The translations under genes and the position numbers were made by a program. The notes under the pieces are model-generated. The model was given only the letters and a program-made list of their open reading frames with translations, made no database searches and was not told the origin of the DNA. From Rhizobium subbaraonis (lineage in GTDB: Bacteria > Pseudomonadota > Alphaproteobacteria > Rhizobiales > Rhizobiaceae), in contig NZ_OBQD01000004.1 of assembly GCF_900220975.1 (NCBI RefSeq), forward strand, positions 121,234-185,233: a DNA stretch of 64,000 bases. Reading direction: 5' to 3'. Positions 1 to 64,000 of the stretch are shown piece after piece. Each line of letters opens with the position of its first letter. Position 1 is the stretch's first letter.

Positions 1-1
1 T

Positions 2-107
2 GTGCAGGCCGGGTGATCCCCCTCCGCCCGTCCGCCCTTGCGCCTTGCACCCCCCGGTCTCGGCGACGGCCAGGGTTGCAGCGCAGCGCTGCGCTCCAAC
101 CCAGACC
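2..107. repeat. 106-bp direct repeat, copy A, leader of the ParB-like gene
   Basis: Identical base for base, as I read it, to 7668-7773. In both places it ends shortly before a coding region (ParB-like here, DUF932 there), so it is probably a shared promoter/leader block. Positions 73-102 form a long near-perfect palindrome described separately. A duplication maintained without divergence suggests either a recent copy event or a sequence-specific binding role. Confidence 0.9.
73..102. promoter_or_regulatory. 30-bp near-perfect palindrome, candidate operator
   Basis: GGGTTG and CAACCC flank a perfect 16-bp palindrome (AGCGCAGC / GCTGCGCT), with one C:C mismatch on each side. It lies 21 bases before the ParB-like start codon and recurs at 7739-7768 before DUF932. 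ParB-family proteins bind palindromic sites, so autoregulation by the adjacent gene is plausible but is inference. It could also form an RNA hairpin in the leader. Confidence 0.55.
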
Positions 108-123
108 AATGAGGAAAAAGACC

Positions 124-2196
124 ATGACGACCAATGCACAGATCACGACCGTTGCCGAACATGGCGAAACGGTTTTCATCCCGCTCAACAAGCTCAAGAA
201 GCACCCGAAGAATGCCCGCAAGACCCCGCATAGCGAGGCGTCTATCGAGGGGAAAGCGGCGAGCATCGCCGCCAAGGGGATGCTGCAAAACCTTGTGGTG
301 GAGCCGGAAGCGAACGCGGAGGGGGAGCCAACCGGCTTCTATCTGGTCAGCGTCGGAGAAGGCCGCAGGCTGGCGCAGCTTCTGCGCGTCAAGCGCAAGG
401 AGATCAAGAAGACCGAGCCGATCCGCTGCGTTATCGACACCGCGAACGACGCGGCAGAGATCAGCCTTGATGAGAACGTCAACCGCGAGAACCTGCATCC
501 CGCCGATGAATTTGAACGCTTCCGCGAGCTTTCGGAAAATCGCGGATGGGGCGCGGAGGAAATCGCGGCCCGGTTCGGTAAGTCCGCGCATGTGGTGAAG
601 CAGCGGCTTCGCCTCGGCGCTGTCAGCCCCAAGCTGATTCAGGTTTACCGCGATGGCGGGCTGACCATGGACCAGTTGCAGGCGTTCGCCATCACCGACG
701 ACCACGACCGGCAGGAGCAGGTTTTTGAAAACCTGTCCCATAATCGCGAGCCGTGGATCATCCGCCGCGACCTGACCGCCTGCAATGTGGCGGCTTCGGA
801 TCGGCGGGCGGTGTTCGTCGGCGCGGAAGTCTATACCGAGGCGGGCGGCAACATCATCCGCGACCTGTTCACCGAGGATCGCGGCGGCTTCTACGAGGAT
901 GCCGCGCTGCTGGACCGGCTTGCGCTGGACAAGCTGGAAAGGACCGCCGCCGAGGTTCAGGAGGCAGAAGGGTGGAAATGGGCTTCGGCCTATATCGACT
1001 GGCCTCACGCCCACGGCATGCGCCGCACCTATCCGCAGCCGGTGGAGCTTTCCGAGGAACAGGAAGCCGCCTACGAAGCCGCGCAGGAGGAACTTGAGCG
1101 CCTGTCAGCGGAATGGCAGGACGCAGATGCGGACCTCCCGCCCGAAGTGGATCAGCGTCTTGCGGAGCTTGAAGCCGAGATCGAGCGGATCGACGGGCTG
1201 CGCTATGCCTACGATCCAGACGAGATCACGCGAGGCGGCGTTTTCGTGGTTCTGAACCATGATGGGGAAGCCCGCATCGAGCGCGGTTTCATCCGTGCCG
1301 AGGACGAGGCCCCGGAGCCGGAGGAAGCCGAAAGCGCAGACGGCGGCACCATCATCGACGGGGTGCGCGTCAACGCCGATGGCGAAATCATCGGGGAAGA
1401 CGGCGAATATGACGAGGACGGGAACCACATTTCCGCGCTCGACGCCGAGGACGAGGAAGCGGAGGAAGACGGCAAGCCCCTGTCGGACTCGCTCATCCGC
1501 GACCTGACCGCCCATCGCACCCTTGCCTTGCGTCTCGCCCTTGGCGAGCAGCCGGACATGGCCTTGATCGCCGTTATCCATGCCCTTGCCGCGCAGACCT
1601 TCTATCGCGGTGGAGGGGATGCCCACGCCCTCGAAATCCGCCCGATCAGCGCCAGCCTTGGCGGACATGCGGACGGCATCGAGGACACGGCGGCGGCGAA
1701 GGCGCTGGCGGATCGTCATGCCGGATGGGCGGCGGACATGCCCCGCGACGTGGCCGATCTTTGGGGCTTCATCGCCGGTCTGGACCATGCCAGCGTCATG
1801 GCGCTGTTCGCCCATTGCGCCGCGCAGACCGTCAACGCCCTCAAGCTGCCATGGGAGCAGAACAAGCGTCACGCCCATGCAACGGCGGACAGGTTGGCGA
1901 CGGCGGTTGCGCTCGACATGACGGCGCATTGGACGCCGACCGTTCGGGCCTATTTCGGGCGCGTCACCAAGGCCCATATCCTTGACGCCGTGCGGGAGGC
2001 GCTTGGCGACGAGGCGGCGGAACGCATCGCGGACAAGAAGAAGCCGGAAATGGCGGAAGCGGCTGAACAGCTTCTGGCCGGAACCGGCTGGCTCCCGCCG
2101 ATCCTGCGCACCGAGCGGCCCGCATGGCTGGCGGTGGACGAGCAGCCGGAAGCTCCCGCCATGGAGGACGAGCCTTTCGCCGTGGCGGCGGAATGA
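124..2196 (+). CDS. ParB/RepB-like nuclease-domain protein
   Basis: About 690 residues from the ATG at 124, chosen because a GAGGAAAAAG ribosome-binding site precedes it; an upstream in-frame start would read through the repeated leader. The N-terminus has a ParB/Srx-type domain (roughly residues 17-110, starting VFIPLNKLKKHPKNARKTP) and then a helix-turn-helix region (GWGAEEIAARFGKSAHVVKQ). The remainder is long, with an acidic linker around residues 430-460 and a helical C-terminal third. It is much longer than chromosomal ParB. Such proteins are common in ICE and plasmid accessory regions; a role in DNA binding or regulation is likely, true partitioning unproven. It is not beside parA, which lies 12 kb away. 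Confidence 0.8.
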   Translation: MTTNAQITTVAEHGETVFIPLNKLKKHPKNARKTPHSEASIEGKAASIAAKGMLQNLVVEPEANAEGEPTGFYLVSVGEGRRLAQLLRVKRKEIKKTEPIRCVIDTANDAAEISLDENVNRENLHPADEFERFRELSENRGWGAEEIAARFGKSAHVVKQRLRLGAVSPKLIQVYRDGGLTMDQLQAFAITDDHDRQEQVFENLSHNREPWIIRRDLTACNVAASDRRAVFVGAEVYTEAGGNIIRDLFTEDRGGFYEDAALLDRLALDKLERTAAEVQEAEGWKWASAYIDWPHAHGMRRTYPQPVELSEEQEAAYEAAQEELERLSAEWQDADADLPPEVDQRLAELEAEIERIDGLRYAYDPDEITRGGVFVVLNHDGEARIERGFIRAEDEAPEPEEAESADGGTIIDGVRVNADGEIIGEDGEYDEDGNHISALDAEDEEAEEDGKPLSDSLIRDLTAHRTLALRLALGEQPDMALIAVIHALAAQTFYRGGGDAHALEIRPISASLGGHADGIEDTAAAKALADRHAGWAADMPRDVADLWGFIAGLDHASVMALFAHCAAQTVNALKLPWEQNKRHAHATADRLATAVALDMTAHWTPTVRAYFGRVTKAHILDAVREALGDEAAERIADKKKPEMAEAAEQLLAGTGWLPPILRTERPAWLAVDEQPEAPAMEDEPFAVAAE

Positions 2197-2244
2197 AGGA
2201 TGGGCCGGGATCGCATCAGCGGTCCCGGCCTGCCACCCGGAAAA

Positions 2245-2277
2245 ATCCGGCCGCGCGGCTTCCCCGCGCGGCCGGAT
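2245..2277. terminator. Strong hairpin after the ParB-like gene
   Basis: A perfect 14-bp stem (ATCCGGCCGCGCGG / CCGCGCGGCCGGAT) with a 5-base loop. A run of five A precedes it, so it has the classical GC stem plus U tract only on the minus strand. A second 8-bp stem (GGCCGGGA 2203-2210 / TCCCGGCC 2223-2230) lies just upstream. It probably ends or attenuates ParB-gene transcription. Confidence 0.55.
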
Positions 2278-2377
2278 GACCTCGACAGAACAGGAACACA
2301 TCGGCACATATCGGAACGTGCAGCGGCCATCATGGCGATTGCACGAAAGGCGGTGCCGTCAGCAAAGGTGAAACATC

Positions 2378-2794
2378 ATGGTCGCCGTCATGTTCATGAG
2401 CGTTGCGCTGGTCGTGCTTCTCTGCGTCCTCGCCTACAATCTCGCCGTCTATGCGCTGCCCTTTTTCGTAGGACTGGCCGCGGCACAATTCGCCTACGAG
2501 ACCGGCGCTGGCCTGATCGGTGCGGGACTCGTCGGCCTGTTCTCGGCGGGTGCCGCCTTTGGCATTCTGGCCGGGCTGTTCGAGACGATCCGTTCGCCTG
2601 TCATCCGCCTGATCGTCGCGCTGATCTTCGCAGCGCCCGCCGCCGTCGCGGGCTATGCTCTGGTCTATGGCGTCACCAAGGAAGCCGTCCCGTCCGACAT
2701 CTGGCGGCAAATCTTCTGTATCGCTGGCGGCGGATTCGTCGGCTTCTCTGCCTTGGCGCGGCTGGTTAACGGTGTCGGCCAGCCCGCGAGATAA
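2378..2794 (+). CDS. Small integral membrane protein of unknown function
   Basis: 138 residues, very hydrophobic. About four membrane segments are visible: residues 1-28 (ending LAYNLAVYAL), about 30-48, about 50-70 and about 75-100, followed by a soluble tail (KEAVPSDIWRQ...) with a last hydrophobic stretch. I recognise no family. It sits between the ParB-like gene and a toxin-antitoxin pair on an ICE. Coding is supported by length and coherent membrane character; function is unknown. Confidence 0.6.
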   Translation: MVAVMFMSVALVVLLCVLAYNLAVYALPFFVGLAAAQFAYETGAGLIGAGLVGLFSAGAAFGILAGLFETIRSPVIRLIVALIFAAPAAVAGYALVYGVTKEAVPSDIWRQIFCIAGGGFVGFSALARLVNGVGQPAR

Positions 2795-2834
2795 GGGCTT
2801 GGAACCGACTGGCAGACCAAGGCGACGGCCAATC

Positions 2835-2863
2835 TTGACATGATAAGGAATATTCCTTACATT
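2835..2863 (+). promoter_or_regulatory. Promoter with operator palindrome for the PrlF/YhaV operon
   Basis: TTGACA (2835-2840) and TACATT (2858-2863) are spaced by 17 bases. The spacer holds a perfect 16-bp palindrome, TAAGGAATATTCCTTA (2844-2859), which overlaps the -10. The start codon at 2892 follows. This is the expected layout for autorepression by an AbrB-fold antitoxin or antitoxin-toxin complex. Confidence 0.7.
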
Positions 2864-2891
2864 CCACTCGACCGATTTATGGAGGCCCGCC

Positions 2892-3227
2892 ATGGGAGCG
2901 CTGCTGAAAGAAGAAAGCACCATCACCGCCAAGGGACAGACCACCGTGCCGAAGTCCGTTCGGCAGGCGCTGGGCGTTGACTATGGTGGACGCATTGCCT
3001 TTCTCATTGATGAGCAGCATCGCGTCTATGTCCAGAAGGCCGAGATTGAAGAAACCGCCGATCCCGTGATCGATCGCTTTCTCGAATTTCTCGCGCGGGA
3101 CATGGCGAAGCACCCCGAGAAGTCTGTTCTTCCGTTCCCGCAATCCTTGCTCGACCGGGCTGTTACCCTGACGGCGGGCATGACGGTCGATCTCGATGCC
3201 GAGATCAAGGGGGACGTTTCGATCTGA
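2892..3227 (+). CDS. prlF: AbrB-family antitoxin, PrlF/SohA type
   Basis: 111 residues, the usual PrlF length. The N-terminal swapped-hairpin AbrB signature is clear (STITAKGQTTVPKSVRQALG, residues 9-28). PrlF neutralises the YhaV ribonuclease and represses its own operon. The toxin gene begins one base after this stop codon. A promoter with an embedded palindrome lies directly upstream. The pair probably stabilises the ICE in its host. Confidence 0.88.
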   Translation: MGALLKEESTITAKGQTTVPKSVRQALGVDYGGRIAFLIDEQHRVYVQKAEIEETADPVIDRFLEFLARDMAKHPEKSVLPFPQSLLDRAVTLTAGMTVDLDAEIKGDVSI

Positions 3228-3228
3228 C

Positions 3229-3720
3229 ATGCCGACGATCAATGGCTGGACGGTCCTCGCACACCCTCTCTTTCTCGATCAGTGGGAAAAGCTGATCGAG
3301 GCGGTCGACGCGCTCAAGGCGAAGAAACCGGACGATTATCAGAAATCCGCCGACGCCAAGTTGCTTGCGTCCTTGGTCCAGCTCGTCACCGTCAATGTGC
3401 CATCGGACCCGACAGCATCCATCTATCGGCAAGGCGCGACTCTTGGCGATGACCGCAAGCACTGGTTTCGCGCCAAGTTCGGCAATGGTCGTTTCCGGCT
3501 CTTTTTCCGCTACAGCAGCACCAGCAAGGTCATCATCTTCGCCTGGGTGAACGACGAAAACAGCTTGCGGACCTACGGCTCCAAAACGGATGCCTATAAG
3601 GTCTTCAAGGGGATGCTGGATGACGGCAATCCCCCCGACGATTGGGACGCGCTGCACAAAGAGGCTTCCGACGCCAAGGCCGTTGCACGGCTGGAAAAAG
3701 CCTCGCCCCCGAATCCATGA
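3229..3720 (+). CDS. yhaV: YhaV-family toxin (RNase), PrlF partner
   Basis: 163 residues from the ATG at 3229, which follows the prlF stop after a single base; an earlier in-frame start would lie inside prlF. It opens INGWTVLAHPLFLDQWEKLI and has a HWFRAKFGNGRFRLFFRYSS core, both characteristic of YhaV. YhaV is a ribosome-dependent mRNA interferase, held inactive by PrlF. Length and context fit an intact toxin. The tail after residue 150 is variable in the family. Confidence 0.88.
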   Translation: MPTINGWTVLAHPLFLDQWEKLIEAVDALKAKKPDDYQKSADAKLLASLVQLVTVNVPSDPTASIYRQGATLGDDRKHWFRAKFGNGRFRLFFRYSSTSKVIIFAWVNDENSLRTYGSKTDAYKVFKGMLDDGNPPDDWDALHKEASDAKAVARLEKASPPNP

Positions 3721-3930
3721 CGAATGCTGTTGAACGTCACAGAATTGGGCGTTGCCCTCCGGGCCGGGCTTTCGGCTGCGCCGGAACCACGCCAAGGGCG
3801 CGTTTCCGCCATTCGGCTTCAATCCCATAACGCAAGGGGTGGCGGCGGACATTTCGCGGGAAGCTCCCATCCGGTTGGTGAGGCGGTCTCGGGAGCCGGT
3901 CACTGTCGCCACGGCAGCCCCATGATGACG

Positions 3931-4205
3931 TTAGGCTTTCCGTCCGCTTCGACGGGCGGGGCGGATCAGCGCCAGAAAGCTCGGATCATCCGCTTGGCGA
4001 GGGAGTGCGTGTCGCCCCGCAAACGGTTTTCCGGCCACACCGAGCACGCCAGCACCGGCGAAGGTCAGACGAAGCCGTGCCCGCCGACGCCCCGTTGGTA
4101 TCATACGAACTTGGCCTTGACGTTGAGGGTCAGGGTGGAAAGGACCGCACCCAAGGCGACCGGCGCAGCGTCCCCGATCCCGGCGAGGCGCAGGACGGCC
4201 GCCAT
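3931..4205 (-). pseudogene. Degenerate DUF736 copy, inverted relative to the intact gene
   Basis: Read on the minus strand from an ATG at 4205, the start region matches that of the intact DUF736 gene at 4482. It then gives [11 protein letters not shown] (identical to the intact protein) before a stop near 4101. A second frame continues with ...QADDPSFLALIRPA, matching [13 protein letters not shown]. At least one frameshift and one stop are present, so it is a decayed paralogue. The rest of 3721-4481 shows no other gene. Confidence 0.65.
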
Positions 4206-4481
4206 TGCCGTATTCCCGCGATTTCCTGAAACGGGCGCTCCATTCGCGTCCTCGATTGGCACGGTCTGACCGAAGACCGGCTTCGCCTCGCTCGTCTTCC
4301 CGCAACGTCCGTCGCCAACTTTTTTCCGCCGCCTTCGGCTTTGCATCGCGAACCAAAAAAGCCGTCGTCGGCCGCCTTCCACGTTGTTCCAGCCCCGAGG
4401 GGTGCGGGGCCGATCGTCCCCGGTCTCACGACCACCATCGAGGTCGCAATGGTGCGGCCCGACAGGAAAAGGAATACGACA

Positions 4482-4799
4482 ATGGCGACCATCGGCACCT
4501 TCACCCAGAACGAGAACGGCGCGGGCTTCACCGGCGCGGTCAAGACCCTGACCCTCAACGTCAAGGCCAAGTTCGTCCTCAGCGAGGCCGACAGCGAGCG
4601 CGGCCCCGACTTCCGCATCTTCGCCGGCGCTACCGAGTTCGGCGCGGCCTGGAGGAAGACCGCCCGCGAGACACAGCGCGAATACCTCTCCGTCAAGCTG
4701 GACGATCCGAGCTTCCCCGCACCGATCTACGCCAGCCTGGTCGAAGCCGAGGACGGAAAGTCCCACAACCTCATCTGGTCCCGCCGCAACGGCGACTAA
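4482..4799 (+). CDS. DUF736 family protein
   Basis: 105 residues from the ATG at 4482, preceded by GGAAAAGGAA. The sequence begins [20 protein letters not shown] and contains the family hallmark [10 protein letters not shown], then a C-terminal [14 protein letters not shown] and [13 protein letters not shown]736 proteins are small, cytosolic and nearly always plasmid- or ICE-borne; their function is unknown. A terminator follows at 4818. A decayed inverted copy lies upstream, and a divergent homologue is at 16322. Confidence 0.85.
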
Positions 4800-4817
4800 G
4801 ACCGGCCCCCCGGAATT

Positions 4818-4847
4818 GCCCCGCTCAACCGAGCGGGGCTTCTTTTT
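4818..4847 (+). terminator. Rho-independent terminator after DUF736
   Basis: GCCCCGCTC / GAGCGGGGC stem (9 bp) with AACC loop, followed by TTCTTTTT. It lies 18 bases after the DUF736 stop. Confidence 0.85.
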
Positions 4848-4876
4848 GCTCATCTCCGCCGTCTTTCAGGAAACAA

Positions 4877-4993
4877 GGAGATCAGGATACACGGCTTTCC
4901 GGTTTTCAGGATTTGCGTATCCCGATTGGATCTTCTCCCCGTCCTCCGCTTTGCTCTGGCCGGGCGGATTGCTTGGGGGCGCTGCCCCCTGGC
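4877..4993. repeat. 117-bp imperfect direct repeat, copy A
   Basis: Aligns without gaps to 7466-7582 with about 105 of 117 identical positions by hand count. Both copies contain a GGGGGC-GCT-GCCCCC hairpin near the 3' end and the block GGATCTTCTCCCC. Neither copy is coding. It lies just downstream of the LysR stop codon. Confidence 0.8.
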
Positions 4994-5029
4994 TTCGCCA
5001 TGAACAAAGGAGAATGGCCCGCTTGGGGC

Positions 5030-5917
5030 TCAGCCATCCGGTTGGCGAAGTACCAGGCTCGCAAGAGCCAGCAGGTTGCGGAGAGGCTGACTCTGATTTC
5101 GCGGCGACCACACGGCCGAAAAGGGGATGGTTTCCGGCTCGTCGCGGATCGGCAGAAAGGCGACATTGGCGGTGTTCGCCGCAGCGCCTTCCTCGACGAA
5201 AATCGAGACGCCATGCCCGGCCGCGATCATCGACAGCAGCGCGCTACGTCCGACATCGACGCGGCGGATTGTTGGCGTCGGCCATTTTCCGGCCGAGCGC
5301 AGCACGATCAGATCGTGGACCTGCGGGCCGGTGCCGCCATGGCGGACAAGGAAGGTTTCACCCGCAAGCTGCCGCCATTCGACATCCTGCATTGCGGTCA
5401 ATGCATGCCCTGCCGGCAACGCCACCATCAGGCGGTCGCGCCAGATCACGCGGGAATTTAGATCGGGGATTTCGTGGGTGCGGGCCATGAAAGCGAGATC
5501 GAGCCTGCTTTCGCGCACCATGAGTTGCGCGTCGCGCGCGGTGCCTTCGGTGATGTGCAGGCCGACGCCCGGATGGTCGGCGTGGAAGCGCTCCAGCAGC
5601 CGGTCGAGGCAGCAGCCGGGCGTGAGCGCATGGAGGCCGATGCGAAGCTCTCCGTCCTCGCCGCGCCCCTGCATCCCGGCGGTCTGGATGGCGCGATCAA
5701 GGATGCCGATGGCGTCTTCGACCTGATCGACGAAACGGCGTCCGGCTTCGGTAAGGCGTACCCCGCGCGTGTTGCGGTCGAAGAGAATGATGCCAAGGTC
5801 TTTCTCTAGTGTCTTGATCCGAGTGCTGACGCTCGACTGGCTGACGCCGAGCGCCAGGGCGGCGCGGTGAAAGCTGAGATACTCGGCAACCGCGAGAGTT
5901 TGAATCAATGCGGTCAT
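5030..5917 (-). CDS. LysR-family transcriptional regulator
   Basis: About 295 residues from the ATG at 5917. The N-terminal winged helix-turn-helix is clear (SFHRAALALGVSQSSVSTRI, residues 14-33), followed by LFDRNTRGVRLTEAGRRF and a substrate-binding domain. Longer starts are possible because no strong ribosome-binding site precedes 5917. The protein is closely similar to the LysR regulator at 40312-41211, including LDRAIQTAGMQ and ETIPFSAVWSPRN. It is the last gene of a minus-strand row after ArsR, SRPBCC and ClpP. Its target is unknown. Confidence 0.85.
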   Translation of the reverse strand: MTALIQTLAVAEYLSFHRAALALGVSQSSVSTRIKTLEKDLGIILFDRNTRGVRLTEAGRRFVDQVEDAIGILDRAIQTAGMQGRGEDGELRIGLHALTPGCCLDRLLERFHADHPGVGLHITEGTARDAQLMVRESRLDLAFMARTHEIPDLNSRVIWRDRLMVALPAGHALTAMQDVEWRQLAGETFLVRHGGTGPQVHDLIVLRSAGKWPTPTIRRVDVGRSALLSMIAAGHGVSIFVEEGAAANTANVAFLPIRDEPETIPFSAVWSPRNQSQPLRNLLALASLVLRQPDG

Positions 5918-6053
5918 AGGAATACGCCCGCGAAGCAATGTGGTTGGTTGAGTCGAATCGGTGCTCTTGTGAATCCGCCTCCTCATCGCCCATACTTCGG
6001 TCAGGAAGTGACGGTTATCGCGTCGGCTGCCGCGCGAGTTCCCCAACGCGCGG

Positions 6054-6677
6054 TCATGCGGTGATTTCTGGTGCTGAAACGATGTCGCGTTCCGTCAGGA
6101 TGCGATCAATCAGACCCCATTCAAGCGCTTCCTCAGCGGTCATAAAGCGGTCGCGGTCCATCCCTTGCTCAAAATCCTCATAGGAGCGTTTGCAATGTTG
6201 GGCATAGAGTCGGGTCATGCGCTGCTTGGTTTTCAGGATTTCTTCGGCATGGATCAGCATGTCCGATGCCTGTCCTTGGAAGCCGCCTGACGGTTGATGA
6301 ATGAGAATGCTGGCGTTCGGTAATGCGGCGCGCTCGCCGGGTTGGCCTGCCATAAGCAGGAAAGACCCCATTGAGCGGGCTGTTCCCATGCAGAGCGTAT
6401 GAACCGGTGCTCGGATGTATCGCATGGTGTCATACATGGCGAGGCCGCTGGTGACGACGCCACCGGGGGAATTGATATAGAGTTGAATCGGCCTTTTGGG
6501 ATGCTCGGCTTCCAGGAACAGCAACTGCGCGCAGACGAGCGCGGAAACGGTGTCGTTGACCTCGCCGTTCAGGAAAATGATCCTCTCGCGGAGAAGACGG
6601 GAATAGATGTCGAAAGAGCGTTCTCCACGGCTGGATTGCTCGATGACCATAGGGACGAGTTGCATCGCTTCGCGCAT
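6054..6677 (-). CDS. clpP: ClpP-family serine protease, accessory copy
   Basis: 207 residues, normal ClpP length. The catalytic triad appears intact: Ser102 in GTARSMGSF, His127 in LIHQPSGG and Asp176 in [10 protein letters not shown], with spacing as in E. coli ClpP. A good AGGAG site precedes the start. ClpP forms a tetradecameric degradation chamber fed by Clp ATPases. No Clp ATPase is adjacent, so it would have to use host ClpA/ClpX. The usual GQAAS around the serine is GTARS here, suggesting a diverged paralogue. It probably remains catalytically competent; the substrate is unknown. Confidence 0.9.
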
Positions 6678-6722
6678 GGGCGAACTCCTGTAGGTTAGGA
6701 TTTAAGGTGGCTGGCTAAAGCG

Positions 6723-7082
6723 TCAGGCAGCCAGCATCATCAACGACGCATTGCTGTTCGCCGCTGGCGGAATCTTCGGAGCCAGCCTCGTATCAGTCAG
6801 ACCGTGAACGATCCTGAGTATCGTGCCGCCGTTGGCGTCGGGCCTGACCTGAAATGTAACGATGCTCATAAGGAAGGGCGGCTCATCGTCCCGCATCCTG
6901 TAGCTGACTTCCTCGCCCGGTGCCGTGGAGATCGGCGCGGCATCCGCCAGTTCCTGCCCGGGCAGCCATTTATCCCGAAAGGCGGGAATACTGATCGCCC
7001 GCCAGACTTTTTCCGGAGGAGCGTCGAGTTCGCATTCAAGCACCAGATCTTTTTCCTGCCTTTCGGCCTCCGTCTCGCTCAT
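6723..7082 (-). CDS. SRPBCC/AHSA1-type ligand-binding protein
   Basis: 119 residues. It begins LVLECELDAPPEKVWRAISI, the first strand and helix of the START/Bet v1-like fold, and contains FRDKWLPG. The fold binds hydrophobic ligands or acts as an Hsp90 co-chaperone-like domain. Its start overlaps the ArsR stop by four bases (ATGA), so the two are co-translated. ArsR-SRPBCC pairs are a common two-gene arrangement. It is somewhat shorter than the usual ~145 residues, and the C-terminus after ILRIVHGLTD looks eroded. Confidence 0.8.
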   Translation of the reverse strand: MSETEAERQEKDLVLECELDAPPEKVWRAISIPAFRDKWLPGQELADAAPISTAPGEEVSYRMRDDEPPFLMSIVTFQVRPDANGGTILRIVHGLTDTRLAPKIPPAANSNASLMMLAA

Positions 7083-7393
7083 TGGTCCATGTCCTTTAGT
7101 AAAGCCTTCAACGCATCAATCCGGGCTGGCCAGTAAGCCCGATACTTCGCCAGCCACCCGGCTATCAGCGCGAGGCCGTCTGGATCGACCTCGTAGTTCA
7201 CGAAGCGCCCCCGCCGTTCTTCGCGGACCAGCCGCGCACTGCGCAGGACGGAAAGGTGCTGGGACATGGCCGGTTGGCTGATGTCCATGCCGTCACGCAG
7301 AGCGCTGGCGTTCATGCTGCCGCTCGCCAGCTTCTCGAAGATCGCGCGGCGAGTCGGGTCGGCCAGAGCTTTGAAAATCTCGTTCTCGATCAT
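7079..7393 (-). CDS. ArsR-family winged-helix regulator
   Basis: 104 residues from the ATG at 7393 (MIENEIFKALADPTRRAIF); a TTG six codons earlier is possible but starts inside the operator. The recognition helix region is ISQPAMSQHLSVLRSARLV. No metal-binding Cys pair is seen in the recognition helix, so it is not a classical arsenic sensor. With the downstream SRPBCC gene it forms an operon. An inverted repeat just upstream is the likely operator. Confidence 0.85.
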   Translation of the reverse strand: MIENEIFKALADPTRRAIFEKLASGSMNASALRDGMDISQPAMSQHLSVLRSARLVREERRGRFVNYEVDPDGLALIAGWLAKYRAYWPARIDALKALLKDMDQ

Positions 7394-7398
7394 ACCAA

Positions 7399-7420
7399 CA
7401 GATAAGCACAAACTTATCTG
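7399..7420. promoter_or_regulatory. Candidate ArsR operator
   Basis: An inverted repeat with 8-bp arms, CAGATAAG (7399-7406) and CTTATCTG (7413-7420), separated by six bases. It starts six bases upstream of the ArsR ATG on the minus strand, the usual place for autoregulation. Confidence 0.6.
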
Positions 7421-7465
7421 ATTCGCAACGCTTCATCTCGTTACTGCTGAATTTTCCGCAAATAG

Positions 7466-7582
7466 GGAGATCAGGAAACACATCTCTCCAGCTTTCAGGT
7501 TTTGCGTATCCTGATCGGATCTTCTCCCCGGCCTCCGCTTTGCTCCGGCCGGGCGGTTTGCTTGGGGGCGCTGCCCCCTGGC
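7466..7582. repeat. 117-bp imperfect direct repeat, copy B
   Basis: Partner of 4877-4993. Here it is followed 85 bases later by the 106-bp repeat that leads into DUF932. The copy near window position 1 may have the same upstream neighbour outside the window. No coding potential is seen. Confidence 0.8.
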
Positions 7583-7667
7583 GCGGCACAAGGGCGGCCG
7601 GGCGGTATCCCCAGCCTTCCGCGCGGGTATGTGCTTCCGCACCTTCGTCATGACTTCGATCCGCTTC

Positions 7668-7773
7668 GTGCAGGCCGGGTGATCCCCCTCCGCCCGTCCG
7701 CCCTTGCGCCTTGCACCCCCCGGTCTCGGCGACGGCCAGGGTTGCAGCGCAGCGCTGCGCTCCAACCCAGACC
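7668..7773. repeat. 106-bp direct repeat, copy B, leader of DUF932
   Basis: Identical to 2-107, including the 30-bp near-palindrome (here 7739-7768). It ends 16 bases before the DUF932 start codon. Confidence 0.9.
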
Positions 7774-7789
7774 CATAAGGATCAAGATC

Positions 7790-8635
7790 ATGACCTATCA
7801 TCACCTTGCTACCCGGTTCGGCCGCAACAGCCATCAGATCAGCGGGCGCGAAGCGCTCGACAATGAGGCGCTTTATCGGCATGTCCCGTCCATCTTCGCC
7901 CGCGAGGCCCATGACAGCCGGTCGGAGCGTTACGTCTATGTCCCCACCATCGACATCGTGGAGGGGCTGCGCCGGGAAGGATGGTTCCCGTTTTTCGCCG
8001 TGCAGTCGGTTCCGCGCGACGGCAGCCGCCACGGCCACGCCAAGCATATGCTGCGCCTGCGCCGGGATGACGGCATCGGCAAGGAGGAGGCGGCGGAAGT
8101 CATCATCGTCAATTCGCACGACGGAACGAGCAGCTACCAGATGTTTGCGGGAATGCTCCGTTTCGTCTGCACCAACAGCCTTGTGGCGGGAGAGCGGTTC
8201 GATGACGTGCGCGTTCCCCACAAGGGCAATATCCAGCATGACATTATCGAAGGCGTCTATACCGTCGCGGAGGACTTCCCCCGGCTGATAGACGCCAGCG
8301 AAACCATGAAGGAAATCCAGCTTGGTGAAGATGAGCGCCGCGTTCTGGCCGAGGCCAGCCTTGTCGCCCGCTATGGCAAGGAAGAAAGCCCGATCCGCCC
8401 GGATCAGATCATCCAGCCGCGCCGCCGCGAGGATGCCGGACAAAACCTCTGGATGACCTACAACACCATTCAGGAGAACATGATACGCGGCGGATTGCAC
8501 GGACAGCGGCGCAACGCCGAAGGCCGCATCCGTCGCAGCCAGACACGCCCCATCAACGGCATCGACCAGAACGTGACCCTTAATCGCGCCCTTTGGACGC
8601 TTGCCGAGGGGATGCAGCGCCTCAAGACCCGATGA
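7790..8635 (+). CDS. DUF932 phage/plasmid-type protein
   Basis: 281 residues from the ATG at 7790, after AAGGATCAAG; the open frame extends upstream only through the repeated leader. It starts MTYHHLATRFG and contains HAKHMLRLRR, YQMFAGMLRFVCTNSLV and HDIIEGVY, all typical of DUF932 proteins on plasmids and ICEs. The biochemical role is unknown. It shares its leader with the ParB-like gene and is followed by a terminator. Confidence 0.87.
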   Translation: MTYHHLATRFGRNSHQISGREALDNEALYRHVPSIFAREAHDSRSERYVYVPTIDIVEGLRREGWFPFFAVQSVPRDGSRHGHAKHMLRLRRDDGIGKEEAAEVIIVNSHDGTSSYQMFAGMLRFVCTNSLVAGERFDDVRVPHKGNIQHDIIEGVYTVAEDFPRLIDASETMKEIQLGEDERRVLAEASLVARYGKEESPIRPDQIIQPRRREDAGQNLWMTYNTIQENMIRGGLHGQRRNAEGRIRRSQTRPINGIDQNVTLNRALWTLAEGMQRLKTR

Positions 8636-8640
8636 CCGCC

Positions 8641-8678
8641 AAACCGTAGAGCCGGAAAACCGGCTCTACGGTTTTCCG
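8641..8678 (+). terminator. Rho-independent terminator after DUF932
   Basis: A perfect 15-bp stem, AAACCGTAGAGCCGG / CCGGCTCTACGGTTT, with an AAAA loop, then a short T run. It lies five bases after the DUF932 stop. Up to 8938 I see no further gene, only the leader of the next ORF. Confidence 0.85.
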
Positions 8679-8938
8679 GCTTTTAGGTTCCTAGATTTTT
8701 GCGCCGATCCGGCGCAGCGGATCGGCGGCGCGGCCATACCCGAAACACGGCCGCCGCTCGCCGGGCTATGCCCGGCTCGCGAATCCAGATAAGCACGTTT
8801 AAGACAAAAATAACCAAATAATATATCGAGTTACTGACACCAGTTATATGTTTGGTGCAGCTACAGCCGCTTCCCGAAATCCCGCAGGCTTCCAGTTCGG
8901 GTCTCTCTTGGACGGCCCCGAAATTCGGAGGTAGCGCC

Positions 8939-9154
8939 ATGCTTAGCATCGACTGGCGTGCTCCGGCGGCTTACGCGCACACCAAGTCTCTACCTGCCGC
9001 CGGTTTCGCCTGGGAATATCTTCGTCGCAACGACGAATATCGTCATGATTTCCAGATCATCACCCTGACCGGACGGCTCGGTGAAAGGCAATTGGAGCGC
9101 TTCGCGCAGCGCTGGGGGTTGCGATTTCCCAAGCGACCCCGACGCATCGCCTGA
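8939..9154 (+). CDS. FseA-like activator, N-terminal (DUF6499) part
   Basis: 71 residues from the ATG at 8939, with CGGAGG upstream. The sequence MLSIDWRAPAAYAHTKSLPA...FAWEYLRRNDEYR is the DUF6499 domain. Its 3' end overlaps an open +1 frame that encodes DUF2285. In ICEMlSym(R7A), FseA, the activator of excision, is made by +1 ribosomal frameshifting between two such ORFs. Here the junction is seen at UUU-CCC-A (9125-9131). Without shifting, the frame ends RFPKRPRRIA. Function by homology: transcriptional activator of excision genes. Confidence 0.8.
   Translation: MLSIDWRAPAAYAHTKSLPAAGFAWEYLRRNDEYRHDFQIITLTGRLGERQLERFAQRWGLRFPKRPRRIA
9125..9134 (+). other. Candidate +1 programmed frameshift site
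   Basis: The zero-frame codons are TTT CCC AAG (Phe-Pro-Lys). Slipping one base after CCC gives AGC GAC CCC GAC (Ser-Asp-Pro-Asp) and continues SPDRQPPFWSP, which resembles the linker of single-ORF DUF6499-DUF2285 proteins as I remember them. CCC followed by A is a plausible +1 slip for a proline tRNA. Confidence 0.65.
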
Positions 9155-9722
9155 TCGCCAGCCCCCATTTTGGTCTCCGCGCCTTCAGCCGCAGGCGGTC
9201 ATGCTGTCGCCTGTTGAACAGGAGGCCGCGGAAACCGAGCTGCTGGTCGCTCTCGCCCATCTCGATGGTCTCGATCTGCGCCGCGCGGCCGATGGCTGGC
9301 ATGGCGTCTGGCAGGTCGGCGACATCGCACACCAATTCTGGCTGCCGGACGCGGTGCCTGACGCCGCAGCCTTCTATGCCGTGACCTTGCCGATGGATTC
9401 GTTTCTGGAGCTTCGCGTCCATGCGGCGCGTCGCCTCTGGCGATCCCTGACGCGGCGCTCGCCGGGGCCGCCCATCGGCATTCTGCCCGAACAGCTCCGG
9501 CAATGGCACATCCTGTCCCTGCGCGCGCTGGATGCGCGACTGCGCGGCGAGAGTTACCGCACCATTGCTGAAGTCCTGCTTGGATTTCAGGGAACGAAAG
9601 AGGATTTCGAGGGCGACCCAAGCAAGAACAAGGCTCGCCGCCTGGTCGCGCACGGCGTCAGGATGATGCGGGGCGGGTATCGGATGCTGCTTCACTACCC
9701 AATCAAGCCTGACAAGCGTTGA
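9132..9722 (+). CDS. FseA-like activator, C-terminal (DUF2285) part
   Basis: This part lies in the +1 frame relative to 8939; the frame is open from 9081. If translated alone it could start at the ATG at 9201 (MLSPVEQEAAETELL). The DUF2285 helix-turn-helix core is visible: ILPEQLRQWHILSLRALDAR, SYRTIAEVLLG, KNKARRLVAHG. DUF2285 domains bind DNA or partner proteins in ICE transfer control. The fused product would be about 260 residues. There is no good ribosome-binding site before 9201, which favours frameshift expression. Confidence 0.8.
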   Translation, partial: SDPDASPDRQPPFWSPRLQPQAVMLSPVEQEAAETELLVALAHLDGLDLRRAADGWHGVWQVGDIAHQFWLPDAVPDAAAFYAVTLPMDSFLELRVHAARRLWRSLTRRSPGPPIGILPEQLRQWHILSLRALDARLRGESYRTIAEVLLGFQGTKEDFEGDPSKNKARRLVAHGVRMMRGGYRMLLHYPIKPDKR

Positions 9723-9814
9723 GGGGCAATCAAACGCAAACTGCTGCAAGCCATGTCGCGCGCTTTCTGACTCCCAAACAGGGAGCGCGGCGGCCCGGAA
9801 TCCTCGCCGCGAAG

Positions 9815-9867
9815 TGTCGTAAATATCTGTCGCAAAACCTCGACTTTTGCACGAGACATTTGCGACA
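9815..9867. repeat. Imperfect inverted repeat at the left edge of the biotin cargo
   Basis: Two 23-base arms (9815-9837 and 9845-9867) with 18 of 23 complementary positions surround a 7-base spacer. A nested register gives perfect 10-bp arms, CTGTCGCAAA (9827-9836) and TTTGCGACAG (9859-9868). The arm-spacer-arm geometry resembles a site-specific recombination core site. Related blocks GTCGCAAAAC and GCGACAGG recur at 12206-12234. Confidence 0.55.
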
Positions 9868-9912
9868 GGTTTTTCCCTGTAAATTCAGCGCTGGCCTGTC
9901 CTGATGCGAAAA

Positions 9913-10789
9913 TCAGGATTTTCGCGACAACCGCACACCCTGCACCATGGAAACACCCGCTAGCGTGACGACGAAGCCGGCGAGCTGCGCGGCGGTCAGC
10001 GTCTCACCAAAGAAGACATAGGCTTGCAGGGCCGCAGCGGGCGGCACCAGCAGCATAAGCGCCGTGATCCGGGTCACGTCGCCATGCCGGATCATCCAGA
10101 CGAACAGGGCCGTGCCGCCGAGGGAGAGCGCACCCGCCGACCAGATCAGGGCGAACCAGAGCGCCGGTGCGTTGTCCCATTGCAAGGTGCCAACTGTGAT
10201 CGCGAGCGTCCCGGCCACGATGGCAGCGCCAAGATGCTGGACCGCGCCGGCCGCGCGTAGATCGGCGGTCGCCAGCGACGACTTTTGCACCATCGTCCCG
10301 ACCGTCAGGGCAAGGATGCTGAACAGCCCGAGCGCGATGGGAAGCGCCGGCAGCCCCTCGATGCCGACACCGGCCAGACGTGGCGACAGCACGAGCGCAA
10401 CGCCCGCAAAGCCGATCACCAGTCCCAACACCGTCCTACGACTGATAGGACCGCGCAGGATGAGGACGACAATCAAGGCGGTGAACAGCGGTTGCAGCGC
10501 GCCGATGAGCGCCATCACGCCAGCCGCGAGGCCGTTGGCGACCGCCCACCAGCTCGCCCCGAGATAGACGCCGTTCATCACCATGCCGGCAAGAAGATGC
10601 CCGACGAACTGCTTACCTTTCCGGCCACGGCACATTGCGCACCAGAATGGTGAAGCCGACGACAGCGATCAGGAAGCGGAAGGTCAGGAACAGATTCGGG
10701 TCTGCATGGGGCGCGACGGCGCGCGCGGCAATGAAGCCGGTCGACCAGATCAGGATGAGAAGTGCAGGAGCGCCAACGGCTTGCAGCAT
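9913..10789 (-). pseudogene. Frameshifted DMT/EamA-family transporter
   Basis: Two frames together form one EamA transporter. The N-terminal frame (ATG at 10789, AVGAPALLILIWSTGFIAAR...) stops at 10613 after NVPWPER. The remainder lies in the next frame (10635-9913) beginning QFVGHLLAGMVMNGVYLGAS and has the second EamA repeat. A one-base indel around 10613-10635 explains the break. Members of this family export or import small metabolites; the E. coli biotin transporter YigM is of this type. The gene follows bioY, so a biotin-related role is possible but inferred. Confidence 0.75.
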
Positions 10790-10825
10790 AGGAGACGGCC
10801 CCGCATTGCGCGGGGCCGGATCGTC

Positions 10826-11401
10826 TTAGCGCATGACGCGCCGGATAGCCGGCACGAGCACCAGCGCCAGAACGATCTTGAGAATGTCACCGAGAATAAA
10901 CGGCGTCAGGCCAAACGCGATGCTCTTTTCCGCACCGAACAGGACAGCCAGCCAAGCGATGCCCGGCACATAGACGGCCACGGTCGCCAGCAGGATCGCG
11001 CCAAGGGCGGTCGGCAAGCGGTTCAGCGCGCCGCGTTCGGCAAAATAGCCTGCGACGACAGCGGCAAGGAAGAATCCGAGCAGATAGCCGCCGGTCGGTC
11101 CCGCCATGTAGGCAATGCCCGCCCCGCTCTGGAAAACAGGCAGGCCGAGAGCACCTTCGACAATGTAGGCAAGAATGGTCGCCCCGCCGAGCCGAGCGCC
11201 GTAGGCCATGCCGATGACGATGGCGACGAAACTCTGCATGGAGAGCTTTACCGGCCAGAACGGCACCTGAATATGAGCGGCGATCGCCATAAGGGCACTG
11301 CCGATCAGGATGAGGGCAGCGGCGCGCGCCATGCTGTTGCCAGCGGTTTGCGGCCAGAGGCGGCCGATGAGGGTTGGTTGTGCGGCGGATAGGACGGTCA
11401 T
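10826..11401 (-). CDS. bioY: BioY, biotin ECF transporter S component
   Basis: 191 residues, about six membrane helices. Family marks include IQVPFWPVKLSMQSFVAIVIG and GLPVFQSGAGIAYMAGPTGGYLLGF. BioY captures biotin in the membrane; it can work with the BioMN energising module or, at lower efficiency, alone. No bioM/bioN genes are in the window. AAGGAG precedes the ATG at 11401. A BioR box lies upstream, so expression is probably repressed when biotin is ample. Confidence 0.93.
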   Translation of the reverse strand: MTVLSAAQPTLIGRLWPQTAGNSMARAAALILIGSALMAIAAHIQVPFWPVKLSMQSFVAIVIGMAYGARLGGATILAYIVEGALGLPVFQSGAGIAYMAGPTGGYLLGFFLAAVVAGYFAERGALNRLPTALGAILLATVAVYVPGIAWLAVLFGAEKSIAFGLTPFILGDILKIVLALVLVPAIRRVMR

Positions 11402-11419
11402 GGGCGCTCCTTTGCGATA

Positions 11420-11429
11420 TTATCTATAA
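11420..11429. promoter_or_regulatory. BioR box upstream of bioY
   Basis: TTATCTATAA, the known alphaproteobacterial BioR recognition palindrome, 19 bases upstream of the bioY start. Its reverse complement occurs before the regulator gene itself. Confidence 0.85.
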
Positions 11430-11498
11430 TTTCTAGATTCTATCGCTAATTAGTCCACGGAATTGATGACAAGGCAAGAGCCGACCCACACGGCAGCG

Positions 11499-12155
11499 TC
11501 AGCGCGCCCCCGTTGCCGGCAAGGATGGCGATGGTCCCGGCTTCTTTCCTACCCATTGGACATGGCGGGCCAGCACCGAGGCGGCAGCTTCTACCTGCCC
11601 CGCCCGCAACGCATCGAGGATGGCCCGATGATCGCGGTCGGTCGGCGCTTCCCATTCCGCCCGCCAGCCGGAGAACAGAAAGCGGGCGCTGGCCGTATGC
11701 AGATCGTCAATCGCCTTCAGGAGTCGGGGCATGGCGCAAGGCGTCAGGATCAGCCGATGAAAGGCGCGGTTTGCTTCTTCCCACGCCTGCACGTCGCCGG
11801 CCTTGTCGCCCGCCCTGGTGGCGTCCTCGGCCTGATCCAGTATCGCCTTGGTCAGATGCGGCGCGGCATGGCGCAAAGCGAGCACCTCAAGGGCGGCGCG
11901 CATCTCCGCCACTTCCTTGATTTCATCCATGCTGAAACCGGCGACCCGAACGCCCCGGCGTGGCGCGCTGACCACCAGCCCCTGCGATTCCAGACGCCGG
12001 AACGCCTCGCGCACCGGCACATGGCTCGCGCCAAATTCTTCGGCAATATGATCCTGGCCCAGCCGGGAACCCGGTTCGAGCGCGCCCGAAATGATGCGCT
12101 CGGCAAGCGCCTTGCTGATCCGCACCGCGATTGTGTCGTCTTTAGCGTCTGTCAT
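11499..12155 (-). CDS. bioR: BioR, GntR-family biotin regulator
   Basis: 218 residues. An N-terminal GntR winged helix (RISKALAERIISGALEPGSR, then FGASHVPVREAFRRLESQGL) is followed by an FCD ligand-binding domain. The sequence alone only says FadR-subfamily GntR. The assignment to BioR rests on exact BioR boxes before this gene and before bioY, and on its place directly upstream of bioY. It should repress biotin uptake genes and itself. The start ATG at 12155 lies three bases from its own BioR box. Confidence 0.85.
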   Translation of the reverse strand: MTDAKDDTIAVRISKALAERIISGALEPGSRLGQDHIAEEFGASHVPVREAFRRLESQGLVVSAPRRGVRVAGFSMDEIKEVAEMRAALEVLALRHAAPHLTKAILDQAEDATRAGDKAGDVQAWEEANRAFHRLILTPCAMPRLLKAIDDLHTASARFLFSGWRAEWEAPTDRDHRAILDALRAGQVEAAASVLARHVQWVGKKPGPSPSLPATGAR

Positions 12156-12158
12156 GAA

Positions 12159-12168
12159 TTATAGATAA
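12159..12168. promoter_or_regulatory. BioR box overlapping the bioR start region
   Basis: TTATAGATAA, the reverse complement of the bioY box, located three bases upstream of the bioR start codon. The position implies autorepression by blocking transcription or early initiation. Confidence 0.85.
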
Positions 12169-12205
12169 TTCCGACACCGCCAGCCGTCGAGCGGCTAAAT
12201 ACTGC

Positions 12206-12234
12206 GTCGCAAAACTCCCAAAACCCGCGACAGG
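12206..12234. repeat. Partner of the 9829-9869 repeat at the right edge of the biotin cargo
   Basis: Contains GTCGCAAAAC (12206-12215) and GCGACAGG (12227-12234) in the same order and orientation as 9829-9838 and 9862-9869. The two sites bracket the DMT-bioY-bioR block. Confidence 0.5.
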
Positions 12235-12260
12235 AAGCGAGATGAATACAGCCGTCATCT

Positions 12261-12554
12261 TCAGGCTTTGTTCGCAGCCGCCTGTTCGAGTATCCGCTTG
12301 TAGCCTTCGCGTGAAAGCCACTGCGCGCGTTCGAGGTGGCTTTGCCAGCATCGATAGGTCCGCAGTTCTTCAAAGCTCGGATCACGGTGCAGTACGATCT
12401 GCGCCACTTCCTTCCAGTCCGCATCTTCGGCCTTGGCGTCGAGAAGGCGCATATAGGTCACGAAATGCCGCTCGTCATAGGTGGTGATCTCGTCTCCTGT
12501 CGGCGCGATGTCATCCACATCGGGATCAAGTTCGACCGGAACCCGCATCGTCAT
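12261..12554 (-). CDS. Short DUF2285 protein, QseM-like candidate antiactivator
   Basis: 97 residues; the ATG at 12548 (two codons later) is equally good. The sequence DERHFVTYMRLLDAKAEDADWKEVAQIVL...CWQSHLERAQWLSREGYKRIL matches the short single-domain DUF2285 proteins found beside ICE control genes. In ICEMlSym(R7A), QseM is a short DUF2285 protein that inhibits FseA and TraR. Here it is convergent with the FseA-like gene once the biotin cargo is ignored. Antiactivator function is inference; no luxR/luxI-type genes are in the window. Confidence 0.75.
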   Translation of the reverse strand: MTMRVPVELDPDVDDIAPTGDEITTYDERHFVTYMRLLDAKAEDADWKEVAQIVLHRDPSFEELRTYRCWQSHLERAQWLSREGYKRILEQAAANKA

Positions 12555-12624
12555 TCCCCTTCATCCTGGGAGAGCGATGGCTTGCGGTGCGCCCCCGCAA
12601 ACAAAACTCTCTGACTCCTGGTGA

Positions 12625-12788
12625 TCGGGGAGTTAGTAACCGTGTTGGACGGCCCCATGGCCTTTAGCTGGAAAGCCTGTTGCATACGCCACAGGCTCCC
12701 CGACCATAGGGTCAAGGAGTGTGGTGCCGTCACGGCCGGCACCAACCGCCAACAGGGGTTACTACGCCCCAGAGCAGCGCGTCTGCTC
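12625..12788. other. Highly structured intergenic region, possible RNA element
   Basis: Part of the gene-free stretch 12555-13020. Complementary arms include TCGGGGAG 12625-12632 with CTCCCCGA 12696-12703, and TAGTAACC 12634-12641 with GGTTACTA 12757-12764. Local hairpins are AGCCTGT 12674-12680 / ACAGGCT 12691-12697, GGTGCCG 12723-12729 / CGGCACC 12737-12743 and GAGCAG 12772-12777 / CTGCTC 12783-12788. The first and third helices share two bases, so they compete at the edge. No known RNA family is recognised and the strand is undecided. Confidence 0.45.
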
Positions 12789-12897
12789 CGCCTGTATTCT
12801 TAGCCGAACCGCGCGCGAATGTCTTTGGCAATTCTGTGCGACAGGCATTGAACCGCTGAAATCTCTCGCCTTTTCCGGCTGACGATCACACGTCAGG

Positions 12898-12951
12898 GGG
12901 GTGCCGCCAGCGCATAGGCGCAACTGCGGCACGCTACAGGCCGCCGATCCC
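12898..12951 (+). promoter_or_regulatory. 54-bp conserved element, copy upstream of the AlpA/RepA operon
   Basis: Matches 54487-54540 at 46 of 54 positions by hand. The core is an inverted repeat, GTGCCGC...GCGGCAC, with an inner hairpin GCGC-ATAG-GCGC, then GCTACA, which may be part of a -10 box. Its end lies exactly 69 bases before the start codon at 13021, as in the other copy. It is likely an activator site or promoter shared by two ICE operons. Confidence 0.75.
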
Positions 12952-13020
12952 TCGCCATCGTCCGCCACAGCCCGCTGTCGCTGCGACAGCCGCCTGTCTG
13001 ACGAACCGGAGAGAGATTCC

Positions 13021-13293
13021 ATGGCCATCCGCCCCAATGCGGACCTGCCGCCGCGCTTGCTGCGCACAAAAGAAGCCGCGCGCTTCCTCGGCCTGTCCAT
13101 CCGCACCCTTGAGAAGCATCGCACCTATGGCACCGGTCCGACCTACCGCAAGGTCGGAGGCCGCGTCCTCTACGCCGTCCGCGATCTGGAGGCGTGGAGC
13201 GCGATCGGCACCCGCAAATCCACCAGCGACAAGAACGCCGGCACGGTCTTCGCCGCCCGCCCGCTGACGCCAAAAGAGCGGGACGAACTGTAA
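13021..13293 (+). CDS. AlpA/MerR-type helix-turn-helix protein, candidate excisionase (RdfS-like)
   Basis: 90 residues from the ATG at 13021, preceded by GGAGAGAG. The HTH_17-type motif is LLRTKEAARFLGLSIRTLEKHR, followed by GGRVLYAVRDLEAW. Proteins of this form act as excisionases/recombination directionality factors or regulators. In related ICEs the excisionase gene lies at this place before the replication/partition genes, and FseA activates it. The repA-like gene starts directly after the stop. Excisionase versus RepA regulator cannot be decided here. Confidence 0.8.
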   Translation: MAIRPNADLPPRLLRTKEAARFLGLSIRTLEKHRTYGTGPTYRKVGGRVLYAVRDLEAWSAIGTRKSTSDKNAGTVFAARPLTPKERDEL

Positions 13294-14346
13294 ATGCTGC
13301 GCGACGACGATCCCAGACCCGCGCCGCCGAACGAAGATAGCGAGCGCACTCGCCTGGACCCGTTCATCGTGGCGACCGGCGACGCCGCTCCGCGCGACCA
13401 GCGCGATTTGATGGAGCGGCCGTTCTTCTCGCTGGCGAAGCGACCGCGCACCACGCCGATCCTCTACCGGGCCGCCGATGTCGAGGTGCAGGTCTTCGCC
13501 ATGCCCGAACATGGCATGGCGACGATCTGGGATGCTGATGTGCTGATCTGGGCCGCAAGCCAGATCGTGGCGGCCGAGAACAACGGCATCGCCACGTCGC
13601 GGTTCTTCCGTTTCATGCCCTATCAGCTTTTGCGCTCGATCGGGCGAGCCACCGGAAACCGCGACTATCTGTTGCTCAAGGCCGCGCTGGCGCGCCTGCA
13701 GTCGACCGTCATCGCCACCACCATCCGTAACGGCAAGCATTGGCGGCGGCGGCAATTCTCATGGATCAACGAATGGGAGGAAATGACCACCCACTCCGGC
13801 CGGGTGGAGGGCATGGAGTTCGTCCTGCCCGAATGGTTCTACAACAGCGTCATCGACCGCTCGCTGGTCCTGACCATCGACCCGGCCTATTTCCGGCTGA
13901 CCGGCGGCATCGAGCGCTGGCTCTACCGCGTCGCCCGCAAGCACGCCGGACGCCAGCCTGAGGGCTGGGCGTTCGAGGTTTCCCACCTTCACAAGAAATC
14001 CGGCAGTGCGGCGCGGCCGTCCGATTTCGCGCTCGACCTGCGCCGGATTGCAGCCCGCCAATCGCTGCCCGGATACCTGCTCCAGAGTGAATGGGAAGAT
14101 GGGCGCGAACTGCTGCGGTTTCTGCCCGAAAATCTATCCACAGTGCCTGTGGATAACCATGTGAATCCTATCGGGACATTAGGCGCACGCAGTATCGGGA
14201 CATTAGGCGCAAATCTCGCGCCGGACTCTATAGAAGAATCTAACAAAGAATCTAACTCTTCTTCTTTGACGCGCGCGCACGCGATCCGTGGTGCCGGTGC
14301 CAGTGCCGATAGTCGTGCTGCTTCCAGCCGACGAGGTGCGCCATGA
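13294..14346 (+). CDS. RepA-type replication initiator
   Basis: 350 residues. The family is replication initiator protein A of IncP/IncW-like alphaproteobacterial elements: RPRTTPILYRAADVEVQVFAM, ATSRFFRFMPYQLLRSIGR, and winged-helix segments with RWLYRVARKHAG. It would bind iterons and allow the excised circle to replicate. Its own 3' end contains DnaA boxes and two 19-bp direct repeats (14134-14211), so the origin is probably intragenic. The stop overlaps the parA start (ATGA). The C-terminal 60 residues are low-complexity and follow the repeats. Confidence 0.85.
   Translation: MLRDDDPRPAPPNEDSERTRLDPFIVATGDAAPRDQRDLMERPFFSLAKRPRTTPILYRAADVEVQVFAMPEHGMATIWDADVLIWAASQIVAAENNGIATSRFFRFMPYQLLRSIGRATGNRDYLLLKAALARLQSTVIATTIRNGKHWRRRQFSWINEWEEMTTHSGRVEGMEFVLPEWFYNSVIDRSLVLTIDPAYFRLTGGIERWLYRVARKHAGRQPEGWAFEVSHLHKKSGSAARPSDFALDLRRIAARQSLPGYLLQSEWEDGRELLRFLPENLSTVPVDNHVNPIGTLGARSIGTLGANLAPDSIEESNKESNSSSLTRAHAIRGAGASADSRAASSRRGAP
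14134..14211. other. Candidate replication origin (oriV) inside repA
   Basis: Two opposed DnaA boxes, CTATCCACA (14134-14142) and TGTGGATAA (14148-14156), form a 21-bp palindrome. Two identical 19-bp direct repeats, TATCGGGACATTAGGCGCA, follow at 14169-14187 and 14193-14211, spaced by 24 bases. In the protein they encode the repeat IGTLGA. DnaA boxes next to iterons are the hallmark of iteron-type origins. Confidence 0.7.
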
Positions 14347-14945
14347 TCGTCGCGCTTCTCAACCAGAAGGGCGGCGTCGGCAAGACCACGCTGGCGCTGC
14401 ATCTCGCCGGAGCCTGGGCGCAGCGGGGTCAGCGCGTCATCCTGATCGACGCCGATCCGCAAGGCTCCGCGCTCGACTGGTCGCAGACGCGCAGCCATGA
14501 GGGCCTGCCAAGGCTGTTCAGCACCATCGGCCTGGCCCGTGACACCTTGCACCGGGAAGCCCCGGAACTGGTCCGTGACGCCGATCACGTCGTCATAGAC
14601 GGGCCACCCCGCGTCGCCGCTCTGATGCGCTCGGCGCTGCTCGCCGCCGACCTGGTGCTGATCCCGGTGCAGCCGTCCCCCTTCGACGGTTGGGCCTCGG
14701 CCGAGATGCTGGCGCTTCTGAAGGAGGCGCGCATCTACCGGCCCGACCTCGCCGCCCGTTTCGTGCTCAACCGTTGCGGCGCGCGCACCGTCATCGCCCG
14801 CGAGACGGCCGAGACGCTTGCCGACCACGACCCGCCCTTGCTCGCCACCGCCATCGGCCAGCGTGTCGTCTTCGCCGATGCTGCGCAGTCCGGCCGCCTC
14901 GCATCCGAGATCGACCGGCTGCGGGTCGGAGGGATCGAACCATGA
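14343..14945 (+). CDS. parA: ParA-family partition ATPase
   Basis: 200 residues. The deviant Walker A motif is KGGVGKTT (residues 9-16), followed by VILIDADPQGSALDW (Walker A') and VVIDGPPRV (Walker B). Short ParA/ParF proteins of this length act with a small ribbon-helix-helix partner; the next gene overlaps by four bases and is a candidate. The role is segregation of the excised or replicating ICE. Confidence 0.92.
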   Translation: MIVALLNQKGGVGKTTLALHLAGAWAQRGQRVILIDADPQGSALDWSQTRSHEGLPRLFSTIGLARDTLHREAPELVRDADHVVIDGPPRVAALMRSALLAADLVLIPVQPSPFDGWASAEMLALLKEARIYRPDLAARFVLNRCGARTVIARETAETLADHDPPLLATAIGQRVVFADAAQSGRLASEIDRLRVGGIEP

Positions 14946-15196
14946 CCGGACGTACCCGCAAACCCGGCTTCGCGTCCCGGCCGGGCGATCTTGAAAGCTG
15001 GATCAAGGCGGCGGACATGCCGCCTGCCAGCAAGGCCGCCGGCGAAGCATTCACCGCCCGCCTGACCATCGACATCACGCCGGAACTGCGCGGGCGCATC
15101 AAGGTCGCCGCCTTCCGGCGCGGCATCACCGTCGCCGACATGCTGCGCGACCTGCTCGCCCGCGAATTTCCATCCACCGAAGGAGATCCGATATGA
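14942..15196 (+). CDS. Small putative ParA partner, ribbon-helix-helix-like
   Basis: 84 residues; the start overlaps the parA stop (ATGA) and its own stop overlaps the next start. The C-terminal half, FTARLTIDITPELRGRIKVAAFRRGITVADMLRDLLAREF, has a strand-helix-helix pattern like RHH DNA-binding proteins (ParG/CopG). The basic N-terminal tail also fits a ParG-like centromere-binding protein. Family assignment is from pattern, not from a specific signature. Confidence 0.7.
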   Translation: MTGRTRKPGFASRPGDLESWIKAADMPPASKAAGEAFTARLTIDITPELRGRIKVAAFRRGITVADMLRDLLAREFPSTEGDPI

Positions 15197-15711
15197 CCGG
15201 CAACGCGGCCCGCCGCATGCACGGCCGTCCGCTGCCGGACGGGCCTGCGCCCTTCACCACATTGGTCGAACTGACCTTCGACAAGCGCAAGGTCGAGCGC
15301 TGGATACGGTTCGGCCGCAAGAGCTACGAACAGATCATCGACCGCCGCCGCAGTATCGTCGGCTTCGCGCCGGAGAGCGTCTTCGCCTTCGTCCGCTGGG
15401 CGGCCGGCGAACACGGCACCGTGATTTCACGCATCGACATCGTGCGCGCGGTTCGCCGCGGCGAACCCTTCCAGACGCTGCCCTTCGTGCGCCCCGGAGG
15501 CGACATCCTGCTGCGCCTCGATAGCTGGGCGAAAGTGCAGCGCGCGCTTGTCGCCATAGACGCGGTGGAAGCACTCGGCCTCGATCCGGCCGACGCCGCG
15601 CCGGATCACTGGCGGCATGTCCACAACCGCCTTATCGCCGGTCTGGAGCCACGCGATTACACGCCGGAACGTCATGCCGCCTGGCTCCATCGTCGGAGGA
15701 TCGAGCCATGA
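15193..15711 (+). CDS. DUF2840 family protein
   Basis: 172 residues, ATGA overlaps at both ends, inside the parA-to-traF operon. Recognisable DUF2840 segments are FTTLVELTFDKRKVERWIRFGR, PESVFAFVRWAANEH-like (here VRWAAGEHG) and FVRPGGDILLRLDSW. The family is confined to conjugative elements of this type; its function is unknown. Conserved position between the partition genes and traF suggests a transfer-related role. Confidence 0.85.
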   Translation: MTGNAARRMHGRPLPDGPAPFTTLVELTFDKRKVERWIRFGRKSYEQIIDRRRSIVGFAPESVFAFVRWAAGEHGTVISRIDIVRAVRRGEPFQTLPFVRPGGDILLRLDSWAKVQRALVAIDAVEALGLDPADAAPDHWRHVHNRLIAGLEPRDYTPERHAAWLHRRRIEP

Positions 15712-16253
15712 CGCGGTTCGGCTACGTCATGGTGACGTATTTCGCGGCGATGGGCGTCGCCATCGCGGCGTTCATCCCGACGCCCACGAAACTGATCTGG
15801 AACGCCACGGCCAGCGCGCCCATCGGCTTCTACACCATCGAGCCGGCTGACCGCATCGGGGTGCCCGAGCTGGTCGCCGTTATGCCGCCCGAACCGCTCG
15901 CCGCCTTCATGATCGAGCGCGGCTATGTCGGGCGCGGCGTGCCGCTCCTGAAGCGCGTCCTCGGCCTGCCGGGACAGCGGGTTTGCCGCACCGGCAGCAC
16001 CATCACCGTCGATGGCGTCGAGATGGGGGAGGCGCTGGAGCGCGACCGGATCGGCCGCGATCTGCCCGTCTGGCAGGGCTGCCGCGTCATCGGCGACGGT
16101 GAAATCTTCCTCATGAATTGGGAAGTCCGCGACAGCCTCGACGGCCGCTACTTCGGACCCATCCCCGCAAGTTCCGTCATCGGTCGGGCGCTGCCGCTCT
16201 GGACCGATGAGGAAGGCGACGGCCGCTACGAATGGCGTGCGCCGACGCAATGA
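15708..16253 (+). CDS. traF: TraF, S26-family conjugation peptidase
   Basis: 181 residues with an N-terminal membrane anchor (residues 5-23). The catalytic serine is Ser36 in SAPIGFY, and the general-base lysine is Lys82 in LLKRVLGLPGQ, as in signal peptidase I. In IncP plasmids TraF processes and cyclises the TrbC pilin; the TrbC gene is at 45891. The start overlaps the DUF2840 stop by four bases. Confidence 0.92.
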   Translation: MTRFGYVMVTYFAAMGVAIAAFIPTPTKLIWNATASAPIGFYTIEPADRIGVPELVAVMPPEPLAAFMIERGYVGRGVPLLKRVLGLPGQRVCRTGSTITVDGVEMGEALERDRIGRDLPVWQGCRVIGDGEIFLMNWEVRDSLDGRYFGPIPASSVIGRALPLWTDEEGDGRYEWRAPTQ

Positions 16254-16321
16254 CCGCTTTCCCATCAGCGGGAGCGGTGCCCGCCGATGGTGTTTCCAAC
16301 CTCACCGCCAAGGAGATTGTC

Positions 16322-16657
16322 ATGCCCCAGATCGGTCAATTCACCGTCGAAAACGAAACCTTCGTTGGCCGTGTTCATACGCTCACCCTTTACCGCGAGC
16401 TGACCATCGTTCCTGCCGAACCATCGGATGCGGAGAACGCGCCCGCCTATCGCGTCCACCACGGCGCCGAGGACGGCCCGGAGGTCGGTGCAGGCTGGAA
16501 GGAGGTCGGCGAAAAGGCCGGCGACTACATTTCGCTGATGATCGACGATCCCGCTTTGCCGCAGCCGATCCGCGCCAACCTCTTCCAGAACAGCAACGAC
16601 AAGACAGCCTGGTCGCTGCACTGGAGCCGCCCGAAGCCGCGCGGCGGGCGGGGCTGA
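16322..16657 (+). CDS. DUF736 family protein
   Basis: 111 residues from the ATG at 16322, with AAGGAGATT just upstream; an open frame extends upstream but lacks support. It starts MPQIGQFTVENETFVGRVHTL and ends TAWSLHWSRPKP, the DUF736 pattern, and is more divergent than the 4482 copy. It lies between traF and the transglycosylase in the transfer operon. Function is unknown. Confidence 0.85.
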   Translation: MPQIGQFTVENETFVGRVHTLTLYRELTIVPAEPSDAENAPAYRVHHGAEDGPEVGAGWKEVGEKAGDYISLMIDDPALPQPIRANLFQNSNDKTAWSLHWSRPKPRGGRG

Positions 16658-16662
16658 AAGCC

Positions 16663-17586
16663 ATGCGATCCCGCGTCATCCCCGCGTTCAAAACCCTCAT
16701 CCCGTTGTTCGCGGAAAAGCCGTCTCATCCCGTCGTCCCGCTCGGCCACCGGACGGCCGGCGCGCGCAGCGAAGGTCAGGGGCGGCCTCTGGCCGGCGCT
16801 CGCGCCTTGCCCTTGACCGCAGCGAGCACGCTGGCAGACTGGAGGTCGAACGGAGGCAGGGAGATCACGCGATATGCCGGTCTGCTGCTGGCTGGCGTGC
16901 TCGCGGTCGCAGCCTGTCCGGTCGCCTTATCGGCGCAGGCCGCACCCGTCACGCGCGCGAATCCTGCCGATCCCTATGCCGGCTTCATCACCGAAGCCTC
17001 GCAGCGCTTCGGTATTCCCGAGCACTGGATTCGCGCCGTGCTGCGCGTCGAGAGCGCGGGCGACGTGCGCGCGATCTCGTCGGCCGGAGCCATGGGATTG
17101 ATGCAGGTCATGCCCGATACCTGGGCGGGCCTGCGCGTCCGTCATGGCCTCGGCCGCGATCCTTACGACCCACGCGACAACATCATGGCGGGCGCGGCTT
17201 ACCTGCGCGAAATGTGGGATCGCTACGGCAATGTCGCGGCAACGCTCGCGGCCTACAATGCCGGTCCCGGCCGCTACGACGAACATCGCGCGACCGGCCG
17301 GAGATTGCCCGCCGAGACCCGCGCCTATGTCGCCGCCATCGCGCCGGTGATCGGCGGCCCGGTCGGCACTGAAACACCCGCAACAGCACCGCCACCGCCG
17401 CCCGACTGGCGCGACGCTCCGCTGTTCGTCACACGCTCGGCCGACACGCGGACCGTCGCCGCGCCGTCATCCGAAGTGCAGTCCAGCGACACTCGCGCGA
17501 CCGTTCCGGTGCGCGATGCCGCCGACACGGAGCCGTCAACCGGCAGAATTTTCGTGGCTCGCGCCGATGGCGGGGGAGCGCCATGA
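16663..17586 (+). CDS. Lytic transglycosylase, conjugation-associated
   Basis: About 307 residues from the ATG at 16663. The first ~60 residues are atypical, so the true start may be nearer the signal-like segment around residue 70 (GLLLAGVLAVAACPVALSAQA). The SLT domain is clear: IRAVLRVESAGD with the catalytic Glu, ISSAGAMGLMQVMPDTW, DPRDNIMAGAAYLREM, AAYNAGPGRYD. It would open peptidoglycan for the mating channel (VirB1/TrbN-like role). The C-terminus is a Pro/Thr-rich tail. Confidence 0.88.
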   Translation: MRSRVIPAFKTLIPLFAEKPSHPVVPLGHRTAGARSEGQGRPLAGARALPLTAASTLADWRSNGGREITRYAGLLLAGVLAVAACPVALSAQAAPVTRANPADPYAGFITEASQRFGIPEHWIRAVLRVESAGDVRAISSAGAMGLMQVMPDTWAGLRVRHGLGRDPYDPRDNIMAGAAYLREMWDRYGNVAATLAAYNAGPGRYDEHRATGRRLPAETRAYVAAIAPVIGGPVGTETPATAPPPPPDWRDAPLFVTRSADTRTVAAPSSEVQSSDTRATVPVRDAADTEPSTGRIFVARADGGGAP

Positions 17587-17890
17587 GGGGTGCGTTCCCA
17601 CAGTCGGCGCGAGCCGTTCCGGTGTCCAGTCATGCGGGGTTTCGCCTGGCTGGATTCCGGGCAGGAAGGGCAGGAAGTGCGGAGGGCAAGATAAAGGAAC
17701 ATGGCACCACGTCGCCAATGTTCTGGAAATTGTTATTGTCTGCACACTGGTTAGGGGAGCCGCGAGCGGCACCCTGTTTTTGGAACGCGCGAGCCGCGAT
17801 TTTGCGCAAAGCCTTGGATTTGCTGGATTTCGTCCGGCACCATGGCCGCAGATTGCCCGATTTTCTTGGATTTCGGCCGGTGGCGCGTCC
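17587..17890. other. Region before the relaxase; possible oriT
   Basis: About 300 bases without a convincing gene. A 103-codon frame (17583-17894) fits between the neighbouring genes with ATGA overlaps at both ends, but its sequence looks like shadow coding and I do not call it. TGGATTTCG followed by CCGG appears twice near 17822 and 17867. Transfer origins of this ICE class lie next to the relaxase gene, so oriT may be here; no nic site could be recognised. Confidence 0.35.
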
Positions 17891-19954
17891 ATGAGCGCCG
17901 ACGACGAGAACCGCTTCCGGCCCAGGCCGGGCCGCATCCGTTCCGATGCGCCGAAGCTCGGCAAGGCCAAGAGCTTTCTCACCCAGGCGAAGAAGCTCGC
18001 CCGCCAGCACAGCAACACCCATCCCAAATATTCGCCGCGCGTGTCGGCGAAGTCGGCCGCCAAGGGGAGCATGGGGGGCGGCAAGGCCCCGCGCGCGCCC
18101 GGCGGTCCCGGCGTGCGGCGCGGACGTGGCGCGTCCTTCGTCCTCGCCCGCACCCTGTCCGGCGGCTGGAAGCACAGCACTTCCGGTATGCGCCGCGTCG
18201 TCGTCAAGACCCGTTATGTCCAGAGCGCCGGCAAGAACGGCAAGGCCGCCGCCCATCTGCGCTACATCCAGCGCGACGGAACCTCGCGCGACGGCGAGCG
18301 CGGCCCGCTTTATTCCGCCACCGAGGATCGCGCCGATGGCGATGCCTTCCTCGATCGCGGCAGGGAGGATCGGCACCAGTTTCGGTTCATCCTCTCGCCG
18401 GAAGACGGGGCTGACCTGACCGACCTGAAGGCGCACACCCGCGACCTCTTGCGCCATATCGAAACCGACCTCGGCACCCAGCTCGATTGGGTCGCGGTCA
18501 ACCACTACAACACCGGCCATCCCCATGTGCATGTCATCGTGCGCGGCAAGGATGACCTGGGAGAGAATCTGGTCATCAACGGCGACTATCTCGCCAACGG
18601 CATTCGCGAGCGGGCGAGCGAGTTGACCACGCTGGAGCTTGGCCCCGTCACCGAGATCGAGCAGAACCGCAAGCTCTCGGCCGAAGTCGATCAGGACCGC
18701 TTCACCCGCATTGACCGGACGATGACTGAGGAAGCCGATGAACGGTTCCTCGACCTGCGCCATGAACCCGACGATCCGCGTCGCCCGTTTGACCGGACGC
18801 TGCGCCTGCGCCGCCTGGGCAAACTTGAGCAGATGGGCCTCGTCACCGAACATGCACCCGGCGTTTGGGAGTTGAGCGAGCGGATGGAACCGACCCTGCG
18901 CGAGCTGGGCGAGCGCGGCGACATCATCCGCAACATGCACAAGGCGCTGAAGGCCGATGGCCTGGAGCGTGACCCGATGACCTTCCATATCCATGACGGG
19001 CCGCCCGAGACGCCGATCGTTGGTCGCGTCGTTGACAAATATCTGACCGACGAGATGGGCGAGAACCTGACCGTCGTGGTGGACGGCATCGACGGCCGCA
19101 CCCACCATGTCCCCGGCATCGACCCGGCCCGCGTTGAGGACGCCCGGATTGGCAGCGTCATCGAGATCGGCCCGGCCGAAACCACGCAACGACCGTCTGA
19201 CCGAACGATCGCCGCCATCGCCGAGGATGGCTTCTATCGGCCGAGCCGCCATCTGGAGCAGGCGAAGTTCGAGGGCCGCGTTCCCGGCGGCGACTATGAG
19301 GGCTATGTCAATGCTCATGTGCGCCGGCTGGAGGCGTTGCGCCGCGCCGGCATCACCGAGAGGATCGACGCCGATCAATGGCGCGTCCCAGAGGATTTCG
19401 AGAGCCGAGCCGCTGCCTATGATGCAGGCCGCAATCGGCAGGCCAGCATCCGCATCATCTCGGCCTTCAATCTGGAAAGCCAGATCGGGTCCGTTGGGGC
19501 GACCTGGCTCGACCGCCGGCTGGTATCGCCCGACGCATCGGATCTCGCTCCGGCCGGGTTCGGCCTACAGGTGCGGGAGGCCATGGACCAGCGCCGCGAG
19601 CATCATATCGAACAGGGGGACGCCACCCGATCAAGGGATGGCCGCATCTTCTACCGGCGCAGCCTCCTCGCCACGCTGCGCGAGCGGGAGGTGGCCCACG
19701 TCGGCGCGGAGATGGCCGAAAACAAAGCGCTGCCATTCCGGGCGGCGGCGGACGGCGAGAAGATCAGCGGCAAGTTCACCGGGACTGTCCAGCTATCTAG
19801 CGGCAAGTTCGCCATCGTGGAGCAGAGCCACGAGTTCACCCTCGTCCCGTGGCGGCCGGTCATCGACCGCCATCTCGGCCGCGAGGTCATGGGCGTCGTG
19901 CAGGGTGGCTCCGTGTCGTGGCAACTGGGGCGGCAAAGGGGATTGGGGCTTTAA
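17891..19954 (+). CDS. MOBP-type relaxase, DUF3363 (VirD2/RlxS-like)
   Basis: 687 residues from the ATG at 17891. The N-terminal relaxase domain carries VKTRYVQSAGKNGKAAAHLRYIQRDG and the metal-binding histidine triad HPHVHV (His210, 212, 214) after VAVNHYNTG. The long C-terminus is the DUF3363 region. It nicks oriT and pilots the strand through the channel to the recipient. It is followed within 3 bases by the stop codon of a convergent LysR gene, the edge of the second cargo block; traG, usually the next backbone gene, is 21 kb away. Confidence 0.92.
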   Translation: MSADDENRFRPRPGRIRSDAPKLGKAKSFLTQAKKLARQHSNTHPKYSPRVSAKSAAKGSMGGGKAPRAPGGPGVRRGRGASFVLARTLSGGWKHSTSGMRRVVVKTRYVQSAGKNGKAAAHLRYIQRDGTSRDGERGPLYSATEDRADGDAFLDRGREDRHQFRFILSPEDGADLTDLKAHTRDLLRHIETDLGTQLDWVAVNHYNTGHPHVHVIVRGKDDLGENLVINGDYLANGIRERASELTTLELGPVTEIEQNRKLSAEVDQDRFTRIDRTMTEEADERFLDLRHEPDDPRRPFDRTLRLRRLGKLEQMGLVTEHAPGVWELSERMEPTLRELGERGDIIRNMHKALKADGLERDPMTFHIHDGPPETPIVGRVVDKYLTDEMGENLTVVVDGIDGRTHHVPGIDPARVEDARIGSVIEIGPAETTQRPSDRTIAAIAEDGFYRPSRHLEQAKFEGRVPGGDYEGYVNAHVRRLEALRRAGITERIDADQWRVPEDFESRAAAYDAGRNRQASIRIISAFNLESQIGSVGATWLDRRLVSPDASDLAPAGFGLQVREAMDQRREHHIEQGDATRSRDGRIFYRRSLLATLREREVAHVGAEMAENKALPFRAAADGEKISGKFTGTVQLSSGKFAIVEQSHEFTLVPWRPVIDRHLGREVMGVVQGGSVSWQLGRQRGLGL

Positions 19955-19957
19955 GCG

Positions 19958-20872
19958 TTACGCCCATTGCCCCACTTCGCGCAGCACGCGCCGCAGCCAT
20001 TGATGCCCTGGATCGGCATCATGTCGAGCGTGCCAAGTCTGCACCACCCGGAATGTGGGAATGTCGAGAGGCGGCGGAAAGAGCCGGAGCGGCAGCCGCC
20101 CGGCGAGCGGTGCGAACAATCGACGGGGTTCCGTCGCCACCAGATCGGAAGCATCGACCAGCATCGGAGCCATCAGGAAATGGCCGACCGTCACGGCGAC
20201 ATTGCGCTTCAGGCCCTTTTCGGCGAGCACGGCATCGACATAGCCTCGCGGATTGCCCTTCATCGAGACCTGAAGGTGCCGAAGCGAAAGATAGCGGTCG
20301 AGATCGACCATCCCGTCGAGGCCGGAATGATCGCCCCGACCGGCGCAGATGAAGTCCTCCTCATAGAGCAGTTCTTCGCGCATATGCGTGGGTGGGTCTG
20401 GGAAGTTGCCCGCGATCAGTTCGGCCCCACCATCTTCCAGCATGGGAAGCCCGACGCTGCGACTGGTGTTGCGAACGACAAGGGAAACGCCCGGCGCTTC
20501 CCGATCGAGGCGCGCGGTGAGGCGTGGCAGCAGCACGAAGGCTGCGTAGTCGGATAGCCCAAGCGTGAATTGCCGCGTGCTCGATGCCGGATCGAAGGTG
20601 CGACCGCCGAGCAGGATGCCTTCCACCTGTTCGAGAATGGACCGCACACCGGGAGCGATGTCCTGCGCCAGCGGTGTCGCCACCATGCCGCGCGGTGAAC
20701 GAACAAAGAGCGGATCACCGAACAAAGCCCGCAGGCGGTTGAGCGCGTGGCTGACCGCCGGCTGGGTCAATCCGATCCGTTCGGCGGCGCGCGTGGCGTG
20801 CCCTTCCGCAACCAGCGCGTCGAAGACGACGAGCAGATTGAGGTCGATGCTGGCGAGATGAACCGTCTTCAT
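19958..20872 (-). CDS. LysR-family transcriptional regulator
   Basis: 304 residues. The helix-turn-helix is HATRAAERIGLTQPAVSHALNRLR, then ALFGDPLFVRSPRGM, of the NodD/LinR-like LysR branch. It diverges from the CMD-like gene at 20981 across about 108 bases that should contain the shared promoters and LysR box. It probably activates that gene in response to an aromatic or quinone-like inducer (inference). Confidence 0.87.
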   Translation of the reverse strand: MKTVHLASIDLNLLVVFDALVAEGHATRAAERIGLTQPAVSHALNRLRALFGDPLFVRSPRGMVATPLAQDIAPGVRSILEQVEGILLGGRTFDPASSTRQFTLGLSDYAAFVLLPRLTARLDREAPGVSLVVRNTSRSVGLPMLEDGGAELIAGNFPDPPTHMREELLYEEDFICAGRGDHSGLDGMVDLDRYLSLRHLQVSMKGNPRGYVDAVLAEKGLKRNVAVTVGHFLMAPMLVDASDLVATEPRRLFAPLAGRLPLRLFPPPLDIPTFRVVQTWHARHDADPGHQWLRRVLREVGQWA

Positions 20873-20980
20873 GACGGAAATACTAATAATGAATTGGATT
20901 TATCGCAAGGCAACGATGATCAAATAGGTGCATTTCAATCAATCGCGCAACTGGCTCAACGCCGGTGTCATGGAGGTAGT

Positions 20981-21547
20981 GTGAGCAATTCAGAACGTCA
21001 GGAAACGCCCGCGGAAGCCAGCGCTCTTGCAGAGTCGCAGGTTGAGACCTCGCATCTGACACGTAGAACCGCCCTGGGGAGCCTTGGGGTGCTCGCCGTG
21101 GGCTCGTCTGCTCTCGCGTCCACAGCAACGGCACAGACCGGAGACAATCCTGTCCCTCAAGCTGGCGCGGTGCGTGATCGCTATGCCATCGGCCTGGAAA
21201 GACTGTCCGCGATTGATGGGAGAGATGGTCATGCCGTCGTGGAGAGCCTGAAGGAGATCTCGCCCGATTTCGCGCGCTACCTCATCGAATTTCCGTTTGG
21301 CGACATCTATGCGCGACCCGGCCTTGACCTTCGCCCGCGGGAAATTGCGACGATTGCCGCGCTTACAGCACTCGGAAATGCACGCCCGCAACTAGAAGTT
21401 CACATTGCGGCGGGTCTGAACGTCGGCCTCTCACAGCAAGAGATCATCGAGATTGTCATGCAGATGGCGGTCTATGCCGGCTTCCCCGCAGCGATCAACG
21501 GTCTCAACGCAGCGAAGACAGTCTTCGACCGACACCCGACATCCTGA
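20981..21547 (+). CDS. Carboxymuconolactone decarboxylase-family protein with export signal
   Basis: 188 residues from the GTG at 20981, chosen for the GGAGG site five bases upstream. An N-terminal twin-arginine-like signal (TRRTALGSLGVLAVGSSALAS) suggests periplasmic location. The CMD domain follows: RPGLDLRPREIATIAALTALGNARPQLEVHIAAGLNVGLSQQEIIEIVMQMAVYAGFPAA. The AhpD-type CxxC pair is absent. The neighbours are a divergent LysR and the broken NHL gene; the cluster looks redox- or detoxification-related. Confidence 0.87.
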   Translation: MSNSERQETPAEASALAESQVETSHLTRRTALGSLGVLAVGSSALASTATAQTGDNPVPQAGAVRDRYAIGLERLSAIDGRDGHAVVESLKEISPDFARYLIEFPFGDIYARPGLDLRPREIATIAALTALGNARPQLEVHIAAGLNVGLSQQEIIEIVMQMAVYAGFPAAINGLNAAKTVFDRHPTS

Positions 21548-21565
21548 ACAGATAAGGAAAAGATA

Positions 21566-21928
21566 ATGTTCAATCGTCGCACCATGTTGTCACATCTCAC
21601 TCTTATCGCCGCAGCCGCCATGGTCTCCGGCATCGTCACGAAAGCCAATGCTGCCGAGCCCGTGCGCCTTTGGACCGGCTTCAGTTCGCCGGTGGGTATG
21701 GCGTTCGACGCCAATAGAAATCTCTTTATCGCCGAATGGGGGGCGGGCCGTGTCTCCCGCATAGCGCCCGACGGCTCCCGAACGACTTTCGCCGAGGGGC
21801 TTTCCGGCCCTTCCGGTCTGACCATCGATAAGGACGGTTCGATATATGTCGCGTCATATTCTCGCGACGAAATCTATCGCTTCACTTCCTCCGGTGACAG
21901 GGAAACGATCATCACCGGCCTTGCGACC
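21566..21928 (+). pseudogene. NHL/SMP-30-like beta-propeller protein, 5' part
   Basis: 121 codons up to the IS3 insertion, then a stop formed by the IS end. A signal peptide (residues 1-29, ending TKANA) is followed by propeller repeats: PVGMAFDANRNLFIAEWGAGRVSRI, GPSGLTIDKDGSIYVASYSRDEIYR. The 3' part is at 36845-37260. The intact protein would be a periplasmic propeller of about 260 residues. Now interrupted, so presumably non-functional. Confidence 0.85.
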
Positions 21929-21991
21929 TGATCTGCCCCCCGCTGAGTGGCCCAGAGACTATGATAGTCTGGACCACGAAAGGGACATTGA

Positions 21992-22120
21992 ATGCCGAGC
22001 AAGAAGCACAAGCCGGAAGAGATTATTGGCAAGCTGCGTGAAGTTGAGATTGTGCTGTCGCAGGGAGCGAGCACGGCTGAAGCCTGCCGCCGGATCGCGG
22101 TCAGCGAGCAGACATACTAT
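21992..22120 (+). pseudogene. IS3 OrfA, 5' part
   Basis: MPSKKHKPEEIIGKLREVEI... up to SEQTYY, the N-terminal helix-turn-helix of IS3 OrfA. The frame then enters foreign sequence and stops. The missing part resumes at 35765 with [15 protein letters not shown]. Confidence 0.85.
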
Positions 22121-22351
22121 CTCTATGGACGGCTCTCCCTTTGCAAGCGGCATTGAAACGTTCTGCGTGGATCAGTTGCAAACATCTATCCGGCGTCAGC
22201 TGGTTGTCCAGAGCGCCCAAATGGGAAATCCGCACACGCGCACCTCTACAGCTGGTAGGCCTCAAGGGCCTCGATAATAGTCAGGCTCGTCGCGCGTCGG
22301 CTCGATCAGTGCAGTCCATTTCTCCGTCTACTCGCAAACTGGTTCGGTTCT
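22121..22351. other. Non-coding junction sequence before the IS110 gene
   Basis: No gene recognised. It starts with an arm of the 15-bp inverted pair and probably contains the left end of the IS110 element plus remnants of older insertions. Confidence 0.4.
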
Positions 22352-23371
22352 TCAGGCGGCGGCGCGGTATTGATCGCCCGTTCGAAGCACGGCCCAGATT
22401 ATCCGTGCATTCTTGTTGGCGATGGCAACCGTTGCGCGGTTGAACCCGCGTCGCTCCCGAAGCTGGTTGGCCCATTGGCTGATGGGATCATTTTTATTGG
22501 GTGCCGTTCTCACGACGGCACGCGCGCCGTGAACCAATAGGCTGCGCAAATGCTGGCTTCCTCGTTTAGAGATGCCCATAAGCACCGCCTTATCACCGCT
22601 CGAGAACTGGCGCGGTACTAATCCAAGCCAGGCCGCCATGTGGCGCCCATTCCTGAAGTCCGAACCATCGCCGACCGCCGCGACAATCGCTGTTGCCGTT
22701 TTGGGCCCAACGCCTTTGATCCTGGCGACACGCTGACAGGGCTCGCTCGATTTGAAGACGGCTTCGATTTTCTTGTCGAAATGCTCGATGCGGCGTTCGA
22801 GATCGCAGAAGAAATCCCAGAGCTCGGCAATGGTCTCACGGGCCATAGTCGAGAGGCCGGAGTCGGCGCGTGCGAGTATCTCCGGAATCATGCGTCTCAC
22901 CCGGGTAATCGACTTGGCAAAGGCAATGCCACGATCAAGCAGCAGCCCGCGCATCTGGCTGACCAGGGCCGTTCGGTGGTTCACAAGACGCTGGCGGGCG
23001 CGGTGTAGAGCCTGGATATCCTGTTGCTCAACGCTTTTCTTAGGCACCAGCGGAATGTGGGGTTGACGCACAGCCGTACAGATCGCCTCGGCATCGTTGC
23101 CGTCGTTCTTCTGCCTCTTCACGTAAGGCTTCACATAGGACGGCGGCATCAGCCGAACGTCATGCCCCATCTCCTGAAGCCTGCGGCCCCAGTCATGAGA
23201 ACCTGCGCAAGCCTCCATGCCGATCAGGCATCGTGGACGCTTCTGGAAAAACGCGAGCAATTGGCCGCGGCGAAGCTGGCGGCGCACGAGAACTTGTCCA
23301 CTCTCGTCTACACCATGGATCTGAAAGACGCTCTTTGCGAGATCGATACCGACTGTGGCAAGCTCGGACAT
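22352..23371 (-). CDS. IS110-family transposase
   Basis: 339 residues, full length. DEDD N-terminal domain: TVGIDLAKSVFQIHGVDESG, CLIGMEACAGSHDWGRRLQ, VKPYVKRQKNDGNDAEAI. C-terminal transposase_20 domain: IKGVGPKTATAIVAAVGD and the Ser region GSQHLRSLLVHGARA. It seems intact. It is inserted within an IS630-family gene whose 3' end follows at 23448. Confidence 0.93.
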   Translation of the reverse strand: MSELATVGIDLAKSVFQIHGVDESGQVLVRRQLRRGQLLAFFQKRPRCLIGMEACAGSHDWGRRLQEMGHDVRLMPPSYVKPYVKRQKNDGNDAEAICTAVRQPHIPLVPKKSVEQQDIQALHRARQRLVNHRTALVSQMRGLLLDRGIAFAKSITRVRRMIPEILARADSGLSTMARETIAELWDFFCDLERRIEHFDKKIEAVFKSSEPCQRVARIKGVGPKTATAIVAAVGDGSDFRNGRHMAAWLGLVPRQFSSGDKAVLMGISKRGSQHLRSLLVHGARAVVRTAPNKNDPISQWANQLRERRGFNRATVAIANKNARIIWAVLRTGDQYRAAA

Positions 23372-23447
23372 GGATGGCTCCTCTTATACGGGATGATGAC
23401 TTCCCGACTATGGCGCAATGCGACGCCGGGAGCAGGAGCCATCCATC

Positions 23448-23609
23448 CCATCAATCGAGAACGCCTTTGCCAAGCTGAAGGCAATGCTCAGGGCAAAGGC
23501 CGAGCGCTCCATAGAAGGTCTATGGAACACGGTTGGCGAAATCGTCAACATCTTCACCGCCCAAGAATGCGAAAATTACTTCGCTGCCTGCGGCTATGAC
23601 CCGGATTAA
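23448..23609 (+). pseudogene. IS630-family transposase, C-terminal remnant
   Basis: About 53 codons: SIENAFAKLKAMLRAKAERS...LWNTVGEIVNIFTAQECENYFAACGYD, the usual C-terminus of IS630 DDE transposases. The 5' part is absent; the IS110 element abuts it. After the stop, GTGGACGGGCTCTAG may be the IS630 end. The stretch to 23756 shows nothing else. Confidence 0.8.
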
Positions 23610-23756
23610 AGTGGACGGGCTCTAGCACCTGTAAGGCGGGTGGTTGATTGCAGCTTCAAGGTCTGTGCAAAGACCGAGATCATGCACGAAGCGGGCAGCC
23701 GCGTATAGAGACTGACCTGAGACGCTGAGCTGTCTTCCAGATTTTGGTGGAGTCCG

Positions 23757-24215
23757 TCAAAGCAGGGTTCGCCGCCATGCGACGATCTTCGGCGTGAAGA
23801 CCTGCACCACCTCGTCGTGCTGATTGACCGTCTCGCAACGCATGTTGACCATGCCGCGCTCAGGGCGCGAGCGGGATGGCGTGACCGCTGTGACCTCGCT
23901 GCGCAGACGGATGGCGTCTCCCGGTCGCGTCGCGCGTGGCCAGGAGATCTCGCCGCCGGCGCCGATCAGCCCGCCGAAGAAGGGCACACTTTCGACCAGC
24001 AGGCGCATCGTCGTCGCGGCGGTGTGCCAGCCGCTGGCGGCGAGGCCGCCGAACAGGCTCTCCCGCGCCGCCTCGTCGTCGAGATGGAAGAATTGCGGGT
24101 CGTAGCGGCCCGCGAAATCCTTGATTTCCTCGACCGTCAGGACATGCGGAGCGCTTTCGAAGGTCTGGCCGACCGCAATGTCCTCGAGGTAAAGGCTCTG
24201 AACATCGTTCGTCAT
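23757..24215 (-). CDS. MaoC-like (R)-enoyl-CoA hydratase/dehydratase
   Basis: 152 residues from the ATG at 24215. It contains YLEDIAVGQTFESAPHVLT, then the hot-dog signature AGRYDPQFFHLDDEAA with the catalytic Asp/His, and FGGLAASGWHTAA. Such proteins hydrate enoyl-CoA or catalyse related steps. It is the last gene of the fatty acid operon, seven bases after the CoA-ligase gene. Confidence 0.87.
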   Translation of the reverse strand: MTNDVQSLYLEDIAVGQTFESAPHVLTVEEIKDFAGRYDPQFFHLDDEAARESLFGGLAASGWHTAATTMRLLVESVPFFGGLIGAGGEISWPRATRPGDAIRLRSEVTAVTPSRSRPERGMVNMRCETVNQHDEVVQVFTPKIVAWRRTLL

Positions 24216-24222
24216 GGCGCGC

Positions 24223-25872
24223 CTAGCCGATGATGCTGTCGTCGGGGGTGACGCTGGCATATTCCTTGAGCACGATATCGCGGATCGCGGTTTTCAGGAG
24301 CTTGCCGGTCGCCGTGTGCGGCAGTTCGTCGACGATGATCACGTCGTCGGGGATGCTCCATTTGGAGATCCTGCCGGTATAGTGCTCGACCATCTCGTGG
24401 CGGCCGAAGCTCTCGCCGGGCTTCAGGACGACGACGAGGACCGGGCGCTCGCCCCAGCGCGCATCGGGCTTGGCGACGACCGCCGCCTCCTTCACCGCCG
24501 GATGGGCCTGAGCGATGTTCTCCAGTTCGATCGAACTGATCCATTCGCCGCCGGATTTGACGACGTCCTTGGTGCGGTCGACGATCTGGACGAAGCCGTC
24601 CTCGTCCATGGTGACGACGTCGCCGGTGTTGAACCAGCCGGGAACTTCGTGTGCGGCACTTTCCGAAGTGTTGTAGTAGCCGGCGGCGACCCACGGACCG
24701 CGCACCATCATCGCACCGAAGGCCTTGCCGTCTCGGGTGATCGGCTTGCCGTCGGCGCCGTCGACGCGGAACTCCATGCCGTAGACCGGGCGGCCCTGCT
24801 TGGCCTCGAGCATCAGCCTCTGTTCGGGCGTGAGCGACTGATGCTTCGGCATCAGGCAGGCGGCGAGGCCGATCGGGCTGGTCTCGGTCATACCCCAGGC
24901 ATGGCGGACCTTGACGCCCATGTTGTGGAAGCGGCTGATCATGATCGGCGGTGAGGCCGAGCCGCCGATCGCCACCCGCTTCAGGCTGGTGAAGCGCTGG
25001 CCGTGGGCGTCCATCCAGTCGAGCAGGCCGAGCCAGACGGTCGGAACGCCGGCGGTGCAGGTGACGCCTTCGGCTTCGAACAGGGCATGCAGGCTGGCGC
25101 CGTCGAGGTTCGGACCGGGCATGACGAGCTTGGCGCCGGCCATCGGGCCGGAGAAGGGGACGCCCCAGGCATTGACATGGAACATCGGCACGATCGGCGA
25201 GAGCACGTCGTTGGCCGACAGGCCGAGCACATCCGGCATCGAACTCGACATTGCGTGGAGCACGCTGGAGCGATGGCTGTAGAGAACGCCCTTCGGGTCC
25301 CCGGTCGTGCCGGAGGTGTAGCACAGGCCGGAGGCGGTGTTCTCGTCGAATACCGGCCAGTCGTATTCGTCGGACTCACCGGCGATCAGGGTCTCGTAGC
25401 AGGCAAGGTTCGGCAGGGCTTCCGACTTCGGCATGTGCGCCTCGTCGGTCATCATCACGATCGCCTTCATGCCGGAGAGCCGGTCGGCGAGTGCCTCCAG
25501 GATCGGCAGGAAGGTGAGATCGGCGAAGATCACGCTGTCGCCCGCATGCTCGATGATGTAGCCGATCTGCTCGCGGAAGAGCCGCGGATTGATCGTGTGG
25601 CAGACGAGGCCCGAACCGGAGACGCCGTAGTAGAGTTCCAGATAGCGGTAGCCGTTCCAGGCGAGTGTGCCGACGCGGTCGCCGAATTCGAGGCCGAGCC
25701 GCTTCAGCGCGTTGGCGAGCTTCTGGCTGCGCTTCGACAGATCGGCGTAGGTATAGCGGTGGATCGGTCCTTCGACCGTCTTCGACACGATTTCGGTCGT
25801 GCCGTGATAGGTCGCCGCGTGGCGCAGGATGGTCGACACCAGCAGCGGCGAGTTCATCATCATTCCGAGCAT
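24223..25872 (-). CDS. Fatty-acid/acyl-CoA synthetase (AMP-forming)
   Basis: 549 residues. ANL-superfamily motifs: [18 protein letters not shown] (P-loop, about residues 187-204), [33 protein letters not shown] and the catalytic Lys near the end in [10 protein letters not shown]. It activates fatty acids to acyl-CoA, the entry step of the beta-oxidation operon it sits in. The sequence resembles the medium/long-chain ligases of alphaproteobacteria (AlkK/FadD3-like); chain-length preference is unknown. Confidence 0.9.
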
Positions 25873-25899
25873 GCTACTTCCTCCCTTGGAGTATACGGA

Positions 25900-27660
25900 T
25901 CAGAAAAGGTCTTGGTTCAGGGCAATGATCGAGGTCGCTCCGTTGGCGATCGCGGTTTCGAGGCCGAGGGTCTGCGGCAGCATGCGATCGGCGAAGAAAT
26001 CGGCGACGGCGCATTTGCGGACCTTCGGCGGCGTATCGGCCGCCGCGGCGCTGGCGGCCATCTTCGCCCACATCCAGCCGAAGGCGGTGAGCGCGAAGAG
26101 GCGAAGATAGTCGGTTGCGGCCGAGCCGGCCACGGCCGGATCGCCGCTGCCGGCGAGCAGCAACTCGGTCGTGCGTTCGAGGCGGTCGAGCGCCGAGGCG
26201 GTGGCGGCGACGATCCGCTCTGTGGCGGGAACGAGTGACGCCGCCTGCAGATCCTGCTTGACCAGATCGAAGAAACGTCCGGCGAGTTCCCCGCCTTCCA
26301 TCGGCAGCTTGCGGCCGACGAGATCCATGGCCTGGACGCCGTTGGTGCCCTCGTAGATCTGGGTGATGCGGGCATCGCGCACGAACTGCTCCATGCCCCA
26401 TTCGCGGATATAGCCGTGGCCGCCGAAGACCTGTTGCGAAATCACCGCGGTCTCGAAGCCGAAATCGGTGAAGGCTGCCTTGACCACCGGCGTTAGCAGG
26501 GCGACGAAACCGTCGGCGCGCCGGCGTTCGGCGGGATCGGGATGGCGGGCGGCGATATCCATCTGCATGGCGGTCCAGATCGCCAGCGCCCGGGCGGCGT
26601 CGATGAAGGAACGGCCGGTCAGCAGCATCTTGCGTACGTCGGGATGCTCGATGATCGGGACGGGTCCGCGGCTGCCGTCGAGCGAACGACCCTGCAGGCG
26701 TTCGCGGGCGTAGCTGGCGGCCTTCTGATTGGCGGCTTCGGCGATGCCGAGACCCTGAATGCCGACGAACAGGCGTTCCGCATTCATCATCGTGAACATC
26801 GCATTCAGGCCGCGGCCCGGTTCGCCGACGAGCCAGCCGATAGCGCCGTCATAGTTCATGACGCAGGTCGGTTGGGCATGGATGCCCATCTTGTGCTCGA
26901 GCGAGCCGACCGACATGCCGTTGCGGGCGCCGAGGGAACCGTCGTCTTCGACGAGGAATTTCGGCGAGAGGAACAGGCTAATGCCCTTAACGCCCTTCGG
27001 TGCGTCGGGCAGGCGGGCGAGCACCAGATGGATGATGTTGCCGCCGAAATCCTGGTCGCCGGAAGAGATGAAGATCTTGGTGCCCTTGATCTTGTAGGAG
27101 CCGTCGCCGACGGGCTCGGCGCGGGCCGTGAGCAGACCGAGATCGGTGCCGGCGGAAGATTCCGTCAGCGCCATGGCCCCGGTCCATTCGCCGGAAATCA
27201 TCTTCGGCAGGTATTTCGCCTTCAACTCGTCGCTGGCGTGATGCTCGATCGCCTCGACGGCGCCGCGCGTCAGGCCCGGGAAAAGGCCGAAGGAGAGATT
27301 GGCGGAAGACAGCATCTCGTCGAGCAGGATCTGGGTTGCGCGCGGCAGGCCCTGGCCGCCGAATTCCGGCGCGCCGGACAGCCCGGCCCAACCGGCCTCG
27401 ACAAAGGCCTTGTAGGCGTCTGCGATGCCCTTCGGGGTGGAGACGAGGCCGTTTTCGAGCTTGCAGCCTTCTTCGTCGGCCGGGCGGTTCAAGGGTTCCA
27501 GCACGCCGGCGCAAAACTTGCCGCCTTCCTCGAGCACAGAGACGGCGAGTTCGGCGCTCACTTCCTCGTAGCCCGGCAGCGTCTGCATCTGGCCGTCGAA
27601 ATCCAGCACGTCGTTCAGCAGGAAGGCGATGTCGTCGATCGGGGGATTGTAGGATGCCAT
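25900..27660 (-). CDS. Acyl-CoA dehydrogenase, long form
   Basis: 586 residues, the size of acyl-CoA dehydrogenases with an extra C-terminal domain. Seen: MALTESSAGTDLGLLTARAEPVGDG (FAD-binding), QQVFGGHGYIREWGMEQFVRDARITQIYEGTNGVQAMDLVGRKL. The catalytic base is likely the Glu in YEGTNG. It performs the first oxidation of beta-oxidation and passes electrons through ETF to the ETF-quinone oxidoreductase of the same operon. Confidence 0.92.
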   Translation of the reverse strand: MASYNPPIDDIAFLLNDVLDFDGQMQTLPGYEEVSAELAVSVLEEGGKFCAGVLEPLNRPADEEGCKLENGLVSTPKGIADAYKAFVEAGWAGLSGAPEFGGQGLPRATQILLDEMLSSANLSFGLFPGLTRGAVEAIEHHASDELKAKYLPKMISGEWTGAMALTESSAGTDLGLLTARAEPVGDGSYKIKGTKIFISSGDQDFGGNIIHLVLARLPDAPKGVKGISLFLSPKFLVEDDGSLGARNGMSVGSLEHKMGIHAQPTCVMNYDGAIGWLVGEPGRGLNAMFTMMNAERLFVGIQGLGIAEAANQKAASYARERLQGRSLDGSRGPVPIIEHPDVRKMLLTGRSFIDAARALAIWTAMQMDIAARHPDPAERRRADGFVALLTPVVKAAFTDFGFETAVISQQVFGGHGYIREWGMEQFVRDARITQIYEGTNGVQAMDLVGRKLPMEGGELAGRFFDLVKQDLQAASLVPATERIVAATASALDRLERTTELLLAGSGDPAVAGSAATDYLRLFALTAFGWMWAKMAASAAAADTPPKVRKCAVADFFADRMLPQTLGLETAIANGATSIIALNQDLF

Positions 27661-27681
27661 GTCGTTGTTCTTCCTTGGCGA

Positions 27682-29979
27682 TCAGTTGCGCAGCGGTTTG
27701 CCGGTGGTGAGCATGTGCTTCACCCGGTCCACGGTTTCCGGCGTCTCGAAGAGGGCAATGAAGGCCCGGCGTTCGAGGGCGATGATCTCGTCCTCGGTCG
27801 TCGGCTTCAACGGGTCGGCGTTCGGTCCGCCGCTCAAGACATCGATCAGCGCCGCGCCGACGACCTTGTCGTGGGCGGTGGCGCGGCCCGCGAGCGCTTC
27901 GCTCTCGACGATGTTGCGCATTGCCGAGGCGCCGGACGGACCGGACAGCGGTAATTGCGGCGGTTCCGGCGCGACGTAGCCGTCCACCAGCGACAGGGCT
28001 TTCTCTTTGGCGTCGGCCAGAAGGCGGTCACGGTTCATCGTGACACCATCGGTCGCCCTGAGGAAGCCGAGGCCGCGGGCCTCGAAGGCGCTGCCGGAGA
28101 CCTGAGCCGGGGCGATGAGGTTGAAGGTGGCGATCGCGGGCGCGACCGGTCCCTTGGTGCCGCCGGCGAGCCCATATTGGCGGACCAGCATTTCCTTGCA
28201 GCCGCCCCAGCCCGGCACGACGCCGATGCGGGTTTCGACGAGGCCGATCGAGAGTTCGGCATGGGCCTGGATCGCGTCGCAATGGAGCAGGATCTCGCAG
28301 CCGCCGCCGAAGGCGAGCCCGGAGGGAGCGCCGACGACCGGGAAGGGCGCGTATTTGACAGCCATGAAGGTCCGGTGCCCCTTGTCGATGAACTTGCCGA
28401 GTGCTTCGGAACCGCCGGTCTCGACGGTTTCGAGGAAGACCCGGAGATCCGCGCCGGCGCTGTAGACGGGCGAATCCGAACCGATCACCAGTGCCTTGAA
28501 GCTCCTGCCGACCTCACCGAGCGCCGCATCGATCGCGTCGAGCAGGGCTTCGGAGAAGGTGTTCATCTTGGTGCGGAACTCGAGGCAGGCGACACCGTCG
28601 CCGAGATCCCAGAGCGCGGCGCAGCCATAGTCGACCACCGGCTTGCTCGAAAGCTTCACGTCGGCGATGGTGATGACGCCCTCGCCGCGCATGACCGGGC
28701 GAACGGCGCCATCGGGCAACAGGCAGCTCCGCCTGCCATCGACGACGCTGTAGAATCCGCCCTTTGCGGCGGCGAGCGCCAGATAGGCGGGAACAGTGAG
28801 ACCGCGCGCCTCGAGCCGGTCCACCAGCCAGCCGGCGCCGAGGCGGTCGATCAGTTCGAACGGTCCCTGCTTCCAGCCATAGCCGGTGCGCATGGCGTCA
28901 TCCACCGCGTCGGGGCGATCGGCGATTTCCGGAACGAGGGCGGCGGCATAGGCCAGCGATTTTTCCATGACGACGGAGGCGTAGCATCCGCCGGGGCCGG
29001 GATGTTCCATCAAGGCGCGCGCATCGCCCTTCGCGGCATCCAGGCTTTCGGAGGCGACCTTCTTCATCGGCCGGTAGTCGCCGGTCTTAAGGTCGGTGAT
29101 GTCGCGGGTCTTGCGGTCGGCCGAAAGACGGACGAAACCGGCGCCGCTCTTTCGGCCGAGACGGTTTTCCGCGATCATTTTCGCGATCAGCGCCGGCTCG
29201 GCGTCATAGTCGTGGATCGCGTCGGTCTTCGGCAGGGCGTTCTGCAGGCTGCGCAGGATGGTCGGCATCAGGTCGATGCCGACGAGATCGAGCAGGCCGA
29301 AGATTCCGGTCGAGGGAATGCCGAAAGGCTTGCCGATGATGGCATCGGCTTCCTCGACGTCGAGGCCCATGGCGATCGCCTCGTTCTGGGCGACGACCAT
29401 CCAGTAATTGCCGATGCGGTTGCCGATGAAGCCGGGCGTGTCCTTGCAGACGACGACCGTCTTGCCGAGGCCGCGATCGGCGAAGTCATGGATTTTCGCG
29501 GTCACGTCCGGCCGGGTCTTCGGGCCGGAGACAAGTTCCAGAAGCCGCATGATGCGCGGCGGATTGAAGAAGTGGGTGATGAGGAAATCGGCGGCGAAGC
29601 TTTCCGGCAGGCCGTCCGTCAACGCGGCGAGCGGGATGGTCGAGGTGTTGGAGGAGACGATCGAACCGGGTTTGCGCACCGCGTCGATCGCCTTGTAGAG
29701 GGCCTGCTTGATCTCCAGCCGTTCGGCGACGGCCTCGACGATCCAGTCGGCGTCGGCGAGCAGGCCCATATCGTCGCCGGTCGATCCGGTGGTGATGCGG
29801 CCGGCAAAGCTCTTGTCCATGAAGCCGTTCGCCTTCAGCTGGCGGGCGACGCCGCCGTCGGCGAATTTCTTTTCGATGTCGAGCAGCACGACCTCGATGC
29901 CGGCATTGGCGAGATGGGCGGCGATGCCGGAACCCATGACACCGGCGCCGATGACGCCGGCCTTGGTGATCTTCGTCAT
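27682..29979 (-). CDS. 3-hydroxyacyl-CoA dehydrogenase / enoyl-CoA hydratase, FadN type
   Basis: 765 residues from the ATG at 29979 (MTKITKAGVIGAGVMGSG); longer starts would overlap fadA. The dehydrogenase comes first (NAD site GAGVMGSGIAAHLANAG; DTPGFIGNRIGNYW) and the hydratase domain is C-terminal (YSAGADLRVF, GLAFGGGCEILLHCD, ETRIGVVPGWGG). This order is the reverse of E. coli FadB and matches FadN. The thiolase gene ends one base before the start. Confidence 0.9.
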   Translation of the reverse strand: MTKITKAGVIGAGVMGSGIAAHLANAGIEVVLLDIEKKFADGGVARQLKANGFMDKSFAGRITTGSTGDDMGLLADADWIVEAVAERLEIKQALYKAIDAVRKPGSIVSSNTSTIPLAALTDGLPESFAADFLITHFFNPPRIMRLLELVSGPKTRPDVTAKIHDFADRGLGKTVVVCKDTPGFIGNRIGNYWMVVAQNEAIAMGLDVEEADAIIGKPFGIPSTGIFGLLDLVGIDLMPTILRSLQNALPKTDAIHDYDAEPALIAKMIAENRLGRKSGAGFVRLSADRKTRDITDLKTGDYRPMKKVASESLDAAKGDARALMEHPGPGGCYASVVMEKSLAYAAALVPEIADRPDAVDDAMRTGYGWKQGPFELIDRLGAGWLVDRLEARGLTVPAYLALAAAKGGFYSVVDGRRSCLLPDGAVRPVMRGEGVITIADVKLSSKPVVDYGCAALWDLGDGVACLEFRTKMNTFSEALLDAIDAALGEVGRSFKALVIGSDSPVYSAGADLRVFLETVETGGSEALGKFIDKGHRTFMAVKYAPFPVVGAPSGLAFGGGCEILLHCDAIQAHAELSIGLVETRIGVVPGWGGCKEMLVRQYGLAGGTKGPVAPAIATFNLIAPAQVSGSAFEARGLGFLRATDGVTMNRDRLLADAKEKALSLVDGYVAPEPPQLPLSGPSGASAMRNIVESEALAGRATAHDKVVGAALIDVLSGGPNADPLKPTTEDEIIALERRAFIALFETPETVDRVKHMLTTGKPLRN

Positions 29980-29980
29980 C

Positions 29981-31102
<1,122 letters not shown>

Positions 31103-31130
31103 TCAGATCTTCCTTTTCATGACGGGGGCG

Positions 31131-32807
31131 TCACATGTTCGGATAGTTCGGTCCGCCGCCGCCTTCGGGCGGGACCCAGGTAATGTTCTGCGCGGGATCC
31201 TTGATGTCGCAGGTCTTGCAGTGAACGCAGTTCTGCGCGTTGATGACGAAGCGCGGTTCGGCGTGGTTTTCCGCGTCGTCGTGGACCACCTCGTAGACGC
31301 CGGCCGGACAGTAGAGCCGGGCGGGCTCGCCATAGAGCGGCAGGTTGCGGCCGATCGGGATCGACGGATCGGCGAGCCGCAAATGAACCGGCTGATCCTC
31401 GACGTGGTTCGTGTTCGACAGGAACACGGAGGACAGCCGGTCGAAGGTCAGGACGCCGTCCGGCTTGGGATAACGGATCGGGGTGACCTCCGAGATCGGT
31501 TTCAGGCTTTCGAAATCGGCCTTCCTGTGCCTGAGCGTGCCGAAGGGCGAGAGGCCGGTCAGCGTCTGCAGCCACATGTCGATGCCGCCCAGCGCGACGC
31601 CGAGGGCCGTGCCGAAGCGGGACCAGAGCGGCTTGACGTTGCGCACCGGCTTCAGGTCGCGGCCGATGACGGAGGCGCGCCAGCCGTTTTCGTAGTCGTC
31701 CAGCGCATCGGCAGCACGGCCGAATTTCAGCGCGGCGAAGGCCGCCTCCGCCGCCTGGATGCCGGAATGGATGGCGTTGTGGCTGCCCTTGATGCGCGGC
31801 ACGTTCATGAAGCCGGCAGCGCAGCCGACCAGCGCGCCGCCCGGAAAGGCGAGCCTGGGCACCGACTGCCAGCCGCCCTCGGTCAGGGCGCGGGCGCCAT
31901 AGGCGATGCGTTTGCCGCCCTCGAAGGTTTCGCGGATCAGGGGGTGGGTCTTGAAACGCTGGAATTCCTCGAAGGGAGAGAGCGTGGGGTTCTTGTAATC
32001 GAGATGCAGCACGAAGCCGACGGTCACGAGATTGTCTTCGAAGTGATAGAGGAAGGAGCCGCCGCCCGTCTTCAGGTCGAGCGGCCAGCCGAAGGAATGC
32101 TGGACGAGGCCGGGGCGGAACTTCTGCGGGTCGATCTGCCAGAGTTCCTTGATGCCGATGCCGAATTTCTGCGGCGAGCGGCCCTCCATCAGATCGAAGC
32201 GGGCCAGAAGCTGCTTGGTCAGGCTGCCGCGCGCGCCCTCGGCGAAGAGGGTGTATTTCGCCCGCAATTCCATGCCCGGCGTATGGTCGTCCTTGGCCTT
32301 GCCGTCGCGATCGATGCCCATGTCGCCGGTGGCGATGCCGGCGACCGCGCCGTTTTCGTCGTAGAGCACTTCGGTCGCGGCGAAGCCCGGATAGATCTCC
32401 ACGCCAAGGGCTTCCGCATGCGCCGCCAGATAGCGGGCGACATTGCCGAGCGAGCCGATGAAATTGCCATGATTGCTCATCAGCGGCGGCATGAAGGCAT
32501 TCGGAAGGCGGATATGGCCGGCCGGCCCGAGAAAATAGAAACGGTCGTCGGAAACCTCGGTCTTCAGCGGGCGTTCCGGATCCTTTCGCCATTCGGGCAG
32601 AAGCCGGTCGAGGCCGGAGGGATCGATGACCGCGCCAGAGAGGATATGCGCGCCGACCTCGGAGCCCTTCTCCACGACGACCACGGAGAGATCCGCGCCC
32701 TTTTCATCGGCGAGCTGTTTGAGGCGGATCGCGGCGGCAAGCCCGGCGGGTCCGGCACCGACGATGACGATGTCGAAATCCATCGATTCGCGCAGATTGT
32801 CGCTCAC
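31131..32807 (-). CDS. Electron-transfer flavoprotein-ubiquinone oxidoreductase
   Basis: 558 residues from the GTG at 32807, chosen for AGGAGGAG seven bases upstream; ATG at 32783 is the alternative. FAD site DIVIVGAGPAGLAAAIRLK near the N-terminus and a C-terminal [4Fe-4S] cluster region: CPAGVYE, NAQNCVHCKTCDIKDP. It passes electrons from acyl-CoA dehydrogenase via ETF to quinone in the membrane. Genes for ETF itself (etfAB) are not in the operon, so the host must supply them. Confidence 0.92.
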   Translation of the reverse strand: MSDNLRESMDFDIVIVGAGPAGLAAAIRLKQLADEKGADLSVVVVEKGSEVGAHILSGAVIDPSGLDRLLPEWRKDPERPLKTEVSDDRFYFLGPAGHIRLPNAFMPPLMSNHGNFIGSLGNVARYLAAHAEALGVEIYPGFAATEVLYDENGAVAGIATGDMGIDRDGKAKDDHTPGMELRAKYTLFAEGARGSLTKQLLARFDLMEGRSPQKFGIGIKELWQIDPQKFRPGLVQHSFGWPLDLKTGGGSFLYHFEDNLVTVGFVLHLDYKNPTLSPFEEFQRFKTHPLIRETFEGGKRIAYGARALTEGGWQSVPRLAFPGGALVGCAAGFMNVPRIKGSHNAIHSGIQAAEAAFAALKFGRAADALDDYENGWRASVIGRDLKPVRNVKPLWSRFGTALGVALGGIDMWLQTLTGLSPFGTLRHRKADFESLKPISEVTPIRYPKPDGVLTFDRLSSVFLSNTNHVEDQPVHLRLADPSIPIGRNLPLYGEPARLYCPAGVYEVVHDDAENHAEPRFVINAQNCVHCKTCDIKDPAQNITWVPPEGGGGPNYPNM

Positions 32808-32837
32808 CCGGTCTCCTCCTCTTGACGCTGTCAATCC

Positions 32838-32857
32838 TGTATCAAACGATTGTTACA
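32838..32857. promoter_or_regulatory. Candidate TetR operator for the fatty acid operon
   Basis: The 20-bp near-palindrome follows TGTAnCAAnCGnTTGnTACA, with 16 of 20 symmetric positions. It lies in the divergent space between the ETF-QO start (32807) and the TetR gene, so one site could control both directions. The length and symmetry fit a TetR dimer pair; acyl-CoA would be the natural inducer. Confidence 0.6.
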
Positions 32858-32971
32858 TTTGGCAAGCTGAATCTTTACCGGCATGATGCCGGTGAGGTAA
32901 GGCTTGTGAAACGATGTCGGTCGGCGCTTCGCGCGGCCGGCCTACAAGTGAAACGGGAAGCGAGAACCAGA

Positions 32972-33628
32972 ATGAAGGACGCGGGAGGTGGGGTCTCTAC
33001 CCTGCGTGACAGTCTTGCCGCCGCAATGGCCGGCGGCGAGTTGAGCGAGCGGCATTGTGAAATCCTCGAGGCCGCCGCCGGCTTGTTCGCCGAAAGGGGC
33101 TATGCGGCGACCTCCGTGCGCGATATCGGCGAGAAGGTCGGCCTGCTGGGCGGTTCGCTCTATCACTACATCAAGTCCAAGGAAGCCTTGTTCGTTCGCA
33201 TCCACGACATGGCGCTGCAGGTGGCCGGGGACCGGATAGCGACGGCCATGGCGGGCAAGACAGATCCGTGGGAGCGTCTCGAGGCGGCTTGCGTCACGAT
33301 GCTGGAAATCCAGCTCGATCCGCACTCTCTGACCATGCCGTTGATGAATGATTTCGCTTCCGCGCCGCCGGAAATACGCGAGCGGCTGGTGGCGAAGCGC
33401 GATGCCTTCGAAGCGATATTCCGTGAGCTGATCCCGGGGTTGCCGCTCGACCCGGCGCTCGACCGCGGCGTCTACCGTCTGCTGCTGCTGACATTGCTCA
33501 ACAATGTCAGCAGCTGGTACCGCCAGGGCGGCATGAGCCCGGAGGATATCGGCCGGCAGATCGTGAGGATCTTCCGCCACGATGTTAAGGAAAAAGAGGG
33601 CGTAGAGCGAGTATCTCCGGCGAGATGA
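32972..33628 (+). CDS. TetR-family regulator of the fatty acid operon
   Basis: 218 residues from the ATG at 32972; in-frame GTG codons upstream (for example 32949) could add residues. N-terminal DNA-binding domain: ILEAAAGLFAERGYAATSVRDIGEKVGLLGGSLYHYIKSKEALF. The C-terminal domain resembles FadR/KstR2-type ligand domains. It is divergent from the beta-oxidation operon, with an operator-like palindrome between them, hence probably its acyl-CoA-responsive repressor. Confidence 0.87.
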   Translation: MKDAGGGVSTLRDSLAAAMAGGELSERHCEILEAAAGLFAERGYAATSVRDIGEKVGLLGGSLYHYIKSKEALFVRIHDMALQVAGDRIATAMAGKTDPWERLEAACVTMLEIQLDPHSLTMPLMNDFASAPPEIRERLVAKRDAFEAIFRELIPGLPLDPALDRGVYRLLLLTLLNNVSSWYRQGGMSPEDIGRQIVRIFRHDVKEKEGVERVSPAR

Positions 33629-33856
33629 AACCCCGTCGCCGACAAGCTATCACGAGATGAGACAGAAATCCGGACCGCAAACAACAACGGTTTAAGAGAC
33701 CATCAAGAGCATCCGCCGGGCGAGGTGCAAGCATCACTCGGTCGAGAACCAAAGCCCGGTGATCGTATTTTGGTAGATCCTGCTCCTCCTCGGTTCTCCG
33801 CAACTGCGACCGCGGTCAACGGATCTCGCTCTTGGCCTCCAGAAGCTCCTTCGACG
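33629..33856. other. No gene recognised between TetR and the IS6 element
   Basis: About 230 bases with only short, unconvincing frames. It probably is the remaining native flank of the fatty acid cluster. Confidence 0.5.
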
Positions 33857-34662
33857 GCATCGTAAACTTAACGGAATTTGGAGCTTGTTGGGCGATGCTG
33901 GGGCATGACAGACCGTGATCCCCTCTACCGACGCCATCGCTTTCCAGCCGAAATCATTGCCCACGCTGTGTGGCTCTATTTCCGCTTCCCACTGAGCTTG
34001 CGAATGGTCGAGGACATGCTGGCGGCCCGTGGCATCATCGTTTCACATCAGACGGTCCGACTATGGGCGGAGAAGTTCGGTCGCGCCTTCGCCAACGACA
34101 TCCGCGGACGGGTGTCCGGCCGGTTCGGCGACAAATGGTATCTCGACGAGGTCGTCATTTCGATCCGTGGCAAAAAGCATTGGCTGTGGCGCGCCGTCAA
34201 TCAGGATGGTTTCGTTCTCGATGTTCTGGTGCAAAGTCGCCGCAACGCCAAGGCGGCAACGCGCCTGATGCGCAAGCTGTTGAGGGGCCAGGGCCGGGCG
34301 CCACGGGTAATGATCACCGACAAGCTTCGATCCTATGACGCGGCAAGGCGAGAGATCATGCCGGGTGTGGAGCATCGTTCCCACAAAGGCCTGAACAATC
34401 GGGCGGAAAATTCCCATCAACCGATCCGACGACGAGAGCGGATCATGAAGCGGTTCAAATCGACCCGACATTTGCAGCGCTTCGTCTCTATCCACGATCC
34501 GATTGCAAACCTCTTTCATATTCCCCGTCACGACATCTCCTCCGGCCATCATCGCGAATTGCACGCCGCTGCAATGGACCAATGGGCAAAAATCGCTCGA
34601 CTATAACCTGCCGCAGATACCCTGCATCCCAGCTCGCCTCGCAACGGTTAAGTTTACGATGC
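33857..34662 (+). mobile_element. IS6-family insertion sequence (about 806 bp)
   Basis: Terminal inverted repeats GCATCGTAAACTTAAC (33857-33872) and GTTAAGTTTACGATGC (34647-34662) are perfect over 16 bases. The flanking 8 bases differ (CTTCGACG left, AATCACAT right), so there is no target duplication; the element marks a recombination or deletion junction. Its right end truncates a tyrosine recombinase gene. Confidence 0.88.
33905..34606 (+). CDS. IS6-family transposase
   Basis: 233 residues from the ATG at 33905. DDE motif: Asp in WYLDEVVISIRGKKHWLWRAV, Asp in VMITDKLRSYDAA, Glu in QPIRRRERIMKRFKS. Length and motifs are complete, so it is probably active. IS6 elements move by replicative cointegration and often mobilise neighbouring DNA. 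Confidence 0.93.
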   Translation: MTDRDPLYRRHRFPAEIIAHAVWLYFRFPLSLRMVEDMLAARGIIVSHQTVRLWAEKFGRAFANDIRGRVSGRFGDKWYLDEVVISIRGKKHWLWRAVNQDGFVLDVLVQSRRNAKAATRLMRKLLRGQGRAPRVMITDKLRSYDAARREIMPGVEHRSHKGLNNRAENSHQPIRRRERIMKRFKSTRHLQRFVSIHDPIANLFHIPRHDISSGHHRELHAAAMDQWAKIARL

Positions 34663-35286
34663 AATCACATGCCCTGATAGGTCCGTTGTGACGCAACCCA
34701 TGATGTGGAGATATCGCAGCAGCGAGCGAAGCCGCTCCGCGACAGACTTCAGCGAGCCGCGCGTCAGTTTCGGCGCGCGCAGATCCATGTAACGGTCTAT
34801 GTCAACGATGCTCAGACCCGCCAAGCCGCCGCTTCCGCAATCGATCTGCCAGGCAAGAAAGTTCCGGGCTTCCCACATCAGCGCTGCGACGCTGGAGCGA
34901 GCCAACCCGCGTTCCTCACGCAGCCAGATTTCGTATTCGTCGCAAACTGCAAATCGGGCCACATCGGCCGCGCAGATAGGCTCGATTGCTGGCGGCCATT
35001 GACCGTGAGCAAGTCGCAACAACGCATGAATCCCGGAACGCGGAACCTTGTACCAGCGTGCGCTGGGACGTCGACCACGCTCCTTTTCGAACTTTACGAT
35101 CGCGTGCCGCAGGTATTGCTCTACCTGCACGTCGATCACGTCTGCGACCGGGACGCCCCGCAGTACCAGATAATCGAGAAATCCAGATGCGTAGGTGCAG
35201 TAATTCCTCACCACGACCGGGCTGTATCCCTGACTGAGAAGCGAGGAATTGAGTGCGGAAATAAGTTCGTGATGGTTATCGAGCAT
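34654..35286 (-). pseudogene. Tyrosine recombinase, truncated after the core-binding domain
   Basis: About 200 residues with two SAM-like N-terminal segments (GYSPVVVRNYCTYASGFLDYL; LREERGLARSSVAALMWEAR). The catalytic domain with R-H-R-Y is missing because the gene runs into the IS6 right end. Such genes belong to transposon-type recombinase sets. Remnant only. Confidence 0.8.
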
Positions 35287-35377
35287 TGGCGGGTCCTCTG
35301 TTGGTCAATTGACCCGCAGAGGTTCGGCACCAAATAATGCAAAGCAAGCCCATCCGAAAACGGCGAAAATCCGCCGA

Positions 35378-35698
35378 TCAGGCCGCGTTCCTCCGCATTA
35401 TGGAGACCTCGTGATTAGTCCGCTTATGGCGAGGTGACCATAATTTGACAAATGGCTTCACATATTGAGGACTCACGATCTTCACGTTGTGGCCCAACTC
35501 TTCAAATTGGCGGGCCCAGCAAAATGCTCCTGTGCAGGCTTCGATCGCGACGGTGCAGGGCTCAATCCCGGCCAGCACCGAAAGTAGTTGGTCGCGCATG
35601 ACCCGCCGTTTGAAAATCGCATTGCCCTTGCGATCAACGCCATGCAGCTGGAAGACATTCTTCGCCAGATCAATACCAAGTACATCGATGGTCATCAT
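35378..35698 (-). pseudogene. IS110-family transposase, N-terminal remnant
   Basis: Begins MMTIDVLGIDLAKNVFQLHG and includes VAIEACTGAFCWARQFEELG and SPQYVKPFVK, then departs from the family. About 80 of the usual ~340 residues are left. It differs from the intact IS110 gene at 22352, so it is a second element. It abuts the right half of the IS3 orfA. Confidence 0.83.
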
Positions 35699-35764
35699 TC
35701 CTCTCCTTCGACTGCCGGTTGCACAACGATGCTCCGGGGTGGGAGAGCCGTCCATCCCATTAGC

Positions 35765-35911
35765 TGGCGCAAGGAATATGGCGGTCTGAAGACCGATCAG
35801 GCGCGGCGGATGAAGGATCTGGAGAAGGAGAACCAGCGGCTGCGCCGCGCGATCTCCGACCTGACGCTGGACAAGCTGATATTGCAGGAGGCGGCACGGG
35901 GAAACTTCTGA
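35765..35911 (+). pseudogene. IS3 OrfA, 3' part
   Basis: 48 residues: [20 protein letters not shown], then a leucine-zipper-like stretch ending [11 protein letters not shown]. In frame with the 5' part at 21992-22120 apart from about one missing codon at the junction. Confidence 0.85.
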
Positions 35912-36024
35912 GCCCCGCGCGGCGGCGGCGCTGCATCGATCATATACGACGGGATCTGCCCGTCCGGGTATCCGAGCGACGGATATGCCGGGTTCTGGGG
36001 CAGCATCGATCGACACAGCGTAAA

Positions 36025-36810
36025 GTGCCGCGCGGGGCGGATGACGAACAGGCGCTGACGGAGGACATTATCGCTTTGGCGAAGCAATATGGTCGTTACG
36101 GCTATCGCCGGGTGACGGCGTTGCTGTGCCATGCGGGATGGACGGTGAACCATAAACGGGTCGAGCGGATATGGCGGCGCGAAGGGCTCAAAGTGCCGCA
36201 GCGCCAGCCAAAGCGCGGGCGTCTGTGGCTCAACGACGGATCATGCATCCGCCTGCGGCCTGAGTATCCGGGGCATGTGTGGGCCTACGACTTCGTCGAG
36301 GGTCGCACGCATGATGGCCGCAAGTTCCGCATCCTGACCATCATCGACGAGGCCAGCAGGGAGTGCTTAGCGCTCATCGTTGCACGGCAACTCAAGCATG
36401 AGGATGTTCTGGCGGCTCTGGCTGACCTGTTCATCTCGCGTGGCCCGCCAGCGCATATACGGTCGGACAACGGCAGCGAATTTATCGCGACCGCTGTCCA
36501 GAAATGGTTGGGGCAAATCGGCGTGAAGACGCTCTACATCGCGCCGGGATCACCATGGGAGAATGGCTATAACGAAAGCTTCAACGGGTCGCTTCGCGAC
36601 GAACTGCTCAACGGCGAGATTTTCTACAGCCTCGCCGAGGCCAGGGTGCTGATCGAAGCCTGGCGGCGGCATTACAACACCGTCCGCCCGCACAGCAGCC
36701 TTGGATACCGACCACCGGCCCCGGAAACGGCGACACCGCTATATCCGGCCTCCGGTTCCGCTTCGCTCCACCTCCGTCCGGATATGGCGGCGATGGGCTT
36801 AATCCACTAA
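36025..36810 (+). CDS. IS3 OrfB transposase (DDE)
   Basis: About 260 residues from 36025; in IS3 elements OrfB is normally produced by -1 frameshifting from OrfA, and its frame is open upstream to near the OrfA stop at 35911. DDE residues: Asp in [10 protein letters not shown], Asp in IRSDNGSEF, Glu in [16 protein letters not shown]. Intact in sequence, but its OrfA partner is split, so the element should not move on its own. Confidence 0.88.
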
Positions 36811-36844
36811 CAAACCAACCGGCCCACTCGCTGGGGGCAGATCA

Positions 36845-37260
36845 GTCTTCTCGTCGCCAATCGGCGAACAAACGAAATCCTGGCGTTCGACAAAGACTGG
36901 AACCGAAGTGTCGCCGTCTCAGGTCTGCGCACCCCCGTCGGTGCCGTTCATAGGCCAGATGGTGGATTCATTGTGTCGAATATCGGTGGCGGTATCACGA
37001 TCCTGCGCGGAGATGGCAGACGCATCGAAACCGGCGAAGCCCTTCGCACGCCCGGTCCGGGCATCGCACAAACGCCGGAGGGGCGCGTCTTCGTCGTCGA
37101 TTACGGGGGGACATCCATACACGAAGTCTTTGATGACGGCCGGACCGTTCTCCTCGCTGACGGCCTATCCAGTCCTGTTGGACTTACTGTATCCCCGATG
37201 GGCAATCTCTATTCGGCGGATTGGGGGAACGGTGCCGTTTACCGCATTCCGCTCGCATGA
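36845..37260 (+). pseudogene. NHL/SMP-30-like beta-propeller protein, 3' part
   Basis: Continues the gene broken at 21928. The frame opens LLVANRRTNEILAFDKDW and carries further propeller repeats, RTPVGAVHRPDGGFIVSN and SPVGLTVSPMGNLYSADWGNGAVYRI. The repeat style matches the 5' part. An internal ATG at 36973 could start a short product, but this looks like a remnant. Confidence 0.85.
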
Positions 37261-37278
37261 CAGCAACCTGAGCCACGC

Positions 37279-38223
37279 TTATTGCGCAGGCGTTTCGAGC
37301 GCCACTCGGCTTTCTCGCACCAGCTCGACAAGAAACTCGCTGACCACGCGAACCCGGCGCGACTGCGCCAGATCGGAATGGACGGCGAGCCATATCTCTT
37401 GGTCGATGCCGATGTCGGCTTGCAGGCAAACGAGATCGTTCTGCCGCCCAAGGAAATGCGGCAACACGGCCAGGCCGACACCTGCGATTGCCGCCGATAG
37501 CTGCGCCGAGAGGGTGGTGGTCGCCACAACCGGCGGATGCCCACGTAGAGCACGCTCGATCCATTGTGCGGCGGGAAGATGGGCATAGGTCTCGCACCAT
37601 GTAATGAAGCGGTCGGTCTCAAGCCTCGCCGCTTCATCTCTCTGCCCGGCATAGGTCCGCGAAGCATAGAGGCCGAAACCAAGCGTGCCGAGGCGCCGGA
37701 TCGTGACATTGCCCCGTTGGGGCTTGATCAATCGAACAGCGAGATCGGCATCACGCCGATGCAAATTGACCGTCTGAACATCGGTGACAATTTCAAGCGT
37801 GAGGTCGGGATACTGGTCGGTCAGCTTCGGCATGGCCGGGATGATGACATGGTTTGCCAGCGTCTCGGCCGTAGCCAGACGGACGCGCCCTGCGATTTCA
37901 GCCTGCACGGCCGATCCTTCGGCGAAAGCGTCAGCCGCCTGCTCCAGCGCCTCGGCACGCTCCAGCAACGCCGCGCCATCATCGGTCAGCCGGTAGCCAT
38001 TCTGGTGACGGCTGAAGAGCGTCAGGTTGAGAGCGACTTCCAACCGTTCGATCTGGCGCGAGACGGTGGCGAGACCGACCCCGAGGTGTGCCGCCGCACC
38101 GCTCAGCGATCCGTTGCGCGCAATGGCGAGGAATACGCGCGCATCGTCCCATCGCAGGCGGTTTGCGTCATGCTTTCCGATTTCGGAAATCTGATTACGA
38201 CTATTGGCGGCTTTTCCCATCAA
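37279..38223 (-). CDS. LysR-family transcriptional regulator
   Basis: 314 residues (ATG at 38223 or the next codon). HTH: WDDARVFLAIARNGSLSGAA, GVGLATVSRQIERLE; then LFSRHQNGYRLTDDG. It diverges from the aldo/keto reductase gene over only 43 bases, so it probably controls that gene and the oxidoreductase after it. It is not closely related to the LysR pair at 5030 and 40312. Confidence 0.87.
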   Translation of the reverse strand: MMGKAANSRNQISEIGKHDANRLRWDDARVFLAIARNGSLSGAAAHLGVGLATVSRQIERLEVALNLTLFSRHQNGYRLTDDGAALLERAEALEQAADAFAEGSAVQAEIAGRVRLATAETLANHVIIPAMPKLTDQYPDLTLEIVTDVQTVNLHRRDADLAVRLIKPQRGNVTIRRLGTLGFGLYASRTYAGQRDEAARLETDRFITWCETYAHLPAAQWIERALRGHPPVVATTTLSAQLSAAIAGVGLAVLPHFLGRQNDLVCLQADIGIDQEIWLAVHSDLAQSRRVRVVSEFLVELVRESRVALETPAQ

Positions 38224-38266
38224 AAAAGAAAACCATCTTTAGCCTGCACAAACAAGGAGCAAAGCA

Positions 38267-39250
38267 ATGCAACAAAGAATGCTCGGGCCTGATCTTTCGG
38301 TATCCGCCATCGGTCTGGGCTGCATGGGAATGAGTGAGTTCTACGGTCCACGCGACGACGCGGAATCTTTGACGGTCCTGCGTCGTGCCGTCGATCTGGG
38401 CGTCAACTTCCTCGATACCGCCGACACCTATGGCCCGCACCACAATGAGGAGCTGATCGGCCGTTTCCTTGCCGACAGCCACGCGGATGTGAAGATTGCC
38501 ACCAAGTTCGGCATCGTTCGCAAACCCGGCGAATACACACGCACCATCGACAACAGCACAGATTATATGCGCCGCGCCTGCGAAGCCTCGCTCAAACGGC
38601 TCGGTGTCGAGCGAATTGATCTCTACTATGTTCACCGCATCAATCGCGAACGTCCAATCGAGGAGACGATGGAGGGTTTGGCCGCGCTGAAACGCGAGGG
38701 CAAGATTGGCCATATCGGGCTTTGCGAGGTCAGCGCCGAGACGTTGCGCCGTGCCCATGTCGTTCATCCTGTAACGGCCGTGCAGACAGAATACTCGCTC
38801 TGGACGCGCGACGTGGAAACCGAGATCCTGCCGACCTGCCGCGAATTGGGCATTGGTTTCGTCGCCTATTCTCCGCTTGGGCGCGGGTTTCTCACCGGCC
38901 GATTTCAGGCCGGATCGCAGTTCGAAGACGGCGATTTCCGGGCCAGCTTGCCGCGTTTTGCATCGGAGAATGCCGAGACCAACGGTGCGCTGGTCGAACT
39001 CGTGCGCGGCATTGCAGCCGAACAAGGCTGCACCCCGGCGCAGGTGGCGTTGGCATGGCTGCTGGCCAAGGGCGACGACATCGTGCCGATCCCCGGCACC
39101 AAGCGGGTCAAGTATCTCGAAGAAAACGTCGCCGCCACCGCCGTCACTCTCAGCGAGACAGCACGCTCCATTCTTGAAAAGGCATTGTCCAGCCTGCCTG
39201 TTTCCGGAGAGCGCTACACCGCCGAAGGCATGAAGGGCGTCAACGCATGA
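38267..39250 (+). CDS. Aldo/keto reductase
   Basis: 327 residues, AAGGAG upstream. The catalytic tetrad of the fold is visible: Asp50 and Tyr55 in FLDTADTYG, Lys80 in IATKFG and His in LYYVHRIN. C-terminal NADPH-binding segment IPGTKRVKYLEEN. It reduces aldehydes or ketones with NADPH; the substrate is unknown. Its stop overlaps the next start (ATGA), so the two enzymes are co-translated. Confidence 0.92.
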   Translation: MQQRMLGPDLSVSAIGLGCMGMSEFYGPRDDAESLTVLRRAVDLGVNFLDTADTYGPHHNEELIGRFLADSHADVKIATKFGIVRKPGEYTRTIDNSTDYMRRACEASLKRLGVERIDLYYVHRINRERPIEETMEGLAALKREGKIGHIGLCEVSAETLRRAHVVHPVTAVQTEYSLWTRDVETEILPTCRELGIGFVAYSPLGRGFLTGRFQAGSQFEDGDFRASLPRFASENAETNGALVELVRGIAAEQGCTPAQVALAWLLAKGDDIVPIPGTKRVKYLEENVAATAVTLSETARSILEKALSSLPVSGERYTAEGMKGVNA

Positions 39251-40233
39251 ACCCCTCCGAACAGAAGACTATCGTGCGCATGATCGGCATCGGTGGCGTT
39301 GAGAACCTTGAAGTCGCGCAGCTTCCATCGGAGCAACCTGTCTCCGGCATGGTTCGCGTCCGCCACCTCGCTATTGGGGTAAATTTTATCGACATCTATC
39401 ACCGGACTGGTCTTTACCCGCTCTCTCTACCTGCCATTCTCGGTGTTGAGGGTGCCGGTGTAGTCGAAGCCCTTGGCGATGACGTTTCCGGCTTTTCTAT
39501 CGGGGATCGTGTAGCCTATGCGGGTGCGCCGGCCGGTGCCTATACAACGGCGCGGTCTTTGCCGGTTTCGCGGCTCATCAAGCTACCGGATGGAATTGAG
39601 TTTCGCAGCGCGGCCGCGTCGATGCTCAAAGGGCTGACGGCCCATATGCTGTTGACGCGCACCTACGCGGTTAAACCGGGAACGACCTCGCTAATCCACG
39701 GGGCCGCGGGCGGCCTGGGTTCGATTCTCGTGCGTTGGGGGAAGCACCTCGGAGCGACCGTTATCGGCACGGCGGGATCGGCCACAAAGGCCGACATCGC
39801 GCGAGGCTATGGTGCGGATCACGTTATCGTCGGACGTGATGCCGATCTGGTATCGGAGGTCGGATCGCTTACCCACGGCATCGGCGTGGACTATACTATC
39901 GACGGCATCGGCGGTGATACGCTGCTCAAAAGCTTGGCCTGCACCCGGCGCTTCGGCACGGTCGCAAGCATTGGTCAGGCGGCCGGGCCTATTCCGTTGC
40001 TCGCTGTCGAGGAAATCGGCCCCATCCGTTCGCTATCGCTCGCCCGGCCGAGTGTGATGGCATATGCCGCCGATCTACCGTCCTATCACCAGGCGGCCGA
40101 AGCCTTGCTCGACGTGATGCAGAAGGGCGTCTCCGCAGAAATTGGCCGCGAGTATCCATTGAGCGATGCGGCGCAAGCCCAATCGGATCTGGAGGCTGGC
40201 CGCACAACCGGAAGCCTCTTGCTGATTCCGTAG
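39247..40233 (+). CDS. NADPH:quinone oxidoreductase (MDR superfamily)
   Basis: 328 residues. GroES-like N-terminal domain (GVNFIDIYHRTGLYPLSLPAILGVEGAG) and Rossmann domain (SLIHGAAGGLGSILVRWGKHLGATVIGTAGS). The zinc ligands of alcohol dehydrogenases are absent, as in QorA-type enzymes. It reduces quinones by NADPH. Together with the aldo/keto reductase it suggests detoxification of electrophiles. Confidence 0.91.
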   Translation: MNPSEQKTIVRMIGIGGVENLEVAQLPSEQPVSGMVRVRHLAIGVNFIDIYHRTGLYPLSLPAILGVEGAGVVEALGDDVSGFSIGDRVAYAGAPAGAYTTARSLPVSRLIKLPDGIEFRSAAASMLKGLTAHMLLTRTYAVKPGTTSLIHGAAGGLGSILVRWGKHLGATVIGTAGSATKADIARGYGADHVIVGRDADLVSEVGSLTHGIGVDYTIDGIGGDTLLKSLACTRRFGTVASIGQAAGPIPLLAVEEIGPIRSLSLARPSVMAYAADLPSYHQAAEALLDVMQKGVSAEIGREYPLSDAAQAQSDLEAGRTTGSLLLIP

Positions 40234-40311
40234 GGCAACGGAATGCGCAGGAGGCGGGGCAATAGTCATGGTGCAGAAGGGGTGATCGCGATTCCCGGCG
40301 GTCGCATCCCG

Positions 40312-41211
40312 ATGATCGCTCTGGTCCAGACGCTCGCTGTCGCGGAATATCTCAGCTTCCATCGCGCCGCTCTGGCGCTCGGCACCAGTCAGTCGAGCGT
40401 CAGCACACGGATCAAAGCGCTGGAGGAAGACCTGGGCATCACCCTCTTCGACCGCAATACGCGCGGCGTCCGCCTTACCGAAGCCGGACGCCGCTTCGTC
40501 GATCAGGTTCATGATGCCATGGGCATTCTGGACAGGGCAATTCAGACGGCCGGAATGCAGTCACGGGGCGAGGATGGCGAGATTCGGATCGGCGTTCATG
40601 CCATCACGCCGGGCTGTTTCCTTAACCGCCTGTTGGAAAGCTTCCAGACCGAGCATCCGGGTGTCCGCCCCAGTATTACCGAAGGCACGGCACGCGACAC
40701 CCAGCTCATGGTTCGCGAAGGCCAACTGGATGCCGCTTTCATGGCCGGAAACTACGAAATCCCCGACCTCAATTGTCGCGTGATCTGGCATGACCGCCTG
40801 ATGGTGGCGCTGCCAGCACGACACGCATTGGCTGCGCAGCAGAATCTCGAATGGCGGCAGCTCGCAGAGGAAACCTTCCTCGTTCGCCATAATGGCACCG
40901 GCCCGCAGGTGCATGATCTGATCGTTGCCCGTTCGGCAGGAAAACGGCTGACACCAGCAATCCAGCGCGTTGATGTCGAGCGCAGCACGCTGATGTCGAT
41001 GATTGCCGCAGGGCATGGCATTTCGCTTTTCGTCAAGGAAAGCACCGCTGCCGCTATGGCAAATGTCGTTTTTCTGCCGATCCTTGACGAGCCTGAAACC
41101 ATCCCGTTCTCGGCGGTCTGGTCGCCGCGAAATCGCGATCCCCTGCTGTCGAACCTTCTCGCCCTGGCGACGAAAATGGGCCGCTCGCATCCAAAATCCG
41201 ATTCGCGATAG
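40312..41211 (+). CDS. LysR-family regulator, paralogue of the 5030-5917 gene
   Basis: 299 residues from the ATG at 40312; the frame is open upstream (GGRIPM) as in the paralogue. HTH SFHRAALALGTSQSSVSTRI; LFDRNTRGVRLTEAGRRF. Long blocks are shared with the 5030 gene, including LSMIAAGHG-type and ETIPFSAVWSPRN segments. It is the last cargo gene before the traG region. Its target is unknown. Confidence 0.87.
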   Translation: MIALVQTLAVAEYLSFHRAALALGTSQSSVSTRIKALEEDLGITLFDRNTRGVRLTEAGRRFVDQVHDAMGILDRAIQTAGMQSRGEDGEIRIGVHAITPGCFLNRLLESFQTEHPGVRPSITEGTARDTQLMVREGQLDAAFMAGNYEIPDLNCRVIWHDRLMVALPARHALAAQQNLEWRQLAEETFLVRHNGTGPQVHDLIVARSAGKRLTPAIQRVDVERSTLMSMIAAGHGISLFVKESTAAAMANVVFLPILDEPETIPFSAVWSPRNRDPLLSNLLALATKMGRSHPKSDSR

Positions 41212-41251
41212 ATCGGGACGCACAGTGCTGAAATAGTGCCGCTCTCACCCG

Positions 41252-41268
41252 TCCTATTTGCCGCCGAT
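41252..41268. promoter_or_regulatory. 17-bp motif before traG
   Basis: TCCTATTTGCCGCCGAT, identical at 44770-44786 before trbB, with ACCC one base upstream in both. It lies about 97 bases before the traG start. Likely a shared regulatory or recombination site for the two transfer operons. Confidence 0.55.
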
Positions 41269-41365
41269 CGTATCCCGTAGCCCTACGTCCGAACCTTTGC
41301 TGTTGCCTCTCGCGGAAACACCTATTCTCTGATCGGCTCCGTCTCTCTTGCCGATTGGAGCCTGT

Positions 41366-43351
41366 ATGCGTGGAGGCCGAATACTCTGGGGGCAGATTGC
41401 CGTCGTCTTCATCATTGTTCTGGTGATGACCTGGGCGGCGACGCAATGGGTGGCGTTCCGGCTCGGCTTCCAGCCCCAACTCGGAAGCCCCTGGTTCGAT
41501 CTGGCCGGTTGGCCGTTCTACCATCCGCCCGCCTTCTTCTGGTGGTGGTTCTCCTTTGACGCCTATGCGCCCACGATCTTCATGGAGGGCGCGGCCATCG
41601 CCACGTCCGGCGGTATCCTCGCCATTGCCGCCGCCATCCTCATGTCGATCATCCGGGCGCGGGAGGCCCGCAATGTCGCCACCTACGGTTCGGCTCGATG
41701 GGCGGAAGATAGGGAAATCCGTGCGGCCGGCTTGCTCGGCCCCGATGGCGTCCTGCTCGGCCGTTATACCCACGACTATCTGCGCCATGACGGTCCCGAG
41801 CATGTCCTTTGCTTTGCACCGACCCGCAGCGGCAAGGGCGTCGGCCTCGTGGTGCCTACGCTGCTGACCTGGCCGGGAAGCTGCATCGTTCACGACATCA
41901 AGGGCGAGAACTGGACCCTGACAGCCGGCTTCCGCGCGAAGCACGGGCGCGTCCTGCTGTTCGATCCGACCAATACCAGATCATCCGCCTATAACCCGTT
42001 GCTGGAGGTGCGGCAGGGCGAATGGGAAGTCCGCGACGTGCAGAATATCGCGGATATTCTGGTCGATCCCGAAGGCAGCCTCGACAAGCGTAACCATTGG
42101 GAAAAGACCAGTCACAGCCTGCTTGTCGGCGCGATCCTGCACGTTCTCTATGCCGAGCAGGACAAGACCCTGTCGGGCGTCGCCAACTTCTTGTCCGATC
42201 CCCGCCGTCCGGTCGAAGCGACCTTGCGCGCGATGATGGACACGACGCATTTGGGCGAAGCCGGCGTTCATCCTGTCATCGCCTCGTCGGCGCGCGAACT
42301 GCTGAACAAGAGCGAGAACGAACGATCGGGCGTGCTGTCCACCGCCATGTCGTTCCTCGGCCTCTACCGCGATCCGGTCGTGGCGCGCGTCACGGACCGC
42401 TGCGACTGGCGCATTGCCGATCTGGTCGGCAGCCGGAAGCCGGTGACGCTCTATTTCGTCGTTCCGCCGTCCGACATCAACCGGACGAAACCGCTGATCC
42501 GCCTGATCCTCAACCAGATCGGCCGCAGGCTGACCGAGGAGCTGACGCTATCCGGCAAGCGGCATCGCCTGCTCATGATGCTGGACGAGTTTCCGGCATT
42601 GGGCAGGCTCGATTTCTTTGAATCGGCATTGGCCTTCATGGCTGGCTACGGCCTCAAGTCCTTCCTGATCGCCCAATCGCTCAACCAGATCGAGCGCGCC
42701 TATGGGCCGAACAACAGCATTCTCGACAACTGCCATGTGCGCGTCGCCTTCGCCACGAACGACGAGCGCACCGCCAAGCGCGTGTCGGACTCGCTCGGCA
42801 CAGCAACCGAGATGCGCGACTCCACCAACTATGCCGGCCATCGCCTCGCGCCCTGGCTCGGGCATCTGATGGTATCGCGGCAGGAGACGGCGCGGCCGCT
42901 AATGACTCCCGGCGAGATCATGCAACTCCCGCCCGCCGACGAAATCGTGATGGTCGCGGGAACGCCACCGATCCGGGCGAAGAAGGCCCGCTATTTCGAG
43001 GACGTGCGATTGCAGGAGCGCATCCTGCCGCCGCCCGAGTTGCCATCCGCACCAGCGGCGAAGCCGGCAACGGACGACTGGACGAGCCGCGTCATCGTCT
43101 CGGCGGACAGGCCAGCTTCGACCGCTGCCCGTGACGCCGAGGGCGATCCCGACAATGCCGGCATCCGCCGCGAGCCGGAATTGCCCGAGCATGAGGAGAT
43201 CATCCCGCCGCCACCAATGCCCGCCCAGGAGTTCGACATTCTGGACGACGAGCCGGACGTGGACGCGGCCAAGGCCCGCGCGCTGCGCTCGCGGATGCGA
43301 ATGATCGCCCGGCAAGCGTCGATGAACCCCGATGACGGCATAGAGCTTTGA
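41366..43351 (+). CDS. traG: TraG/VirD4 type IV coupling protein
   Basis: 661 residues from the ATG at 41366, GGAG upstream. N-terminal membrane helices (about residues 8-30 and 70-95), Walker A in APTRSGKGVGLVVPTLL (about residue 150) and Walker B in LLMMLDEFPALGRLDF (about residue 400). It couples the relaxosome to the Trb channel and drives transfer with ATP. The C-terminal 100 residues are proline-rich. The CopG gene follows after 10 bases. Confidence 0.94.
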   Translation: MRGGRILWGQIAVVFIIVLVMTWAATQWVAFRLGFQPQLGSPWFDLAGWPFYHPPAFFWWWFSFDAYAPTIFMEGAAIATSGGILAIAAAILMSIIRAREARNVATYGSARWAEDREIRAAGLLGPDGVLLGRYTHDYLRHDGPEHVLCFAPTRSGKGVGLVVPTLLTWPGSCIVHDIKGENWTLTAGFRAKHGRVLLFDPTNTRSSAYNPLLEVRQGEWEVRDVQNIADILVDPEGSLDKRNHWEKTSHSLLVGAILHVLYAEQDKTLSGVANFLSDPRRPVEATLRAMMDTTHLGEAGVHPVIASSARELLNKSENERSGVLSTAMSFLGLYRDPVVARVTDRCDWRIADLVGSRKPVTLYFVVPPSDINRTKPLIRLILNQIGRRLTEELTLSGKRHRLLMMLDEFPALGRLDFFESALAFMAGYGLKSFLIAQSLNQIERAYGPNNSILDNCHVRVAFATNDERTAKRVSDSLGTATEMRDSTNYAGHRLAPWLGHLMVSRQETARPLMTPGEIMQLPPADEIVMVAGTPPIRAKKARYFEDVRLQERILPPPELPSAPAAKPATDDWTSRVIVSADRPASTAARDAEGDPDNAGIRREPELPEHEEIIPPPPMPAQEFDILDDEPDVDAAKARALRSRMRMIARQASMNPDDGIEL

Positions 43352-43361
43352 GAGGCCGCCC

Positions 43362-43808
43362 ATGACAGCCCGCACCCGCATGAATGTCTATTTCGACCCG
43401 GAACTGCTCAAACAGGTCGAGGCGCTATCGCTGCGCCGGCAGGTCTCGAAGTCCGCTATCGTCGAGGCGGCGGTCGCATCCTTCCTGTCGGGCGACACAT
43501 CGGATCGGCTGGAAGCGGCCATGTCGCGCCGCCTCGACAAGATCGGCCGGCAGATCGGCACGCTGGACGAAGATCTCGCCGTGCTCGGCGAGACCCTCTC
43601 CTTGTTCGTTCACTTCTGGCTGACGATGACCCCGCCATTGCCGGATAGCGCCAAACAGTCCGCACGGATCAAGGGCAACGAGCGGTTCGAGGGCTTCATG
43701 CAGAATCTCGGCCGCAGGCTAGCGACCGGCGATAGGTTCCTGAAAGAGTTGTCGCGCGACATGGATTCGCTTCATGACAGTCTAAGAGCCCGCCCCGAAA
43801 GTTGTTGA
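43362..43808 (+). CDS. CopG/RHH-type regulator, C-terminus altered by IS5 insertion
   Basis: 148 residues as now read. Ribbon-helix-helix domain: TRMNVYFDPELLKQVEALSLRRQVSKSAIVEAAVASFL. The IS5 element enters at 43786 and replaces the native last 13 residues; removing it and one TAA copy gives ...DSLTEGEPEADDDHA and a stop at 44757. The DNA-binding part is untouched, so function may persist. The gene normally sits between traG and trbB in this class; the insertion separates it from trbB and may cause polarity. Confidence 0.85.
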   Translation: MTARTRMNVYFDPELLKQVEALSLRRQVSKSAIVEAAVASFLSGDTSDRLEAAMSRRLDKIGRQIGTLDEDLAVLGETLSLFVHFWLTMTPPLPDSAKQSARIKGNERFEGFMQNLGRRLATGDRFLKELSRDMDSLHDSLRARPESC

Positions 43809-44716
43809 GCAATACCAGGCATTTATGATTCACGCCGTCCTTGCGAAGAGATGGAGTGATCGATGGCATGGACTGGTATTGCCCGGCAGGAGCATAGCCG
43901 CAAAGGACTGCGCTATTCCAGTGATATGACGGACAAGGAATGGCAGTTGACGGCACCTTTCATTCCTCCAGCCAAGTGGGGCGGGCGGCGGCGGACCACC
44001 GACATGCGTGAAGTCCTGAACGCCTTGCTTTACATCGCCGCTAGCGGCTGTGCCTGGAGGCTGCTGCCGAAGTGCTTTCCGCCCGTCTCGACGGTTCAGC
44101 GGTATTTCTACGCCTGGCGCAACGCGGGCCTTCTTGACGGGATGAACACGGTGCTCGTGATGAACCTGCGCGAGATCGAGGGGCGCGAAGCCTCACCCAG
44201 TGCCGGTGTCATCGACAGCCAATCGGTGAAAACCACAGAAAGCGGCGGTCCTTGCGGTTATGACGCGGGCAAGAAGATCAAAGGCAGGAAGCGGCACATC
44301 CTGACGGACACCTGCGGATTTCTGATCTTCATCCTCGTGCATACCGCCGATATCCAGGATCGTGACGGCGCCATCGATGTCCTCAAGGCCGTGCGCCGTC
44401 GCTTCCCCTGGCTGCGCCATGTTTTCGCCGATGGAGGTTATGCCGGTGACAAGCTCAGGGATGCGCTGGCCGGATCGGGAGGCTGGACGATCGAGATCAT
44501 CAAACGCTCCGACAAGGCCAAAGGCTTCCAGGTCCTCCCCCGCCGATGGGTCGTCGAACGGACTTTCGCATGGCTCGGCCGATGCCGTCGGCTCGCCAAG
44601 GACTGGGAAACGACCGTTGCTTCATCAACGGCATGGGCGACCATCGCCTCGATACGCATGCTTACCCGCCGAACCGCAAGATATTGCTATGCCTGAATAT
44701 CTTCTGAGTCAGGCAC
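43786..44716 (+). mobile_element. IS5-family (IS427-like) insertion sequence
   Basis: About 931 bp, flanked by a 3-bp TAA duplication (43783-43785 and 44717-44719). The ends are imperfect inverted repeats: GAGCCCG at the left and, reading inward on the complement, GTGCCTG at the right. The boundaries are supported by exact restoration of the interrupted CopG frame. Confidence 0.8.
43863..44696 (+). CDS. IS5-family transposase
   Basis: 277 residues in a single frame. DDE residues: VIDSQSVKTTESGG, VFADGGYAGDKLRDAL, VERTFAWLGRCRRLAKDWE. N-terminal DUF4096-type segment LTAPFIPPAKWGGRRRTTDMREVLNALLY. Appears intact. Confidence 0.93.
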   Translation: MAWTGIARQEHSRKGLRYSSDMTDKEWQLTAPFIPPAKWGGRRRTTDMREVLNALLYIAASGCAWRLLPKCFPPVSTVQRYFYAWRNAGLLDGMNTVLVMNLREIEGREASPSAGVIDSQSVKTTESGGPCGYDAGKKIKGRKRHILTDTCGFLIFILVHTADIQDRDGAIDVLKAVRRRFPWLRHVFADGGYAGDKLRDALAGSGGWTIEIIKRSDKAKGFQVLPRRWVVERTFAWLGRCRRLAKDWETTVASSTAWATIASIRMLTRRTARYCYA

Positions 44717-44769
44717 TAACGGAAGGTGAGCCCGAGGCTGATGACGACCACGCTTAGATTTTCAACCCA

Positions 44770-44786
44770 TCCTATTTGCCGCCGAT
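44770..44786. promoter_or_regulatory. 17-bp motif before trbB
   Basis: Identical to 41252-41268. It lies about 115 bases before the trbB start, within the 44758-44901 intergenic space, which has no gene. Confidence 0.55.
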
Positions 44787-44901
44787 GGCCGCCGATCACC
44801 GCTTTCGCTTAGATAGTTGTTGAAGCAGCCCAATTTCGGGCTTTCTTAATCGACCCGATGCGGGGACCGTCTGTCGCGCCCCGCGAGAAATCGGGGCCGA
44901 C

Positions 44902-45894
44902 ATGACTGCACATCATCAGAAACCGGAGGCGATAGCGCGTGGCGCGCGGATGCTGCGCACGGCGCTCGGCGCGTCCATCGCCCGGTTTCTCGAAGACCCC
45001 GCCGTCATCGAGGTGATGCTGAACCCGGACGGTCGCATCTGGATCGACCGGCTGTCCGAAGGTTTGGCCGATACCGGCGAGATGCTGTCCGCCGCCGATG
45101 GCGAGCGTATCGTCCGGTTGGTCGCGCACCATGTCGGCGCGGAGGTCCACGCCCGATCCCCGCGCGTGTCGGCGGAACTACCCGAAACCGGCGAGCGGTT
45201 TGAAGGCTTGTTGCCGCCGGTCGTCGCCGCACCCGCCTTCGCCATCCGCAAGCCCGCCGTCGCGGTGTTCACGCTCGACGATTACGTGGTGGCGGGCATC
45301 ATGTCCGCCGATCAGGCCGCGACGTTACGCGCGGCAGTTTCCTCCCGCGCAAACATCCTCGTCGCGGGCGGCACCAGCACCGGCAAGACCACGCTGACCA
45401 ATGCGCTGCTCGCGGAGGTGGCGAAGACGCAGGATCGCGTCGTCATCATCGAGGACACGCGCGAACTGCAATGCGCCGCGCCCAACCTCGTCGCCATGCG
45501 GACCAAGGACGGCGTGGCGACGCTTTCCGATCTGGTGCGCTCCTCGCTGCGCCTGCGCCCCGACCGCATCCCCATCGGCGAGGTGCGCGGCTCCGAAGCT
45601 CTCGACCTTCTGAAAGCATGGGGCACGGGGCACCCCGGCGGCATCGGCACCATCCATGCCGGCACGGGCATCGGTGCGCTGCGCCGCCTCGAACAGCTCA
45701 TTCAAGAGGCTGTTGTCACCGTCCCGCGCGCGCTGATCGCCGAGACTATCGACCTTGTTGCCGTCCTTTCCGGGCGCGGTTCCGCGCGCCGGCTGGCCGA
45801 ACTCGCCCGCGTCGAGGGGCTGGGACCGGACGGCGACTACCGCATCACGCATCCCATCACTTCGGCAACCAACCCAAAAGGAGACTCTTCATGA
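44902..45894 (+). CDS. trbB: TrbB, VirB11-type secretion ATPase
   Basis: 330 residues. Walker A is [14 protein letters not shown] (about residues 156-169), with the Asp box region [12 protein letters not shown] and Walker B/His box [30 protein letters not shown]. It forms the hexameric ATPase at the base of the mating channel. First gene of the trb operon; trbC overlaps by four bases. Confidence 0.94.
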
Positions 45895-46223
45895 TCCGCA
45901 CGCTTTCGCGCGGCTGCCGCACCATGGCGACCGCAGCCGCCACCGTTTCCATCAGCCTGATGCTCGCCCCGGCGGCCCATGCTTCCGGCTCGTCGATGCC
46001 GTGGGAGGCTCCGCTTCAGAGCATCCTTCAGTCGATCGAGGGGCCGGTCGCCAAGATCATCGCCGTGATCGTCATCATCGCGACGGGCCTCGCGCTGGCT
46101 TTTGGGGATACGTCGGGCGGTTTCCGCCGCCTGATCCAGATCGTGTTCGGCCTGTCCATCGCCTTTGCCGCCAGCTCGTTCTTCCTGTCGTTCTTCTCGT
46201 TCGGCGGCGGGGCGCTCGTCTGA
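45891..46223 (+). CDS. trbC: TrbC, conjugative pilin precursor
   Basis: 110 residues; ATGA overlap with trbB. A long signal peptide (ending about residue 31, APAAHAS) and two hydrophobic segments (KIIAVIVIIATGLALAFG; RLIQIVFGLSIAFAASSFFL) are as in VirB2/TrbC pilins. TraF (15708) is the likely processing enzyme. Confidence 0.9.
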   Translation: MIRTLSRGCRTMATAAATVSISLMLAPAAHASGSSMPWEAPLQSILQSIEGPVAKIIAVIVIIATGLALAFGDTSGGFRRLIQIVFGLSIAFAASSFFLSFFSFGGGALV

Positions 46224-46504
46224 TGGCGGGCGGCCTCGAACAACTCGACGCGGTGCCGGGATTTTCCGTCCCGGTCCACAGGGCGCTGACCGAGCATATC
46301 CTGCTCGGCGGCGCTCCGCGCTCCATCGCCATCCTGAACGGAACGCTGGCCGGGGCCGTGGGTCTCGGCCTGCGTCTCTGGCTGGTCGGACTCGCCATCT
46401 GGGTCGTCGGCCACTTCGCCGCCGTGTGGATGGCCAAGCGCGACCCGCTTTTTGTCGAGGTGGGCCGCAGGCATCTGCGCATCCCCGGTCATCTGTCGGT
46501 CTGA
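46223..46504 (+). CDS. trbD: TrbD, VirB3-like inner-membrane protein
   Basis: 93 residues; start overlaps the trbC stop (TGATG). VPVHRALTEHILLGGAPRSIAIL is the VirB3/TrbD signature, followed by one or two membrane segments (LRLWLVGLAIWVVGHFAAVWM) and KRDPLFVEVGRRHL. Confidence 0.92.
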   Translation: MAGGLEQLDAVPGFSVPVHRALTEHILLGGAPRSIAILNGTLAGAVGLGLRLWLVGLAIWVVGHFAAVWMAKRDPLFVEVGRRHLRIPGHLSV

Positions 46505-46515
46505 CGGAGGCGCAC

Positions 46516-48972
46516 ATGATGAATCTCGCCGAATACCGCCGCACATCCAGCCGCCTCGCGGATTTCCTGCCCTGGGCCGCACTTGTCGGCTCCGGCGTCG
46601 TGCTGAACAAGGATGGAAGTTTCCAGAGGACGGCGAAGTTCCGCGGTCCCGATCTGGATTCCGCCGTCGCTGCCGAGCTGGTCGCGGTCGCAGGACGCAT
46701 CAACAACGCCGTCCGCCGTCTCGGGTCGGGCTGGAGCCTTTTCGTGGAGGCACAGCGCAGCGAAGCCGCGACCTATCCCGACAGTCAATTTCCCGAAGCC
46801 GCATCCGCGCTGCTCGACGCCGAGCGCAAGGCCGGTTTCGAGGAAGCCGGGACGCATTTCGTGTCCGGCTATTTCCTGACCTTCCTCTGGCTGCCTCCCG
46901 CCGAGGACGCCGCCCGCACTGAGGCCTGGCTCTACGAGGGCCGCGAGCAATCCGGAGTGGACCCATGGGAATTGCTGCGCGGCTTCATCGACCGCACCGA
47001 CCGCGTTCTGGCGTTGCTCGATGGCTTCATGCCGGAATGCCGCTGGCTCGATGACGCCGGCACGCTGACCTATCTCCATTCGACCATCTCGACCAACCGG
47101 CATCGTGTGCGCGTGCCCGAGGTGCCGATGCACCTCGATGCGCTGCTCGCTGATCAGCCGCTGACCGGCGGCCTGGAGCCGCGCCTTGGCGACCAGCATC
47201 TGCGCGTCCTGACCATCATCGGCTTTCCGACCGCGACGACGCCCGGCCTGCTCGACGAGATGAACCGGCTGCCGTTCCCGTATCGCTGGAGCACGCGAGC
47301 GATCCTGCTCGACAAGACCGATGCAACCCGGCTGCTGACTCGCATCCGCCGTCAGTGGTTCGCCAAGCGCAAGAGCATCGCGGCGATTCTGAAAGAGGTG
47401 ATGACCAACGAGCAATCCGCGCTCGTGGACACCGACGCTGCGAACAAGGCGCTCGACGCCGACATGGCCTTGCAGGAGCTGGGCGCGGACATGGCGGGGA
47501 TCGCCTATGTCACGGCCACCATCACCGTCTGGGATGCCGATCCGCGCATTGCCGACGAGAAGCTCCGCCTCGCGGAAAAGATCATTCAGGGCCGCGACTT
47601 CACCGCGATGCCTGAAACCGTCAACGCCGTCGATGCCTGGCTCGGTTCGATCCCCGGACATGCCTATGCGAATGTCCGCCAGCCGCCCATATCGACGCTC
47701 AACCTCGCCCATATGATCCCGCTTTCGGCGGTGTGGGCGGGGCCGGAACGGGATGAGCATTTCAGCGCGCCCCCGCTGTTCTTCGGCAAGACCGAAGGCT
47801 CGACCCCGTTCCGGTTTTCCCTTCATGTCGGCGATGTCGGCCACACCCTCGTCGTCGGCCCGACCGGCGCGGGCAAGTCCGTGCTGCTGGCGCTCATGGC
47901 CTTGCAGTTCCGTCGCTATGAGCAAGCGCAGGTATTCGCCTTCGACTTCGGTGGCAGCATCCGGGTCGCATCGCTCGCCATGGGGGGCGACTGGCACGAC
48001 CTTGGCGGTGGCCTGACGGAAGGGGACGAGGCGTCCGTCTCGCTCCAGCCGCTCGCCCGGATCGACGATACCTATGAACGCGCCTGGGCCGCCGACTGGA
48101 TCGCCGCCATTCTCGGTCGTGAAGGTGTCCCGATCACACCCGAAACCAAGGAATATATCTGGACGGCGCTGACATCGCTTAGCACCGCTCCGGTCGGCGA
48201 GCGCACCATCACCGGCTTCACGGTCCTCCTTCAATCCAACGATCTGAAACAGGCATTGCGCCCTTACTGCATCGGCGGCGCTTACGGACGGTTGCTCGAC
48301 GCAGAAGCCGAGCATCTCGGTTCGGCTTCGGTGCAGGCGTTCGAGATCGAGGGGCTGGTCGGGACCGGCGCGGCCCCGGCCGTGCTCGCCTATCTGTTCC
48401 ATCGCATCGGCGACCGGCTCGATGGACGGCCGACCCTGCTCATCATCGACGAGGGCTGGCTGGCGTTGGACGATGAAGGCTTCGCCAGCCAGCTCCGCGA
48501 ATGGCTGAAGACGCTACGCAAGAAAAACGCTTCCGTCATCTTCGCTACGCAGTCGCTATCGGACATCGATGGCAGCAACATCGCGCCCGCCATTATCGAA
48601 AGCTGCCCGACGCGGCTGCTTCTCCCGAACGAACGCGCCATCGAACCGCAGATCACGGCCATCTATCGGCGCTTCGGCCTCAATGACCGGCAGATCGAAA
48701 TCCTCGCGCGGGCCACGCCCAAGCGGGACTACTACTGCCAGAGCCGCAGGGGCAATCGCCTGTTCGAGCTTGGCCTGTCCGAAGTCGGCCTCGCGCTCTG
48801 CACCGCGTCCGCGAAATCCGACCACAAACGCATCGCCGGACTGATCGCCGAGCATGGCCGCGAAGGCTTCCTCGCCGCCTGGTTGCGCCTGCGCGGCGTC
48901 GATTGGGCGGCCGACCTGATCCCCGACCTCACCAATCTCATCCTACAGACCGAGAAGGAGTCCCAACCATGA
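46516..48972 (+). CDS. trbE: TrbE, VirB4-type secretion ATPase
   Basis: 818 residues from the ATG at 46516 (GGAGG five bases upstream; a second ATG follows). CagE/TrbE N-terminal domain and AAA domain: Walker A GPTGAGKSVLLALM (about residue 448), Walker B TLLIIDEGWLAL (about residue 640), and FATQSLSDID. It powers pilus assembly and substrate transfer. trbJ overlaps by four bases. Confidence 0.95.
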   Translation: MMNLAEYRRTSSRLADFLPWAALVGSGVVLNKDGSFQRTAKFRGPDLDSAVAAELVAVAGRINNAVRRLGSGWSLFVEAQRSEAATYPDSQFPEAASALLDAERKAGFEEAGTHFVSGYFLTFLWLPPAEDAARTEAWLYEGREQSGVDPWELLRGFIDRTDRVLALLDGFMPECRWLDDAGTLTYLHSTISTNRHRVRVPEVPMHLDALLADQPLTGGLEPRLGDQHLRVLTIIGFPTATTPGLLDEMNRLPFPYRWSTRAILLDKTDATRLLTRIRRQWFAKRKSIAAILKEVMTNEQSALVDTDAANKALDADMALQELGADMAGIAYVTATITVWDADPRIADEKLRLAEKIIQGRDFTAMPETVNAVDAWLGSIPGHAYANVRQPPISTLNLAHMIPLSAVWAGPERDEHFSAPPLFFGKTEGSTPFRFSLHVGDVGHTLVVGPTGAGKSVLLALMALQFRRYEQAQVFAFDFGGSIRVASLAMGGDWHDLGGGLTEGDEASVSLQPLARIDDTYERAWAADWIAAILGREGVPITPETKEYIWTALTSLSTAPVGERTITGFTVLLQSNDLKQALRPYCIGGAYGRLLDAEAEHLGSASVQAFEIEGLVGTGAAPAVLAYLFHRIGDRLDGRPTLLIIDEGWLALDDEGFASQLREWLKTLRKKNASVIFATQSLSDIDGSNIAPAIIESCPTRLLLPNERAIEPQITAIYRRFGLNDRQIEILARATPKRDYYCQSRRGNRLFELGLSEVGLALCTASAKSDHKRIAGLIAEHGREGFLAAWLRLRGVDWAADLIPDLTNLILQTEKESQP

Positions 48973-49739
48973 CCATTCGCCGTTCCCGCTCGCGCGCCAT
49001 TTTCATGGCTGCGACCATGCTTGCCGCACCGCTCGCGCTGTCGCCCATCCTCACAAGCCCGGCCCATGCGCAATGGACGGTCTTCGATCCGTCCAACTAT
49101 GCGCAGAATGTGCTGACAGCCGCGCGCACGCTTCAGCAGATCAACAACCAGATCACCTCGCTTCAGAACGAAGCGACCATGCTCATCAATCAGGCGAAGA
49201 ATCTGGCGAGCCTGCCATATTCATCGCTTCAGCAGCTCCAGCAGAACGTCCAGCGCACGCAGCAGCTTTTGAGCCAGGCGCAGAACATCGCGTTCGACGT
49301 GCAGAACATCGACCAGGCGTTTCAGCAGAAATACGGCAGCATCTCCCTGTCCGCCACCGATACGCAGCTCGTCACCGATGCCCGCTCGCGCTGGCAGAAC
49401 ACCGTGGGCAGCTTGCAGGACGCCATGCGCGTGCAGGCCGGCGTCGTCGGCAACATAGACACCAACCGCACGCAGATGTCCGAACTGGTCGGCCAGAGCC
49501 AGGGCGCGACCGGCGCGCTGCAAGCCACGCAGGCCGGCAATCAGCTTCTCGCCCTGCAATCGCAGCAGCTTTCCGACCTGATCGCGCTGATGTCTGCCAA
49601 TGGCCGGTCGGAAGCACTGATCGAGGCAGAGCGCGCCACCGCCGCCGAACAGGGCCGCGTCCAGCGTGAACGCTTCCTGACGCCGGGATCGGGCTACCAA
49701 CCCGGCAACGCGCAAATGTTCGGCAACGGCAACAACTGA
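48969..49739 (+). CDS. trbJ: TrbJ, VirB5-like channel protein
   Basis: 256 residues. A signal peptide (residues 1-35, ending SPAHAQ) is followed by WTVFDPSNYAQNVLTAARTLQQINNQITSLQNEATMLINQAKNL, the TrbJ signature, and long glutamine-rich coiled coils. Periplasmic minor pilus component. Confidence 0.93.
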   Translation: MTIRRSRSRAIFMAATMLAAPLALSPILTSPAHAQWTVFDPSNYAQNVLTAARTLQQINNQITSLQNEATMLINQAKNLASLPYSSLQQLQQNVQRTQQLLSQAQNIAFDVQNIDQAFQQKYGSISLSATDTQLVTDARSRWQNTVGSLQDAMRVQAGVVGNIDTNRTQMSELVGQSQGATGALQATQAGNQLLALQSQQLSDLIALMSANGRSEALIEAERATAAEQGRVQRERFLTPGSGYQPGNAQMFGNGNN

Positions 49740-49759
49740 CCTGACAGGAGGGGCGCGAC

Positions 49760-50047
49760 ATGGACGGCAAGATGCTGGCCCGGCTGGGCGCGATCATATT
49801 CGTCGCCATCGCCATCACCGCCACGGTGATCGAGATGACCCGGCAGGACGAGCCGCCGCGCGGCAGGCCCGCGCCGGAACTACAGCGTCCCACCGATCCG
49901 CTGCGCCAGAGCCTGCGCGATTGCCAGCGGCTTGGCGAGGCGGCCGCGAGCGATCCCGACTGCCTTGCCGCCTGGGCCGAGAACCGTGATCGGTTTCTCG
50001 GCCGGACGCCGGTGCCCGCCACCCCGCATCAGAACGGGGGACAGTGA
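49760..50047 (+). CDS. trbK: TrbK-like putative entry-exclusion protein
   Basis: 95 residues. N-terminal membrane segment (LGAIIFVAIAITATVIEM), then DPLRQSLRDCQRLGEAAASDPDCLAAWAENRDRFLG, as in the alternative TrbK family of these ICEs. It has no lipobox, unlike IncP TrbK. The role, blocking redundant mating, is by family and position. Confidence 0.85.
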   Translation: MDGKMLARLGAIIFVAIAITATVIEMTRQDEPPRGRPAPELQRPTDPLRQSLRDCQRLGEAAASDPDCLAAWAENRDRFLGRTPVPATPHQNGGQ

Positions 50048-50050
50048 ACC

Positions 50051-51409
50051 ATGGGCGGCACCGGCGTCATCGACTCGTTTCTAGGCGTATTCACCTCATA
50101 CATCGACAGCGGCTTCGGCCTGCTCGGCGGCGAGGTGGCGTTCATCGCCACAACGCTCATCGTCATCGACGTGGTGCTGGCGGCACTGTTCTGGTCGTGG
50201 GGCGCCGATGACGACATCATCGCCCGGCTGGTGAAGAAGACCCTGTTCGTCGGCGCGTTCGCCTACATCATCGGCAACTGGAACAATCTGGCGCGCATCG
50301 TCTTCGAGAGCTTCGCCGGTCTCGGCCTCAAAGCCTCCGGCACCAGCTTTTCCACCGCCGATCTGATGCGCCCCGGCAAGGTGGCGCAGACCGGCCTCGA
50401 CGCGGGCCGCCCGCTGCTCGACTCCATCTCCGATCTGATGGGTTACTGGTCGTTCTTCGAGAACTTCATCCAGATCGCCTGCCTGATGTTCGCCTGGGCG
50501 CTGGTGCTGCTCGCCTTCTTCATCCTCGCCATCCAGCTTTTCGTGACGCTTATCGAGTTCAAGCTGACCACGCTCGCCGGCTTCGTGCTGATCCCGTTCG
50601 GTCTCTTCGGCAAGACTGCCTTCATGGCCGAGCGCGTGCTGGGCAACGTCATCTCGTCGGGGATCAAAGTCCTCGTGCTGGCCGTCATCATCGGCATCGG
50701 CTCGACGCTGTTCTCGCAGTTCACCGCAGGCTTCGGCGGCGCAACGCCGACCATCGACGACGCCATGGCGATCGTGCTCGCCGCCTTGTCGCTGCTCGGC
50801 CTTGGCATCTTCGGTCCCGGCATCGCCTCCGGTCTCGTTTCGGGCGGCCCGCAGCTTGGCGCGGGTGCGGCGATCGGCACCGGCCTTGCCGTAGGAGGCG
50901 CAGCCCTTGCCGCAGGCGGTGCAGCCGGTCTCGCCGTCAAGGGAGGTGCTACCGCCATGTCCGGTGGCGCCGCGGCCGTTCGGGGCGGCGCTGCCGCCTC
51001 CGGAGGGGCCGCAGCGACCTACAGCATGGCTTCGCTCGGCCAATCTGGTGCGGCGGGCGTTGCTTCCGGTCTCGGCGGGGTTGCCCGCGCGGCAGGCTCC
51101 GCCGCCGTATCGCCTCTGAAACGCGCCGCCTCGAAAGCAACGGAAAGCGTCAAATCCAGCTTTTCGGATGGCGCACGCGCAGCCTTCGGGGTGACAGGGG
51201 GATCATCCACCGCAGGCACGGCCGGAGGCAGCAGCGCAGCCCCCGCAGCAGCGTCTTCCCCCGCTGGCAGTCCCCCGGCCTGGGCGCAGCGGATGCAGCG
51301 TTCCCAAGCCGTGAATCACGGCGCCACCATGGCCGCCCATGCGGTGCGTTCCGGCGACAGCCACGGTGGCGGCTCCTCCGTCAATCTCTCTGAAAGTGAC
51401 CGCTCATGA
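50051..51409 (+). CDS. trbL: TrbL, VirB6-like channel protein
   Basis: 452 residues with about six or seven membrane segments in the first 280 residues (IATTLIVIDVVLAALFW, FAWALVLLAFFILAIQLFVTL, VLVLAVIIGIGSTLF). The C-terminal third is an Ala/Gly/Ser-rich soluble tail, typical of TrbL. It forms part of the inner-membrane pore. trbF overlaps by four bases. Confidence 0.93.
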   Translation: MGGTGVIDSFLGVFTSYIDSGFGLLGGEVAFIATTLIVIDVVLAALFWSWGADDDIIARLVKKTLFVGAFAYIIGNWNNLARIVFESFAGLGLKASGTSFSTADLMRPGKVAQTGLDAGRPLLDSISDLMGYWSFFENFIQIACLMFAWALVLLAFFILAIQLFVTLIEFKLTTLAGFVLIPFGLFGKTAFMAERVLGNVISSGIKVLVLAVIIGIGSTLFSQFTAGFGGATPTIDDAMAIVLAALSLLGLGIFGPGIASGLVSGGPQLGAGAAIGTGLAVGGAALAAGGAAGLAVKGGATAMSGGAAAVRGGAAASGGAAATYSMASLGQSGAAGVASGLGGVARAAGSAAVSPLKRAASKATESVKSSFSDGARAAFGVTGGSSTAGTAGGSSAAPAAASSPAGSPPAWAQRMQRSQAVNHGATMAAHAVRSGDSHGGGSSVNLSESDRS

Positions 51410-52095
51410 GCATCTTCAAACGACCATCGACCCATTACGGCAAATCGCCCGAACCCGAGACGCCTTACCAGAAGGCTGCTCAAGCCTGGGATGAGCGCAT
51501 CGGCTCGGCCCGCGTGCAGGCGAAGAACTGGCGCTATATGGCCTTCGGATCGCTGATCCTCTCGGCCGGTTTCGCCGCCGCGCTCGTCTGGCAATCAGCG
51601 CGCGGGACCGTGGTGCCGTGGGTGGTGCAGGTCGATAATCTCGGCCAGGCGCAGACTGTCGCACCCGCTAACGCCGATTATCGCCCGACTGACCCGCAGA
51701 TCGCGTTCCATCTGGGCCGCTTCATCGAACAGGTCCGGGCGATCCCGGCAGACGCCATCATCGTCCGCCAGAATTGGCTCCGCGCCTATGAGTGGACCAC
51801 GGATCGCGGCGCAGCGGCCTTGAACGACTACGCCCGCAGCAACGACCCGTTCACGAAGGTCGGTCGGCAGCAGGTCGCCGTCGAGGTTTCCAGCGTCATC
51901 CGAGCATCGAACGACAGCTTCCGCGTGGCGTGGACCGAGCGCCACTATGAGAACGGCCAGCTTTCCACGACCGAACGATGGACCGCGATCCTGACCATCG
52001 TGATCCAGACCCCGCGTGACTCCGAGCGCCTGCGCGCCAATCCGCTCGGCATCTATGTCAACGCAATCTCATGGTCGCGGGAGATGAGCCAATGA
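51406..52095 (+). CDS. trbF: TrbF, VirB8-like protein
   Basis: 229 residues. Cytoplasmic N-terminus (NPYQKAAQ-type motif, here TPYQKAAQAWDERIGSAR), a single membrane segment (MAFGSLILSAGFAAALVW) and a periplasmic NTF2-like domain with VEVSSVIRASNDSFRVAWTER. Scaffold between inner-membrane complex and core. Overlaps trbG. Confidence 0.94.
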   Translation: MSIFKRPSTHYGKSPEPETPYQKAAQAWDERIGSARVQAKNWRYMAFGSLILSAGFAAALVWQSARGTVVPWVVQVDNLGQAQTVAPANADYRPTDPQIAFHLGRFIEQVRAIPADAIIVRQNWLRAYEWTTDRGAAALNDYARSNDPFTKVGRQQVAVEVSSVIRASNDSFRVAWTERHYENGQLSTTERWTAILTIVIQTPRDSERLRANPLGIYVNAISWSREMSQ

Positions 52096-53108
52096 CCCGC
52101 ACGACGCTCCGCAAAGCCCCATTTCAGGATTTCCGTAAACCCGCCTTCGCGGCTTTGATGCTGTCGGCCACGATGCTCGCCGGCTGCGCGACCAACCGCA
52201 CGCCGCAATTCAGCTACGACGCCGACGTGCCGTCATCGCCCGTTGTGCCGGCCGCCGTCACCGATGACCGGCCCCGGCCGCTGCATACGCCACCGGCCTG
52301 GACCGTGGCGCGCGGCGGGACCTCCGCCGGAACACCGGCAGGCCGTGTCGAGAACGCCAATGCCGCCGCGCGCGTCGAGCCGCGCCGCGAGGGCTACTAT
52401 AACGCCATCCAGATTTATCCCTGGTCGGAAGGCGCGCTCTATCAAGTCTATGCCGCACCGGGACAGATCACGACCATTGCGCTCGAACCCGGCGAGGGCC
52501 TGACCGGCGCGGGGCCGATTGCAGCCGGCGACACCGCCCGCTGGATCATCGGCGATACCGAGAGCGGATCGGGGACAACACGCCGCGTCCATATCCTCGT
52601 GAAGCCGACGCGCCCGGACATCATGACAAACCTCGTCGTGACGACCGACCGGCGCACCTACATGATCGAGTTGCGCGCCCGCGAAGCCCTCTATATGCCC
52701 TCCGTCGCCTGGGCCTATCCCGCACCACCAGCGGGCCAGCGCCAGACCGTTCCGGCCGCTCCGGTCATCCCGGCCGAGGCCGCGCGCAAATATCGCTATG
52801 GCCTGACCGGCGACAGCCCGCCATGGCGGCCCATCTCTGTCTTCGACGATGGTCGCCGCATCTATGTCGTCTTCCCTCGCGGCATCGTGCAGGGCGAGAT
52901 GCCCCCGATCTTCGTCATCGGCTCGGATGGCGAAACCCAGATCGTCAACAGCCGCATCCACCAGAACATCCTGATCGTGGATCGCCTGTTCGGCGCGGCC
53001 GAATTGCGCCTTGGCAGCGGCGAGCGCCAGCAGACGGTCAGGATCGTCCGCATTGAGCAACGGCAGGCTGCACAGCCGGCAAAAGCGACCGGAGAATCCC
53101 CGTCATGA
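52092..53108 (+). CDS. trbG: TrbG, VirB9-like outer-membrane core protein
   Basis: 338 residues; ATGA overlap with trbF. The signal with lipobox LAGC (Cys about residue 35) suggests lipidation. VirB9 domains: IQIYPWSEGALYQVYAAPGQITTIALEPGE and FDDGRRIYVVFPRGIVQGEMPPIFVI. Forms the outer-membrane core with TrbI. Confidence 0.94.
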   Translation: MTRTTLRKAPFQDFRKPAFAALMLSATMLAGCATNRTPQFSYDADVPSSPVVPAAVTDDRPRPLHTPPAWTVARGGTSAGTPAGRVENANAAARVEPRREGYYNAIQIYPWSEGALYQVYAAPGQITTIALEPGEGLTGAGPIAAGDTARWIIGDTESGSGTTRRVHILVKPTRPDIMTNLVVTTDRRTYMIELRAREALYMPSVAWAYPAPPAGQRQTVPAAPVIPAEAARKYRYGLTGDSPPWRPISVFDDGRRIYVVFPRGIVQGEMPPIFVIGSDGETQIVNSRIHQNILIVDRLFGAAELRLGSGERQQTVRIVRIEQRQAAQPAKATGESPS

Positions 53109-54256
53109 CTGAAGACACGCCCCCTGTAGAAGCTGCAGCGGACACCACCACACCCATGCGGCTGCGCACTGAGCCGCCGCGCGTCACCCGTCTGTCCCGC
53201 AAGATGCTGGCCGGCGTCGGCGCAGTTGCTTTGCTCGGCATCGGCGGGGCGCTGATCTACGCGCTCCAGACTCGCGATGCAGGGCCGGGAGGCGAAGAAC
53301 TCTATTCGACCGAGAACCGGCCCACGGCGGACGGCCTGTCCGGCCTGCCGCGCGATTATACCGGCCCGGTCCTCGGACCGGCATTGCCCGGCGATCTGGG
53401 CGGCCCGATCCTCGACGCGCAGAACAGGGGCCAGCCAGTTGCGCCGCCGGCTATGGCAACACCAGTTCGCGATCCTGCCGAGGAGCGCCGCCTCGCCGAA
53501 GAGGAAGCTGCACGTCTCAGCACGGTGTTTTTCCAGTCCGGGCAGAGAACGGCAACAGCCCCCGGTTCCAATATACCGGGCCTTGCAGGTCTTGGCGTCG
53601 GCGGTCAGCCAGCCACGCGAGACCGGCATACGGCCTTTCTCAATGGCCCGGTGGATCGGCAGACGGTCGCCCTGGATCGCATCATGGCTCCGGCATCGCC
53701 CTACATCCTTCAGGCCGGGGCCGTTATCCCGGCGGCGATGATTACCGGCATCCGTTCCGATCTTCCCGGCCAGATCACCGCGCAGGTCACGGAAAACGTC
53801 TACGACAGCCCGACCGGCAGCCTGCTGCTGATCCCGCAGGGAACGCGCATCATCGGCCAGTATGATGCCGGCGTGACCTTCGGCCAGCGCCGCGTGCTGC
53901 TCGTCTGGAACCGACTGATCCTGCCCAATGGCCGTTCCATAGTGCTGGAGCGCCAGCCGGGAGCGGACGCTTCCGGCTATGCCGGCCTTGAGGATGGCGT
54001 CGATTATCATTGGTGGGATCTGATGAAGGCAGCCGGCCTCTCGACGCTGCTCGGCATCGGCACCGAACTGGCGACCGATGACGAGGACCGCCTGATCCGG
54101 GCTATCCGCGACGGGGCGCAGGACACCATCAATCAGGCCGGACAGCAGATCGTCCAGCGGCAGTTGCAGGTCGCGCCGACGCTGACCATCCGGCCCGGCT
54201 TCCCGGTCAGGGTCATCGTCACAAGGGATTTAGTCCTCGAACCCTACAGGAATTGA
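53105..54256 (+). CDS. trbI: TrbI, VirB10-like core protein
   Basis: 383 residues; overlaps trbG. One membrane helix (LAGVGAVALLGIGGALIYALQ, about residues 35-55), a Pro-rich periplasmic arm and the C-terminal VirB10 barrel: SPYILQAGAVIPAAMITGIRSDLPGQITAQVTENVYD, LLLIPQGTRIIGQYD. Spans both membranes and senses ATP use. Confidence 0.95.
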   Translation: MTEDTPPVEAAADTTTPMRLRTEPPRVTRLSRKMLAGVGAVALLGIGGALIYALQTRDAGPGGEELYSTENRPTADGLSGLPRDYTGPVLGPALPGDLGGPILDAQNRGQPVAPPAMATPVRDPAEERRLAEEEAARLSTVFFQSGQRTATAPGSNIPGLAGLGVGGQPATRDRHTAFLNGPVDRQTVALDRIMAPASPYILQAGAVIPAAMITGIRSDLPGQITAQVTENVYDSPTGSLLLIPQGTRIIGQYDAGVTFGQRRVLLVWNRLILPNGRSIVLERQPGADASGYAGLEDGVDYHWWDLMKAAGLSTLLGIGTELATDDEDRLIRAIRDGAQDTINQAGQQIVQRQLQVAPTLTIRPGFPVRVIVTRDLVLEPYRN

Positions 54257-54258
54257 CC

Positions 54259-54474
54259 ATGGCAAAGCTGAAACTCGGCCCGCTGGCCGACGACAAGCCG
54301 GTGAAGGTGGCAGTGGAACTTCCCGCGCAGCTCCACCGCGACCTGATCGACTATGCCGCTCTGTTGGCCGATGGCGGTGCGCCGATCGAGCCTGCCAGAC
54401 TTATCGTGCCGATGCTGGAGCGGTTCATCGCCACGGATCGCGGTTTCGCCAAGGCGCGGCGGCAACCCTCCTGA
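54259..54474 (+). CDS. DUF2274 family protein
   Basis: 71 residues from the ATG at 54259; a TTG at 54253 overlapping the trbI stop is the alternative. MAKLKLGPLADDKPVKVAVELPAQLHRDLIDYA resembles small RHH-like proteins; RLIVPMLERFIATDRGFAKARR is the family end. Always found after trbI in this ICE class. Likely DNA-binding; function unknown. Confidence 0.85.
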   Translation: MAKLKLGPLADDKPVKVAVELPAQLHRDLIDYAALLADGGAPIEPARLIVPMLERFIATDRGFAKARRQPS

Positions 54475-54486
54475 TCCATCGCGGTA

Positions 54487-54540
54487 GGGGTGCCGCCGGC
54501 GCACAGGTGCGAATGCGGCACGCTACACTCCGCCGGTCCC
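54487..54540 (+). promoter_or_regulatory. 54-bp conserved element, copy upstream of the recombinase operon
   Basis: Partner of 12898-12951. It retains the outer arms GTGCCGC/GCGGCAC; the inner hairpin has changed to GCGC-ACAG-GTGC, preserving pairing with a G-U. TACACT follows in the -10 position. It also ends 69 bases before the next start codon (54610). Confidence 0.75.
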
Positions 54541-54609
54541 CCTCCATGCTTCGCTTAATTCCGGGGCCTGATGCGCCCCTGAATCCACCAGCGAAACACG
54601 GAGGATACC

Positions 54610-54924
54610 ATGTGCGCAGAGCGCCGCCGCGCCCAACGAGGCCGCCCAAGACAGCCGGCCCCTGGAACGCTCCCCGACGACCTTTACGATTATGACGACG
54701 ATCCCGTGCCGCGCATCAGCCCGTCGCGCGGCAGTCCGCCTCGTGTGTTCGACGTGGAGAAGCTGCCCGTCATTGATGACTGGCCCGAGGAAGTGCCGAT
54801 CACCGAGGCCGAGATTCTGGTGTTCGAGCGCTGGTTCGCCGATGTTTTCGATGAAATGTTCGGCTCAGTCGATCTGCCTGAAGGCTTGAAAAAGTTATCG
54901 CGGTATGATAATGAAAAGCCATAA
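54610..54924 (+). CDS. Small acidic protein of unknown function, recombinase operon
   Basis: 104 residues from the ATG at 54610, with CGGAGG upstream. The basic N-terminus (MCAERRRAQRGRPRQ) is followed by an acidic body (DDLYDYDDDPVP; EVPITEAEILVFERWFADVFDEMFG). I recognise no family. First gene after the conserved 54-bp element and directly before the HTH and recombinase genes, so probably involved in integration/excision control. Confidence 0.65.
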   Translation: MCAERRRAQRGRPRQPAPGTLPDDLYDYDDDPVPRISPSRGSPPRVFDVEKLPVIDDWPEEVPITEAEILVFERWFADVFDEMFGSVDLPEGLKKLSRYDNEKP

Positions 54925-54943
54925 CTGATGATCGAGCTATGCC

Positions 54944-55329
54944 ATGACGACACTCAAGGTCGGGATCGCCGAACCCGATGAAATGAAAGCCCGCACCATG
55001 CGGGTCGCCAGGGGCGAGGAAAAGCCCGCACCCGGCGATCCGACTGTCTGGTTCGCGTCCACCATGTCCTTTGCCAAGTTCCTGTCGCCCAGCAACTGCG
55101 AACTGCTCCGCATCATCCATGAGCATGAGCCGGACTCGCTGGAGGAACTGGCGCAGATCACCGGCCGCGCGAAATCCAACCTGTCCCGGACCCTCAAGGC
55201 CATGGCCGGCTACGGCCTTGTTCGCATGGAGAAGGGCAAGGGTCTCAAGCTGGTCCCCAAGGTCATCCATGACCGCGTGGAGCTGGTCTTGCCCCTGATC
55301 GAGCGGCGCAAGTCGAAAGGAACCCGCAA

Positions 55330-55333
<4 letters not shown>
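54944..55333 (+). CDS. Winged-helix DNA-binding protein (HVO_A0114/MarR-like)
   Basis: 129 residues. The HTH is clear: LLRIIHEHEPDSLEELAQITGRAKSNLSRTLKAMAGYGLVRMEKG. The N-terminus has TLKVGIAEPDEMKARTMRVA. Its stop overlaps the recombinase start (ATGA), so the two are translationally coupled. It could be a regulator or the directionality factor for the recombinase; it could also be an antitoxin-like protein, as some relatives are. Confidence 0.78.
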
Positions 55334-57039
<1,706 letters not shown>

Positions 57040-57151
57040 GCATACGGTCGGCGCTTGTTCAGCGCGCCGGCTACATAGCGGCTGATTTGCATGCTTGCAA
57101 GGGGCAGTTTCGCCTGGAGGCAACTAATTGACCGGAAAGCGGCAAAACGCC

Positions 57152-57180
57152 TTGACAGCTTTCAGAAGCTCGCCTATTGC
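57152..57180 (+). promoter_or_regulatory. Candidate promoter of rplU-rpmA
   Basis: TTGACA (57152-57157), 17-base spacer, TATTGC (57175-57180). It gives a leader of about 165 bases before rplU. The 57040-57351 space contains no gene. Confidence 0.55.
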
Positions 57181-57351
57181 CGCACGTGCGTGGCAAAGGA
57201 CTAGGGTCTGCCCGCAGTGGTTGGCATCTTGCGCTGCGGCGGAAAATGCCGGGCCATTTTCACCGGCGGGATGACACCCGTCCATCCGACTGACAAAAAG
57301 ACGGCCTCGCCTTGCTGCGAAGAGCCGGAAACGAACATGAAAGGACAAGAA

Positions 57352-57726
57352 ATGTTCGCAGTCATCAAGACCGGCGGTAAGCAGTACCGCGTGGCAGCCA
57401 ACGACGTCGTGACGGTTGAAAAGCTCGTCGCTGTCGCTGGCGACAAGATCGAATTCACCGAAGTGCTGATGGTCGGCGAAGGCGCCGATGCGACGATCGG
57501 CGCTCCCTTCGTCGAAGGCGCGGTCGTGACGGCCGAAGTCGTCGAGCAGGGTCGCGCCAAGAAGGTCATCGCCTTCAAGAAGCGTCGCCGCCAGAACTCC
57601 AAGCGTTCGCGCGGTCACCGTCAGCATCAGACGACTGTCCGGATCGTGGACATCGCGGCAGCCGGCGGCAAGGCCAAGAAGTCTTCCAAGAAGACCGAAG
57701 CCGCTGCCGAAGCAGCAGCGAACTGA
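57352..57726 (+). CDS. rplU: 50S ribosomal protein L21
   Basis: 124 residues from the ATG at 57352 after [34 protein letters not shown] and [19 protein letters not shown] are L21 hallmarks. It carries an Ala/Lys-rich C-terminal extension of about 20 residues ([15 protein letters not shown]), seen in rhizobial L21. It binds 23S rRNA. rpmA follows 30 bases later. Confidence 0.96.
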
Positions 57727-57756
57727 AGATCAGGACGAAGGTAAAGGAGAACTCCC

Positions 57757-58026
57757 ATGGCACACAAAAAAGCTGGCGGTTCCTCGCGTAACGGTCGCGA
57801 TTCGGAGTCCAAGCGCCTTGGCGTGAAGAAATTCGGCGGCGAAACCGTCATTGCAGGCAACATCATCGTGCGCCAGCGCGGTACGAAGTGGCATCCGGGC
57901 GCCAATGTTGGCCTCGGCAAGGACCACACCATTTTTGCGCTTACGGCTGGCAACGTGAACTTCCGTACGAAGGCCAATGGCCGCGTGTACGTGTCTGTAA
58001 TGCCGAAAGCCGAAGCAGCGGAATAA
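57757..58026 (+). CDS. rpmA: 50S ribosomal protein L27
   Basis: 89 residues. [29 protein letters not shown] is the conserved start; [23 protein letters not shown] follows. The N-terminal tail reaches the peptidyl transferase centre. A hairpin terminator lies 73 bases downstream. Confidence 0.97.
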
Positions 58027-58099
58027 GCCGGTAGCGCTCTAAAACAGCCGGCGTCTCATCGACCCGGCTGATGCTACAGGTATCGAACCTGCAGAAACA

Positions 58100-58131
58100 A
58101 AAGGGGAGATGGGGCAATCCATCTCCCCTTT
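58100..58131 (+). terminator. Hairpin terminator after rpmA
   Basis: 13-bp perfect stem, AAAGGGGAGATGG / CCATCTCCCCTTT, loop GGCAAT, short T run. Ends the ribosomal protein transcript. Confidence 0.75.
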
Positions 58132-58153
58132 CTGTTGATCTGGAGGATCGAAC

Positions 58154-58786
58154 ATGTTCAGCGAATTGTTGAGGGAAGACCAATCCCGGTCTCCCGAACA
58201 ACGGCCAAGGCCGGAACGGTCAAGGACCGATTGCCCGATCTTATTGACGCAGCGGCTCGTTCTCAGAGCCCCGCACGAAGACGACATCGACGCCCTTGCC
58301 CATCTCGCCAACAACGCCAACATCGCAACGATGGTCGCCCGCATGCCGCATCCCTATACGATCGCGGACGCGGCCGACTTCGTGCGACGCACAAAAGCCG
58401 GCGCGATTGGCAAGTGCGTCTATGCGATCACAAAGGCTGACAACGGCGCGTTCATCGGCTGCTGCGGTGTCGAGCCGCAGGAAGACGGGCGCACGGTCGA
58501 GCTTGGCTACTGGCTGGGCGAACCGTACTGGAACCAGGGCTACGCAACGGAAGCGGCGCAAGGTCTTACGGACATGGTCTTCAGGACCCGCGACGTCGAC
58601 CAGATCGATGCGCGGTGCCGGGTCATGAACATTCCTTCGCGTCGCGTCATCCAGAAGTGCGGTTTCCAGTTCCAGGCGACCGGCATGGTCCAGAGCCTTG
58701 CCGTCGGGGGAATGGTGTCCGTCGAATGGTACCGGCTTGACCGGCGAACCTGGGTTTCCCTGAAGAGCTGGGGGAACATCGGATGA
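58154..58786 (+). CDS. GNAT-family N-acetyltransferase (RimJ-like)
   Basis: 210 residues, GGAGG before the ATG. TQRLVLRAPHEDDIDALAHLANN start, VELGYWLGEPYWNQGYATEAAQGL acetyl-CoA binding site, NIPSRRVIQKCGFQ. The family acetylates N-termini or small molecules; the substrate is unknown. The next acetyltransferase overlaps by four bases. Confidence 0.88.
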   Translation: MFSELLREDQSRSPEQRPRPERSRTDCPILLTQRLVLRAPHEDDIDALAHLANNANIATMVARMPHPYTIADAADFVRRTKAGAIGKCVYAITKADNGAFIGCCGVEPQEDGRTVELGYWLGEPYWNQGYATEAAQGLTDMVFRTRDVDQIDARCRVMNIPSRRVIQKCGFQFQATGMVQSLAVGGMVSVEWYRLDRRTWVSLKSWGNIG

Positions 58787-59373
58787 GCGCGCTTCGTCTT
58801 GAGCGGGAAGACCACATCGTCGGGGACCCTGGGGCGGTGCCGGCGATTGCGACGGCGCGGCTGACGCTGCGTCCGCATCGGCTGGCGGATGCGCCGGCGA
58901 TCGCCGAATCTCTGAGCGACTTCCGGGTCTCGCGCATGCTGGCGCGGGTCCCGGCACCGTTCGACCGGCAGGATGCGGAAGAGTGGCTTGCGGGCGTGAC
59001 GAGCGGGCTCGTGCCGGGCTGGGCGCTTGCCATCACCACCGGGGACGATGTCCATATCGGAACCGTCTTCTTCGAGGAACGGGCCGGCAGCTGGCATCTC
59101 GGTTACTGGCTGAACCGTTTCTACTGGGCTCGCGGCTACATGAGCGAGGCCGTCCAGGCGGCAACAGCGCGGTTTCTCATGCGGATGCCGGGCGTGGAGA
59201 TCCGTTCGGGGGTGTTTGCCGACAATCCCGCCTCGCTGAAGGTGCAGGAGAGGATCGGCTTTCGCATCATCGGGCTGAGCGAGATCTACTCGGTCGCGCG
59301 CAGCGCGATGGTGCCGCATGTGGAAACGCTGCTTTCGCCGGGCGATTTTCGCCCGGCTGCCTCGCGGCGGTGA
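58783..59373 (+). CDS. GNAT-family N-acetyltransferase, second gene
   Basis: 196 residues. ATARLTLRPHRLADAPAIAESLSD, HLGYWLNRFYWARGYMSEAVQAA and NPASLKVQERIGF are GNAT motifs. Tandem with the preceding gene and probably a paralogue. Substrate unknown. Confidence 0.87.
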   Translation: MSALRLEREDHIVGDPGAVPAIATARLTLRPHRLADAPAIAESLSDFRVSRMLARVPAPFDRQDAEEWLAGVTSGLVPGWALAITTGDDVHIGTVFFEERAGSWHLGYWLNRFYWARGYMSEAVQAATARFLMRMPGVEIRSGVFADNPASLKVQERIGFRIIGLSEIYSVARSAMVPHVETLLSPGDFRPAASRR

Positions 59374-59405
59374 CATCGACCTTCGCGCGATGGTGGAACT
59401 GCGGC

Positions 59406-61353
<1,948 letters not shown>

Positions 61354-61354
61354 G

Positions 61355-62530
61355 ATGGCTGAGACCCGCAAGGCGCTTTCGAGCCATAAGCGCATCGTCA
61401 TAAAGATCGGTTCTGCGCTGCTGGTCGATCGGGCGACGGGGTTGAAAAAGGCCTGGCTGGATGCGGTTTGCGCCGACATCGCCGCCCTTCGCGCCGGCGG
61501 CGCGGAGGTGCTGGTGGTCTCGTCGGGGGCGATCGCGCTCGGGCGGACCGTGCTGAACCTGCCCAAGGGCGCGTTGAAGCTGGAGGAGAGCCAGGCGGCG
61601 GCAGCCGTAGGTCAGATCGCCCTGGCCCGGGCGTGGTCCGAAAGCCTTTCGACCGAGGGAATCGTGGCCGGCCAGATCCTGCTGACCCTTGGCGACACGG
61701 AAGAGCGGCGACGCTATCTCAATGCGCGCGCAACGCTGCAGCAGCTGCTGAAACTCGGCTCCGTTCCGATCATCAACGAAAACGACACGGTCGCAACGAC
61801 CGAGATTCGTTATGGCGACAACGATCGCCTGGCCGCCCGCGTCGCGACCATGGCGGGCGCGGACCTGCTGGTGCTGCTGTCCGACATCGACGGGCTTTAT
61901 ACTGCGCCTCCGCATCTCGATCCGCAGGCCAAGTTTCTCGAAACGATCGCCGAGATCACTCCGGAAATCGAGGCAATGGCGGGCGGGGCCGCTTCCGAGC
62001 TGTCGCGCGGCGGCATGCGCACCAAGATCGATGCCGGCAAGATCGCCACTGCTGCGGGCTGCGCGATGATCATCGCATCCGGCAAGCCTGACCATCCGCT
62101 CCGCGCCGTTGCGGAAGGGGCGCGCTCCTCGTGGTTTGCGCCATCCGGTTCGCCTGTTGCCGCGCGCAAGACGTGGATCGCCGGGCAGTTGCAGCCGGCT
62201 GGCATCCTTTCCATCGACGAGGGTGCGGAGATGGCACTGCGCTCCGGCAAGAGCCTCCTTCCCGCCGGCGTGCTGTCGGTGTCCGGGCTGTTCTCGCGCG
62301 GCGACACCATCGCGATCGTGGGCTTGAACGGCCGCGAGATCGCACGCGGACTTGCAAGCTATGACGCCGAGGAGGCGAGACAGATCGCTGGGAAGAAATC
62401 GACCGAGATCGCCGGCCTTCTCGGCTACCCGGGTCGGACCGCGATGGTCCACCGCGACGACCTCGTCATGACCGGCGCCCTGCGGCCGGACGGCGCGTTG
62501 GCGCAGAAGAAGGATCCCGCCCATGCTTGA
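61355..62530 (+). CDS. proB: Glutamate 5-kinase
   Basis: 391 residues from the ATG at 61355. Kinase domain with [45 protein letters not shown], and [11 protein letters not shown]-terminal PUA domain ([20 protein letters not shown]). First step of proline synthesis. Overlaps proA by eight bases. Confidence 0.96.
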
Positions 62531-63794
62531 GCAAGTCAACGTCGCCGAACTGATGGCCACGATCGGCCGGAGGGCGCGCGCGGCCGCTCGCCCGCTGGCG
62601 ACGGCGTCGACGGAGACGAAGAACCGCGCCCTCGAAGCAATGGCTAAGGCCATAGAGGCGGAAAGGGACACGATCCTTGCTGCCAACGCGATCGACTTGG
62701 CCCATGCCCGCGAAAGCGGTGTTGCCGCATCCTTCATCGATCGGTTGACGCTGACACAGGAACGGATTGAGGCGGTCGCCGCCGGCATTCGCGATATCGC
62801 CGCCTTCAAGGATCCGGTTGGTGACGTGATCGCAGAATGGGACCGCCCCAACGGGCTGCACATCGAGCGCGTGCGCACGCCGCTCGGCGTCATCGGGGTG
62901 ATCTACGAGAGCCGGCCGAACGTGACGGCGGATGCCGGCGCGCTTTGCCTAAAGGCCGGCAATGCCGTCATCCTGCGGGGCGGTTCGGACAGCCTGAACT
63001 CGTCTCAGGCCATCCATGCCTGCCTGGTGCAAGGCCTGAAGGAAGCCGGATTGCCCGAGCATTCCATACAGATGGTTCCGGTCGCGGACCGGGCGGCTGT
63101 CGGCGCGATGCTGTCGGGCCTCGACGGTTGCATCGACGTCATCGTGCCGCGCGGCGGCAAGAGCCTGGTGGCCCGCGTGCAGAACGAGGCGCGCGTTCCG
63201 GTCTTCGCCCATCTCGAAGGGCTCTGCCACATCTATGTCGATCGCTCCGCCGACCCGGAGATGGCGCGCCGTATCGTCGTCAATTCGAAAATGCGCCGCA
63301 CCGGAATCTGCGGCGCGGCCGAGACGCTTCTGATTGACCGGACCGGCGCCGAGACGCTGCTTTCGCCGCTTGTTTCGGCACTGAAGGAAGCCGGCTGTGA
63401 AGTCCGAGCGACGGAGGAGATTCGCGCCCTCGTTCCGGGGCTGGAGCCGGCCACCGAACAGGACTGGTCCACGGAGTATCTGGACGCGATCATTGCCGTG
63501 GCGCTGGTCGATGGCGTCGAGGGCGCGATCGAGCATATCAGCCGCTGGTCGTCGGCGCATACCGAGGCGGTGATCGCGCAGGATCAGGCGGTGGCCGACC
63601 GTTTCTTCGCGGAGATCGATTCGGCGATCCTTCTGCACAATGCCTCCACCCAGTTTGCCGATGGCGGCGAATTTGGCATGGGGGGCGAGATCGGCATCGC
63701 CACGGGCAAAATGCATGCCCGCGGTCCGGTCGGCGTGGAGCAGTTGACCTCGTTCAAGTACAGGGTGCGCGGCACCGGACAGGTGCGGGCGTAG
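62523..63794 (+). CDS. proA: Gamma-glutamyl phosphate reductase
   Basis: 423 residues. [29 protein letters not shown], catalytic Cys about residue 263 in [14 protein letters not shown], and [38 protein letters not shown]. Second step of proline synthesis, NADPH-dependent. nadD begins directly after the stop. Confidence 0.97.
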
Positions 63795-64000
63795 GTGAAG
63801 CTGGAGGGAATCGAGGCGCGCTACCTGCGGATGCCGCATGTCGAAAAAGGCATGGCGGTTGGCCTGTTCGGAGGCTCCTTCAACCCGCCGCACGAGGGTC
63901 ACGTACTCGTGGCCGACATCGCGCTTCGCCGCCTCCGCCTCGATCAGCTCTGGTGGATGGTCACGCCCGGAAATCCGCTCAAGGATCATCGCCACCTTGC
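63795..64000 (+). CDS. nadD: Nicotinate-nucleotide adenylyltransferase, 5' part
   Basis: Cut by the window end. Starts with GTG at 63795, immediately after the proA stop; a later ATG (63852) is also possible. [23 protein letters not shown] contains the nucleotidyltransferase (H/T)xGH motif, and [14 protein letters not shown] is specific for NadD. NAD synthesis. Confidence 0.93.

What the first reader, a model, noticed from the sequence alone, without database searches (positions are those of the whole stretch)
12898..54540. A 54-bp element shared by the AlpA/RepA operon and the recombinase operon at identical distance from the start codon
12898-12951 and 54487-54540 agree at 46 of 54 positions and both end exactly 69 bases before an ATG (13021 and 54610). 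The substitutions keep an inverted repeat, GTGCCGC/GCGGCAC, and an inner hairpin (GCGC/GCGC versus GCGC/GTGC), so structure or dyad symmetry is maintained. A TAC-A box follows. The two operons encode a candidate excisionase plus replication genes, and the integrase. I propose this is the target of the FseA-like activator, synchronising excision and replication.
Basis: partly seen in the sequence, partly recalled or inferred. Interest (0 to 1): 0.82.

Follow-up and report, generated by a model that had tools for sequence, protein, structure and literature searches.

The report
Shared switch for excision and integrase
A mobile DNA element carries the same regulator-binding site in front of its excision/replication genes and in front of its integrase genes, so one activator probably turns both on together, and a single amino acid of that activator tracks the site's sequence across related elements.

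Summary
In detail: 46 of 54 bases match, both copies lie 69 bp before an ATG, about 2e-9 expected by chance. The element is a dyad, GTGCCG-N20-CGGCAC, followed by a -35-like GCTACA and a -10-like hexamer 17 bp on. It resembles the published FseA box but is wider. Copy A precedes an rdfS-like operon (AlpA/HTH_17, RepA, ParA, TraF-like, relaxase). Copy B precedes orf104, an HTH protein and a large serine recombinase at the tRNA-Ser end of a ~71-kb ICE. Box B precedes all 30 orf104 loci examined (of 60 places); at two loci an AlpA-type gene convergent with a tyrosine integrase takes the serine module's place and the box stays. Where both arms changed (GTG/CAC to GGG/CCC), FseA has Lys-to-Arg at the start of the DUF2285 recognition helix (K 63/63, R 8/8, at least two origins); AlpA, RepA, QseM and DUF6499 show no perfectly separating column. 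So an FseA-type activator probably binds both. Known: FseA to rdfS. New: direct control of the recombination module, and a candidate specificity residue. The inner hairpin and equal distances are not conserved. Binding and activation are untested.

The parts
12901..12932 (+). Box A, dyad GTGCCG-N20-CGGCAC; similarity to copy B extends over 12898-12965
   Evidence: conserved at 77 of 80 AlpA-selected loci in one of its arm variants
12933..12961 (+). Core promoter A: GCTACA, 17 bp, CATCGT (inferred -35/-10)
   Evidence: sequence; family counts
13021..13293 (+). AlpA/HTH_17 protein, 90 aa, RdfS-like by synteny
   Evidence: PF12728; gene order as in PMC8627217 passages
13294..14346 (+). RepA, replication initiator protein A
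   Evidence: PF10134 E 1.1e-82
14343..14945 (+). ParA-type ATPase
15193..15711 (+). DUF2840 protein
   Evidence: PF11000
15708..16253 (+). S26 signal peptidase, TraF-like
   Evidence: PF10502
16207..17586 (+). SLT transglycosylase
   Evidence: PF01464
17516..19954 (+). DUF3363 relaxase
   Evidence: PF11843
8939..9154 (+). FseA-like, N-terminal ORF (DUF6499 domain, motif AWEYLRRN)
   Evidence: PF20109
9081..9722 (+). FseA-like, C-terminal ORF in the +1 frame (DUF2285 domain); codon of the covarying Lys at 9624-9626
   Evidence: PF10074 E 1e-29
12261..12554 (-). QseM-like lone DUF2285 protein
   Evidence: PF10074 23.4 bits, below its curated cut-off of 26.4
54490..54521 (+). Box B, dyad GTGCCG-N20-CGGCAC; similarity to copy A extends over 54487-54554
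   Evidence: present at 30 of 30 orf104-selected loci examined, own locus included
54522..54550 (+). Core promoter B: GCTACA, 17 bp, CATGCT (inferred -35/-10)
   Evidence: sequence; family counts
54610..54924 (+). orf104, unknown, first gene of the recombinase operon; candidate directionality factor (guess)
   Evidence: no Pfam hit, no NCBIfam hit; conserved
54944..55333 (+). Winged-helix (HVO_A0114/MarR-like) protein
   Evidence: PF25212
55330..56982 (+). Large serine recombinase, the integrase at the right end
   Evidence: PF00239, PF07508, PF13408
56950..57039 (-). tRNA-Ser(CGA); right attachment site lies in it

Best explanation
The element is the upstream part of two FseA-type, activator-dependent promoters of an ICEMlSym/Tn4371-like ICE. 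A dimer of the element's own FseA-like protein (DUF6499-DUF2285, presumably fused by +1 frameshift) binds the dyad GTGCCG-N20-CGGCAC, one DUF2285 recognition helix per arm, beside a weak -35, and recruits RNA polymerase. At copy A this turns on the rdfS-like/RepA/ParA/TraF-like/relaxase operon; at copy B the operon of orf104 and the large serine integrase. One decision, restrained by the QseM-like antiactivator, thus starts replication, DNA processing and recombination together. In R7A the published wiring is a chain (FseA to rdfS, RdfS to intS); here FseA-type control would be direct on both. Shown: the sites, their conservation, the gene content, the covariation of arms with one FseA residue. 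Inferred: binding, activation, timing of excision, the role of orf104.
For: Box A at 77 of 80 AlpA-selected loci (arm variants counted) and FseA DUF2285 upstream in 78 of 80. Box B at 30 of 30 orf104-selected loci, 29 with perfect arms. 17 of 17 same-contig pairs run A to B on one strand, 20,991-45,593 bp apart. Box position next to a -35-like hexamer, as described for PrdfS. At L099 and L130 box B precedes an AlpA-type gene convergent with a tyrosine integrase beside a GMP synthase gene instead of the serine module (Pfam on the L099 proteins). Arms GTG/CAC versus GGG/CCC go with FseA K (63 of 63) versus R (8 of 8), at least two origins; 2 of 500 random pseudo-clade pairs give such a column; AlpA, RepA, DUF6499 and QseM have none; two further GGG loci both have R, one of them (L374) with the same box as L230 and perhaps a copy. 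The residue is third in the predicted H3 helix, four before R170-R171, matching in spacing R243/R247/R248 of R7A FseA, which are needed for activation.
Against: No binding or expression data. Arm spacing (20, or 18 if the hexamer is cut one base further in) differs from the published 15-16. In R7A most single-base changes in a hexamer cost little, which weakens the weight of a one-base covariation. The GGG state has only about two origins, and four loci with one changed arm keep K. More distant FseAs with other arms (L245, L254) also have R. One column of the QseM alignment is near-perfect. Box B is missing in sister lineages and in one relative with the same recombinase operon (L325). The QseM-like hit is below Pfam's cut-off.
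Confidence: 0.8

Rival explanations
1. The shared segment is a binding site of the AlpA/RdfS-like protein: autoregulation at A and activation of the integrase operon at B, as RdfS acts on its own promoter and on intS in R7A.
For: R7A RdfS binds PrdfS over the -35/-10, just downstream of the FseA site, and stimulates intS (PMC11963761 passages); the shared stretch includes the core promoter.
Against: The change in both arms has no counterpart in any of 90 AlpA columns, but has one in FseA. The dyad sits where the FseA box sits, upstream of the -35. The published work found no clear shared RdfS motif (PMC5882170 passages).
Confidence: 0.08
2. The pair reflects recent copying of promoter A to the end of the trb cluster without retained function at B.
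For: Box B is absent from sister classes, so it was gained or lost as a unit; 68 nt are alike in the window.
Against: The 23 distinct B boxes keep the six arm pairs, one G-T apart, while the spacer varies; the box persists when the module behind it differs. Copying and function are not exclusive.
Confidence: 0.05
3. The site is bound by a host regulator or by the winged-helix protein of the recombinase operon.
For: Such proteins often regulate their own operon (general knowledge); the HTH gene lies two genes downstream of box B.
Against: It would have to act on copy A 41 kb away; the closest other HTH loci have a neighbour gene (DUF6516 in the annotated plasmid L332) and the HTH gene occurs at loci where no such dyad was seen within 560 bp upstream. 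The covarying residue is in the element's FseA.
Confidence: 0.04
4. The element works as an RNA structure (attenuator or hairpin) in the leader.
For: Nested inverted repeats in the window copies.
Against: The inner pairs are not kept (24 of 53 and 6 of 23) and the inferred core promoter lies downstream of the dyad, so it would not be transcribed from it. No Rfam family matches it at gathering score.
Confidence: 0.02

Closest known systems
FseA box of PrdfS, ICEMlSym R7A (PMC10359603: abstract and outline, sections 10, 18, 19 and 25 read, passages elsewhere)
   Same: Inverted repeat beside the -35 of an rdfS promoter; an FseA-type gene in two overlapping frames on the same element; a QseM-like gene.
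   Different: Arms 20 (or 18) bp apart instead of 15-16; arm sequence GTGCCG; a second copy at the recombinase operon, which the sections and passages I saw do not mention.
R7A and ICEMcSym1271 excision cascade: FseA to RdfS to intS, rdfG, rdfM (PMC11963761 and PMC5882170, passages only)
   Same: FseA-type activator, rdfS-like first gene, recombination module switched on by the same pathway; at L099/L130 an rdfG-like gene convergent with an integrase.
   Different: Here the activator's box lies directly on the recombination module instead of RdfS relaying the signal; the main integrase is a serine recombinase.
FseA/QseM/RovC DUF2285 proteins
   Same: Domain content; predicted H1-H2-H2b-H3 layout; top fold match is the QseM NMR structure 7uqt, probability 0.94.
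   Different: That match has E 0.37 and no match reached E 0.001; RovC is not among the 50 rows shown. Lys instead of Arg at the R243-like position in the GTG lineage.

Membership tests
Canonical FseA box | Inverted repeat immediately upstream of the -35 of an rdfS promoter | tested here: met
   Dyad followed directly by GCTACA and, 17 bp on, a -10-like hexamer, at A and B; the promoter elements themselves are inferred
Canonical FseA box | Hexamers 15-16 bp apart (28-bp box) | tested here: not met
   GTGCCG-N20-CGGCAC, 32 bp. Published value. TGTCGA-type relatives do have 15-16 (read by eye). So: works like an FseA box, a wider variant
Canonical FseA box | Bound by FseA | not testable with these tools
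   Indirect only: arm/residue covariation
Canonical FseA box | Needed for FseA-dependent transcription | not testable with these tools
   needs reporter assays
FseA-type activator | DUF6499 with AWEFLRRN-like motif plus DUF2285, often split by a +1 frameshift at TGGGGG/WGL | tested here: met
   AWEYLRRN, RWGL, TGGGGG and DUF2285 in the +1 frame; that PF20109 and PF10074 are the present names of DUF6499 and DUF2285 is recalled; frameshifting itself not testable
FseA-type activator | DNA-binding Arg residues R243, R247, R248 in H3 | tested here: inconclusive
   K166, R170, R171 have the same spacing and lie in the predicted H3; the R7A sequence was not at hand for alignment
RdfS | HTH excisionase gene heading the Rep-DUF2840-traF-rlxS gene order | tested here: met
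   against PMC8627217 passages
RdfS | Promotes excision by its integrase | not testable with these tools
   whether it serves a serine integrase is open
ICEMlSym/Tn4371-like ICE | trb conjugation cluster, traG, relaxase, integrase, att ends in a chromosome | tested here: met
   TraG, TrbI and DUF3363 relaxase, serine integrase, ends by comparison with genus-mates
RNA hairpin element | Conserved inner hairpin | tested here: not met
   24 of 53 A and 6 of 23 B boxes

The most novel reading that the evidence does not exclude
DUF2285 activators and their boxes form a diversified lock-and-key system that insulates ICEs of one backbone living in the same cell: the third residue of helix H3 (Lys or Arg, R243 of R7A FseA by register) reads the second base pair of the arm (T:A or G:C), other lineages have other H3 starts and other arms, and in one lineage the same key has been extended to command whichever recombination module sits behind the trb cluster, serine or tyrosine.
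Probability: 0.5. Interest if true: 0.78.

Novelty: new variant of a known kind. Interest (0 to 1): 0.62.

Why it matters
FseA-type switches are described as spread through proteobacterial mobile elements (PMC10359603), but the target studied there is rdfS. A second, direct target at the integrase operon turns a relay into a single-input module and would explain how a serine integrase is tied to the same decision as replication and conjugation. The Lys/Arg-arm covariation gives a testable specificity residue for the extended-turn HTH of DUF2285, and box sequences could be used to predict which genes each element's activator controls and whether co-resident ICEs cross-talk.

Tried and rejected
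RNA attenuator: rejected, inner pairs not kept. Tyrosine integrase, my first assumption: rejected, it is a serine recombinase. Equal distance as a constraint: rejected. Box B as a general feature of the backbone: rejected. Each of the 7 GGG-class genomes searched shows one GGG box (L242, the eighth, was not searched); their other rows are GTG boxes or chance-like. The 11 genomes of the GTGCCGGAATC class show one box per locus plus two opposite-strand re-hits. The other own-genome ICEs show box A alone within the stretches held, and for the GTGGGGA type genome-wide. Limits: trbI was found in the stretches of C58, C43 and C30 but not of C71 and C65, so the far end of those two was not seen; a strongly diverged box B would be missed. 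More GGG boxes in the order: 68 of 397 genomes hit, but control hits are about as common or commoner; one row, L352, looks like a one-arm variant of the GTG box and I followed none of them. Tighter pattern in the family: 21 of 394 genomes; 4 places with full GGG arms, two of them new (L374, L376), the rest GTG boxes at 3 mismatches. orf104 in viral contigs: none. PDB by sequence: nothing useful. orf104 structure not attempted. Of the 60 orf104 places only the 30 with a locus were examined. Rows left out before counts: groups omit L245, L254 (no classed box) and L250 (GTGTCG arm); omits L223, L245, L250, L251, L254, had no GGG rows for ParA, 7 for QseM, and takes the best tblastn hit per locus, which for QseM may sometimes be the FseA domain. 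The null uses nearest neighbours as pseudo-clades, not tree clades. The short-spaced dyad count has no shuffle control.
Full report
Observation. The two 54-mers match at 46 positions and both end 69 bp before an ATG; chance expectation is about 2e-9. The ungapped match runs on to 68 nt at 81%. The genome (6.58 Mb, 85 contigs) has no third copy at up to 3 mismatches.

Setting. The element is an ICE of about 71 kb. Genus-mates share the chromosome from about window 56948 onwards, and on the other side up to about C54:107411-107471, 13.8 kb before the window. The right end lies in tRNA-Ser(CGA), 56950-57039 minus, where the large serine recombinase (55330-56982) ends. Copy A precedes AlpA/HTH_17, RepA, ParA, DUF2840, S26 peptidase (TraF-like), SLT transglycosylase and DUF3363 relaxase, close to the rdfS-Rep-DUF2840-traF-rlxS order described for ICEMlSym-like ICEs (PMC8627217, passages). 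Copy B follows trbI and precedes orf104, a winged-helix protein and the recombinase. The element encodes a DUF6499 ORF (8939-9154) and, in the +1 frame, a DUF2285 ORF (to 9722), with TGGGGG at the overlap as described for FseA, and a QseM-like lone DUF2285 that scores just below Pfam's cut-off.

Conservation. A pattern scan of 394 genomes of the family hit 39; the reversed-pattern control is 0 in every row. I fetched all 65 sites other than the window's two. Of the 67: 35 stand before AlpA; 27 before orf104, 26 of them with the serine recombinase within the stretch (L126 lacks it); 2 (L099, L130) after trbI and before an AlpA-type gene convergent with a tyrosine integrase next to a GMP synthase gene; 3 (L088, L117, L145) are cut off or have no recognised gene (Pfam for the L099 proteins). 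The convergent layout is that of rdfG/intG in ICEMcSym1271 (PMC5882170, passages); that IntG targets guaA is recalled. All 17 same-contig pairs run A to B on one strand, 20,991-45,593 bp apart, one of them with the tyrosine module. Selection by protein gives the same answer. Of 80 AlpA loci, 64 have GTGCCG/CGGCAC, 7 GGGCCG/CGGCCC, 1 GGGCCG/CAGCCC, 4 GGGCCG/CGGCAC, 1 GTGTCG/CGGCAC and 3 none of these. Of 60 orf104 places in 52 of 394 genomes, the 30 with a locus, own copy included, all have the box, 29 with perfect arms. FseA_C is found upstream of AlpA in 78 of 80, FseA_N in 77, QseM in 61. The loci lie in many alphaproteobacterial families and in two gammaproteobacteria, Modicisalibacter and Brenneria.

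Anatomy. In 53 distinct A and 23 distinct B boxes the six arm pairs are almost invariant; the one both-sided change is at pair 2/31 (T-A to G-C in 7 A boxes; 2 more are one-sided). The inner hairpin is not kept. Directly after the arm come GCTACA (29 of 77 A, 27 of 30 B) or GCTACG (23 of 77, 2 of 30); 17 bp later CATGGT (49 of 77 A, 23 of 30 B) or near variants such as CACGGT and CATCGT. This is where the published box sits relative to the PrdfS -35 (PMC10359603, section 18). The published hexamer spacing of 15-16 is not met; TGTCGA-type boxes at the same place in other lineages do meet it (read by eye).

Who binds. A change of both arms from GTG/CAC to GGG/CCC goes with Lys to Arg at one FseA column: K in 63 of 63, R in 8 of 8 (one of the 8 has CAGCCC as its right arm). 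It is the only column the screen returned, and starred branches of the FseA tree force at least two changes of the GGG label. The four loci with one changed arm have K; 2 of 500 random pairs of pseudo-clades give a perfectly separating column. AlpA (90 columns), RepA (380), DUF6499 (74) and QseM (97; one near-perfect column) have no perfect one. Two GGG loci found later, L374 and L376, have R; L374 has the same box as L230 and may be a copy. Among the 35 A sites, 20 read K by pattern, one more (L143) by eye, and 14 stretches hold no FseA; these overlap in part with the first set. The AlphaFold model (mean pLDDT 79, pTM 0.58; 95 in residues 161-170) puts the residue (K166, codon 9624-9626) third in helix 164-181, four residues before R170-R171. 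In R7A FseA, R243A, R247A and R248A cut activation strongly and R247A-R248A binds poorly (section 19). The spacing 243/247/248 matches 166/170/171; this is a register inference, since the R7A sequence was not at hand. Other arm classes have other H3 starts: xIRE with TGTCGA arms, SxLRDA with TGGGGA arms, SxxRH with GGGCGAA arms (with boxes). The own genome holds six AlpA copies of this backbone with at least three arm types, and G670 and G649 hold GTG and GGG types together, so insulation of co-resident elements would be useful.

Limits. Box B is a trait of the GTG lineage. Seven GGG-class genomes, 11 genomes of a sister class and the other own-genome ICEs, as far as held, show box A alone, and L325 carries a 75% identical serine recombinase with orf104 and no such box. 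In R7A single-base changes in a hexamer had little effect, so a one-base covariation is suggestive, not proof. Nothing here shows binding or activation.

Literature. In the held library 'FseA box' or 'FseA binding' text occurs in two papers. Searches combining FseA or rdfS with DUF2285, AlpA, tripartite, serine recombinase, DUF2840 and Tn4371 terms listed no paper that, in what I read, reports an FseA site at a recombinase operon or this specificity residue. I read sections and passages of four papers, no supplements, and subscription papers are not held.

Noticed in passing
window 12580-12820: A strongly conserved non-coding stretch between the QseM-like gene and box A, with a short dyad GTGCCG-N7-CGGCAC at 12724-12742 (a like dyad in 38 of 79 AlpA loci, at most one substitution, no shuffle control) and a sub-threshold Rfam match to sRNA-Xcc1 at 12615-12705 minus, 28.7 bits against 53; aligned in 10 loci, the two most distant of which lack it.
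   Followed up: partly
G000 contigs C71, C65, C58, C43, C30: The same genome holds five more AlpA copies of this backbone, each with its own FseA- and QseM-like genes and other box arms.
   Followed up: partly
window 54924-54944: Relatives have an extra gene between orf104 and the HTH gene (HTH starts about 746 bp after the box in many, 418 in the window); in the annotated plasmid L332 it is DUF6516. The window lacks it.
   Followed up: partly
L332 (Enterobacter hormaechei plasmid), L331 (Paracoccus plasmid): DNA like box B occurs in 12 plasmid records; in L332 it is followed by orf, DUF6516, HTH and recombinase after trbI, in L331 the recombinase is on the other strand. The four Ketogulonicigenium hits lie just upstream of their AlpA gene (positions).
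   Followed up: no
L099 and L130: ICE ends where an AlpA-type gene under a box and a convergent tyrosine integrase sit beside a GMP synthase gene.
   Followed up: partly
window 2-128 and 7668-7794: 96% identical 127-nt direct repeat; the second copy lies just before a DUF932 gene.
   Followed up: no
window 5095-5931 and 40298-41134: 80% alike inverted copies lying in two LysR regulator genes.
   Followed up: no
window 4105-4136 and 4545-4576: Perfect 32-nt inverted repeat 408 nt apart.
   Followed up: no
window 9913-12155 and 24223-30060: Cargo: BioY, EamA transporter and GntR regulator; fatty-acid beta-oxidation genes (AMP-binding, acyl-CoA dehydrogenase, 3-hydroxyacyl-CoA dehydrogenase/enoyl-CoA hydratase).
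   Followed up: no
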